Of a DNA stretch of 40,257 bases, positions 1-40,257 are shown in pieces. The position numbers were made by a program, and so were the translations under genes. The stretch's first letter is position 1. Every line of letters starts with the position of its first letter. Source of the stretch: Elioraea tepidiphila DSM 17972 (GTDB lineage: Bacteria > Pseudomonadota > Alphaproteobacteria > Acetobacterales > Acetobacteraceae). The stretch spans positions 1-40,257 of the forward strand of contig NZ_KB899939.1 in the NCBI RefSeq assembly GCF_000378465.1. The letters run 5' to 3'. The notes under the pieces were generated by a model. The model saw only the letters and a list, made by a program, of their open reading frames with translations. It was not told the DNA's origin and made no database searches.

Positions 1-172
1 CAATCGAGTCCCGACCGCCCGCCGCGTAGAGCCGGTCGAACTCGCCAGACAGCCGCTCCAGCGCGCGGTTCACCAGATCCCGGATCGGTCGCAGCGGGTG
101 ATCCGGCGGCACCAATGCCTCCAAGCTCACATAGCTGAACATCGAACCCGTCTGCCGATCCGATCCCCGCAT
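1..172 (-). CDS. IS5-family transposase, N-terminal 57 residues (cut by window edge)
   Basis: From an ATG at 172 the minus strand reads an opening typical of alphaproteobacterial IS5-family (DUF772-type) transposases: MFSYVSLEALVPPDHPLRPI is followed by a helical stretch and a FDRLYAAGGRDSI segment. The match to the family start (a short phrase like SYVSLE, then VP-DHPLRPIR) is by recognition, not by search. The reading frame is open to base 1, so the catalytic DDE region lies outside and its integrity cannot be judged. The second Met (residue 11) is the start more often seen in the family. The upstream leader shows no strong ribosome binding site. Confidence 0.75.
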   Translation of the reverse strand, partial: MRGSDRQTGSMFSYVSLEALVPPDHPLRPIRDLVNRALERLSGEFDRLYAAGGRDSI

Positions 173-255
173 CGCTACAGCCCACCCCGCCGCCAACCAG
201 CAGCAGCAGCGAATCAGGCCATGAGCGATTCGAACAGCCGAATTTCCGCAGCCTG
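1..255 (-). mobile_element. Partial IS5-type insertion sequence, left edge of window
   Basis: The first 172 bases encode the start of a transposase on the minus strand. The remaining bases up to 255 look like its upstream terminus. Read on the minus strand from base 255 the sequence begins CAGGCTGCGGAAATTCGG, a plausible terminal inverted repeat, and it directly abuts the stop codon of the neighbouring racemase-like gene. CTAG at 256-259 would fit a short palindromic target, but the other end of the element is outside the window, so neither the repeat nor the duplication can be confirmed. A CAGCAGCAGCAG run at about 199-210 lies in the untranslated leader. Confidence 0.6.
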
Positions 256-1119
256 CTAGACGACCTTGCGCCGGCGCACGCGCCTGGGCGGATCGAGCGG
301 ATAGGCGAGCCCGCTCGCATCGACGCCGAGATCGATCAGCAGCTTCGCCTGAGCGATCGCGCAGCGATAGCCTTCCAGCACCGGCACATCCCAGCCGAGC
401 TCGCGCAGCCGACGCTGCAACGGCGCCTGCAGCCAGTACGCGGCCGAGCAGCCGAGGATCAGGCTTTCCGCGCCATCCTCCTCGATCGCCGCCTCCGCCT
501 CGCGCACCGCCATCTCGAGCATGGCCGCGCCGCCCTCGCGCGCGAACCGCTCGCTCTCCTCCTGCACCGTGACGCGCCCCGCATGCGCCTCGCGCGGCAG
601 GGGGAACTCGAGATTGCGGATCGACGCGCAGTGCTCGGTCATGCGGTAGCGCACCACCAGGTCGGCCATCTGCATGTTGTGGCCTTCCGAGATGTCGATG
701 ATGCTGAACCGGTGGCCGAGCGCGATCGCGGCGTGCATCTGTGCATGCGCGCAGGCGGTGACGGCGATGCCGTGACGATGCGCGATCTCTCGGCTCTCGA
801 CATAGCCGGGATCGCCGCCGCCCAGCAGCACGATGCCGTTGTACTTTCCGGACTCGCAGGCCTCGCGCACGACCTTGAGGCGGTTGACGCCGGCGATCGC
901 GAATTCCTCGCGCGTCTCGACCCCGCCCCGCCCGTGCGTCGCGGGCGCGCCCGGATGGGCGTCCCACGAGACGCCCGCGAGCAGGGGCGCGATCGCCTCG
1001 TAGTTCATCAGCAGGTCTTCCTTGCGGCCCTCGGAGGCGCGCATGCGGAACAGCGAGTCGGCGCCGTACCTGTAGGCGGCGATCAGCAGGAAGCGGTAGG
1101 GCGAGGCGTCATCCGCCAT
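256..1119 (-). CDS. Asp/Glu/hydantoin racemase-family protein lacking the first catalytic Cys
   Basis: A 287-residue protein resembling the aspartate/glutamate/hydantoin racemase superfamily, which inverts an alpha carbon with a pair of cysteines. The second half of the active site is visible as GCSAAYW (Cys224). At the place where HyuE-type racemases have a Cys before DPG, this protein reads LLGGGDPG (Gly100-102), so the first catalytic Cys is absent. A Cys at 123 (TACAH) lies nearby but not at the usual site. The ATG at 1119 was chosen over one 51 bases upstream because it follows a GAGGA ribosome site and sits just beyond the SDR stop at 1130. It is the last gene of the seven-gene leftward operon. 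An insertion-sequence boundary touches its stop codon, so the basic tail (RRVRRRKVV) may have been altered. Racemase, isomerase or decarboxylase activity are all possible. Confidence 0.7.
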   Translation of the reverse strand: MADDASPYRFLLIAAYRYGADSLFRMRASEGRKEDLLMNYEAIAPLLAGVSWDAHPGAPATHGRGGVETREEFAIAGVNRLKVVREACESGKYNGIVLLGGGDPGYVESREIAHRHGIAVTACAHAQMHAAIALGHRFSIIDISEGHNMQMADLVVRYRMTEHCASIRNLEFPLPREAHAGRVTVQEESERFAREGGAAMLEMAVREAEAAIEEDGAESLILGCSAAYWLQAPLQRRLRELGWDVPVLEGYRCAIAQAKLLIDLGVDASGLAYPLDPPRRVRRRKVV

Positions 1120-1129
1120 GGCTCGATCC

Positions 1130-1915
1130 TCAATAGGCAGAGCGGCCGCCATCGGCGGCGATGGTGGCACCGGTGATCATGCGCGCGGCATCGGAGGCGA
1201 GGAAGACCGCGGTCGCGGCGATGTGCTCGGGCTCGCCGACCCAGAACGGGTAGTCGCGCAGCCGGCCGACCGGGTCTTGCGGGTCGTTCTTCACACGATC
1301 CGACGAGAGATCCCCCCAGGTGCGGATGATCCGCTCGGTCATCACCCGGCCCGAGGCGATGACATTCGCGCGGATGTTGTGCTTGGCGTAGGTGCCGGCG
1401 AGCGCACGGGTGAAGGACAGGATCGCCCCCTTCGCCGCCGTGTACACGTGGAATGGGCTCGCGCCGCGCAGCGCCGCGCCCGACGACATGTTGACGATCG
1501 CGCCTCCGCCGGCGCGGATCATCGCCGGGATCGCGTGACGGCAGCAGAGGAAGGTGCCGCGGACATCGAGGCCGAAGGTACGATCGAACACCTCGAGCGG
1601 CACCTCCGTCACCGGCCCGTCCTCCGGCACCGTGCCGCCGGCGCAGTTGTGGAGGATGTCCAGCCGGCCGAAGCGCCCGATCACGCCGCGCATGGCCTCG
1701 GCGACGTGCGCATCGTCCGTGATGTCGGCCGCGATCGCGACCGCCTCGCCGCCGGCCTCCGTCACCGCCGCGGCGGTGCGCCGGGCGCGCGCGGGGTCGA
1801 GCTCGATCACCGCGACGCGCGCCCCGGCCGCCGCGAAGGCGAGCGCGGCAGCATGGCCGATGCCGCCACCGCCGCCCGAGATGACCGCGACCCTGCCGCT
1901 CATCGATGAATCCAT
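1130..1915 (-). CDS. SDR-family NAD(P)-dependent oxidoreductase
   Basis: A 261-residue classical short-chain dehydrogenase/reductase. The nucleotide-binding motif is SGGGGGIG (residues 13-20), the structural motif is HNCAG (89-93, a variant of NNAG), and the catalytic set is Ser144/145 with Tyr158-x-x-x-Lys162 (YTAAK). The C-terminus ends with the usual ITGATIAADGG. The ATG at 1915 was chosen because AGAGGG stands six bases upstream; an in-frame upstream ATG at 1984 would overlap the CMD-like gene deeply. It lies between the CMD-like protein and the racemase-like protein with short gaps, so it is probably co-transcribed. It likely oxidises a hydroxy intermediate or reduces a carbonyl; the substrate is unknown. 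Confidence 0.88.
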   Translation of the reverse strand: MDSSMSGRVAVISGGGGGIGHAAALAFAAAGARVAVIELDPARARRTAAAVTEAGGEAVAIAADITDDAHVAEAMRGVIGRFGRLDILHNCAGGTVPEDGPVTEVPLEVFDRTFGLDVRGTFLCCRHAIPAMIRAGGGAIVNMSSGAALRGASPFHVYTAAKGAILSFTRALAGTYAKHNIRANVIASGRVMTERIIRTWGDLSSDRVKNDPQDPVGRLRDYPFWVGEPEHIAATAVFLASDAARMITGATIAADGGRSAY

Positions 1916-1928
1916 GACCGGCCCTCTG

Positions 1929-2546
1929 CTATCCTGTCTTCGCAACGACCTGGTCGCCGATGCGCGGCTGCTGCTGCCAGGCACGTTCGATCGCCAGCAC
2001 CTCCGGCGGCTCGACCTTGACGCCGAGGCCGATGATCAGCGAACCGGCCGCGAGGTAGTAGGCGGCGAGCATCGCGATGTCGGTCGCCTCGCGCGGGCTG
2101 AACGCGGCGGTCAGCGCGGTCCAGACCGGATCGGGGATGCCGGCGAAGCTCGTGAAGGCGAACACGAAGTCGCACAGCGCCTTGTCCGCCGGCGACAGCC
2201 CGTCGGGCGTGCGCCCGTCCTGGATCGCGGCGAGCTCGGCCTCGGTGACGCCGGCGTCGCGGGCGAGCGGCGCGTGATGGGCCCAGGCATAGGCGATGCC
2301 GCGGCCGACGATCACGATCACCAGCTCGCGCTGGCGCTCGGACAGCGCATTGCCGTAGCGGCCGTAATGGCCGAGGGCGGAGAAGCGCGCCAGCGCCTCC
2401 GGCGCGTGGCCGAGCGACTTCAGCAGGTTGGAGACCCAGCCGCGGGAGGCGGCGACGCGGGCGAACACCTCGGCGGTCTCGGGCGTCGTCTCCGGTGTCG
2501 GCTCGGGCATGCGGCTCGCGCTGCCGGGGGTCCAGACGGTGCTCAT
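1929..2546 (-). CDS. Carboxymuconolactone decarboxylase (CMD/AhpD-like) family protein
   Basis: A 205-residue, mostly helical protein with the CMD signature: ALSERQRELVIVIVGR (about 67-82) followed by AYAWAHHAPLARDAGV. AhpD peroxidases carry a CxxC pair about a dozen residues after the conserved Glu. Here the corresponding stretch is AYAWAHH, so the thiols are missing and peroxidase activity is unlikely. A decarboxylase, lactone isomerase or non-catalytic role is more probable. The start ATG overlaps the stop of the upstream hydrolase (ATGA), implying translational coupling. A close paralogue, now frameshifted, lies at the head of the same operon (5456-6069). The pairing with an alpha/beta hydrolase recalls the lactonase/decarboxylase pair of the beta-ketoadipate pathway, but no other gene of that pathway is present. 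Confidence 0.8.
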   Translation of the reverse strand: MSTVWTPGSASRMPEPTPETTPETAEVFARVAASRGWVSNLLKSLGHAPEALARFSALGHYGRYGNALSERQRELVIVIVGRGIAYAWAHHAPLARDAGVTEAELAAIQDGRTPDGLSPADKALCDFVFAFTSFAGIPDPVWTALTAAFSPREATDIAMLAAYYLAAGSLIIGLGVKVEPPEVLAIERAWQQQPRIGDQVVAKTG

Positions 2547-3361
2547 GCCGGGTACCCGAACTTGCTCTTGATGAATCCGATGATGTCGGCGACGCAGCGG
2601 TCGGGCATCATGTCGGCGATGTTGTGCGGCATGTGCTCGTACTCGCGCATCGTGACGTCGGGGATGCGCTCGCGCATCGCATCGTAGAGGCGCGCACTGC
2701 CGACGGTCTCGCCGCCTGGATAGATCACCAGCGTCGGCGCCTTGATGCGCGGCAGCTCGTCCACCCAGGACTGCGTCGCCATGTAGCCGATGAAGCGCGC
2801 CACATAGGCCGGATCGTTCTCGCCGGTCTGCCTGAGGAACCACTCGATCATGCCGGGCGGGGTGGTCGCGAGATCGAAGCGCATGGCGATGGTGCGGCGC
2901 AGGAACGGCGTCAGTCCCTCGCGCTCGATCTGCGGCAGCCAGTCGAGCGCGCTTGGGCTGAGGCCCGGGGTCGAGCCGACGACGCTCAGGCTCAGCACGC
3001 GCTCGGGAGAGCCGATCGCCAGCTTCTGCGCGAGATAACCGCCGGCGGAGTTCCCCGCGATGTGCGCCTCGCCGACGCCGAGTGCGTCCATCAGCTCCGC
3101 GACATCCTGCACGAAGCGGTCCATCGACAGCGGCATCGACGGAGGCGGCACCTCGGAGCCGCCATGGCCGCGGATGTCCATGCGGACGAGACGGAAATGC
3201 CGCGCAAGCCCCGGCACCCAGGAATAGAACCGCTCGGCGTTGCCCATCGCGGAGTGCAGCAGCACCATCACCGGGGGCGTCGTCCACGGATCGGTGAAGT
3301 CGTCGATGTAGAAGGCGATCTTCAGCCCGTCGCTCGCGGTGAAGGTGTGACGTGTCGTCAT
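2543..3361 (-). CDS. Alpha/beta-fold hydrolase
   Basis: A 272-residue alpha/beta hydrolase of the size of enol-lactonases and haloperoxidase-like esterases. The nucleophile elbow is GNSAGG with Ser105. The oxyanion region is LLHSAMG (34-40), and a MDIRGHGGS motif (61-69) matches the family. The catalytic His is probably His243 or His246 (EHMPHN), with Glu218 or a nearby acid completing the triad. There is no signal peptide, so it is cytoplasmic. It ends inside the start of the CMD-like gene (ATGA overlap) and follows the dehydrogenase at 3402-4463 by a 40-base gap. It probably hydrolyses an ester or lactone produced within the same pathway. The annotation 3-oxoadipate enol-lactonase would be over-precise. 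Confidence 0.85.
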   Translation of the reverse strand: MTTRHTFTASDGLKIAFYIDDFTDPWTTPPVMVLLHSAMGNAERFYSWVPGLARHFRLVRMDIRGHGGSEVPPPSMPLSMDRFVQDVAELMDALGVGEAHIAGNSAGGYLAQKLAIGSPERVLSLSVVGSTPGLSPSALDWLPQIEREGLTPFLRRTIAMRFDLATTPPGMIEWFLRQTGENDPAYVARFIGYMATQSWVDELPRIKAPTLVIYPGGETVGSARLYDAMRERIPDVTMREYEHMPHNIADMMPDRCVADIIGFIKSKFGYPA

Positions 3362-3401
3362 CGCGCGGTGGTCCTGCCTCGTTCCGTGGTGGGTTGCCCG
3401 A

Positions 3402-4463
3402 TCAACGAAGGATGCGCTCCAGAGTGTGCGGGCCGATCGCGAGCCGGCCGCGCTCGGCCTCGCGGATCAGCGCGGCGATGCGGGCGTGGGTGGGGGCCGC
3501 GAGGCCGAGCCGCTCGGCCTCGCCGGCGATGAAGCCGTTGAAGAACGCGACCTCGGTCGGGCGGCCCTTGCGCAGGTCCTGCAAGGTCCCCGACATGCCG
3601 CCCTCGACCATGCCCGCGGCTTGGCGCGCCAGCGCGTCGAGCGCCGTCGTCAGCGCGGCGGCATTGCCCGCGGCCGCGTCGCACCAGACCCGCGGCGGAA
3701 TGCCGAACAGCGTCTCCAGGCGGAACCCGAGCGCCGCGCCGAGCGCGATCGCCTCGGCCGCGAGCTGCACCGCCACGCCGGCGGTATCGACGCGGGTATA
3801 GACCTCGATCAGCGACAGTCCCGTCAGGCCGGAGAGCCCCGTGGTCATGGTGTTGGCGCAGAGCTTGGCCCAGCGCTCGGTCCAGAGATCGGTGGTTACC
3901 GCGCTCGCATCGACCGCCGAGAGCAGTGCCGCGATCCGCTCGGCGCGCGGTGTGCGCCGGCCATGCAGCTCGCCCACCTTGAACACGGCGCCACCCGCCG
4001 CACCACGCCGTCCCGCCCGTCGCACCACGCCTGGCCCGGCCATGAACACGTTCAGGCCCGCGCCGATCGCGCCGAGCGTGCGTCCCCAGCCGACCGCGCG
4101 CGCGACCCGCTCCTCCACCAGGGCGTTCTGCAGCGTCACCACCGGCGCGGTCGGCGGCAGCCACGTTGCCAGCAGGGCCGCCGCCCAGTCGGTGTCGTAG
4201 AGCTTGACGGTCAGGAACGCGACCGCAACGTCGAGGTCGCGCAGCCGATGCGCCTCGCCGAGATCCCAGGCCTCGACCGCGGCGGTCTGCCGTCCTTCCG
4301 GCGCATCGACCGTCAGGCCCTGTGCGCGGATCGCGCGCACATGCTCGGGCCAGCCATCGATCAGCACGACGTCGTGACCGGCAGTGGCGAGTCCGCCGGC
4401 GACCAGGCTGCCGACCGCGCCGCCACCCAGCAGGACGACGCGGCCGGAGACCGGAAGGGTCAT
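3402..4463 (-). CDS. Ketopantoate reductase-like (ApbA/PanE fold) 2-oxoacid dehydrogenase
   Basis: A 353-residue protein with the ApbA/PanE fold. The N-terminal Rossmann motif is LGGGAVGSLVAGG (Gly13-x-Gly15-x-x-Gly18) and the first strand ends in Asp36, which favours NAD(H) over NADP(H). The central FLTVK and TLQNALVEE segments and the WTERWAKLCAN helix carry the family's catalytic Lys and Asn. Length is somewhat above PanE (about 300). Its start overlaps the stop of the Bug receptor (ATGA). Because it sits in a catabolic operon, and a second member lies at 12476, it is unlikely to serve pantothenate synthesis. Reduction or oxidation of a branched or substituted 2-oxo/2-hydroxy acid is more likely. 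Confidence 0.83.
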   Translation of the reverse strand: MTLPVSGRVVLLGGGAVGSLVAGGLATAGHDVVLIDGWPEHVRAIRAQGLTVDAPEGRQTAAVEAWDLGEAHRLRDLDVAVAFLTVKLYDTDWAAALLATWLPPTAPVVTLQNALVEERVARAVGWGRTLGAIGAGLNVFMAGPGVVRRAGRRGAAGGAVFKVGELHGRRTPRAERIAALLSAVDASAVTTDLWTERWAKLCANTMTTGLSGLTGLSLIEVYTRVDTAGVAVQLAAEAIALGAALGFRLETLFGIPPRVWCDAAAGNAAALTTALDALARQAAGMVEGGMSGTLQDLRKGRPTEVAFFNGFIAGEAERLGLAAPTHARIAALIREAERGRLAIGPHTLERILR

Positions 4464-5455
4464 TGCGGCTCGATGCCGGCGCGCTTGACGATCTCGGCGA
4501 ACTTCACCTTGTCCTCGGCGATCCGCCGCGCGAACTCCGCCGGGCCGAGGCGGCCGGGTGTGATGCCCTGCGCGGCGAAGCGCTGCCCGAACTCCGGCCC
4601 ATCGAGGATCGGGCGCACGGCGGTGGCCACCCGGTCGACGATCGCCTGCGGCAATCCCCGCGGCCCGACGAGGCCCCACCATGCGCCCATGTCGAAGCCC
4701 GGATAGCCGCTCTCGGCCACGGTCGGGATATCGGGCGCCATGGCGAGACGCTCCGCGCTCGACACCGCCAGTGCGCGCAGTTTGCCGGACTGGATGTGCG
4801 GATAGGTGGGCGCGACCGACATGAACGCGGCCTCGACGCGGCCGGCCGTGAGATCGACCAGCGCATCGGCATCGCCGCGATACGGCACGTGGTTCATCTC
4901 GATCCCGGCGACCGTCATGAACAGGCTGGAGGTCAGGTGCGGCCCCGCGCCCACGCCCGAGGATGCGTAGTTGAGGCGGCCCGGGCGCTGCTTCGTCAGC
5001 GCGATCAGTTCCGCGACGCTGCGCGCCGGCACGCTCTCATGCACGACCAGGAAGTAGGGCGCCGAGGCGCCGAGCGCGATCGGCGTGAAGTCGGCGACCG
5101 GATCGAAGGTGACATCCTTGCGCACGCTCGGCGCGAGCACCTGCGCCGAGGAGATCATGTAGAGCGTATAGCCGTCGGGCTCGGCGCGCTTGGCGACATC
5201 CGCCGCGATCGTGCCGGCGGCACCCGTGCGGTTCTCGACCACGATGTTCTGGCCGAGCGCCTCGGCGAGCGGGGCGGCGATCGCGCGCGCCACCAGATCG
5301 TTCGCCCCGCCCGCCGGATAGCCGACGAGGATGCGGATCGGCCGGGTCGGCCATTGCTGCGCCCGCGCCGTGCCGGCAAGGGCGGCGATGGAGACGGCGC
5401 CGAGTCCCAAGAGCGCGCCACGGCGCGTTGCAGCGAAGGATGGATGGTCACGCAT
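4460..5455 (-). CDS. Tripartite tricarboxylate transporter (Bug family) substrate-binding protein
   Basis: A 331-residue periplasmic receptor. It has an N-terminal export signal with a twin-arginine look (TRRGALLGLGA, residues 10-20) and a likely cleavage after TARA at 32. The Bug signatures follow: WPTRPIRILVGYPAGGAND, then VVENRTGAAG, the DGYTLYM segment, the NYASSGVGAGPH loop and VPYRGDADAL. Such proteins bind carboxylates or amides for a TctA/TctB permease, but neither membrane gene is in the window. The ATG at 5455 follows a GGGGAG ribosome site. The reading frame upstream stays open into the CMD-like fragment with no stop, so a fused read-through product is theoretically possible. It probably recognises the substrate or inducer of the operon. 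Confidence 0.9.
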   Translation of the reverse strand: MRDHPSFAATRRGALLGLGAVSIAALAGTARAQQWPTRPIRILVGYPAGGANDLVARAIAAPLAEALGQNIVVENRTGAAGTIAADVAKRAEPDGYTLYMISSAQVLAPSVRKDVTFDPVADFTPIALGASAPYFLVVHESVPARSVAELIALTKQRPGRLNYASSGVGAGPHLTSSLFMTVAGIEMNHVPYRGDADALVDLTAGRVEAAFMSVAPTYPHIQSGKLRALAVSSAERLAMAPDIPTVAESGYPGFDMGAWWGLVGPRGLPQAIVDRVATAVRPILDGPEFGQRFAAQGITPGRLGPAEFARRIAEDKVKFAEIVKRAGIEPQ

Positions 5456-6069
5456 GTCGTGTCTCCCCGTGCGGTGTCGTGTGTGACGTGGCGTCCCTCG
5501 GTATCGTCCGCCGGCTTGTTTCCTCTGCCAGGCGCGTTCGATCGCCAGCACCTCCGGTGGTTCGATCTCGACGTCGAAGGCGAGCAGCATGGTGCCGAGG
5601 GCCAGGTAGTAGCCGGCGATCAGGGAGATGTCGGTCACCTGGCGCGGGCTGAAGTGCCGGTTCAGCGCCGCCGCGGTCGCGGGTGCGACGCCCTTGCCGG
5701 CGAGGAAGGCGAACATGTAGTCCGAGAGCGCACGTTCCGCCGGCGGCAGGTCGGATGGCGTCTCACCGCGGCCGATCGCGTCGATCTGCCCCTGGATCAG
5801 CCCGGCCTGAAGCCCGAGCGGCACGTGATGCGCCCAGGCACAGGGCACGCCGCGCGCGACGATCAGGATCGCGAGTTCGCGCTGGACCTCGCTCAGCGCG
5901 GTGCCGTAGCGGCCGTAACGGGCGACCGCCGCGAACACTTTCAGCCCTTCGGGCGCGGCGGAGAGCGTACGCATCGCGTCGAGACCCAGCCGCGGCTGGC
6001 GGCGATGCGCTCGAACACCGCCCTGATCTCGGCATCCTCCGGCTCGCTGGGGATCGGGATCAGCTTCAT
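5456..6069 (-). pseudogene. Frameshifted CMD-like gene, first gene of the leftward operon
   Basis: From ATG 6069 (ribosome site AAGGAAG) the frame reads MKLIPIPSEPEDAEI and then FERIAASRGWVS, which aligns with the N-terminus of the intact CMD-like gene at 1929-2546. After WVS the frame is lost and a stop follows at 5941. The rest of the protein (RTLSAAPEGLKVFAAVARYG onward, then an AWAHH motif and EPPEVLAIERAWQ) continues in another frame from about 5980. Adding one base near 5980 would rejoin both parts. The second part has no stop of its own and runs in frame into the Bug receptor at 5455. So the gene has lost a base, or the assembly has an error here. As in its paralogue the CxxC pair is absent. 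Confidence 0.75.
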
Positions 6070-6113
6070 CCGGCTTCCTTGGCAGGGATGATATCTAATA
6101 TATTAGTCTCAGC
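6070..6113. promoter_or_regulatory. Shared promoter/operator between GntR regulator and leftward operon
   Basis: This 44-bp gap separates the divergent starts at 6069 and 6114. It contains the perfect palindrome CTAATATATTAG at 6095-6106, a striking AT island in GC-rich DNA. Each strand of the palindrome contains TAATAT, a good sigma-70 -10 box, so one element could serve both directions. GntR/FCD regulators typically bind short AT-rich palindromes, so this is the best candidate operator. No clear -35 boxes are seen. The regulator's ATG lies only eight bases after the palindrome with no ribosome site, which suggests a nearly leaderless transcript. Confidence 0.65.
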
Positions 6114-6824
6114 ATGACTCGCGACGCCGCACAGCGCAAGCGCCCCTCATCGCCGGAGCCCGTTCCCGCCACGGCGACGACCCCTTTCCCGAGCCGCCAG
6201 GAGGCCGTCGCGGAGGCGCTCCGGCTCGACATCCTGCGCGGTCGGCTCGGCGGTGGTGCGCGGCTCGACATCGACGAGATCGCCGCGCGGCACGGCGTCA
6301 GCCGTACGCCGGTGCGCGATGCGTTGAAGCAACTGGAGAGCGAGGGGCTGGTCCAGGTGCTGCCCTATCGCGGCGTCGAGGTCACCGCCCTGACCGACGA
6401 CGACCTGCGCGAGCTCTTCGCGATCCGCATCGCGCTCGAACGGCTTGCCGTCGCCCAGGCCGCGCTGCGCATCACCGAGGCGGAGCTCGACGGGCTGCGG
6501 CGCATCCTCCAGCGCATGGACCGGCTGAAGCAGCGCGACAGGTCGTGGATCGCGCTCAACATCGCCTTCCACGACGCCATCCACGCGGCCACGCGCTGGC
6601 CGCGCCTCATCGAGATGATCCGCATCCAGCGCACGAATGTCGAACGATACGTGCGCGCGCGGGGCTCGGAACTCGGCATCGCCCGGCAGCAGGCCGAGCA
6701 TTGGGCGCTGGTCGAGGCGCTGGCGCGGCACGATCCCGAGGCGGCCGAGCGCATCATCGCCGGGCACCTGCGGCAGACGATGGACGTCCTGTGCCGCGGG
6801 TCGGACGGCGGTGTGGCTGGCTGA
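6114..6824 (+). CDS. GntR-family (FCD domain) transcriptional regulator
   Basis: A 236-residue regulator. The winged-helix DNA-binding domain spans about residues 30-93 (LRLDILRGRL, then IDEIAARHGVSRTPVRDALK and a LVQVLPYRG wing). The FCD ligand-binding domain follows (LFAIRIALERLA, IAFHDAIHAA, a final HLRQTMDVL), with conserved Asp/His residues that in this family bind a metal and a carboxylate effector. It is transcribed away from the catabolic operon across a 44-bp promoter region, the classic layout of a local repressor that answers to a pathway intermediate. There is no Shine-Dalgarno sequence before the ATG. A role at the second divergent locus (12347-12475) is possible, but no copy of the palindrome is visible there. 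Confidence 0.92.
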   Translation: MTRDAAQRKRPSSPEPVPATATTPFPSRQEAVAEALRLDILRGRLGGGARLDIDEIAARHGVSRTPVRDALKQLESEGLVQVLPYRGVEVTALTDDDLRELFAIRIALERLAVAQAALRITEAELDGLRRILQRMDRLKQRDRSWIALNIAFHDAIHAATRWPRLIEMIRIQRTNVERYVRARGSELGIARQQAEHWALVEALARHDPEAAERIIAGHLRQTMDVLCRGSDGGVAG

Positions 6825-6856
6825 CGCGCGCTTCGCGACGCGGACCGGCGCCGCGC

Positions 6857-7828
6857 CTAGGTCGCGAAGTGGCAGGCCGCTTCCTGCCGCTCCCAGTCCG
6901 CGCGCAGCACCGGGTCCTCGTCGGCGCAGCGCTTCTGCGCCTTCGGGCAGCGCGTGCGGAACCGGCAGCCCGACGGCAGCGCGGTCGGGCTCGGCGGCTC
7001 GCCTTCCAGCGCGAAACTGTCCGTCACGCGGGGGCCGCCGATGCGCGGGATCGCGGCCAGCAGCGACTGCGTGTACGGGTGGCGCGGCGCGCTGAAGATC
7101 GCCTCGGTGTCGCCGATCTCCACCACCCGCCCGAGATACATCACCGCGACCCGCTGGCAGATCATGCGCACGACCGAGAGATCGTGCGAGATGAACAGAT
7201 AGGTCAGGCCGAACTGCTCGCGCAGCGACAGCAGCAGGTTCAGGATCGTCGCCTGCACCGACACGTCGAGCCCCGAGGTCGGCTCGTCGAGGATCACCAC
7301 CGAGGGCTTCAGCGTCAGGATGCGCGCGAGCCCGACGCGGCGCTGCTGGCCGCCGCTGATCTCGTGCGGATAGAGATCGAGATGCGTCTCGGGCAGGCCG
7401 ACCGCGCGCAGGATCTCGCGCACGCGCGCCTCGCGTTCCGGTTCCGGCAGGGTCGTGTGCACCACCAGCGGCTCATGCAGCGAGCTGCGAATGGTCCAGC
7501 GCGGATCGAGCGACGCGCCCGGGTCCTGGTAGCAGTACTGGAGATGCTCGCGGAAGCGCCGGCTCTGGTGCGGCTTGAGCTGCGCGATGTCGTGCCCCTC
7601 GAAGATCACGCGCCCCGCGCTCGCGGTGTGGATGCCCATCAGCGTCTTGCCGAGCGTCGACTTGCCGCAGCCCGACTCGCCGACGATGCCGAGGATCTCG
7701 CCGCGCCTGACCGAGAACGACACGTCGTCGAGCACGCGCAGCCAGCCAATCCGGCGCTTCCAGACATTGCGGACCGGGAAGTACTTCCGCAGAGCCTCGA
7801 CCTCGAGGATGGTCTCGGCCGCGCTCAC
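6857..7828 (-). CDS. Oligopeptide/dipeptide-type ABC importer, ATPase 2 (DppF/OppF-like)
   Basis: A 323-residue ATPase. Walker A is GESGCGKS (50-57), the signature is SGGQQ (158-162) and Walker B is VVILDEP (177-183). The C-terminal oligopeptide extension has a Cys-rich cluster (CRFRTRCPKAQKRC, about 296-309) that in DppD/DppF-type subunits can bind an iron-sulfur cluster. It starts four bases inside the preceding ATPase gene (overlap at 7825-7828) and ends the importer operon. It converges on the GntR gene, with 32 bases between the stops. It energises import by the two permeases encoded upstream. Confidence 0.93.
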   Translation of the reverse strand: MSAAETILEVEALRKYFPVRNVWKRRIGWLRVLDDVSFSVRRGEILGIVGESGCGKSTLGKTLMGIHTASAGRVIFEGHDIAQLKPHQSRRFREHLQYCYQDPGASLDPRWTIRSSLHEPLVVHTTLPEPEREARVREILRAVGLPETHLDLYPHEISGGQQRRVGLARILTLKPSVVILDEPTSGLDVSVQATILNLLLSLREQFGLTYLFISHDLSVVRMICQRVAVMYLGRVVEIGDTEAIFSAPRHPYTQSLLAAIPRIGGPRVTDSFALEGEPPSPTALPSGCRFRTRCPKAQKRCADEDPVLRADWERQEAACHFAT

Positions 7829-8862
7829 GAGGCGGGCTCCGTCGCGGAGAGCCTGTGATGGCAGCGCACGCTGTGCAGCGCGTCCACTGCCTCGGGCGGG
7901 GGCCGTTCGGTGCGGCAGATCCCGGTCGCGCGCTCGCAGCGCGGATGGAAGCGGCAGCCGGGTGGCGGATCGATCAGGCGCGGAATCTCCCCGGCGATGC
8001 CGCGGATGCCGGCCTCCGACGACGGCAGGCTGTCGAGCAGCTTGCGGGTGTAGGGGTGGCTCGGCCGTTCGAAGAACCCGTCGACCGGCGCCTCCTCGAC
8101 CTCCTGTCCGGCATACATCACCGTGATGCGGTCGCAGATCTCGTACGCGGCGCCGAGATCATGCGTGGTGAACAGCACCGCCACGCCGCGCTCCCGCGCG
8201 AGCTGCTTCAGCAGCTTCAGGATCTGCGCCTGCACCGTGACATCGAGCGCCGTGGTCGGCTCATCGGCGATCACGAGCTTCGGTTCGGGCAGCAGCGCCA
8301 TCGCGATCATCAGCCGCTGGCGCTGCCCGCCTGAGACCTCGTGCGGATATTTGCGCAGCACGGCCTCCGGGTTCGGCAACTGCACCAGGCGCAGCAGCTC
8401 CAGCACGCGCGCGCGATCGGCCGCGCGCCGCTCGCGCGGATAGCTGTTGAAGAACCCCTGGCGATCGTCCGCGCCACCCCGGAGCAGCGGCGACTTGAAG
8501 CGCATCAGGTCGTCGATCTGCGTGCCGATCGTGAACACCGGATTGAAGGCGGTGGAGGGGTCCTGCGGGATGTAGACGATCTCGCGTCCGCGCACCTCGG
8601 ACGCGAGGGCCGATTCGGGAAGTGTCAGCAGGTCGCGCCCGCCAAAGCGGATCTCGCCGCTCTCGATCCGCGCGCTGTTGCGCGGCAGGATGCCGAGGAT
8701 CGCGCGTGCGAGCGTGGTCTTGCCGCAGCCGGACTCGCCGACCAGGCCGCGGATCTCGCCCGCCCGGATCGCGAGATCGACGCCGTCCAGCACCTTGGCG
8801 GTCCCGGCATCCGAGCCGAACGAGACGCGCAGGTTGCGGACCGAGATCAGCTCACTTGCCAT
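7825..8862 (-). CDS. Oligopeptide/dipeptide-type ABC importer, ATPase 1 (DppD/OppD-like)
   Basis: A 345-residue ATPase with Walker A GESGCGKT (42-49), signature SGGQRQR, Walker B LVIADEPTTALDV and a C-terminal Cys cluster (CRFHPRCERATGIC). An insertion between the Q-loop and the signature (FNSYPRERRAADRARV) is somewhat longer than in DppF. It overlaps both neighbours, by 11 bases with the permease at 8852 and by four with the second ATPase, as expected for a translationally coupled importer. It works with the other ATPase as a heterodimer on the cytoplasmic face. Confidence 0.93.
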   Translation of the reverse strand: MASELISVRNLRVSFGSDAGTAKVLDGVDLAIRAGEIRGLVGESGCGKTTLARAILGILPRNSARIESGEIRFGGRDLLTLPESALASEVRGREIVYIPQDPSTAFNPVFTIGTQIDDLMRFKSPLLRGGADDRQGFFNSYPRERRAADRARVLELLRLVQLPNPEAVLRKYPHEVSGGQRQRLMIAMALLPEPKLVIADEPTTALDVTVQAQILKLLKQLARERGVAVLFTTHDLGAAYEICDRITVMYAGQEVEEAPVDGFFERPSHPYTRKLLDSLPSSEAGIRGIAGEIPRLIDPPPGCRFHPRCERATGICRTERPPPEAVDALHSVRCHHRLSATEPAS

Positions 8863-9706
8863 GCTGCCCTGCGCGCCGGAGCCGGGGATCGAGCACGTCG
8901 CGCAACCCGTCGCCGAGCAGGTTGAACCCCATCACCACCATGAAGATCGCGAGCCCGGGGAAGGCCGCATACCACCAGGCCATCGGCAGGAACTCGCGCG
9001 ATTCGGCGATGGTGCGGCCCCATTCCGGCGTCGGCGGCGGGGGGCCGAGGCCGAGGAAGCCCAGCGTGGCGGCGGTCAGGATCGTGCCCCCCATGCCGAT
9101 CGTCGTGCGCACGATGATCGAGGACGAGATCGAGGGCAGGATGTGCAGCACCATGACGCGGAGCGGCGAGCAGCCGAGCGCGATCGCCGCCTCGACGAAG
9201 GGCTCGTTCTTGATCGAGCGCGTCTCGGCGTAGACGAGGCGCGCCCAGAACGGCCAGTAGGTGGCGGAGAGGGCGAGGATCACGTTCTCGATCGAGGGAC
9301 CGAGCGTCTGCGCGATCGCGATCGCCAGCACGATCTGGGGCACGGCGAGGAAGATGTCGGAGACGCGCATCAGCAGGTCGCTGCCGAGGCCCTCGTAGTA
9401 GCCGGCGACGAGGCCGATCGGCACGCCGATGATCACGGCGATCGTGATCGCGGTGACGGCGATCGTGATGGTGATGCGCGCCCCGAACAGCAGCCGCGAG
9501 TAGATGTCGCTGCCCATGCGGTCCGTGCCGAGCCAGTTCTCGGGCCCGGGCGGGCTCAGGCGGCGGGCGGTGTGGAACTCGGCCACATCGCCGGGATGGG
9601 TCGACAGCCAGGGCGCGAAGATCGCCGCGAGCACGAGCAGCACGATCAGCGCGAGGCCGAGCATCGCGGCCCGGTCCTCGGCGAGCTTGCGCAGCACCCG
9701 GCGCAT
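8852..9706 (-). CDS. Oligopeptide/dipeptide-type ABC importer, permease 2 (DppC-like)
   Basis: A 284-residue membrane protein. It has an N-terminal membrane segment (LGLALIVLLVLAAIFAPWL), the GTDRMGSDIYSRLLFGAR motif typical of DppC/OppC, several further membrane helices and the ATPase-coupling EAA loop (EAAIALGCSPLRVMVLHILP). The TATLGFLGLGPPPPTPEWG segment is also a DppC hallmark. The ATG at 9706 shares a base with the stop of the upstream permease (TGATG), so translation is coupled. It forms the translocation pore with the permease at 9706-10710. Confidence 0.92.
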   Translation of the reverse strand: MRRVLRKLAEDRAAMLGLALIVLLVLAAIFAPWLSTHPGDVAEFHTARRLSPPGPENWLGTDRMGSDIYSRLLFGARITITIAVTAITIAVIIGVPIGLVAGYYEGLGSDLLMRVSDIFLAVPQIVLAIAIAQTLGPSIENVILALSATYWPFWARLVYAETRSIKNEPFVEAAIALGCSPLRVMVLHILPSISSSIIVRTTIGMGGTILTAATLGFLGLGPPPPTPEWGRTIAESREFLPMAWWYAAFPGLAIFMVVMGFNLLGDGLRDVLDPRLRRAGQHGK

Positions 9707-10710
9707 CAGCGCGTCTCCCGCGGATCGATCATGCCCTGGAGGATGTCGACCACCAGGTTGACGACGATGAACATGGTTCCCGCGATCAGCGTGAAGCCCA
9801 TGACCGCGTTGTAGTCCGAGCTCAGGATCGCGTTGACCGCGAACAGGCCGAGCCCTGGCCAGTCGAACACCGCCTCGACCACCACTGCGCCGGCGAGCAG
9901 GATGCCGAAGATCAGCCCGATCTGCGTCACCGTGCCGATCAGCGCGTTGCGCAGCACGTATTTCCAGATCACGAGGCGGCGCGGGTAGCCCATGGCGGTC
10001 TCGTAGAGCACGTAGTTGCTCTCCAGCGCGTTCAGCACGCCGGCGCGGGTGAAGCGCACGATCGTCGCGGCCGCCGGCAGGGCGAGGGTCGCGACCGGCA
10101 GGATCATGTGATGCAGCGCGTCCCAGAGGATCTCCATGTCCCACAGGATCAGCGCGTCGATCACGTAGAAGCCGGTGATCGGCTCCGGCCCCCAGCCTTC
10201 GATCCGCCCGCTGAGCGGCGTGATGCCGAGGCGCATCGAGAACAGCAGCTGCAGCAGGATCGCGAACCAGAAGCTCGCGATCGCGAGGCCCGCGATGGTG
10301 ACGACCCGGAGCGCGTGGTCGAGCCAGGAGTTGCGCTTGAGCGCGCTGACCACGCCGAGCGGGATGCCGATCAGGCTCGCGACCACGATGGTGACGAGCG
10401 TCAGTTCCAGCGTGGCCGGCAGCCGGCTCATCAGGTCCTCGGCGACGGGGCGGCCGGTGAAGATGCTGCGCCCCATGTCGCCTTCGAGGATCGCCTCGAT
10501 GTAGCGGACGAACTGGATGTGCAGCGGCTGATCGAGACCGAGCCGCGCGCGGATCGCGGCGATCGTCTCGGGCGTCGCGTTCTCGCCTGCGACGAAGGCG
10601 GCCGGATCGGCCGGGATCACGTGCGAGATGAAGAAGACGATCGCGAGCAGCCCCAGCACGGTGGGGAAGAACCAGATCAGCCGGTTGACGATCAGGACGA
10701 GCGTCTTCAC
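9706..10710 (-). CDS. Oligopeptide/dipeptide-type ABC importer, permease 1 (DppB-like)
   Basis: A 334-residue permease with the DppB/OppB opening (RLIWFFPTVLGLLAIVFFISHVIP), the periplasmic RLGLDQPLHIQF segment, about six membrane helices and the EAA loop (YETAMGYPRRLVIWKYVLRN). The start codon is GTG at 10710, preceded by GGAGGG at a nine-base spacing. Both ribosome site and start lie in a strong hairpin (10709-10735), so translation may be damped relative to the binding protein upstream. This suits the need for many binding proteins per permease. Confidence 0.92.
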   Translation of the reverse strand: MKTLVLIVNRLIWFFPTVLGLLAIVFFISHVIPADPAAFVAGENATPETIAAIRARLGLDQPLHIQFVRYIEAILEGDMGRSIFTGRPVAEDLMSRLPATLELTLVTIVVASLIGIPLGVVSALKRNSWLDHALRVVTIAGLAIASFWFAILLQLLFSMRLGITPLSGRIEGWGPEPITGFYVIDALILWDMEILWDALHHMILPVATLALPAAATIVRFTRAGVLNALESNYVLYETAMGYPRRLVIWKYVLRNALIGTVTQIGLIFGILLAGAVVVEAVFDWPGLGLFAVNAILSSDYNAVMGFTLIAGTMFIVVNLVVDILQGMIDPRETR

Positions 10711-10735
10711 GGGGCGGCGCCCTCCGCCGCCCCGT
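10709..10735 (-). promoter_or_regulatory. Intercistronic hairpin enclosing the DppB-like start codon
   Basis: On the minus strand ACGGGGCGGCG pairs perfectly with CGCCGCCCCGT (11 bp) around a five-base GAGGG loop. The loop is part of the GGAGGG ribosome site, and the first two bases of the GTG start form the end of the stem. It lies 15 bases after the stop of the binding-protein gene. It could shield the upstream transcript from exonucleases and limit permease translation. Confidence 0.6.
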
Positions 10736-10750
10736 CATCACACCGCAAGG

Positions 10751-12346
10751 TCACGCGATGCTGAGCCAGCGCATCTCCTGCCCGTCGCCGATCGGGCAGA
10801 ACCGCACCCCGCTCACGTTCTTGCGGAACGGCCCGAACCACTTGGTGTTGTGGATATAGATGCCCGCAGCCTCCGCGCTGGAGATGCGCGCCACCTGCTC
10901 GTAGAGCGGCGCGCGCTTCTCCTGGTCGGCGGTGGCGAGCGCCTCGTCCAGCAGCCTATCGACCTCGGGGTTGCTGTAGTAGCTCGCGTTGCCGCCCCGG
11001 TGGCGGTTGGTGTGCAGCAGCTCGCCCGCCCAGTTGTGCGGATCGGCGTAGTAGGTGCTGCGCCACAGGAACAGCACGTCGTACATCTGCTCCGGATCGC
11101 GCATCTTGTTCGACACCACCGGCCAGGGCTCGTTCAGCAGCCGGCTCGGGATGCCGACGCGGTTAAGCCCGTTCTGCAGCAGGGCCGCCGCCTGCATCGA
11201 CTGCTCGTAGCCGACCATGCCGGCGATGACGATCTCGCGCGGCGGCGCGGCCATCTGCGCGATATGCCACTTCGCCCTGTCGATATCGTAGGTGTAGCCG
11301 GCGACATCCTTCGGCGCGCCCCACATGGGGTTGGGAATGACGTGGGTGTTCCGCACCACCGACTTGCCGAGGATGTTGTTGATCCAGCCGTCGTAGTCGA
11401 AGGCGTAGCAGAGCGCCTTGCGGAAATTGACGTCGTTCATCGGCGCCCGCTGGTTGTGGATGCAGGCGTAGAACAGGCGCGTTGATTCCGCCTCCATCAC
11501 GTTCAGGTTCGGATCGGCCTGGAGGCGGGTGATCTGGTCCTGCGGCATGTAGGGGTCGGTGCCCTGGAAGTCGCCGCGGATGAGGCCGAGCACCCGGCTG
11601 TTGACCTCGGCGACGTAGCGGAAGTCGATCTCGGCGAGGCCGGCCGGCCCGAGGAAGTGGTTGTCGAAGCGTTGCGCGAGGAAGCCGCGCGCCGGATCGA
11701 AGCGGCGGATGATGTAGGAGCCCGATCCAGCGTCGTTGCGCGCGACCCACTCCTGGCCCCAGTCGCCGTTGCGTTCGTTGCGCTTCACCAGCGCCGAGTT
11801 GACGACATAGAGGTCATGCGTGGTCGCGGCGAAGATCGCGGAGGCGGACTTGATGTTGAATTCCACCGCATACTTGCCGACCGCCTTGGTGCTGCCCGGA
11901 TCGACCAGGGTCGCGAACAGCGGATACGCCCCCTTCTTGATGGCGAGGATACGCTCCATCGAGTAGACCACGTCCTCGGCGGTCAACTCGGCACCGTCGT
12001 GGAACTTCACGCCCTCGCGCAGCTTGAAGGTGTAGCGCTTGCCGTCGTCCGAGACGGTATAGGACTCGGCGAGCCAGGGCTCCAGCTTGGGCGGATTGTC
12101 CAGCCAGCGCAGCAGCGAGTCGTAGCAGTTGAGGCGATAGGCGACGCGGCCGACATCGAAGGTGGCGTGCGGGTCCATCGTGTCGTAGGCGCTGCCATTG
12201 GCGAAGACGATGCGGCCACCGCCGCGCTGGGCCTCCGCCTCGCGCGGCAGCCCCACCGCGGCGACCGCCGCCCCGGCGGCGCCGGCCTTCAGCACATCAC
12301 GGCGGCCAGGATTGGCCGCGGACGCAGGGTCGTTCTGCTTCCGCAT
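10751..12346 (-). CDS. Peptide-type ABC importer substrate-binding protein (SBP_bac_5), Tat-exported
   Basis: A 531-residue periplasmic binding protein. The N-terminus has a twin-arginine signal (GRRDVLKAGAAGAAVAAVGL, then AEAQ), so export by Tat is likely. The mature part shows family-5 features: FANGSAYDTMDPH, LLRWLDNPPKLEPWLAESYTV, YTFKLREGVKFHDG and ELTAEDVVYSMERI. The ATG at 12346 was chosen because GGGGAG stands seven bases upstream; further upstream ATGs lack a ribosome site. It is the first gene of the importer operon and so sets the ligand for the permease that follows. The ligand (peptide, amide, lactam or cyclic compound) is not predictable. Confidence 0.92.
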   Translation of the reverse strand: MRKQNDPASAANPGRRDVLKAGAAGAAVAAVGLPREAEAQRGGGRIVFANGSAYDTMDPHATFDVGRVAYRLNCYDSLLRWLDNPPKLEPWLAESYTVSDDGKRYTFKLREGVKFHDGAELTAEDVVYSMERILAIKKGAYPLFATLVDPGSTKAVGKYAVEFNIKSASAIFAATTHDLYVVNSALVKRNERNGDWGQEWVARNDAGSGSYIIRRFDPARGFLAQRFDNHFLGPAGLAEIDFRYVAEVNSRVLGLIRGDFQGTDPYMPQDQITRLQADPNLNVMEAESTRLFYACIHNQRAPMNDVNFRKALCYAFDYDGWINNILGKSVVRNTHVIPNPMWGAPKDVAGYTYDIDRAKWHIAQMAAPPREIVIAGMVGYEQSMQAAALLQNGLNRVGIPSRLLNEPWPVVSNKMRDPEQMYDVLFLWRSTYYADPHNWAGELLHTNRHRGGNASYYSNPEVDRLLDEALATADQEKRAPLYEQVARISSAEAAGIYIHNTKWFGPFRKNVSGVRFCPIGDGQEMRWLSIA

Positions 12347-12475
12347 TGCTCGTCTCCCCACAGATTGGTTCGCCATGCTGGTCTGTCTCGCCCGCATACG
12401 TCAAGACGTGGCGCGCTGTTGCCCTGACCGTCATGCGCGCATAGCGTTGATGACGATGCGGCATGACGAGCGGAC
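12347..12475. promoter_or_regulatory. Divergent promoter region between importer and catabolic operons
   Basis: This 129-bp gap separates starts at 12346 (leftward) and 12476 (rightward), so it must carry both promoters. Two small symmetric elements are visible: ACGTC-aa-GACGT at 12398-12409 and the perfect 10-mer ATGCGCGCAT at 12433-12442. Either could be a regulator site, but short GC-rich palindromes arise easily by chance here. No convincing -35/-10 pair is seen, and the AT palindrome of 6095-6106 is not repeated. Confidence 0.45.
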
Positions 12476-13522
12476 ATGGCGGGCAAGCCGATCCTGAAGG
12501 AGCCGATCCTGGTCTGGGGGGCGGGTGCGATCGGCGGCACGATCGGCGCGTTTCTCGTGCGTCACGGCCACGACGTGGTCTTCGTCGATGCCGACCCGGC
12601 CCATGTCCGCGCCATCGCCGCCGGTCGGCTGTCGATCCAGGGTCCTGTTGCGGCCTTCACGGCCGGCGCGCCCGCCTTCACGCCCGATGCGGTCCACGGC
12701 ACCTTTCGCCGCGCGATCCTTGCGGTGAAGGCGCACCACACCGCGACGGCGATCCGCCAGCTCGCCCCGCATCTCGCCCAGGATGGCGCGGTGGTTTCGG
12801 CGCAGAACGGCCTGAACGAGATCGAGATCGCCAACGTGGTCGGACGGCAGCGCACGATCGGCGCCTTCGTCAATTTCGGCGCCGACTGGCAGGCACCCGG
12901 CGAGATCCTCTTCGCGAACCGAGGCGCGGTGGTGATCGGCGAGCTCGACGGCGTCGTGGGCGAGCGCCTGCGCGCGTGGCACGCCCTGCTCTGCGACTTC
13001 GAGCCCGATGCGGTGCTGACCGAGGACATCTTCGCCTATCTCTGGGGCAAGACCGGCTACGGCGCGCTGCTGAAGGCCAGTGCGATCGCCGACATGACGA
13101 TCGCCGGGTTCATCGGCGAGCCGTCGCTGCGCGGGCTCAATGTCGCGCTGGTGCGGGAGGTGCTGGCCGTCGCCGCTGCCGAGGGCGTGGCCCCGCGGGG
13201 CTTCAACGGTTTCGACCCAGTCCCCTTCGCGCGGAACGATGCGGCCGGCATCGACGCCTCGATCGCTGCCATGGTCGCGTTCAACGCGGCCACCGCCAAG
13301 CCCTATTCCGGCGTCTGGCGCGACCTTGCCGTGCGCAGGCGGCCTACGGATTCGGCGGCCCAGCTCGCGCCGGTGCTCGCGGCGGCGCGCCGGCACGGCA
13401 TCGCGACGCCGACGCTGGATCGGCTGGTCGCGCTGATCGGCGCGGTCGAGCGCGGCGAGCGGACGATCGGCCGGCCGCTCGCCGAGGAGCTCAGCGGCAT
13501 CGCGGAAGGAAGACCTGCGTGA
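12476..13522 (+). CDS. Ketopantoate reductase-like (ApbA/PanE fold) dehydrogenase
   Basis: A 348-residue ApbA/PanE-fold enzyme. The Rossmann motif is WGAGAIGGTIGAFL (Gly15-x-Gly17-x-x-Gly20) with an Asp at the end of strand 2 (VVFVDAD), suggesting NAD(H). Further family blocks are AVKAHHTATAI, VSAQNGLNE and LWGKTGYGALLKASAI, which carries the catalytic Lys. It differs clearly from the protein at 3402-4463, so the two are not a recent duplication. It opens the nine-gene rightward operon, and its TGA overlaps the GTG of the next gene. Catabolic use on a 2-oxo or 2-hydroxy acid is more likely than pantothenate synthesis. Confidence 0.85.
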   Translation: MAGKPILKEPILVWGAGAIGGTIGAFLVRHGHDVVFVDADPAHVRAIAAGRLSIQGPVAAFTAGAPAFTPDAVHGTFRRAILAVKAHHTATAIRQLAPHLAQDGAVVSAQNGLNEIEIANVVGRQRTIGAFVNFGADWQAPGEILFANRGAVVIGELDGVVGERLRAWHALLCDFEPDAVLTEDIFAYLWGKTGYGALLKASAIADMTIAGFIGEPSLRGLNVALVREVLAVAAAEGVAPRGFNGFDPVPFARNDAAGIDASIAAMVAFNAATAKPYSGVWRDLAVRRRPTDSAAQLAPVLAAARRHGIATPTLDRLVALIGAVERGERTIGRPLAEELSGIAEGRPA

Positions 13523-14271
13523 CATCACCAACCAAGGTCGCCGTCGTCACGGGCGGCGCGCGCGGCATCGGCCGCGGCTGCGTCCACGCCCTCGCCGAGC
13601 GCGGGCTCGACATCGTCATCGTCGATCTGCTCCGCCCGGAGATGGAGCGCACCCGGGGCGAGATCGAGGCGATGGGCCGGGCGGTGATGATCGAGGAGGC
13701 GGATGTCGCCGACCACGCCCGCGCGCGCGAGATCGCGGCCGCGGTGAAGGCCAGGTTCGGCCGCTGCGATGTGCTGGTGAACAATGCCGGCCGCGGCAAC
13801 CCGACCGGCATCCTCGAGATCACCGAGGAGGCGTTCGACCGCACGATCGCGGTCAACCTCAAGTCCTGCTTCAACTACATCCAGGCCTTCGCGCCACTGA
13901 TGCTGGAGGGCGGCGGCGGGCGCATCGTCTCGATGTCCTCGCTGAACGCGCATACCGGCGGCGTGACCAGCGCGGTCTCGAAGTTCTCCTACGCCGCCGC
14001 CAAGGCCGGCATCATCGGCATGACGAAGGCGCTGGCGAAGGAACTCGGGCCGACCATCGCGATCAACGCGGTCTGCCCTGGCATCATCGAGACCGAGCTC
14101 GGCAATTCGCTCACGCGCACGCGCGGGGCCGAGCTTGCGAAGAAGATCGCGCTCCAGCGCGTCGGCAAGCCGGCGGACGTCGCGCAGCTTGTCGCGTTCC
14201 TGGCCACTGCCGAACCCTTCTTCATCACCGGCCAGGCGATCACCATCGACGGCTTCCAGTGGGAGATCTGA
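13519..14271 (+). CDS. SDR-family NAD(P)-dependent oxidoreductase
   Basis: A 250-residue classical SDR. The cofactor motif is TGGARGIG (11-18), NNAG is at 88-91, the active Ser is in SMSSLN (138-143) and Tyr158-x-x-x-Lys162 is YAAAK. The C-terminus ITGQAITIDGFQWEI is normal for the family. The start is GTG at 13519, overlapping the previous stop (GTGA) and preceded by GGAAGGA. It lies between the ketopantoate-reductase-like gene and hyuA. It likely works on an alcohol or ketone intermediate of the same pathway. Confidence 0.9.
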   Translation: MTSPTKVAVVTGGARGIGRGCVHALAERGLDIVIVDLLRPEMERTRGEIEAMGRAVMIEEADVADHARAREIAAAVKARFGRCDVLVNNAGRGNPTGILEITEEAFDRTIAVNLKSCFNYIQAFAPLMLEGGGGRIVSMSSLNAHTGGVTSAVSKFSYAAAKAGIIGMTKALAKELGPTIAINAVCPGIIETELGNSLTRTRGAELAKKIALQRVGKPADVAQLVAFLATAEPFFITGQAITIDGFQWEI

Positions 14272-14276
14272 CGGGC

Positions 14277-16316
14277 ATGCCCTACCGGCTGGGTGTCGAT
14301 ATCGGCGGGACATTCGCGGATTTCTGCCTGCTGGACGAGGCGACCGGCGCGCTCTCGACGCTGAAGGTGCTGTCCACGCCGGCAACGCCCGGGGCGGAGG
14401 TGATCGCGGGACTGCAAGGGGTGGAGAAGCGGTTCGGCATCGCGGCCGATGCGATCACCTGGTTCACCCACGGCACGACCGTGGGCGTGAACGCGGTGAT
14501 CCAGCGCAAGGGCATCAGGCTCGCGCTGTTCGTCACGCGCCATTTCCGCGACGTGCTGGAGCTCGCGCGGCTGAAATCGCCGGATCCCTATCACCTGCTG
14601 TCGCAGCGGCCGGCGCCGCTGGTACCGCGCGAGCGCGTGTTCGAGATCGACGGTCGGCTCGGCGCCGACGGGGCCGAGCTCGAACCGCTCGACGAGGCCT
14701 CGGTCGAGGCGGCACTCGCCGCGGCCGAGGCGGCCGGCGCGGAAGGCGTCGTGCTCGCGCTGCTGCACGCCTATCGGAACCCCGCCCACGAGCACGCCGC
14801 CAAGGCCGTGATCGCGCGCAGGCGGCCTGATCTTCCCGTCTATTGCTCGGCCGATGTCTGGCCGATCATCCGCGAGTACGAACGCACCGTCACCGCCACC
14901 GTGCACGGCCATGCGCAACCACGCGTCGCGCAGTATCTCGGCGCCTTGCAGGCGGCGCTGCGGCAGGCCGGGGTCGCCGCTGAACCGATGGTGACGAAAT
15001 CGAATGGCGGCGTGATGCGGGCGGAGCTCGGCAAGACGCGCTGCGTCGAGATGCTGCTCTCCGGCACGGCGGCCGGGGCGATCGGCGCGGCCTTCGTCGC
15101 CCGCGAGGCCGGGGTGGCGCGCGCGATGAGCCTCGACATCGGCGGCACCAGCGCCGACGTCGCGGTGATCATCGACGGCGCGCCGAGCTACGGCACCGGC
15201 GAGCGCGTCGGCGACTTCCAGGTCTTCATCCCGACCGTTGCCGTCAGTTCGATCGGCGAGGGCGGCGGCTCGATCGCGGCGGTCGATGCGCTGAAGCGGC
15301 TGACCGTCGGGCCGGAGAGCGCGGGCTCCACGCCTGGCCCCGCATGCTACGGCCGCGGCGGCACGCGGGCGACCATCACCGATGCGATGTGCGTGCTCGG
15401 CCTGATCGGCCACGGCGCGCTCGGCTATGACAGCGTCACGGTACGGCGCGATCTCGCCGAGGCGGCGGTCGATGCGATCGCCGCCCCGCTCGGGCGGACG
15501 CGCGAGCAGGCGGCCGAGGCGATCGTGCAGGTCGCGATCAGCGGCATGTACCGCGAGATCAGCAAGCTCGCCGCGCGCCAGGGCGTGGATGCGCGCGAGT
15601 TCTGCCTGCTGCCCTTCGGCGGCGCGGGGCCGATGCTGGGTGCGCTGCTCGCGCGCGAGCTCGGCATGCGCGAGGTGCTTGTGCCGACCACGCCGGGCGT
15701 GCTCTCCGCCCTCGGCGGGTTGATCGCCGATATCCGCGGCGACGTGATCGAAACGGTCTATGCCGATCTCGATGCGCCCTCGCTGCCGCGCATCCTCGAC
15801 GCCTTCGCGCGGCTGGAGGCCGAGGCGATGCGGTGGATCCGCGAGGATCAGCGCTTCCGGGGCGAGGTGACGCTGAGGCCCTCGGCCGAGATGCGCTATC
15901 GCGGCCAGTCCTTCGAGATCGAGGTGCCGCTCGAGCGCGACTGGCTCGCGCGCGCCGATCGCGCCGCGATCGCCGAGGCGTTCCATCGCACGCATGAGCG
16001 CATCTACGGCCATGCCGACGCCGAGGCGCCGATCCAGGCGATCGCGCTCCGCATGGTGGTCGAGGGCGCGGTGCCACGGCCGCGCTTTCCCGAGCAGCCG
16101 CGCGAGACCGGCGCGCCCGTGCCCCTGCGCGAGGTCGGGATCTGGCTCGACGGCGCGCGCCGCACGGCACCGCTCTATGCGCGCAGCGCGCTCCGCCACG
16201 GCCACCGCTTCGCCGGCCCCTGCATCGTGCTCCAGGAGGACTGCACGACCTGCGTCCCGCCGGGCATGAGCGGCGCGGTGGACCGGTTCGGCAATCTCCG
16301 TCTGACCCTCGGCTGA
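14277..16316 (+). CDS. Hydantoinase/oxoprolinase family protein, A subunit (HyuA-like)
   Basis: A 679-residue protein of the HyuA family (ATP-dependent N-methylhydantoinase, 5-oxoprolinase and acetone carboxylase beta relatives). The ATP-fold phosphate loop DIGGTF is at 8-13, WFTHGTTVGVNAV follows at about 62, and the second actin-like lobe has SLDIGGTSADVAVI and the LLPFGGAGP loop. The C-terminal domain ends in the usual GPCIVLQEDCTTCVPPG phrase. The ATG at 14277 is six bases after the SDR stop; a GTG 18 bases upstream is an alternative. It pairs with the B subunit 9 bases downstream. Together they would activate a cyclic amide or carbonyl with ATP for opening or carboxylation. Confidence 0.92.
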   Translation: MPYRLGVDIGGTFADFCLLDEATGALSTLKVLSTPATPGAEVIAGLQGVEKRFGIAADAITWFTHGTTVGVNAVIQRKGIRLALFVTRHFRDVLELARLKSPDPYHLLSQRPAPLVPRERVFEIDGRLGADGAELEPLDEASVEAALAAAEAAGAEGVVLALLHAYRNPAHEHAAKAVIARRRPDLPVYCSADVWPIIREYERTVTATVHGHAQPRVAQYLGALQAALRQAGVAAEPMVTKSNGGVMRAELGKTRCVEMLLSGTAAGAIGAAFVAREAGVARAMSLDIGGTSADVAVIIDGAPSYGTGERVGDFQVFIPTVAVSSIGEGGGSIAAVDALKRLTVGPESAGSTPGPACYGRGGTRATITDAMCVLGLIGHGALGYDSVTVRRDLAEAAVDAIAAPLGRTREQAAEAIVQVAISGMYREISKLAARQGVDAREFCLLPFGGAGPMLGALLARELGMREVLVPTTPGVLSALGGLIADIRGDVIETVYADLDAPSLPRILDAFARLEAEAMRWIREDQRFRGEVTLRPSAEMRYRGQSFEIEVPLERDWLARADRAAIAEAFHRTHERIYGHADAEAPIQAIALRMVVEGAVPRPRFPEQPRETGAPVPLREVGIWLDGARRTAPLYARSALRHGHRFAGPCIVLQEDCTTCVPPGMSGAVDRFGNLRLTLG

Positions 16317-16325
16317 GGCCCCGCG

Positions 16326-18290
16326 ATGTCGATCGATCCCGTCACGCTGCAGATCCTCGGCAACCATGCCCAGGCGGCCGCCGAAAGCATGGCATTCACG
16401 CTGTTCCGCACCGCGCATTCCACCTTCGTCAAGGAGACCGAGGATTTCACGACCGGGCTCTGCACGCCCGACGGGCAGACCTTCGCCTCGCCGCGCGAAC
16501 TCGGTGCGACCTGGTTCGTCGGCCTCGACTACGGCCCGGTGATCCGCGCGATCGACGACTACCGCGAGGGCGATGTGTGCATGACCAACGACCCGTATAG
16601 CGGGTTCGTCTGCACCCATTCGCCGGACATCCATCTCTGGAAGCCGATCTTCTGGCAGGGCGAACTCGTCTGTTTCGCGGTCGGCCACATCCACAACACC
16701 GATGTCGGCGGTGCGGTGCCGGCCTCGCTCTCGCGCACGCTGACCGAGGTGCACCAGGAGGGCATCCGCTTCCCGCCCTGCAAGCTGGTGGATGCGGGCA
16801 GGCTCGATCAGCGCCTGCTCGACATCATGCTGCTGAACGTGCGCGCGCCGACCCAGAACTGGGGCGATCTGAAGGCGCAGCTCGCCTCGGTCGCCACCGG
16901 CGAGCGCAAGGTGCACGAGATGATCCGCCGCTTCGGCATCGAGACGTTCCGCCAGGGCATCCGTGACCTGCTCGATCTCGGCGAGCGCCAGGCGCGCCGC
17001 GTGCTCGCCGCCATCCCCGACGGCGACTACCCGTTCACCGACTATCTCGACGAGGATTCGCCGAACGGCCTGCCGTGCCGGCTGCACCTGAACCTGAAGA
17101 TCCGCGGCGAGGAGGCGGTGCTCGACTTCACCGGCTCCGACCCGCAGCTCGCGGCCTCCCTGAACGTGCCGACGGGCGGCAACCCGCGCCACATCCTGCT
17201 GATGGTGGGCTGGAACTACGCGCTCTACACGCTCGACAGCACGGTGCTGCTGAACGGCGGTCTGACGCGCCCCGCGACCTGCATCACGCCGGAAGGAACC
17301 ATCCTGAACCCGGTCTTTCCTGCCGCGGTGGGCATGCGTTCGCTGACCTGCGCGCGACTGCAGGGGGTGATCATGGGTGCCTTCCAGCGCGCGGTGCCCG
17401 ATCGTCTGCCCGCCGGCCCGGCGAGCGGGGGGCCGATGATGAACGTCAACACCACCGACAACCGCACCGGCCGGCGACTGATGGCGGCGATCGACCCGAT
17501 CACGGGCGGCGCCGGCGGCTCGCCTTTCGGCGACGGCATGGACGGGTCGGGAGCGAACAACGGCTTCCTCAAGAACACACCGGTCGAGATCAACGAGGCC
17601 GAGGTGCCGATCCGCATCCTGCGCTACGGGCTGGAACCCGACAGCGGCGGCGCGGGGCTGCATCGCGGCGGTCTCGCGACCGTGCTGGAGTTCCGCGTGC
17701 ACGCGCCGGGCACGGTCGTGACCGCGCGCAACCGCGACCGCACGCGCTTCCGCTCCTGGGGGGTGCAGGGCGGCCGCCCCGGCGCGGCCTCGCAGTTCTG
17801 GCGCAATCCCGGCAGCAACCGCGCCGAGAACCTCGGCAACACGGACGTGGTCACGCTCGATCCGGGCGACGTGATCCGCATCGTCTGCTCGGGCGGATCG
17901 GGCTGGGGTCCGCCCTGGCAGCGGCCCGTCGAGGCCGTGCTCGCCGATCTCGCCGCCGGCAAGGTGACGGCCGAAGCCGCCACGCGCGATTACGGCGTGG
18001 TGCCGGGAGATGACGCGGCGACGGCTGCGCGCCGGGCGGAGCTCGCCGCCGCGCCGCTCCGGATGTTCGACGCGGGGCCGGAACGTGACGCCTATGAGCG
18101 GGTCTGGACGGAGGCGAACTACGCCGAGCTGACCGCGATCCTGGCACGCCTGCCGGTGCATTGGCGCCACTACGCCAAGCGGCGCATCTTCGCCCTGGTC
18201 GATGCCACGCCCGACCGGCGCGGCGACGGCAGCGAGGTGCGCGCCGCCTTCGCCGCCTTGCAGGACGAGTTCCCGCAGATCGCGCACTGA
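16326..18290 (+). CDS. Hydantoinase/oxoprolinase family protein, B subunit (HyuB-like)
   Basis: A 654-residue HyuB-family protein. Characteristic blocks are DPVTLQILGNH at the start, CMTNDPYSGFVCTHSPDIHL (about 79-98, possible metal ligands), GHIHNTDVGGAVPASL, LNVPTGG, the GGSPFGDGMDGSGANN stretch and a final GGSGWGPPWQRP. These match the catalytic partner of HyuA in ATP-dependent cyclic-amide hydrolases and related carboxylases. There is no third small subunit such as that of acetone carboxylase, which favours a hydrolase. A carbamoylase (HyuC) is also missing from the window, so classical hydantoin breakdown is incomplete here. Confidence 0.92.
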   Translation: MSIDPVTLQILGNHAQAAAESMAFTLFRTAHSTFVKETEDFTTGLCTPDGQTFASPRELGATWFVGLDYGPVIRAIDDYREGDVCMTNDPYSGFVCTHSPDIHLWKPIFWQGELVCFAVGHIHNTDVGGAVPASLSRTLTEVHQEGIRFPPCKLVDAGRLDQRLLDIMLLNVRAPTQNWGDLKAQLASVATGERKVHEMIRRFGIETFRQGIRDLLDLGERQARRVLAAIPDGDYPFTDYLDEDSPNGLPCRLHLNLKIRGEEAVLDFTGSDPQLAASLNVPTGGNPRHILLMVGWNYALYTLDSTVLLNGGLTRPATCITPEGTILNPVFPAAVGMRSLTCARLQGVIMGAFQRAVPDRLPAGPASGGPMMNVNTTDNRTGRRLMAAIDPITGGAGGSPFGDGMDGSGANNGFLKNTPVEINEAEVPIRILRYGLEPDSGGAGLHRGGLATVLEFRVHAPGTVVTARNRDRTRFRSWGVQGGRPGAASQFWRNPGSNRAENLGNTDVVTLDPGDVIRIVCSGGSGWGPPWQRPVEAVLADLAAGKVTAEAATRDYGVVPGDDAATAARRAELAAAPLRMFDAGPERDAYERVWTEANYAELTAILARLPVHWRHYAKRRIFALVDATPDRRGDGSEVRAAFAALQDEFPQIAH

Positions 18291-18299
18291 GAAGGGAGC

Positions 18300-19076
18300 A
18301 TGCCGATGCGCTTTTCCGGCCAGAGGGTCGTGATCACCGGCGCGGCCGGCGTCTATGGCCGCGAGCTCTCGGCCGCCTTCGCTGCCGAGGGCGCGCGCCT
18401 TCTCCTCGCCGACCGCAGCGAGGCCGATCTCGCCGCCGCCGTGCCGGCGGGCCTCGCGCCCGACAGGGTGACGCTGCACGCCGCCGATCTCGCGACCGAC
18501 ACGGGCATCGACTCGTTGATCGCGGCGGCGATCGCGGGCGGCGCGCCGGATGTGCTGGTCAACAACGCCGGCATCTATCCCTTCATCCCGCTCATGGAGG
18601 TCACGCCCGCCGAGTACGACCGCATCCTGGGCGTCAACACGCGCGCGCCGTTCCGGCTGATGCAGGGCATCGGGCGGGCGATGGCCGAGGCCGGGCGCGG
18701 CGCGATCGTCAATGTCACCTCCTCGGCCGCCGAGGTGATCCGCGGCAACGGCGTGCCCTACGGCGCATCGAAATGCGCGCTCGAGTATCTCACGCGCGCC
18801 TTCGCGATCGAGCTCGGCCCGCGCGGCGTGCGGGTGAACAGCGCGCGCCCGCCCTTTGCGGAGGGCAGCGCGCTCGTCTCCATGCCGCCTGGCTATGCCG
18901 AGGCGGTGGTTGCGCGCGCGCTGCTCGGGCGCGGGCGCCGCGCCGGCGCCTTCGCCGACGCGGTGCTGTTCCTCTGCTCCGACGCGGCCGACTACATCAC
19001 CGGTGCGGTGCTGGACGTGGGTGGTGGCGGCGCGATCAACCGGCGCGACGGCGCGGCCACCCGCGCGCGCAGCTGA
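18300..19076 (+). CDS. SDR-family oxidoreductase with altered cofactor loop
   Basis: A 258-residue SDR. NNAG is at 88-91, the active Ser is in VTSSAAE (139-145) and Tyr154-x-x-x-Lys158 is YGASK. The cofactor loop reads TGAAGVYG (13-20). Compared with the usual TGxxxGxG the middle Gly is Val18 and the large Tyr19 follows, which could change cofactor binding. Asp at 38 (LLLADRS) suggests NAD(H). The start is preceded by GAAGGGAG. It is the first of three adjacent SDR genes, which are diverged in sequence and so not a recent tandem array. Confidence 0.88.
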   Translation: MPMRFSGQRVVITGAAGVYGRELSAAFAAEGARLLLADRSEADLAAAVPAGLAPDRVTLHAADLATDTGIDSLIAAAIAGGAPDVLVNNAGIYPFIPLMEVTPAEYDRILGVNTRAPFRLMQGIGRAMAEAGRGAIVNVTSSAAEVIRGNGVPYGASKCALEYLTRAFAIELGPRGVRVNSARPPFAEGSALVSMPPGYAEAVVARALLGRGRRAGAFADAVLFLCSDAADYITGAVLDVGGGGAINRRDGAATRARS

Positions 19077-19078
19077 GC

Positions 19079-19846
19079 ATGCCGCGCCCGGATCGCTTCA
19101 CCGGGCGGGTCGGTGTCGTCACCGGCGCGGCCTCCGGGCTTGGCCGAGCGACCGCGATCGGACTGGCCGCCGAGGGCGCGCGGCTGGTCCTGTTCGACCG
19201 CGACGCCGAGGGGCTCGCCGAGACCGCCGCATCGTGCCCCGGTTCGGTCTGTGTCGCGGGCGACGTCACCGCCGCCGCCGACCACGCGCGTGTGCTGGAC
19301 GCGGCCGCACCGCTCGGCCCGATCGCGCTGGTCGCCACCGCCGCCGGCATCCTCGGCCCCGCCGCCCCGCTCACGGATGTTGCGGAAGCCGACTGGGACC
19401 GGCTGTTCGCGGTGAACGTCAAGGGCACCTGGCTCGCGATCCGCGCGATACTGCCGCAGATGCTGGCGGCCGGGCGCGGCGCGATCGTGACCTTCGCCTC
19501 CGGCGCCGGGCTCGCCGGCAACCCGACCATGCCGGCCTATTCGGCGAGCAAGGGCGCGGTGGTGCTGCTGACGCGCTCGCTCGCGGTCAGCCACGTGACG
19601 CAGGGCATTCGCGCCAACTGTGTCTGTCCGGGCCCGATCGAAACGCCCATGCTGCGCGACACCTTCGCCCAGGCGGGTGATGCGGCGGCGGTGGCGGCGC
19701 GCGAGGCGGCGTTCCGCGCGCGCAACCCGATGGGCCGCTTCGGCACCGTCGATGAGGTCGCCGAAAGCGTGCTGTTCCTGCTGAGCGACGCGGCGAGCTA
19801 CATCACCGGCGTGGCGCTGCCGGTGGACGGAGGCAAGCTTGCCTGA
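19079..19846 (+). CDS. SDR-family oxidoreductase with TAAG in place of NNAG
   Basis: A 255-residue SDR. The cofactor motif TGAASGLG (15-22) and Asp40 (VLFDRD) suggest NAD(H). The catalytic Ser is in FASGAG (139-144) and Tyr154-x-x-x-Lys158 is YSASK. The structural NNAG motif is replaced by TAAG (87-90, in VATAAGILG), so the conserved Asn that supports the central sheet is absent. The ATG at 19079 follows the previous stop by two bases. Its stop overlaps the start of the next SDR by eight bases. Probable dehydrogenase for a pathway alcohol. Confidence 0.88.
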   Translation: MPRPDRFTGRVGVVTGAASGLGRATAIGLAAEGARLVLFDRDAEGLAETAASCPGSVCVAGDVTAAADHARVLDAAAPLGPIALVATAAGILGPAAPLTDVAEADWDRLFAVNVKGTWLAIRAILPQMLAAGRGAIVTFASGAGLAGNPTMPAYSASKGAVVLLTRSLAVSHVTQGIRANCVCPGPIETPMLRDTFAQAGDAAAVAAREAAFRARNPMGRFGTVDEVAESVLFLLSDAASYITGVALPVDGGKLA

Positions 19847-20600
19847 CGCGGCGCGCTTCGCCGGCCGCGCCGCGATCGTCACCGGGGCGGCACGCGGTAT
19901 CGGTGCGGCGACCGCGCGCCGGCTCGCCGCTGAGGGCGCGCGCGTCTTGTGCGTCGATAGCGATCCCGCCGTCATCGAGGCTGCCACGGCCTGTGGGGGC
20001 GAGGCGTTGGTGCTCGACGTCGCCGCGCCGGGCGCGGGGCAACGTCTTGCCGACGCGGCCCGCGCCGCGTTCGGTCGCGTCGACATCCTGGTCAACAACG
20101 CTGGCATCGGCGGATCGAAGCCGCTCGCCGAGTCCGACGACGCGCTGATCGACCGCTTCATCGACACCAACCTGAAGGCCGTGCTGCGCATCACCCGCGA
20201 CCTCCTGCCGCTGCTCGCGCGTCCGGGCGGGCGGATCGTCAACGTCGCCTCGGTGTTCGGCGAGGTGGGCCATCCCGGCACCACGGCCTATGCGGTCGCC
20301 AAGGCCGGTGTCGCGCAGTTCACGCGCCAGTTCGCGGGCGAACTCGCGCCCGAGGGCATCCTGGTCAACGCCGTCGCTCCCGGCGTGATCGAGACGCGCA
20401 TGACCGAGGGCCACCGGCAGAACCCCTACTACCTGCGCGCGGTGCTCGCGCCCACACCGCTCCGCCGCGCGGGCGCGCCCGAGGAGGTCGCGTCCGTGAT
20501 CGCGTTCCTGGCCTCGGACGACGCCTCCTACGTCGCGGGCGCCGTGATCGCGGTGGATGGCGGATGGCTTGCGGCACGGCATCCGCCGCGCGAGGCTTGA
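19839..20600 (+). CDS. SDR-family NAD(P)-dependent oxidoreductase
   Basis: A 253-residue SDR with TGAARGIG (15-22), Asp40 (VLCVDSD), NNAG (86-89), the active Ser in VASVFG and Tyr151-x-x-x-Lys155 (YAVAK). The start is probably the TTG at 19839, overlapping the previous stop and preceded by GGAGG. With TTG the length fits the family and the Rossmann fold begins at the usual distance. It is the third SDR in a row and the fourth in the operon. Such runs often serve stepwise oxidation of hydroxy intermediates, or stereoisomer-specific steps. Confidence 0.88.
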   Translation: MPDAARFAGRAAIVTGAARGIGAATARRLAAEGARVLCVDSDPAVIEAATACGGEALVLDVAAPGAGQRLADAARAAFGRVDILVNNAGIGGSKPLAESDDALIDRFIDTNLKAVLRITRDLLPLLARPGGRIVNVASVFGEVGHPGTTAYAVAKAGVAQFTRQFAGELAPEGILVNAVAPGVIETRMTEGHRQNPYYLRAVLAPTPLRRAGAPEEVASVIAFLASDDASYVAGAVIAVDGGWLAARHPPREA

Positions 20601-20628
20601 GCGGATCGATGCAAGGGAACCGAGAGCG

Positions 20629-21459
20629 ATGATCGACATGCGCGTGGCCTGGCCGAACGGCGCCCGGGTTGCGGTGATGCTCACCTTCGACTTCGACGCC
20701 GAGACGCTGTGGCTGTCGCGCGATCCGGCGAACGCGAAGCGGCCGGGCACGCTGAGCCAGGGGACCTACGGCGCCAAGGTGGCGGTGCCGAAGATCCTGG
20801 AGACGCTGGGCGAGGCGGGTGTGAAGGGCACCTTCTTCGTGCCCGGCTGGACGGCCGAACACCACACCAACCGGGTCGAGATGATCCTGCGCGAAGGTCA
20901 TGAGGTCGCGCATCACTCCTACAGCCATCGCTGGGTCGATCCCGATTTCCCCGACCAGGAGATCGAGGAGATGGAGAAGGGGCTGGAGGCGCTGAAGCGC
21001 ACGGTCGGCGTCGTGCCGAAGGGATACCGCTCACCGGCGGGAGAGACGAGCGAGCTGCTGATCAAGCTGTTGCAGAAGCACAACTTCCTCTACGACTCCT
21101 CGCTGATGGACGACATCAACCCCTACCGTCACATCCTGCCGGACGGGTCGAAGGGGCCGATCGAACTGCCCTGGCACTGGAGCCTGGACGACGCGCCGTT
21201 CGCGCTGTTCTCGATCAAGTCGCCGCGGCCGATCTTCACCAACAGCCACATCAAGGAGGTCTGGCAGGACGAGTTCCGCGAGATCTACCGCTGGGGCGGG
21301 CTGTTCGATCTCGTGATGCACCCGCAGGTGAGCGGACGGCCGAGCCGGATCGCGCTGCTGCGCGAGATGATCGCCTGGATCCAGACCTTCCCGGGCGTCT
21401 GGTTCGCGACCGGCACGGAAGTGGCCGAAGCCTGGGCCAGGGCGCACGACAAGGGCTGA
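20629..21459 (+). CDS. Polysaccharide deacetylase (NodB/PuuE-like) family hydrolase
   Basis: A 276-residue protein with the NodB homology fold. The metal and base aspartates are in TFDFD (19-23: Asp21 base, Asp23 metal) and the zinc histidines in HSYSH (His96, His100). A later RSPAGE motif (about 149-154) and FDLVMHPQVSGRPSR near the end match PuuE-type cofactor-independent allantoinases and related amidohydrolases rather than chitin deacetylases. There is no signal peptide, so the enzyme is cytoplasmic and acts on a small molecule. The ATG at 20629 is 28 bases after the SDR stop; an upstream in-frame ATG at 20557 would overlap it. In this operon it is a candidate for hydrolysing a cyclic or linear C-N bond. 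Confidence 0.88.
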   Translation: MIDMRVAWPNGARVAVMLTFDFDAETLWLSRDPANAKRPGTLSQGTYGAKVAVPKILETLGEAGVKGTFFVPGWTAEHHTNRVEMILREGHEVAHHSYSHRWVDPDFPDQEIEEMEKGLEALKRTVGVVPKGYRSPAGETSELLIKLLQKHNFLYDSSLMDDINPYRHILPDGSKGPIELPWHWSLDDAPFALFSIKSPRPIFTNSHIKEVWQDEFREIYRWGGLFDLVMHPQVSGRPSRIALLREMIAWIQTFPGVWFATGTEVAEAWARAHDKG

Positions 21460-21464
21460 ACGGG

Positions 21465-21483
21465 GCCGGCGGATGGCGCCGGC
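21465..21483 (+). promoter_or_regulatory. Small intercistronic hairpin before the second binding protein
   Basis: GCCGGCG and CGCCGGC pair perfectly (7 bp) around GATGG. The hairpin lies between the deacetylase stop and the AGAGGAGAGG ribosome site of the binding-protein gene. No T tract follows. It may stabilise or separate the downstream message, which would allow a different level of the binding protein. Confidence 0.4.
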
Positions 21484-21504
21484 GACTCGCAGAGGAGAGG
21501 AACG

Positions 21505-23103
21505 ATGGGACTGAGAGGCGCACTCCGGAACGGTGCGCTGGCGGCGCTGCTCGCCTTGGGCGCGGTGCAGCCGGCAGGGGCGCAGGCGGACCGGCCATTC
21601 CGCTTCGTCGTCAATGTCGGTTTGCAGAATCTCGATCCGATCGCGGGCCCGTCCTTCGTCACCCGCAACTTCGCCTACCTCGTGTTCGACACGCTGGTGG
21701 CGATGGACAGCCAGGGCCAGTTCCGGCCGCAGATGCTGGAGGGCTGGCAGGTCAGCGATGATCGGCTGACCTGGACCTTCAAGCTGCGGCCTGGGCTCAA
21801 GTTCCACGACGGCAGCCGCGTGACGGCCGATGACGTGGTCGCCTCGCTCCGGCGCTGGGGCGGGCGCGATGCGATCGGGCGGCGGCTGATGGCGGCGACG
21901 CGCGAGCTGCGCGTGGTCGATCCCGACGCCTTCGTGATCGCACTGTCGCGGCCCTTCGGCGGCGTGCTCGACGCGCTCGGCAAGCCGAGCGTGCACGTGC
22001 CCTTCATCATGCCCGCGCGCATCGCCGATGCCACGCCGCCGACCCAGACCGTGCGCGAGATCATGGGCTCGGGGCCGTTCCTGTTCGACCGCAGCACCTG
22101 GGTGCCGGGCGAGAAGGCGGAGTTCCGCCGCAACCCCGACTACGTGCCGCGCGCCGAACCGGCGGACGGGCTCGCCGGCGGCAAGGTGCCGAAGCTCGAG
22201 CGCGTGGAGATGCTGACGCTGCCCGATCCGGGGTTGCGCGCGGCCGCCTTGCAGCAGAACGAGGTGGACTACCTCGAATACGTGCCGGTCGATCACCTGC
22301 CGCGGCTGCAGCGCAACCGCAACATCGTGATCGCCAAGGCCAGTGGCATCGCGCAGATGATGTACGCGCTCAGCATCAATCACGCGCTGCCACCGTTCAA
22401 CGACGTGCGGATGCGTCGCGTGCTGCAGCAGGTGCTGGATCGCCACGAGATCCTCGCCGGCGCCGGCGTGCCGTCCGAGCTCGCCTTCCCCGACTGCGTC
22501 TCGCTGTTCATGTGCGGCGCCCCGTATTCCAGCGAGCGCGGTGCGGACGTGATCCGCCAGCCGTCGCTGGAGAAGGCGCGCAGCCTGCTGCGCGAGGCGG
22601 GCTACAACAACGAGCCGATCACCGTGCTGCTGCCGGCGGACTCGATCCTGCTGAACCCCTACGGGCTGGTGCTGATCGACCGGCTGAAGCGGGCGGGGGT
22701 GAACGTGGACGTGCAGGCGCAGGACTGGAGCTCGATCGCGCAGCGCTGGGTCCGCCGCGAACCGATCGGCCAGGGTGGCTGGCATCTCGTGCCCGTGGTC
22801 TATACCGGCTTCGACATGTCCGACCCGCTGAGCAATCTCGGCACGGGCTACAACTGCACCGGCAACCAGCCCTGGGGCTATTGCGACCAGGCGATGCAGA
22901 CGCTGATCGAGCAGTTCGAGGCCGAGAGCGATATCGCGAAGCGCAAGGAACTGGCCGCGCAGATCCAGGAGGCGTCGTACCGCAACGTCACCTTCCCGAT
23001 CGCCGGGCAGTTCCGCAGCCCGGCGGCCTGGCGCGCGGAACTGCGCGGCGTGATCGATTTCGGCTTCCCGGTGATCTGGAACATCGAGCGGCCGGGGCGC
23101 TGA
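21505..23103 (+). CDS. Peptide-type ABC importer substrate-binding protein (SBP_bac_5), Sec-exported
   Basis: A 532-residue family-5 binding protein. It has a Sec signal (LAALLALGAVQPAGAQ, cleavage after about residue 28). The mature domain includes NLDPIAGPSFVTRNFAYLVF, LTWTFKLRPGLKFHDG and VTADDVVASLRRWG. Two Cys pairs (FPDCVSLFMCG and YNCTGNQPWGYC) could form disulfides. It is the last gene of the rightward operon and has no permease of its own. It may share the DppBCDF-like permease encoded at 6857-10710, giving that importer a second ligand range. The ribosome site AGAGGAGAGG is very strong. Confidence 0.92.
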   Translation: MGLRGALRNGALAALLALGAVQPAGAQADRPFRFVVNVGLQNLDPIAGPSFVTRNFAYLVFDTLVAMDSQGQFRPQMLEGWQVSDDRLTWTFKLRPGLKFHDGSRVTADDVVASLRRWGGRDAIGRRLMAATRELRVVDPDAFVIALSRPFGGVLDALGKPSVHVPFIMPARIADATPPTQTVREIMGSGPFLFDRSTWVPGEKAEFRRNPDYVPRAEPADGLAGGKVPKLERVEMLTLPDPGLRAAALQQNEVDYLEYVPVDHLPRLQRNRNIVIAKASGIAQMMYALSINHALPPFNDVRMRRVLQQVLDRHEILAGAGVPSELAFPDCVSLFMCGAPYSSERGADVIRQPSLEKARSLLREAGYNNEPITVLLPADSILLNPYGLVLIDRLKRAGVNVDVQAQDWSSIAQRWVRREPIGQGGWHLVPVVYTGFDMSDPLSNLGTGYNCTGNQPWGYCDQAMQTLIEQFEAESDIAKRKELAAQIQEASYRNVTFPIAGQFRSPAAWRAELRGVIDFGFPVIWNIERPGR

Positions 23104-23111
23104 TGTCTGTC

Positions 23112-23146
23112 GCGCGGCGGGGCGCCGACGCGGCGCCCCGCCGCGC
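23112..23146. terminator. 15-bp-stem hairpin between convergent genes
   Basis: GCGCGGCGGGGCGCC (23112-23126) pairs perfectly with 23132-23146 around a GACGC loop. It fills the gap between the second binding-protein gene (+) and the HldE gene (-), whose stop begins at 23147. There is no U tract on either side, so it may act as a barrier or processing site for both transcripts and not as a textbook intrinsic terminator. Confidence 0.7.
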
Positions 23147-24628
23147 CTATCCGCGCAGCCGCGCGATCGTCGCGGTGGTGGAATTGCCGGGCAGCAGCTC
23201 GGCCAGCATCACCCGCCCGCCCCAGGAACGCACGAGGTCCGCGCCCACCACCTGGTCGAGCGTGTAGTCGGCCCCCTTGACCAGCACATCCGGGCGCAGC
23301 GCGGCGATCAGCGTCTCGGGCGTGTCCTCCTCGAAGATCGTCACGAGATCCACGTCCGCAAGGCTCGCGAGCACGGCGGCGCGCGCCGCCTCCTGCTGCA
23401 CCGGGCGGTTGGCGCCTTTCAGTCGGCGCACCGAGGCATCCGAGTTGAGCCCGACCACGAGCCGATCACAGGCCGCGCGCGCCTGTTCGATCAGGTGCAC
23501 ATGGCCCGGATGCAGGAGGTCGAAGCAGCCATTGGTGAAGCCGATGCGCCAGCCGCGCCGGCGCCAGCGCTCGACCTGCTCGGCCGCCGCCTCCAGGCTG
23601 ACGACCTTGCGGAGCGCGCCGGTGGCCGGGGCGAGCGCCTCCAGCAGTTCGGTCTCGCGCGCGACCGCGGTGCCGACCTTGCCCACCACCACACCGGCGG
23701 CGATGTTGGCGAGCCGTGCCGCCACGGGCAGCTTCAGCCCGGCGGCGATGCCGGCGGCAAGGGTGGCCACCACCGTGTCGCCGGCACCCGAGACGTCGAA
23801 CACCTCCTTCGCCTCGGCGGCGAAGTGGGTGACCAGTGCGCCCTGCGGCCCCTCGACCAGCGTCAGCCCGTCCTCGGAGCGGGTGCACAGCACCGCGCCG
23901 AAGCCGTGCGCGGCGATCAGCGCGCGGCAGGCCGCCACCACCTCGTCGGCGGAGTGGGTCGGCATGCCGGTGCCCTCGGCGAGTTCGCGCCGGTTCGGCG
24001 TGACGATGTCGGCGCCGGCATAGCGGGAATAGTCGCGCCCCTTCGGATCGACCACCACGGTGCGGCGGCGCTTGCGGGCGGCGGCGATGATGCGCGCGGC
24101 GGTGTCGCCGGCGAGCGTGCCTTTCAGGTAGTCGCTGATCACCACCACCTTGCAGGCCGCCATCGCATCGGCGGCGATCGCGACCAGCCGTTCGGCGAGC
24201 TTTGGGTGCACGGCCTCGGTCGTTTCGCGATCGGCGCGCAGGAGCTGCTGGCCGGCGGCGAGGTAGCGCGTCTTCACCGTGGTGAGCCGCCCGCCCTGCA
24301 CCAGCAGCCAGGGCTCCACGTTCGGCTGGCCGCCGATCAGCGCGGTGAGGTCCGACCCCGCCTGGTCGTCGCCGACCACGGTCAGGAACGAGGCTGAGCC
24401 GCCGAGGGCGGTGATGTTGCGCACCACGTTGCCCGCGCCGCCGGGCATGGCGATCTCGCGCTCGACCGTCACCACCGGGATCGGCGCCTCGGGCGAGACA
24501 CGCTCGACCGTGCCGTAGACGTAGCGGTCGAGCATCGCATCGCCGACCACCAGGACCGAGGCACGCTTCAGGGCACGCGCCGCGGCGACCAGGTCGACGG
24601 GTTCGGGGTCGGTCATCGGCTTCGGCAT
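23147..24628 (-). CDS. hldE: Bifunctional D-glycero-beta-D-manno-heptose-7-phosphate kinase / 1-phosphate adenylyltransferase
   Basis: A 493-residue HldE. The N-terminal ribokinase-type domain (about 20-330) has GDAMLDRYVYG, PGGAGNV and the catalytic DVSGAGDT (Asp284). The C-terminal nucleotidyltransferase domain (about 345-493) has FTNGCFDLLHPGH with His373 and His376 and the SDASVRRLKG segment. The two-domain protein phosphorylates heptose-7-phosphate at C1 and, after dephosphorylation, transfers AMP to make the ADP-heptose used in lipopolysaccharide core. The start could be ATG 24628 or ATG 24616; neither has a strong ribosome site. No GmhA, GmhB or HldD gene is in the window. Confidence 0.94.
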   Translation of the reverse strand: MPKPMTDPEPVDLVAAARALKRASVLVVGDAMLDRYVYGTVERVSPEAPIPVVTVEREIAMPGGAGNVVRNITALGGSASFLTVVGDDQAGSDLTALIGGQPNVEPWLLVQGGRLTTVKTRYLAAGQQLLRADRETTEAVHPKLAERLVAIAADAMAACKVVVISDYLKGTLAGDTAARIIAAARKRRRTVVVDPKGRDYSRYAGADIVTPNRRELAEGTGMPTHSADEVVAACRALIAAHGFGAVLCTRSEDGLTLVEGPQGALVTHFAAEAKEVFDVSGAGDTVVATLAAGIAAGLKLPVAARLANIAAGVVVGKVGTAVARETELLEALAPATGALRKVVSLEAAAEQVERWRRRGWRIGFTNGCFDLLHPGHVHLIEQARAACDRLVVGLNSDASVRRLKGANRPVQQEAARAAVLASLADVDLVTIFEEDTPETLIAALRPDVLVKGADYTLDQVVGADLVRSWGGRVMLAELLPGNSTTATIARLRG

Positions 24629-24662
24629 AGCGGGGTGCCGGGCCGCGGGCAAGCGCGGCGGC

Positions 24663-25394
24663 TCATGCCTGGAACAGCGCCATGCGGTCGGCCCAGAACG
24701 CGGCGGCGGTGAGCTTACCGCCATAGACCGCGCCGGTGTCGAGGCCGATCCGGTTCGCGCGGATCACCGGCGCGCGCTCGGGCGTATGGCCGTGCACCAC
24801 GACCGCGCCGTGATCGGCTTCGGAGTGCAGGAATGGCTCGCGGATCCAGACCAGGTCTTCCGCGTCCTGGGCATCGAGCGCGACGCCGGGGCGGATGCCG
24901 GCATGGACGAACAGGTAGCCGCCGGCCTGGTATCGCCGGACCAGCCCGCGCAGGAACGCGATGTGGGCGGGCGGCAGGCGGCCGGCCCAGGTCTCGGGCG
25001 GGTCCTCGCCGGAGAGGCCGTAGGAGGTGAGGGTCGCGACCCCGCCGTTGCGCAGCCAGAGCGCGATCGCCGCCTCGTCGCCGGGATGGTCGAGCACGGC
25101 GAGCATCATCTCCTCGTGGTTGCCGCAGAGATGCACGGCCCGGCCGGCGATGGGCGGGGCGAGCGCGCGCTCGATCGCGCCGCGGCTGTCAGGGCCGCGA
25201 TCCACGTAGTCGCCCAGATAGACGATCACGCGGTCGGGCTCGGGCGCGTGGGCCGCGTCCTCGGCGATGCGGGCGTGGATGGCGTCGAGCTGGTCGGCGC
25301 AGCCATGGATGTCGCCGATCGCATAGACCCGCAGACCCGGGGGAAGGGAGGCGGGGGCCTGCACGGGGTTGCGCGGCATCGGGGCGGGGGTCAT
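24663..25394 (-). CDS. PPP-family metallophosphoesterase (serine/threonine phosphatase-like)
   Basis: A 243-residue phosphoesterase with the three PPP motifs GDIHG (27-31), GDYVDRG (61-67) and GNHE (91-94), and a late VHAGIRPG and VHGHTPE providing further metal-binding His. Bacterial members include PrpA/PrpB-type protein phosphatases and diadenosine-tetraphosphate hydrolases. It stands 34 bases before hldE in the same direction and may share a transcript, but a link to heptose metabolism is only positional. The ATG at 25394 was preferred over a GTG at 25415 because the added residues are Pro-rich and poorly conserved in style. Confidence 0.87.
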   Translation of the reverse strand: MTPAPMPRNPVQAPASLPPGLRVYAIGDIHGCADQLDAIHARIAEDAAHAPEPDRVIVYLGDYVDRGPDSRGAIERALAPPIAGRAVHLCGNHEEMMLAVLDHPGDEAAIALWLRNGGVATLTSYGLSGEDPPETWAGRLPPAHIAFLRGLVRRYQAGGYLFVHAGIRPGVALDAQDAEDLVWIREPFLHSEADHGAVVVHGHTPERAPVIRANRIGLDTGAVYGGKLTAAAFWADRMALFQA

Positions 25395-25466
25395 CGCCGG
25401 GAAGGGTAGCGGCACGTCGTGCGCGCGTCACTTGCGGCGCGGGCGCGGCCGGGTCAGAGGTGGCGC

Positions 25467-26213
25467 ATGCGACTCGTGCTGGAAGCGGAGGGGCTCGCCA
25501 AGCGCTATGGCGAGGTGCTGGCGGTGGACGACCTCTCGTTCACCTTGGCGGCCGGGCAGACGGTGGGGCTGCTGGGCGGCAACGGCGCCGGCAAGACGAC
25601 CACGATCGCGATGCTGCTCGGGCTGCTGATCCCCGATGCCGGGCGGATCACGGTGCTGGGCCGCGACATGGCGCGCGACCGGTTCGCGGCGCTGGCGCGG
25701 ATGAACTTCTCCTCGCCCTATGTGTCGTTGCCGCACCGCCTCTCGGTGCGCGAGAGCCTCAGGGTCTATGGGCATTTCTACGGCGTTGCCCGTCTGGAGG
25801 CGCGGATCGCGCGGCTGGCGGAGGAGCTGGACCTGGTGGCGCTCCTCGACCGGCCGGCGGGGGAGTTGTCGGCCGGGCAGAAGGCCCGGGCGGCCTTGGC
25901 GAAGGCGCTGATCAACACGCCGGAGGTGTTGCTGCTGGACGAGCCGACCGCGAGCCTGGACCCGGACACGGCCGATCGGATGCGGACGTGGCTGGAGGCC
26001 TATCGGGCGGAGACCGGGGCGGCGCTGGTGCTGGCGAGCCACAACATGGCCGAGGTGGAACGGCTCTGCGGCGAGGTGTTGATGCTCAAGCGGGGCCGGG
26101 TGGTGGACCGTGGCGCTCCGGCGGATTTGATCGCGCGTTACGGCCGCGACGATCTCGAGCAGGTGTTCCTCGACATCGCGCGCGGCACCGGGGTGGCGGC
26201 TGAGGCGGGGTGA
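25467..26213 (+). CDS. ABC transporter ATP-binding protein without adjacent permease
   Basis: A 248-residue ATPase with Walker A GGNGAGKT (37-44), signature LSAGQ (134-138), Walker B LLLDEP (155-160) and SHNMAEVERLCGEVL after it. Overall it looks like ABC-2-type exporter ATPases (NodI/CcmA-like). Start ATG 25467 follows AGAGG. Such ATPases are normally paired with a membrane subunit gene, usually directly downstream. Here a palindromic repeat and a convergent osmC follow, so the partner is elsewhere or lost. The translation is complete, with no frameshift. Confidence 0.88.
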   Translation: MRLVLEAEGLAKRYGEVLAVDDLSFTLAAGQTVGLLGGNGAGKTTTIAMLLGLLIPDAGRITVLGRDMARDRFAALARMNFSSPYVSLPHRLSVRESLRVYGHFYGVARLEARIARLAEELDLVALLDRPAGELSAGQKARAALAKALINTPEVLLLDEPTASLDPDTADRMRTWLEAYRAETGAALVLASHNMAEVERLCGEVLMLKRGRVVDRGAPADLIARYGRDDLEQVFLDIARGTGVAAEAG

Positions 26214-26222
26214 GGGGTCTGT

Positions 26223-26276
26223 TGATGGGATAGGGGGTTTGGGGGAAAGGGCCAATGGCCCTTTCCCCCAGAAGGT
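26223..26276. repeat. Intergenic palindromic repeat, copy A
   Basis: The unit begins TGATGGGAT, continues with a G-rich run and folds as GGGGGAAAGGGCC / GGCCCTTTCCCCC, a perfect 13-bp stem with an AAT loop at 26241-26269, ending in a CAG-AAGGTT-like tail. A second copy with the same order of blocks is at 35979-36032. This copy lies between convergent genes (the ABC ATPase and osmC) and may also terminate both transcripts; TTTT follows on the plus strand. Confidence 0.75.
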
Positions 26277-26306
26277 TTTCCCAGGGCGGCGGAGCGGCCC
26301 GCGCGC

Positions 26307-26738
26307 CTACGCCAGCGTCCACTCCAGCGTTACCGTGGCGTTCAGCACCTTCGACACGGGGCAGCCCGACTTGGCGCCCTCGACGATGGTGGCGAACTTC
26401 TCGCGCTCGATCCCCGGCACCTCGGCGTGCAGTGTGAGCGCCGAGCTCGTGATCGCGAATCCGCCGTCCTTCGGTTCGATCGTCACGGCGGCCTTGGCGT
26501 GCAGCCGCTTCGGCTTGAACCCCTCCTTCGACAGCCCGAACGACAGCGCCATCGCGAAGCAGCCGGCATGCGCGGCGGCGATCAGTTCCTCGGGATTTGT
26601 GCCGGGCGCGTTCTCGAACCGGCGTGAGAACGAGTAGGGTGTGCCCGGCAGCACGCCGCTCGGCGTCGTCAGCGTGCCCGATCCTTCCTTGCCCGTGCCT
26701 TCCCAGACTGCCTCGGCGGTGCGGGTGATCCCTGCCAT
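26307..26738 (-). CDS. osmC: OsmC-family organic hydroperoxide reductase
   Basis: A 143-residue OsmC-type peroxiredoxin-like protein. The two redox cysteines are Cys60 (AAHAGCFAMAL) and Cys126 (SGCPVSK), with the conserved Glu50/51 before the first. The N-terminal TAEAVWEGTGKEGSGTL is typical of the OsmC branch as opposed to Ohr. It reduces organic hydroperoxides with dihydrolipoyl-type donors in the cytoplasm. It is divergent from the Bug receptor at 26848 and monocistronic. Confidence 0.92.
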   Translation of the reverse strand: MAGITRTAEAVWEGTGKEGSGTLTTPSGVLPGTPYSFSRRFENAPGTNPEELIAAAHAGCFAMALSFGLSKEGFKPKRLHAKAAVTIEPKDGGFAITSSALTLHAEVPGIEREKFATIVEGAKSGCPVSKVLNATVTLEWTLA

Positions 26739-26847
26739 CGTTCACTCCCTCGCTGGTTGGTCCGGTGACACTGGCACGGCCCGGCCGCGCTTGTCAGCCT
26801 GTCCGCCCGTCCCGTAGCGTGCCCAGAACGAGCGTGGGAGGATGATC

Positions 26848-27804
26848 ATGCGCCGCCGGATGATGCTGCTGTCGCTGTCAGCCCTTGTCGCGACGCGCGC
26901 GCGGGCACAGTCCTATCCCACGCGACCCGTCCGTTTCCTCGTGCCCTTCATCCCCGGCAGCGCGCCTGACGTGATCGCGCGCCAGATCGCCGAACGGCTC
27001 TCGCCCGCGCTTGGCCAGCCCGTGGTGGTCGAGAACCGACCGGGCTCGGGCGGCAATATCGGCTTCACCCATGGCGCGCGCGCGGCGAATGACGGCTACA
27101 CGCTGATCCTCGGCACCAACTCGCTGGTGATCAACCCCGCCCTCTATGCCCGCGTGGAGTACGACCCGCTCGCCGACTTCATCCCCGTGCACCTGCCCTT
27201 CGCCATGCCGCACCTGCTGGCGGTCTCGGCCGAGGCCGGGCCGCGCGACCTCGCCGCACTGGTCGCGCTGCTGAAGGCCGAGCCGGGCCGGCACAACTAC
27301 GCCTCGGGCGGCAACGGCTCGGGCGCGCATCTCGCCGCGGAACTGCTGAAGAGTCGCGCCGGTGTCGAGGCCGTGCACGTGCCCTATCGCGGCGCGCCCG
27401 ACATCATCAACGCCGTGCTCGGCAACCAGGTGCTGTTCGGCCTGCCGACCATGAGCACGGCCATGCCGCTCGTGACCGCGGGAAGGCTGCGCGCGATCGC
27501 GGTGACGTCGCCGCAGCGCAGCCCGGCGTTGCCGGACGTGCCGACGCTCGCGGAGCACTATCCCGACGCCGAGGTCGTCAGCTGGTTCGCGGTGATGGTG
27601 CCCGCCGGCACGCCGGCGCCGATCGTCGCGCGCGTCGATGCGGCGATCCGCGGCCTGTTCGCCGATCAGGCGTGGGTGGCGCGCATGACCGCCGATGGAA
27701 CGATCGCGGTGAACATGGGGCATGAGGAGTTCGCCGGCTACTACCGGGGCGAGGCCGCGAAATGGGCCGAACTTGTTCGGCTCTCCGGCGCGCGCGTCGA
27801 ATGA
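26848..27804 (+). CDS. Tripartite tricarboxylate transporter (Bug family) substrate-binding protein, orphan
   Basis: A 318-residue Bug receptor. A signal peptide (MMLLSLSALVATRARA, then QSYPTRPVRF) precedes the usual blocks LVPFIPGSAPDVIARQ, VVENRPGSGGNIG, DGYTLILGTNS, NYASGGNGSGAHLA and VPYRGAPDIIN. A GGGAGG ribosome site ends one base before an ATG at 26842, too close for use, so the ATG at 26848 (seven bases away) is the likely start. TctA/TctB genes are absent. It is only about 30% similar by eye to the receptor at 4460-5455, so it probably binds another ligand. It converges with the sulfatase. Confidence 0.9.
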   Translation: MRRRMMLLSLSALVATRARAQSYPTRPVRFLVPFIPGSAPDVIARQIAERLSPALGQPVVVENRPGSGGNIGFTHGARAANDGYTLILGTNSLVINPALYARVEYDPLADFIPVHLPFAMPHLLAVSAEAGPRDLAALVALLKAEPGRHNYASGGNGSGAHLAAELLKSRAGVEAVHVPYRGAPDIINAVLGNQVLFGLPTMSTAMPLVTAGRLRAIAVTSPQRSPALPDVPTLAEHYPDAEVVSWFAVMVPAGTPAPIVARVDAAIRGLFADQAWVARMTADGTIAVNMGHEEFAGYYRGEAAKWAELVRLSGARVE

Positions 27805-27808
27805 CTCA

Positions 27809-27855
27809 GGGGCTCCGCCCCCGAACCCCCGCCGGGGGGCCGTATGGCCCCCCGG
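27809..27855. terminator. Double GC hairpin between convergent genes
   Basis: GGGGC-tcc-GCCCC (27809-27821) is followed by CCGGGGGGCC-GTAT-GGCCCCCCGG (27832-27855), a perfect 10-bp stem with a four-base loop. The elements lie between the Bug receptor stop at 27804 and the sulfatase stop at 27863. The phrase resembles GC-rich intergenic units that recur in related genomes, so it may be both a repeat and a bidirectional terminator. A CCCCCC-TTAA tail follows on the plus strand. Confidence 0.7.
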
Positions 27856-27862
27856 ACCCCCC

Positions 27863-29320
27863 TTAACTCCAGGCCGGGCGCGCGCCAGGGGGAGGGGAAT
27901 ACGGCAGATCGCCGCGCGCCATCACCGCCTCGCGGCCGCCTTCTGCAGCCAGGGTGGCGGCCTGACGCGCTTTCGCGCGCGCATCGATCTCCGCCGGGTC
28001 GGCGCCGAGCGCGGCCACCAGCCGGGCCTCGAACCCGGCGCGCAACGACGCATGCGCCGGGCTCTCGCCGAGATCGACCAGCTCCTCGGGATCGGAATCG
28101 AGATCGAACAACTGCGGCGGATAATCGACGTAGCGGATGTACTTCCAGCGCGCGTCACGCAGCATGAAGGCCGCCTGGCGCGAGCCGGCCGCGTGGTATT
28201 CGGCGATCACCTCGCGCTGCGGCCGCGCCCCGCGCGCGACCGACACGAGCGAGGCCGTTCCCGCCGGCGCCTCGGCCGCGATCCCGAGCGTGTCGAGCAC
28301 CGTCGGAAACACATCGAGCAGGCTGACGGGCGTCGCGACCACCGTGCGCGGCGGCACCCCATGCCCTGCCAGGATCATCGGCACGCCCACGCTCTCCTCG
28401 TACATCGTGCTCTTGCCCCACAGGCCGCGCGCACCGACGTTGTCGCCGTGATCCGAGGCGTAGAGCACGCGCGTCGAGAGCGACAATCCCGTCTGCTCCA
28501 GGCAGTCGAGAATGCGGCCCACCTGCTCGTCCATGAAGGCGACGAGCCCGTAATAGCCCGCCAGCATCCGTCGCACCGTCGCCTCGTCCCGCACCGCCGC
28601 GTCGTAGGGGATCGTGCGCGCATAGTCGGCGAGGAAGGGATGCCGGGGCCGCTCCTCCGGCGCGTAGAGCTTCGGCAGCGCCAGCCGCTCCGGCTCGGTC
28701 GCGTAGTAGTGCTCGGGCGGGGCGATCAGCGGGAAATGCGGCGTCACCAGCGAGACGAACAGGCACCAGGGCCGGTCCTGCCGCGGCGCCTCCTCGCGCA
28801 GCCACACCTGCGCCTCCGAGGCGATGTCGCGGTCGTAGCGCGTGTAGTCGCTCTCGCCCGGCCCCGCCATCGCCGCGAGCTTCGCCGCGCCCTTGCGCGG
28901 CGGCGCGGTCTCGTCGCGGATCAGCGCCAGCAGATCGCCCTTGCCGTCCACGACGTGCATCGCCAGCCGTTCCTCGCTGAACCCATGATCGTCGCCGGGC
29001 AGGCCGCGGAAATGCAGCTTGCCGATCGAGACCACCGTGTGGCCCGCGTCGCGCACCGCGTGGTGCCAGGACGGCACGGCGCCGTCATACGGGTCGGCGT
29101 TGTCGAAATACCGCCCCATCGCGGCGAGCGTCCGGCCGGTGGCGAGTGCGGCGCGCGCGGGCACGCAGATCGGCGAGGGCGTATAGGCGGCCGAGAACCG
29201 CGTGCCGCGGCGGGCCAGCGCATCGAGGTTCGGCGTGCGCGCGACCGGATGCCCGGCGCAGGAAAGCGCCCTCGGCTGGTGCTCGTCCGACAGGATCACC
29301 AGCAGGTTCTTCGCCGCCAT
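27863..29320 (-). CDS. Type I (formylglycine) sulfatase-family hydrolase
   Basis: A 485-residue alkaline-phosphatase-superfamily sulfatase. The formylglycine signature is SPICVPARAALATGR, with Cys52 in the C-x-P-x-R motif. Metal and substrate residues are visible in LSDEHQ (10-15), GKLHFRG and YASDHGDNVGARGLWGKS. There is no signal peptide, so it is a cytoplasmic choline-sulfatase, arylsulfatase or phosphonate-monoester-hydrolase-like enzyme. Cys52 must be matured by a formylglycine-generating enzyme, which is not in the window. It is read leftwards, convergent with the Bug receptor. The substrate (sulfate or phosphonate ester) is unknown. Confidence 0.9.
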   Translation of the reverse strand: MAAKNLLVILSDEHQPRALSCAGHPVARTPNLDALARRGTRFSAAYTPSPICVPARAALATGRTLAAMGRYFDNADPYDGAVPSWHHAVRDAGHTVVSIGKLHFRGLPGDDHGFSEERLAMHVVDGKGDLLALIRDETAPPRKGAAKLAAMAGPGESDYTRYDRDIASEAQVWLREEAPRQDRPWCLFVSLVTPHFPLIAPPEHYYATEPERLALPKLYAPEERPRHPFLADYARTIPYDAAVRDEATVRRMLAGYYGLVAFMDEQVGRILDCLEQTGLSLSTRVLYASDHGDNVGARGLWGKSTMYEESVGVPMILAGHGVPPRTVVATPVSLLDVFPTVLDTLGIAAEAPAGTASLVSVARGARPQREVIAEYHAAGSRQAAFMLRDARWKYIRYVDYPPQLFDLDSDPEELVDLGESPAHASLRAGFEARLVAALGADPAEIDARAKARQAATLAAEGGREAVMARGDLPYSPPPGARPAWS

Positions 29321-29417
29321 CGCCGCTCCTCGGGTGACGGCGCAAGGCTACGGCCCGGCCGCGCCTTCCGGAAGCCCCACGCTTGAAGCGGGCCCAGGGA
29401 AGGGCGATGTGTTGGGC

Positions 29418-29693
29418 ATGCAGCGTGACCGCGACGAGGATCGGATCTGGCAGGTCGAAGTCCTGCCGGCCGGAGAGGAGGGACGCCGCGGCACCCCGCC
29501 GCCGCAGGGTTCGCGCGCGCTCGGCACGGTGGTGCTGGTGGCCGCGATCGCCGCGGGCCTTGGCATCCTTGCCCTGCTGGTGGTCTTCGCCGCCACGATC
29601 GCCCTGATTGCCGTGCCGGTCGCGCTCGGCGCGGCCTTGATCGCCTGGGCGGGCACGAAGTGGCGCGCCTATACGGCACGACGCGGCCGATGA
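29418..29693 (+). CDS. Small membrane protein of unknown function
   Basis: A 91-residue protein. An acidic/basic N-terminus (QRDRDEDRIWQVEVLPAGEEG, about 1-22) is followed by two near-continuous hydrophobic segments (LGTVVLVAAIAAGLGILALL and a VVFAATIALIAVPVALGAAL stretch, about 36-78) and a basic tail (KWRAYTARRGR), so it probably forms a helical hairpin with both ends in the cytoplasm. I do not recognise the family. GTG at 29409 is an alternative start and has the better-placed GGAAGGG ribosome site. It is followed by the host-attachment-type gene 33 bases later and is likely co-transcribed. Confidence 0.7.
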   Translation: MQRDRDEDRIWQVEVLPAGEEGRRGTPPPQGSRALGTVVLVAAIAAGLGILALLVVFAATIALIAVPVALGAALIAWAGTKWRAYTARRGR

Positions 29694-29726
29694 GGCGCGA
29701 TGGGGACTGAGAAGGAGAGCAGATCG

Positions 29727-30185
29727 ATGCCGAACCGCACGACCTGGTTCGTGATTGCCGATGCCGCGCGCGCCGAGGCGCTGGTGAAGCGCAAGGACAA
29801 GCCCGGCTACGAGACCCTGCGCACCTGGGAGAACCCGGACGTGCACGCCAAGGCGCACGAGCTCGGCGAGGACCGGCCCGGCCGCGCCTTCGACAGCCTC
29901 GGCCCCCATCGCAGCGCGATGGAGCCGCGCGAGACGCCCAAGGAGGCGGCGAAGAAGGATTTCGCGCGCGAACTCGTCGCCGATCTCGACGCCGCCGTGG
30001 CGTCGGGCGAGCCGCAGGCGATCGTGCTGGTCGCCCCGCCCCGCCTGCTCGGCGAGATCCGCGCGATCATGCCGGCGAGCCTCGCCGCCGCGGTGCGCGA
30101 GGATCATGCCAAGGACTACACGCGGTTGCCGCGGGCGGAGCTGTTCGCGCGGCTCGACGAGCTTCGCCCGGTCGGCGCCGGCTGA
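29727..30185 (+). CDS. Host attachment (AtsA-like) family protein
   Basis: A 152-residue protein resembling the Host_attach family, first described for attachment of plant-associated bacteria. Visible features are WFVIADAARAEAL (5-17), HELGEDRPGRAFDSLG (about 43-58), an acidic/basic linker, then FARELVADLDAAVASG and the IVLVAPPRLLGEIRAIMP block, ending near LPRAELFARLDEL. The fold is like a translation-release-factor eRF1-type domain and there is no signal peptide, so it is cytoplasmic and its true biochemical role is unclear. Start ATG 29727 follows GAAGGAGAG. Confidence 0.8.
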   Translation: MPNRTTWFVIADAARAEALVKRKDKPGYETLRTWENPDVHAKAHELGEDRPGRAFDSLGPHRSAMEPRETPKEAAKKDFARELVADLDAAVASGEPQAIVLVAPPRLLGEIRAIMPASLAAAVREDHAKDYTRLPRAELFARLDELRPVGAG

Positions 30186-30304
30186 CCGGGTGGCGATCGC
30201 GGCGGATCGAGCGCGCCGATCGCCGCCATCACGATCGCGTATTGGCGCGCGTGTCGCGGCCGCCTCACCTTCGCGGGCAACGCAACCCGCACGGGAGAGG
30301 TCCG

Positions 30305-30730
30305 ATGACCCGCAGTTCCGCCGACTACGCCGCCCTGCTGCTCCGCGTCAGCATGGGCGTGATGTTCCTGGCCCATGGCCTGCTGCTGAAGGTGTTCACC
30401 TTCGGGCCGGCCGGCACGGCCGCGTATTTCGAGTCGATCGGCTACCCGGCCGCGCTCGCCTATGCCGTGATCCTGGCCGAGATCGTCGGCGGCGCGATGC
30501 TGATCGCGGGCGTCCATGTGCGCATCGTCGCGCTCGCGCTGGTGCCCGTGCTGATCGGCGCGACGCTGCAGCATCTGCCCGCCGGCTGGGTGTTCAGCGC
30601 GCAGGGTGGGGGCTGGGAGTTCCCGGCGTTCTGGACCGTCGCCCTGCTGGTGCAGGCGCTGCTGGGCGCGGGCGCCCATGCCGCCGTGGCGGACGCGCTG
30701 CCGGCCCGGCTGCGCGCCCGCCCGGCCTGA
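30305..30730 (+). CDS. DoxX-family membrane protein
   Basis: A 141-residue integral membrane protein with four predicted helices. The DoxX signature is LLLRVSMGVMFLAHGLLLKVFTFG (split here: RVSMGVMFLAHG, then LLKVFTFG), followed by YFESIGYPAALAY, a second helix ending in GGAMLIAGVH and a last helix WTVALLVQALLGAGAHA. Members act as quinone- or redox-linked membrane proteins, often in oxidative-stress settings. The ATG at 30305 follows GGGAGAGG; an in-frame start at 30242 has no ribosome site. Confidence 0.88.
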   Translation: MTRSSADYAALLLRVSMGVMFLAHGLLLKVFTFGPAGTAAYFESIGYPAALAYAVILAEIVGGAMLIAGVHVRIVALALVPVLIGATLQHLPAGWVFSAQGGGWEFPAFWTVALLVQALLGAGAHAAVADALPARLRARPA

Positions 30731-30739
30731 CCAGAGGCA

Positions 30740-30770
30740 CGCCGCCGCGCGCGTTCCGCACGCGGCGGCG
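30740..30770. terminator. GC hairpin between doxX-like gene and amidase gene
   Basis: CGCCGCCGCG (30740-30749) pairs perfectly with CGCGGCGGCG (30761-30770) around an 11-base loop. It fills the gap between the convergent DoxX (+) and amidase (-) genes. No U tract is present. Likely a shared barrier to read-through. Confidence 0.55.
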
Positions 30771-30776
30771 CCGACG

Positions 30777-31592
30777 TCAGGCGCCGATGCGCCGCAGGAA
30801 GGCGGCGTGCACGAAACCGTCCGGCACACCGTCGCCCTTGAGATCGACCTGACACCATTCGCCGTCCTCGCGCAGCACGCGCAGCCGCGTGCCGGGCGGC
30901 AGCGAGCGCAGAGCGGTGAAGCCGGTGCCGGGGCCGCCGCGCAGGTTCAGCGAATCGCGCACCACCACCTCGAACTCCCCCAGATCGTTGTCGCGCAGCG
31001 TGCCGGAGCCGGCCGCGCCCCCCTGGTTCTGGTAGCGCACCATCGGGAAGGCCGGGCCCGGATCGACCTTGCGGCCAGGCGAGATGTCGTCGTGGCCCAC
31101 CACCTCCTGGATCGTCGGATAGGCCTCGCGCAGGGCGGCGACGATCGCGTCGAGCGCGCGCAGTTGCGCTTCCGGATAGAGCTCCCAGGCCATCTCCGGC
31201 CCGCCGTTCTTGTGGCGCGCGACCAGCACCTCGTGCGGCCCGAAGGTGCGCAGCCCGGTGCGCGTCCAGCCATCCGAGGTGCGCTGGTCGAGGAAGCCGA
31301 AATTGGCGTTCTCGATGCCGATCGAATGCTGGTTGAGCCCGTCGAAGCCGCGCCAGGAGGAGGGGCCGGCATGGAACGCCGCGACGTTGAACGGCACGGT
31401 CTGGATGATGCCGCCGTCGCGATCGACGAACAGATGCGCCGACAGACCGCGCTCGCGGATCGCGCGCACCGAGGAGAGCGCCGAGCCGCCGGCGGTGTAG
31501 TGCATGACGATGAAGCGGGGCGTGATCTTGCCGCCGACATGCGGTGACTCGTCGAACTGGATGCCGTCCAGGCGATGGCGCTTGACCTCCAT
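30777..31592 (-). CDS. N-acetylmuramoyl-L-alanine amidase (Amidase_2) with C-terminal SH3b domain
   Basis: A 271-residue enzyme. The Amidase_2 domain covers about residues 20-185, with zinc ligands His31 (IVMHYTAGG), His167 (VGHDDISPGRK) and Asp177 (KVDPGPAF), and Glu94 (IGIENANFG) as a likely catalytic residue. The bacterial SH3 domain is at about 208-268 (VRDSLNLRGGPG through DGFVHAAFL) and probably binds peptidoglycan peptide. There is no signal peptide, so it may be an AmpD-type recycling enzyme, be exported in another way, or be phage-derived. No phage genes surround it. Start ATG 31592 follows AGGAAGGAG. Confidence 0.9.
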   Translation of the reverse strand: MEVKRHRLDGIQFDESPHVGGKITPRFIVMHYTAGGSALSSVRAIRERGLSAHLFVDRDGGIIQTVPFNVAAFHAGPSSWRGFDGLNQHSIGIENANFGFLDQRTSDGWTRTGLRTFGPHEVLVARHKNGGPEMAWELYPEAQLRALDAIVAALREAYPTIQEVVGHDDISPGRKVDPGPAFPMVRYQNQGGAAGSGTLRDNDLGEFEVVVRDSLNLRGGPGTGFTALRSLPPGTRLRVLREDGEWCQVDLKGDGVPDGFVHAAFLRRIGA

Positions 31593-31689
31593 GATGGCGG
31601 CTCCTTCCTGCTGATCGCGTCCGCGGGCATCAGCAGAGCACATCTCTGTGCATGAGTGCGAGCATCAGGTGCGGACGTCTCGCTTCGCT

Positions 31690-31695
31690 ATCATA
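31690..31695 (-). promoter_or_regulatory. Candidate -10 box for the amidase gene
   Basis: TATGAT on the minus strand lies in the only AT-rich patch (31688-31718) of the gap between the amidase and the decayed diguanylate cyclase. No good -35 box is found 16-18 bases upstream. The predicted leader would be about 95 bases long and includes a short GCACA-TCTC-TGTGC hairpin near 31638-31651. Weak support only. Confidence 0.3.
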
Positions 31696-31712
31696 ACCGG
31701 ATCAGATCAAAA

Positions 31713-31947
31713 TCAGCCGGCTTCGCGCAGCGCCCCGATCGTCTCGATGCCTTCGACGACCCTGCCGCGTCCCTCCTGCTTGGCCCGATACAGCGCGGCA
31801 TCCGCCCGCGCGATCGCGGCATCGAGGTCCTCGTGCCCGCGCGGGAGCCTGCCGCGGACGGCGCCACGGCACGACCGCTGCCAGCACGAGCGCACCGAAA
31901 CCGAGCAAGGAGCGCAGCGCGACATAGGCGATGTCGTGCGGGCTCAT
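31713..31947 (-). pseudogene. Internally deleted diguanylate cyclase (GGDEF) remnant
   Basis: The C-terminal end of a GGDEF domain is plain in one frame: IARADAALYRAKQEGRGRVV, followed by a short tail and stop at 31713. In a second frame an ATG at 31947 opens a protein with one membrane helix (VALRSLLGFGALVLAAVVPW), like the N-terminus of a membrane-bound cyclase. The whole catalytic centre (the GGDEF loop) between them is missing and the two pieces are out of frame. The simplest reading is a deletion that joined the two ends of a former gene. It follows DUF445 with only a few bases between them, so it may once have been in that operon. Confidence 0.7.
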
Positions 31948-31951
31948 CGCG

Positions 31952-33244
31952 CTACACGGGCACGCGGCCGAAGATCGCCGACAGCACCGCGTAGAGCGCG
32001 GCCCCCACCGCGGCGCCGAGCAGCGTGCCGTTGAGCCGGATCATCTGCAACTCGCGGCCGACCTTCAGCTCGATCCGCTCGACGATGTCCTGGTCGGACC
32101 ACGCCGCCACCTTCGCCGCGACGAAGCCCTCGATGCGCGACTGCGCGCGCGGGGCGAGCGCCGCGACGAGCTCCTCGACGAAGCGGTTGAGGCCGCGCCG
32201 CGCCTCCGCGTCCGCCTCCAGCGTGCGGCCGAGATTGGCGAGCATCGCCGCCAGTGCCGCGACGATCCGGCCGTCCTCGCGCTCGACATCGAAGCGCGCC
32301 ATCTGCGCGAGCCTGAGCACCGCGTCCTCGAGCCAGGCCGCGACCGTCGGGTGCGTGAAGACGGAGCGGATGGCCCGCGCGAGATCGGCGGCGCGGTCGG
32401 GGTCGTGCTCCAGCCGGTGGATCTCGCCCTCCACCCAGGCGTCGAAGGCGGCGCGCAGGTCGCTGTCGGAGGGCTCGATGCGCGCGAGCTCGGCGTTGAT
32501 GCTGGAGAGCACCTTCTTCGCGATCCAGGCGCCGGCCACCCACTTCACCACCTTGCCGCCCTGCTCGGCGACCCGGCTTTCGATCGCCACGCGCAGCTTC
32601 TCCTCGTTCGCCGCGAGCGTCGTCTTCACCTGCGCGAGCGCGTAGCCGAACACCTCCTGGTGCTGGCCACCATCGAGCAGCGTGCGCAGCAGACGTCCCG
32701 CGAGCCGCCCCGTGCCCGGCCCGGCGACGATGCGCGGCAGCAGGCGGCGCAGCGCGGTCTGGGCGCGGCCCTCGGCGAGCGATTCGAGCAGGCGCGGCAC
32801 GAACGGCGCGATGGCGGTGGCGGTCCGTCGCGCCGCCACCGGATCGGCAAGCCAGCGCGCGGCCGCCGCGGCGATGTCCACGCCCTCGACCGCGCGGCGG
32901 ATCGCGTCGGGGGTGAAGAACTGGCGCGCGACGAAACGGCCCATGCCGCCGGCGAGGCGCTGCTTCTCGCGCGGGATCAGCCCGCCGATCCCGGTCCAGC
33001 GGCCGAACGGGTAGCGGAACAGCGCGTTGACCGCGAACCAGTCCGCCACCGCGCCGACGAATCCGGCCTTGGCGGCGGCGTGCGCGAGGTCGAGCCAATA
33101 GGGTCGCGGCGGCTCGACGGCGTAGAGTCCGACGGTGGCGGCGAGGGTCGCCGCCATGGCCGCGCCGGCGCAGAGCCGCCAGCGCAGCAGTCGCGCGCGT
33201 TCTTCGGCGTGCTCGGCGACGGCGGGATCGAGGGGGCCGTGCAT
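31952..33244 (-). CDS. DUF445-family membrane protein (YjiN-like)
   Basis: A 430-residue DUF445 protein. An N-terminal membrane helix (about 22-44) and a C-terminal one (LNGTLLGAAVGAALYAVLSAIFG, split as LLGAAVGAALYAVL and AIFG) flank a long helical middle. The family block is VGAVADWFAVNALFRYPFG, followed by IPREKQRLA. Several helices rich in Ala, Arg and Glu suggest a coiled or elongated periplasmic or cytoplasmic domain. Function is not known for the family; roles in membrane organisation or stress have been proposed. It is downstream of the glycosyltransferase in the same direction, with a 65-base gap. Confidence 0.88.
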   Translation of the reverse strand: MHGPLDPAVAEHAEERARLLRWRLCAGAAMAATLAATVGLYAVEPPRPYWLDLAHAAAKAGFVGAVADWFAVNALFRYPFGRWTGIGGLIPREKQRLAGGMGRFVARQFFTPDAIRRAVEGVDIAAAAARWLADPVAARRTATAIAPFVPRLLESLAEGRAQTALRRLLPRIVAGPGTGRLAGRLLRTLLDGGQHQEVFGYALAQVKTTLAANEEKLRVAIESRVAEQGGKVVKWVAGAWIAKKVLSSINAELARIEPSDSDLRAAFDAWVEGEIHRLEHDPDRAADLARAIRSVFTHPTVAAWLEDAVLRLAQMARFDVEREDGRIVAALAAMLANLGRTLEADAEARRGLNRFVEELVAALAPRAQSRIEGFVAAKVAAWSDQDIVERIELKVGRELQMIRLNGTLLGAAVGAALYAVLSAIFGRVPV

Positions 33245-33309
33245 GGCGCGGACCTTAGGCGAGCCGGCAGGGGGCAGAAAGCGCGCCCGTGGTCACGGCT
33301 CCGCGGGGG

Positions 33310-34305
33310 TCAATCGAGCGGGGGCAGGAAGCGCGACAGCGCCAGCCGGGCGAGGTGGCGCGGATCCAGCGCGAGCCCGGGCAGGCCGGCGCGCAGCGCG
33401 ACCGCCACCGCCTCGCGATAGGCCGCGGGTCCGCTGCGCGAGGCGGCGTAGAGGTGGCCGTACACGGCCCGTCGCAGGGCCTCGGCGAGCGCGGCGCGGC
33501 GTCCGGCCGGGACCGCTGACGGGTCGGCGGCGAGCTTGGCCAGCGACAGCGCCGCGCCGCGGGCGAAGTGGAACTTGCTGTGCGTCATCAGGTTGTTGCC
33601 GTGACTGCGCTTGCGGGTCACGACCTCGGTGACGAAGGCGAAGCGCCCGCGGAGCGCGAGGCGCAGGAAGAAGTCCGTATCTTCGTTGTAGATGAGCCGC
33701 TCATCGAACAGCCCGGCGGCGAGCGCGGCGTCGCGCCGGAACGCGCAGGCCGCGGTCGTGAAGCGCGAGCCGTTGAGCAGCAGATCGAACATGCGCTCGC
33801 CGAACGTCGCGATGCCCGGCGCCAGCGTCTCGACGGTCAGGCCGGCAAGGCCACTGCGGGCATGCATGTCGGCGATCACCACGCCGGTCGCGTCGAACAC
33901 GAGACTGTTGCCGAAGGCGAGCACGATGTCCGGGGCGGCGGTGAGCGCGCGGAGCAGGGTGGCGTGGTGGTGCGGCTCGGCGAGATCGTCGGCGTCCATC
34001 AGCAGGATGACGTCGGCCGCGCTGGCGCGGATCGCGGTGTTGCGGGCGGCTGCCGGTCCCGGTGGGCCGGCATTGGCGAGCACGCGGAGCTCGAACAGCC
34101 CGGCGTAGCGGTCGCGGCAGGCCTCGGCGATCGCCCGCGTGGCGTCGCGGCTGCGGTCATCGATGATGCTGACGCGCTCGGCCGGCCGCGTCTGCGCGGC
34201 CAGCGCCGCGATCGTCTCGGCAAGGAAGGGGGCTGCGTTGTGCGCCGGCACCACCACCTCGAGCACCGGCCGGCCGCGCCCGGTGGCGCCGCTAGCCTCG
34301 GCCAT
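33310..34305 (-). CDS. Family 2 (GT2) glycosyltransferase
   Basis: A 331-residue GT-A-fold glycosyltransferase. The N-terminal VVVPAHNAAPFLAETIAAL (18-36) and IIDDRSRDAT (47-56) bind the nucleotide. The metal-binding motif is DADD (104-107), ahead of a YNEDTDFFLRLALRG acceptor/catalytic segment near residue 215. The C-terminal part is helical, with no clear membrane anchor. It probably adds a sugar to a cell-surface polysaccharide or lipid carrier. It shares a base with the EamA transporter stop (TGATG) and has a strong GGAGGGGG ribosome site. Confidence 0.9.
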   Translation of the reverse strand: MAEASGATGRGRPVLEVVVPAHNAAPFLAETIAALAAQTRPAERVSIIDDRSRDATRAIAEACRDRYAGLFELRVLANAGPPGPAAARNTAIRASAADVILLMDADDLAEPHHHATLLRALTAAPDIVLAFGNSLVFDATGVVIADMHARSGLAGLTVETLAPGIATFGERMFDLLLNGSRFTTAACAFRRDAALAAGLFDERLIYNEDTDFFLRLALRGRFAFVTEVVTRKRSHGNNLMTHSKFHFARGAALSLAKLAADPSAVPAGRRAALAEALRRAVYGHLYAASRSGPAAYREAVAVALRAGLPGLALDPRHLARLALSRFLPPLD

Positions 34306-35195
34306 CACCTGCCCCCTCCAGGCCGGGTCGCGAGCGCGAGCCCGACGAAGATCAGCGCCGCCGCCGGCAGCACCAGCGACCCGGGCACCTCGGCGAAGAA
34401 CACCCAGCCCCAGAACAGCCCGGTCAGCACGATCAGGTAGCCGACTTGGCTGACGAACACCCCGCCCTGGCGGGTGAGCAGGCGGAAGTAGATCAGGTAG
34501 GCGCTCGCGACCAGCAGTCCCTGGCCGGCCGCGAGGCCGGTCGCGGCGTCGAGGCCGGGCAGGCGCGACTGGCCGAACAGGGCGGCGGCCGGGATCAGCC
34601 AGAGCGTGGCGGCGGTGGTGGTGCCTGCGGCGAGCGCGAGCGGCGGTGCGCCGGCGGGGCGGAAGCGCACCGCGAACAGGTTGGACAGCGCGTAGCAGCA
34701 CGGCACCAGCACGGTCACCGCTGCCCAGAACAGGCTGCCGCCCTGCGGCAGGGCGGCGCCGGGGGCGAGCGCGAGGGCGGTGCCGGCGAGCGCCAGGACC
34801 ACGCCGGCGGCCCGGCGGAGCGTGGCGCGTTCGAGCCCCGTAGCGGCGGCGAGCAGGAAGGTGAGCAGGGGCGCGGCTGGCAGGACCATCGCCAGCAGCC
34901 CCGCCGGCAGGTGCTGGAGGGCGACGAAGGTGAGCGTGCCCGGGGTGGCGAAGCCGATCAGCCCGCTGCCGACATAGAAGCCGAGGGCGCGCGGATGGAC
35001 GGGCATGTGCGCGCGCTGGGCCGCCACGACGGCGCACAGGATCGCCGCGGCGAAGCCGGCATAGAACAGGGCATAGGCGACCGGGCCGATCCCGCCGGCC
35101 ACGGCGAGCTTGCCCACGGCTGGGGTCAGGCCCCAGAGCGTGCCGAGGGTGCCGAGCAGGGCGAGCGCGCCGGGGGAGGGGGGAAGCAGGGACAC
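34305..35195 (-). CDS. EamA/DMT-superfamily transporter
   Basis: A 296-residue membrane protein with about ten helices in two EamA repeats (roughly 5-140 and 150-290). Typical segments are LGTLWGLTPAVGKLAV, YVGSGLIGFATPGTLTFVAL and the second-repeat YLIYFRLLTRQGGVFVSQVGYL. Members export amino acids, nucleotides or other small metabolites, or act as drug/metabolite exchangers. It starts the leftward group transporter-GT2-DUF445 and diverges from the metallopeptidase at 35264 with a 68-base gap. Confidence 0.9.
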   Translation of the reverse strand: MSLLPPSPGALALLGTLGTLWGLTPAVGKLAVAGGIGPVAYALFYAGFAAAILCAVVAAQRAHMPVHPRALGFYVGSGLIGFATPGTLTFVALQHLPAGLLAMVLPAAPLLTFLLAAATGLERATLRRAAGVVLALAGTALALAPGAALPQGGSLFWAAVTVLVPCCYALSNLFAVRFRPAGAPPLALAAGTTTAATLWLIPAAALFGQSRLPGLDAATGLAAGQGLLVASAYLIYFRLLTRQGGVFVSQVGYLIVLTGLFWGWVFFAEVPGSLVLPAAALIFVGLALATRPGGGR

Positions 35196-35263
35196 TGCCC
35201 TCCCTTACCCCCGCTCGTGTCGCGATTGAACCGGCCCGGGCGGCGGGGCATGCTCCGGCCCGC

Positions 35264-35974
35264 ATGCGCTGCCCCCACCCCCCGAGTCGCGAAACCTTGC
35301 GCCTGCCGCACGGCCCCACGGAGGTCGAGTGGCGGCGGAGCGCGCGCGCAAGGCGGGTGACGCTCCGGATCGACCCCGCCGCCGGCGCGGTTGTGGTGAC
35401 GCTGCCGCCGCGGGCCGGCCGCGGCCAGGGCATGGCGCTGTTGCAGGCCAACAGCCGCTGGGTGGCGGACCGGCTGGGCGCGCTCGCCCCGCATGTGCCG
35501 TTCGCCGACGGGGCGGTCGTGCCGCTGCTCGGCGTGCCGCATCCGATCCGGCACGAGCCCGCCGGCCTGGGCGGGGTCTGGCTCGACGACGGCGCGATCC
35601 GGGTGGCGGGCGATCCCGCCTTCCTGCCGCGCCGCGTGGCGGACTGGTTCCGGGCCGAGGCGCGCCGGCGGATCACCCCCCTGGCGCTGGACCATGCGGC
35701 GCGGATCGAGCGGTCGGTGCGGCGGATCGCGATCAAGGACCAGCGCAGCCGCTGGGCCTCCTGCGCGCCGGACGGCACCTTGGCCTTCTCGTGGCGGCTG
35801 GTGATGGCGCCCGGGTGGGTGCTGGACTACGTGGTGGCGCACGAGGTGGCGCATCTGCGCGAGATGAACCACTCGGCCCGGTTCTGGGCGGTCGTGGCCT
35901 CGCTGACCCCTCACACCCAGGCGGCCAAGGCGTGGCTTGGCCGCAATGGCGCGCGGCTGCTGCGCTACGGATAA
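35264..35974 (+). CDS. YgjP-like (DUF45) zinc metallopeptidase-family protein
   Basis: A 236-residue protein of the YgjP/SprT-like family. The zinc motif is VAHEVAHLREMNHSARFW with His193, Glu194, His197 and the third ligand His203. Upstream is the family phrase SRWASCAPDGTLAFSWRLVMAP (split: SRWASCAPDG and FSWRLVMAP). The N-terminal part (VEWRRSARARRVTLRI) is the usual beta-rich segment. It is cytoplasmic and the physiological substrate is not established for the family. No clear ribosome site precedes ATG 35264. It is followed by a repeat hairpin and then alaS. Confidence 0.87.
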   Translation: MRCPHPPSRETLRLPHGPTEVEWRRSARARRVTLRIDPAAGAVVVTLPPRAGRGQGMALLQANSRWVADRLGALAPHVPFADGAVVPLLGVPHPIRHEPAGLGGVWLDDGAIRVAGDPAFLPRRVADWFRAEARRRITPLALDHAARIERSVRRIAIKDQRSRWASCAPDGTLAFSWRLVMAPGWVLDYVVAHEVAHLREMNHSARFWAVVASLTPHTQAAKAWLGRNGARLLRYG

Positions 35975-35978
35975 TCGG

Positions 35979-36032
35979 TGATGGGATCGGGGGTCTGGGG
36001 GTAAGGGCCTTCCGGCCCTTAGCCCCCAGGGT
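35979..36032. repeat. Intergenic palindromic repeat, copy B
   Basis: It has the same block order as the element at 26223-26276: TGATGGGAT, a G-rich run, then CTGGGGGTAAGGGCC paired with GGCCCTTAGCCCCCAG (one bulged G) at 35995-36029. Both copies keep the stem while loops and single bases differ, so paired changes have preserved the fold. It lies between the metallopeptidase and alaS, both rightward, and TTATTT follows, so it may also terminate the first gene. Confidence 0.75.
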
Positions 36033-36044
36033 TATTTACCTGCC

Positions 36045-38696
36045 ATGCCCAGCAGCAACGACATCCGCGCCGCCTTCCTCGACTTCTTCCGCCGCCACGA
36101 CCACGCGGTGGTGGAGTCCTCGCCGCTCGTGCCCCGAAACGATCCCACGCTGATGTTCACCAACGCGGGGATGGTGCAGTTCAAGAACGTCTTCACCGGT
36201 CTTGAGCATCGCCCCTACACGCGCGCGGTGACGGCGCAGAAATGCGTGCGGGCGGGCGGCAAGCACAACGACCTGGAGAATGTCGGCTATACCGCGCGGC
36301 ACCACACCTTCTTCGAGATGCTGGGGAACTTCTCCTTCGGCGACTACTTCAAGGATCTCGCCATCGAGCTCGCCTGGACGCTGGTGACGAAGGACTACGG
36401 CCTGGCCAAGGACAGGCTGCTGGTCACGGTCTATCACGACGACGACCACGCGGCGGCGGCGTGGAAGAGGATCGCCGGGCTGCCGGAGGAGCGCATCATC
36501 CGCATCGCCACATCGGACAATTTCTGGGCGATGGGCGATACCGGCCCGTGCGGGCCGTGCAGCGAGATCTTCTACGACCACGGCCCCGGCATCCCTGGCG
36601 GTCCGCCCGGCAGCGCCGAGGCGGACGGCGATCGGTTCATCGAGATCTGGAACCTCGTGTTCATGCAGTTCGAGCAGCTGCCCGATGGGCGGCGCATCGA
36701 TCTGCCCAAGCCCTCGATCGACACCGGCATGGGGCTGGAGCGGCTCGCCGCCATCCTCCAGGGCAAGCACGACAACTACGACACCGACACGCTGCGCGCG
36801 CTGATCCTCGCCTCCGCTGAGGCGACGGGCACCGACCCTGATGGGCCGCACCGCGTCAGCCACCGCGTGATGGCCGACCATCTGCGTTCATGCTGCTTCC
36901 TCATCGCCGACGGCGTGCTGCCCTCGAACGAGGGGCGCGGCTATGTGCTGCGGCGGATCATGCGCCGGGCGATGCGGCACGCGCATCTTATGGGCGCGCA
37001 GGAGCCGGTGATGTGGCGGCTGGTGCCGGCGCTGATCCGCCAGATGGGCGTGGCCTATCCGGAGCTCGGCCGGGCGGAGGCGCTGATCACCGAGACGCTG
37101 CGCACCGAGGAGAGCCGGTTCCGCGCGATGCTGGACCGCGGCCTGCACCTGCTCGCCGAGGAGACCGCGAAGCTCGGCCACAAGCAGCCGCTGCCGGGCG
37201 AGGTCGCGTTCAGGCTCTACGACACCTACGGCTTCCCGCTCGACCTGACGCAGGACGCGCTCAAGGCGGAAGGCCGGCTGGTCGATGTCGAGGGGTTCCA
37301 GCGCGCGATGGAGGCGCAGCGCGCGCGTGCGCGTGCGGCCTGGGCGGGTTCGGGCGAGGCGGCGACCGAGGCGGTGTGGTTCGACCTGCGCGAGAAGGTC
37401 GGTGCGACCGAGTTCCTCGGCTACTCGACCGAGACGGCGGAGGCCGAGATCCGCGCGATCGTCGTCAACGGCCAGCCGGTGCACGAGGCACGCGGCGGCG
37501 ACGAGGTCGCGCTGCTCTTGAACCAGACGCCGTTCTACGGCGAGTCGGGCGGGCAGGTCGGCGATGCCGGAACGATCCGCACGGGCGACGGGCTGGTGAT
37601 CGCGGTGCGCGACACGCAGAAGAAGCTTGGCGATCTGCACGTGCATCTCGGCACGGTGACGCAAGGGATCGCGCGCGTCGGCACGGCCGTGGTGGCGGAG
37701 GTCGATCACGCGCGGCGGAGCGCGATCCGCGCGCATCACAGCGCCACGCACCTGCTGCACGAGGCGCTGCGGCGGAGGCTCGGCAAGCATGTCGCGCAGA
37801 AGGGCTCGCTGGTGGCGCCCGACCGGCTGCGCTTCGATATCAGCCACCCCAAGGCGATCGAGCCCGAGGAGCTGCGCTGGGTCGAGGCGGAGGTGAACGC
37901 GCGCGTGCGCGAGAACGCGCCGGTGGTCACGCGGCTGATGACGCCCGACGAGGCCGTGAAGCAGGGCGCGATGGCGCTGTTCGGCGAGAAATACGGCGAC
38001 GAGGTGCGCGTCGTCTCCATGGGCGCGGACGAGGCGGCGACCGATCGCGCCGGCCAGTACTCGGTCGAGCTCTGCGGCGGCACGCATGTGCGCGCCACGG
38101 GCGATATCGGGCTGTTCAAGGTGCTGTCCGAAGGCGCGGTGTCGGCCGGCGTGCGTCGCGTCGAGGCGGTGGTCGGCGAAGCCGCACTCGCCCATGTCGG
38201 CGCGACGGAAAAGACCCTGGCCAGGATCGCCGCGACGCTGAAGGCGCCGCCCGCCGAGGCCGCCGCGCGCGTCGAGGCGCTGATCGAGGAGCGCCGCCGG
38301 CTGGAGCGCGAGCTCGCCGAGCTCCGCCGCAGGCTCGCGACAGGCGGCGGGGGCGCGGCGCCGGCCTTCGAGGAGGTGGGCGGGGTGAAGCTCGCCGCGC
38401 GCGTGGTCGAGGTGCCGGCGAAGGATCTCAAGGGCCTGGCCGACGAGATCCGCAAAGGGCTCGGCTCGGGCGTGGTCGCGCTCGTCTCGCCGATGGACGG
38501 CAAGGCCTCGATCGTGGTCAGCGTGACGCCGGACCTGTCCGCGCGCTTCTCGGCGGTCGAGCTCGTGAAGGCGGCCGCGGCGGCGGTCGGCGGCAAGGGC
38601 GGCGGCGGCCGGCCCGACATGGCCCAGGCGGGCGGGCCGGACGGGGCGAAGGCCGAAGCGGCACTCGCGGCGGTGCGGGAGGCGCTCGCGGCCTGA
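36045..38696 (+). CDS. alaS: Alanine--tRNA ligase
   Basis: An 883-residue full-length AlaRS. The catalytic domain has the class II motif [18 protein letters not shown] (86-103) and [13 protein letters not shown]; the editing domain has [13 protein letters not shown] (about 563-575) and [13 protein letters not shown] (from about residue 677), which provide the zinc site used to clear mischarged Ser/Gly-tRNA. The C-terminal DHHA1/C-Ala region ends in [17 protein letters not shown]. It charges tRNA-Ala in the cytoplasm. It is followed after 12 bases by cutA, a common arrangement is not known to me. No ribosome site is obvious before the ATG, which sits shortly after the repeat. Confidence 0.98.
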
Positions 38697-38708
38697 ACGG
38701 AGGCGCGC

Positions 38709-39050
38709 ATGGCGGAGAGCGACGGGGTCCTGTTCGTCTACGTCACTGCGGCGAGTGCCGAGGAGGCGCGCAGGATCGGCCGCGCGCTGGTCGAGGAGGG
38801 GCTGGCGGCCTGCGTGAACCTGCCGGCCCCCCACACGGCGATCTATCGCTGGGAAGGCGCGATCGCCGAGGATGCCGAGCAGGCGCTGATCGCCAAGACC
38901 ACGGCGGCACGCTTCGACGAGCTCGCGCGACGCGTGCGGTCGCTCTCCTCCTACGATGTTCCCTGCATCGTCGCGCTGCCGGTGATGGCGGGAGACGCCG
39001 AGTTCCTGGCATGGACCGCGATGCAGGTGCGCCCGCCGCCCTCGGGCTGA
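38709..39050 (+). CDS. cutA: CutA-family divalent-cation tolerance protein
   Basis: A 113-residue CutA1-type protein. It has the family blocks VYVTAASAEEARRIGRALVEE, LAACVNLPAPHTAIYRWEGAI (split by reader as LAACVNLPAP and IYRWEGAI) and VRSLSSYDVPCIVALPV. CutA forms very stable ferredoxin-like trimers; a link to copper tolerance was proposed in E. coli but its role is uncertain. The gene starts after a GGAGG ribosome site 12 bases beyond alaS, so it is probably in the same transcript. An IS5-type element begins about eight bases after its stop. Confidence 0.9.
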   Translation: MAESDGVLFVYVTAASAEEARRIGRALVEEGLAACVNLPAPHTAIYRWEGAIAEDAEQALIAKTTAARFDELARRVRSLSSYDVPCIVALPVMAGDAEFLAWTAMQVRPPPSG

Positions 39051-39057
39051 GGCGCGT

Positions 39058-40257
39058 GGACACCTCGAAAAACTTCTGGCGCTGATGGCTGCGTGCTGAT
39101 TCGCTGACATTGGCAGCGGCGGAGGCGCGGGATGGCGGGTCGGGGTGGTTTCTTCGACGCGGAGGAACGTCTGCGCTGGCTGTCGGCGTCGGGCGACCCG
39201 CTGGAGCGGCTGCGCGCGGTGGTGGAGTTCGAGGCGTTCCGTGCGGAGCTTGAGGCGGCGTTGCCGCGGGCGGACCGCAGCCGGGGCGGTCGGCCGCCTT
39301 ACGACGCAGTTCTGATGTTCCGCATCCTGGTGCTGCAGGCGCTGTACACGCTGTCCGACGAGCAGGCGGAGTACCAGCTGCGCGACCGGCTGTCGTTCAT
39401 GCGCTTCGCGGGGCTTGCGCTGCACGACGCGGTGCCCGACGCGAAGACGATCTGGCTCTACCGCGAGCAGTTGACGCGCGCGGGTGCGCTGGCGCGGCTG
39501 TTCGCGCGCTTCGATGCGATGCTGGCCGAGCGCGGCTTCCTCGCGATGGGCGGGCAGATCGTCGACGCCACCGTGGTCGAGGCCCGGCGGCCTCGCCTGA
39601 CCAGGGAGGAGAAGGCGACGCTGCGTGATGGCGGCACGCCGGATGGATGGTCGACGGCGCGCACGCGGCAGATCGACCGCGACGGGCGCTGGACCATCAA
39701 GCGCGGCCGCAGGGCCGGGCCGTCCGATGGCGGCGTCCAACGTCAGGCCGCGGCCGAGATCGCGGTGCCGATGTTCGGCTGGACCGAAGGTGACCAGGGG
39801 TCACAAGAACCATCTCGGCATCGACCGCGGGCACGGCTTCATCCGCCGCTTCGTGGTGACGCATGCGGCGCGGCATGACGGCAGCCAGCTCGGCGCGGTG
39901 CTGGATCTGGAGAACACCGGCAGCGGCGTCCGGGCGGATACGGCCTATCGCAGCAAGGCCAACCTCGACGCGTTGGAGCGCCGTGGGCTCAGACCAGAGT
40001 TCCAGCGCGCCAAGCCGCGGGGGCGGCTGATGCCGGCGCACATCGCCCGCGGCAACGCGACCCGCGCCCGGGTGCGCAGCCTGGTCGAGCACGTCTTCGC
40101 CACCGAGAAGCGCCGCATGGGCCTGGTCGTGCGCAGCGTCGGCCTGGTCCGCGCAACCGCGCGGATCACGCTCGCCAACCTCGCCTACAACATGCGCCGC
40201 CTGGTCTGGATCGAGGGGAGAGCCGCGCCCGCTTGATCGGGCATGGCGTCGGAAAAA
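39058..40257 (+). mobile_element. IS5-family insertion sequence, right end beyond window
   Basis: The element covers the end of the window. A probable left terminus begins near 39058 with GGACACCTCGAAAAACTTC. The transposase gene follows at 39132 after GGAGG. The right terminal repeat is not reached, because the window ends at a GGAAAAA shortly after the transposase stop. The target duplication therefore cannot be checked. Confidence 0.75.
39132..40236 (+). pseudogene. IS5-family transposase split by a one-base shift
   Basis: The first frame (39132 to about 39797) carries the N-terminus (RGGFFDAEERLRWLSASGDP), the DUF772 region and the first catalytic Asp (QIVDATVVEARRP). The second frame carries the rest: GHKNHLGIDRGHGFIRRF, then VTHAARHDGSQL, the second Asp (VRADTAYRSKANLDAL) and the final Glu (RSLVEHVFATEKRRMGL). 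Removing one G from the GGGG at 39797-39800 joins the two as FGWTEGDQGHKNHLGIDR. Either the copy is inactive, the run is a sequencing indel, or a +1 ribosomal shift is used. All three DDE residues are otherwise present. Confidence 0.85.

Follow-up and report, generated by a model that had tools for sequence, protein, structure and literature searches.

The stretch of DNA analysed here (the window; 40,257 nucleotides from Elioraea tepidiphila DSM 17972) carries a set of transporter genes that faces an operon of oxidoreductases and putative amide hydrolases, raising the question of whether these genes form one catabolic pathway and what kind of compound it would handle. An earlier note on the sequence had described a complete Dpp-type importer (6857-12346) opposite a nine-gene operon (12476-23103) and proposed a single undescribed pathway. 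Every feature was recovered at those coordinates (Table 1), and a profile search scored all 14 proteins above the curated cut-off of their own Pfam family. Our reading, a serious possibility that falls a little short of probable, is that the locus fuses two catabolic cassettes that would together import a ring amide, oxidise it, open the ring with HyuAB, and make a second cleavage with a NodB-type hydrolase.

Table 1. Features of the importer and the facing operon in the window.
Feature	Coordinates	Strand	Basis
DppF-type ABC ATPase, module 1 importer	6857..7828	-	PF00005 + PF08352; 62-87% matches in HyuB-bearing loci
DppD-type ABC ATPase, module 1 importer	7825..8862	-	PF00005 + PF08352; 57-89% matches in HyuB-bearing loci
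DppC-type permease, module 1 importer	8852..9706	-	PF00528 + PF12911; 26/40 well-covered loci
DppB-type permease, module 1 importer	9706..10710	-	PF00528 + PF19300; 26/40 well-covered loci
SBP1, family-5 solute-binding protein, Tat-like leader	10751..12346	-	PF00496; 26/40 well-covered loci
129-base gap between divergent transcripts, likely promoter region	12347..12475	.	coordinates + sequence
KPR, ketopantoate-reductase-like NAD(P) enzyme	12476..13522	+	PF02558 + PF08546
SDR1, classical SDR, tied to importer	13519..14271	+	PF13561; motifs YAAAK, TGGARGIG
HyuA, ATP-binding subunit, HyuAB-type hydrolase	14277..16316	+	PF05378, PF01968, PF19278
HyuB, metal-site subunit	16326..18290	+	PF02538
SDR2, directly behind HyuB	18300..19076	+	PF13561
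SDR3, module 2	19079..19846	+	PF13561
SDR4, module 2	19839..20600	+	PF13561
NodB-type hydrolase subfamily II, module 2, PuuE/HpPgdA branch	20629..21459	+	PF01522
SBP2, family-5 binding protein, module 2, without own permease alongside	21505..23103	+	PF00496
PfkB-kinase + cytidylyltransferase fusion	23147-24628	-	next gene; ends operon

Genes were taken from a GC-frame caller, longest-ORF calls having been rejected for spurious antisense ORFs. Neighbours on the plus strand either overlap slightly (4 or 8 bases) or are separated by gaps of 2 to 45 bases, spacing tight enough to make a single transcript plausible. The gene that ends the operon is one we take to be HldE. The importer has the layout of DppABCDF: a single operon encodes the binding protein along with two permeases and two ATPases. 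We found no support for counting the GntR gene or the operon on the left flank (256-5974) as part of the system: the genes called left of DppF in the Elioraea sp. Yellowstone locus (L161) matched none of them. Two ORFs on the right flank had no hit in a PADLOC scan.

Comparison with relatives indicated that the nine-gene operon joins two separately conserved cassettes. We compared 80 HyuB-ortholog loci, 40 of them well covered, and drew the locus counts from raw ORFs because the GC-frame caller misses genes in AT-rich loci. Module 1 consists of the importer and KPR-SDR1-HyuA-HyuB-SDR2: the importer was kept in 26 of the 40 well-covered loci and SDR1 in 21, SDR1 always alongside the importer (21/26 with the importer, 0/14 without), and KPR had 70-85% matches in three loci (L009, L011, L016). 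The 14 well-covered loci with HyuAB and without this importer count against our reading. Module 2, SDR3-SDR4-NodB-SBP2, is free-standing in relatives; among 15 module-2 loci, 12 had an SDR3 homolog, 11 an SDR4 homolog, and 11 a NodB-type gene, and HyuAB adjoined module 2 in none. SDR3 (at a threshold of at least 55% identity), SDR4, and SBP2 lay beside HyuB in 0/80 loci, 70 of which extend 0.9 kb or more past HyuB, and we reject the nine genes as one conserved unit on this count: the gene order predicted by the earlier note to recur elsewhere does so for the importer together with KPR through SDR2, but a single nine-gene pathway is not supported. The operon's second half appears to be a separate cassette that was joined on in this genome. 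In the nearest relative (L009), the contig stops close behind SDR2, so the module junction is not comparable there, and in genome G239 modules 1 and 2 are found on separate contigs (L202, L214). Both this separation and the free-standing module 2 would also fit a different explanation, in which the modules are unrelated pathways sharing one transcript by chance in this species and the window's NodB is unconnected with HyuAB; the NodB data below bear on it.

The catalytic residues of HyuAB are intact. HyuA carries all three Pfam domains of the HyuA/HyuB superfamily together with its two ATP phosphate motifs. Across 75 ortholog rows, D289 and the fixed letters of GxxPGP were conserved throughout (100%) and D10 in 97%; a GTG at 14259 is an alternative start. 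The HyuB metal ligands D40, H98, D101, and H123 were present in 100% of 82 rows and align with Asp41, His99, Asp102, and His124 of CapB, whose metal ligands are described, with the ATP-motif residues and their mutants, in PMC8453981. Beyond these, R137, H103, H121, and N124 near the metal site are invariant within the subfamily, which also has an extra, conserved C-terminus of about 50 residues (605-654) relative to paralogs: 24 paralog ORFs finish by residue 604, and 81 ortholog rows end at 630-663 (whole ORFs). Residues 566-654 had no Pfam or PDB match, and the C-terminus showed no similarity to any PDB chain at E up to 10.

Whether this HyuAB is simply a 5-oxoprolinase, caprolactamase, or N-methylhydantoinase with atypical gene neighbours was assessed against the characterised enzymes. 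The Pfam families are shared, and the best NCBIfam model for HyuA is caprolactamase alpha. CapAB of Pseudomonas jessenii (6yra; NF050156/NF050157) resembles the window's pair in having two subunits, the same domains, the ATP motifs, and the four metal ligands, with 34% HyuA identity, and the N-methylhydantoinase 7hk5 has HyuA and HyuB domains with 35% HyuA identity. However, the caprolactamase models gave only 430.7 and 257.6 bits against cut-offs of 1000 bits each, and the window's HyuB (654 aa, versus 581 aa for CapB) lacks the vicinal Cys410-Cys411 pair and Tyr136 of CapB, with Leu135 at the place of Tyr136 in the alignment; PMC8453981 lists these as active-site pocket residues of caprolactamase. 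The window, unlike CapAB, has an importer, SDRs, and NodB alongside. The N-methylhydantoinase differs in being one 1288-residue chain that holds both parts and, in the alignment, in having Gln at the third metal-ligand position. HyuA shares 31-35% identity with four characterised relatives, and its orthologs form their own clade: the 75 ortholog rows occupy one side of the tree, and 6yra and 7hk5 both fall outside it. Clustering of HyuAB with a fully described function, which the earlier note named as grounds for refutation, was not seen in tree, identity, or NCBIfam scores, and we regard a known enzyme, given also the subfamily-specific residues and C-terminus, as very improbable. Against it too is that the window's genome has seven other HyuA loci, including a 1203-aa HyuA-HyuB fusion, a layout that PMC8453981 ascribes to eukaryotic 5-oxoprolinases. 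Dpp-like genes were found at two of these seven loci, which makes the importer a less distinctive mark of this HyuAB; some of the remaining loci have other ABC-transporter pieces nearby.

The 5-substituted hydantoinase HyuABC shares the HyuA and HyuB domains, and a Pfam search found no HyuC-like N-carbamoyl amino acid amidohydrolase in 12476-23103. The absence of a carbamoylase asserted in the earlier note holds for the operon only. Two relatives (L032, L070) have a second HyuAB and an M20-family hydrolase.

HyuAB could instead act as an ATP-dependent carboxylase on an SDR-made ketone, as in acetophenone and acetone carboxylases, in a pathway that degrades a secondary alcohol. The carboxylases (5l9w, 5m45) have homologous ATP and metal subunits with 31-33% HyuA identity, and the presence of carboxylases among the relatives of HyuAB counts against our reading, although several characterised relatives are ring-amide hydrolases (PMC8453981, Table 1). 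Consistent with the carboxylase, HyuB is followed immediately by an SDR of one type or another in 40 of 70 eligible loci (those of the 80 with at least 0.9 kb behind HyuB), and the extra C-terminus that makes HyuB longer than CapB recalls the C-terminal arm described for carboxylase metal subunits in the same source. This C-terminus nevertheless resembled no PDB chain, as noted above, and the acetophenone carboxylase models scored far under their cut-offs (HyuA, NF042975 210/1500 and NF042960 193/1250 bits; HyuB, NF042976 103/1500 bits). The acetophenone and acetone carboxylases have further subunits, none of which is among the nine genes, in agreement with the earlier observation that a third small subunit of the acetone-carboxylase type is absent. 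With a recurring NodB hydrolase also pointing to C-N chemistry, we consider a carboxylase improbable, though less so than a known hydrolase.

The NodB-type hydrolase of module 2 has D21, D23, H96, and H100, which are invariant in 19 sequences. Its predicted structure fell with the PuuE/HpPgdA/3rxz group (query-normalised TM 0.80-0.88; 0.87 to 3rxz and 0.82 to both HpPgdA and PuuE), whereas other CE4-fold chains reached at most 0.64, among the best 50 of 1022 matches; within those matches the model favours the PuuE/PgdA branch over classical CE4 enzymes. Identity to PuuE, HpPgdA, and 3rxz is 21-41%, and the PuuE allantoinase model TIGR03212 gave 77.2 bits against a cut-off of 424.6. The protein begins without a signal-like stretch, as does HpPgdA, which has been argued to be a small-molecule binder. 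In other settings, relatives of this NodB are found close to amidases.

The pairing of HyuAB with a NodB-type hydrolase is seen again in other lineages, with a different NodB subfamily: a NodB-type hydrolase lay near HyuB in 25 of the 80 loci, in three placements, and all 21 of these that were placed in a tree belong to a subfamily distant from the window's. This repeated pairing argues against the modules being unrelated. Conversely, 55 of the 80 HyuB loci had no NodB within the sequence stretch covered, which counts against our reading and favours unrelated modules. At the genome level, subfamily-I NodB (NodB-I) was found in 19 of 20 hand-picked HyuB-bearing genomes. In a class sample of 385 genomes (HyuB at E up to 1e-230, NodB-I at E up to 1e-90), HyuB occurred in 12, NodB-I in 21, and both in 8 (expected 0.65, Fisher 8e-9), an overlap of 7/11 once the window's genome is left out. 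In a family sample of 200 genomes (HyuB at E up to 1e-180), the counts were 27, 85, and 25 (expected 11.5, Fisher 8e-9), but only 4 of the 27 genomes had a HyuB match of at least 80%, so many of these are not of the module-1 type. These statistics ignore kinship and genome size, score only the few best candidates per genome, and assume the same genomes across draws, as identifiers and totals suggest. A control with a non-orthologous HyuB paralog overlapped NodB-I in 3 of 7 genomes, making genome-level co-occurrence weakly specific; we accordingly do not take it as specific proof, and the same control is in line with unrelated modules. Overall, we think it rather unlikely that the two modules share a transcript by mere chance, yet clearly less unlikely than a carboxylase.

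SBP1 scored 118 bits against a DppA model cut-off of 1005, its closest solved chains being heme- and dipeptide-binding proteins (132-135 bits); its TAT_signal match is just under the Pfam cut-off but over that of TIGR01409. The closest solved chain to SBP2 is 8vdx (290 bits), and its best homologs within the family are 63-71% identical. KPR scored 133.6 bits, below the TIGR00745 cut-off of 141.35.

Returning to the two-cassette reading, we suggest that the module 1 importer would take up a small, polar, cyclic molecule. The likeliest candidates are a lactam, cyclic imide, hydantoin, or cyclic dipeptide, a nitrogen-ring class that we infer from the enzyme families. The NAD-dependent SDR and KPR enzymes may then oxidise a hydroxyl group on the ring, HyuA would activate a ring C=O using ATP, and the HyuB metal site would hydrolyse the activated C-N bond. 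A second amide or imide bond could be cleaved by the PuuE/PgdA-like NodB, supplied by module 2 here and by the distant NodB subfamily in other lineages, while SBP2 probably passes a further, related substrate on to the permease of module 1.

A search of the available literature library found no account of the cluster, in keeping with the pathway being undescribed, and, according to PMC8453981, capAB homologs are often annotated as hydantoinase or oxoprolinase without established function. The cluster core is common to many soil and marine bacteria, and the subfamily is present in Falsiroseomonas and Neoroseomonas strains, Reyranella soli, Pseudooceanicola nanhaiensis, Maritimibacter alkaliphilus, and Hoeflea olei. 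We would go further only speculatively, on a proposal that is doubtful as a whole: HyuB, with its extra C-terminus and own invariant residues, may define a new subfamily of enzymes. Together with a NodB-type partner and a dedicated importer, it would open a ring compound that is common in the environment but has gone unrecognised, in Alphaproteobacteria of soil and sea, SAR116 among them; the window's species would have joined on a second cassette whose own binding protein lets a second substrate enter the same route. This HyuAB subfamily is recognisable by sequence and has a recurring genomic context in strains that should be cultivable, so its substrate is directly testable; should it prove to be a dissolved nitrogen compound of common occurrence, these genes would together serve as a marker of its turnover in soils and in the sea.

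The nine-gene operon of the window appears, from gene content, to be a fusion of two modules, a combination so far seen in the window genome only. Module 1 comprises the Dpp-type importer (the family-5 solute-binding protein SBP1 with DppB, DppC, DppD and DppF) and the genes for a ketopantoate-reductase-like enzyme (KPR), SDR1, HyuA, HyuB and SDR2; module 2 comprises SDR3, SDR4, NodB and a second family-5 binding protein, SBP2. The gene list of the earlier note, an importer facing nine genes, was correct: gene calls and Pfam matches agree, and all 14 proteins score above their Pfam family cut-off. Adjacent plus-strand genes are separated by gaps of 2 to 45 bases or share 4 or 8 bases, and the right border of the operon is a convergent kinase-cytidylyltransferase gene (HldE). 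A transposase-like fragment lies at the left end and a transposase-domain gene at the right end, so an assembly break at repeated insertion sequences is probable.

Positions of the operons and flanking features in the window
Feature	Position	Strand	Remarks
Second catabolic-looking operon	256-5974	-	Asp/Glu/hydantoin racemase family protein, SDR, two CMD proteins, alpha/beta hydrolase, second ketopantoate-reductase-like enzyme, TctC binding protein
GntR-FCD regulator	6114-6824	+	With the 256-5974 operon
Complete Dpp-type importer	6857-12346	-	Divergent from the nine-gene run
Nine genes, KPR to SBP2	12476-23103	+	Divergent from the importer
TctC binding protein	26842-27804		Adjoins the sulfatase-family gene
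Sulfatase-family gene	27866-29320	-	Right of the operon
Transposase-domain gene (DUF772)	39132-39878	+	Right end of the window

A scan for HyuB relatives in a collection with one genome per species (84,980 species) gave 457 places, of which the best 80 were analyzed. The closest named HyuB is that of Elioraea sp. Yellowstone (92% identity), which makes the contig Elioraea-like; a genome announcement has reportedly been published for an Elioraea strain from Yellowstone (PMC6953515). The earlier note had treated the importer and nine genes as one unit whose order might recur elsewhere. This held for module 1, whose full order (importer, KPR, SDR1, HyuA, HyuB, SDR2) is present in Elioraea sp. Yellowstone, Roseomonas sp. 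HF4 and Neoroseomonas lacus (L009, L011 and L016), but not for module 2: homologs of SDR3 and SDR4 (at least 55% identity) and of SBP2 (at least 45%) lie beside HyuB in none of the best 80 loci. Among the 40 of these loci with at least 21 kb of sequence, 26 carry the importer; this score required SBP1, DppB and DppC above fixed identity thresholds, on which the counts depend. SDR1 is found in 21 of the 40, always together with the importer, and in none of the 14 in which HyuAB lacks it, some of which adjoin a different ABC system. An SDR lies immediately 3' of HyuB in 40 of the 70 loci with sufficient sequence among the best 80, mostly one other than the SDR2 ortholog. Other loci have alternative layouts (for example HyuA, HyuB, SDR, NodB, SBP1, DppBCDF), several have a second HyuAB pair, and regulator genes near HyuA in 25 loci fall into one cluster, whose single scanned member is of the IclR type. 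At L023 (7597-12016), two HyuB genes (68% and 69% identical to the window's) flank an ORF of 112 aa, and the same cluster contains two SBP1 genes, perhaps through tandem duplication or an assembly effect. Searches of an open-licence literature library gave no published description of the cluster.

The view of the operon as a fusion follows from the absence of module 2 genes beside HyuB and from the setting of module 2 elsewhere. An SBP2 search in 200 genomes of the family gave matches in 47. Fifteen loci among the best matches (63-71% identity, one of them a 6.7-kb contig) contained SDR3 in 12 cases, SDR4 in 11, NodB in 11 and all four genes in 7, and neither HyuA nor HyuB in any. In G239, probably the genome of Falsiroseomonas selenitidurans (L012), the two modules lie on separate contigs (L214 and L202). 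The congeneric genome G006 has module 1; with 7 of 45 candidates scored, SBP2 matched nothing there at 1e-120, and at 1e-40 the sole NodB match belongs to subfamily I. No permease genes lie beside SBP2 in the window or in the module of genome G042; our guess is that SBP2 feeds the module-1 permease.

NodB proteins also occur near HyuB in 25 of the best 80 loci: in 13 they follow the HyuB start at about 2-3 kb, in 7 they precede it by about 3 kb, and in 5 by about 10 kb, past the importer. In a 51-row tree, the 21 of these 25 that were included fell in clade I, distant from the window protein in clade II, and the label "beside HyuAB" required three changes, at least two of them forced by well-supported branches. 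Subfamily-I NodB was present in 19 of 20 hand-picked HyuB-bearing genomes, a co-occurrence for which kinship and genome size are confounders; a control HyuB paralog likewise overlapped with it in 3 of 7 genomes. By position, NodB lies adjacent in 9 of the 20, so most of the other genomes carry it elsewhere or just beyond the stretch examined. Of five family loci around a subfamily-I NodB, four have an amidase no more than a few kb away and three have a gamma-glutamyltransferase-family gene; L129, a more distant NodB locus, has two SDRs and an amidase. These settings would suit hydrolysis of a cyclic amide or imide, followed by amide cleavage. Cyclic imide hydrolases are presumably related to the PuuE/HpPgdA branch of the window NodB. 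A gamma-glutamyltranspeptidase-family gene lies close to subfamily-I NodB at L165, L166 and L168.

The window NodB has no signal-like stretch at its N-terminus, and its putative metal/catalytic residues D21, D23, H96 and H100 do not vary across the 19 sequences aligned. The closest folds to its model (mean pLDDT 88), among the matches listed, were 3rxz, HpPgdA and PuuE allantoinase (TM 0.87, 0.82 and 0.82), whereas other CE4-fold chains reached at most 0.64 among the best 50 of 1022 matches; these values are normalized by query, and with normalization by target length some short targets score higher. The HpPgdA structure paper argues that HpPgdA more probably binds a small molecule, and none of the compounds tried there, allantoin included, gave activity.

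A grouping of HyuAB with a fully described function, which would have counted against the reading in the earlier note, was not found. Pairwise identities of HyuA are 34.9% with N-methylhydantoinase 7hk5, 34.2% with caprolactamase CapA, 33.4% with acetone carboxylase, 31.5% with acetophenone carboxylase and 33-41% with seven own-genome paralogs; the window HyuAB falls below the NCBIfam equivalog cut-offs for caprolactamase and acetophenone carboxylase. A quick tree built from 109 HyuA rows separates the 75 ortholog rows, picked at 48% identity (the actual gap lies between 41% and 52%), from all others at a branch of support 100, in agreement with an 80-row tree; branches outside the ortholog side are long, and their placement is therefore unsure. 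The phosphate and adenine motifs of HyuA are intact and the four metal ligands of HyuB are invariant in 82 of 82 rows; equivalent residues have been shown to matter in caprolactamase (PMC8453981). Compared with 24 paralogous HyuB, invariant residues particular to the subfamily include H103, H121, N124, T125 and R137, near the metal ligands along the sequence. Over whole ORFs, paralogs stop by residue 604 (window numbering) while 81 ortholog rows stop at 630 to 663; the window HyuB has 654 aa against 541-594 aa in six own-genome paralogs. In this extra C-terminal part, L606, P610, W613, R614, K618, F622 and P650 are invariant at 95% or more, and a search with residues 566-654 gave neither a PDB chain at E <=10 nor a Pfam family at E <=0.1.

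An acidic residue after the second strand generally goes with preference for NAD over NADP, and NAD use with oxidation. SDR1-4 and KPR have such a residue, which suggests that they use NAD rather than NADP and therefore would catalyze oxidation. In the pathway we infer, as to both reaction order and substrate, SBP1-DppBCDF would bring in a small ring amide, the SDR and KPR enzymes would oxidize it, HyuA and HyuB would open the ring with ATP, and NodB would hydrolyze a second C-N bond. A Dpp-type importer would fit cyclic dipeptides as well, and two relatives have an M20-family hydrolase: L032, where it belongs to the PRK07079 family, and L070.

Seven more HyuA loci (L216-L222) were observed in the window's own genome, several near ABC-transporter pieces, and L216 encodes a 1203-aa HyuA-HyuB fusion. 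ATP-dependent amide hydrolases seem to be plentiful in this genome, and some may have importers of their own.
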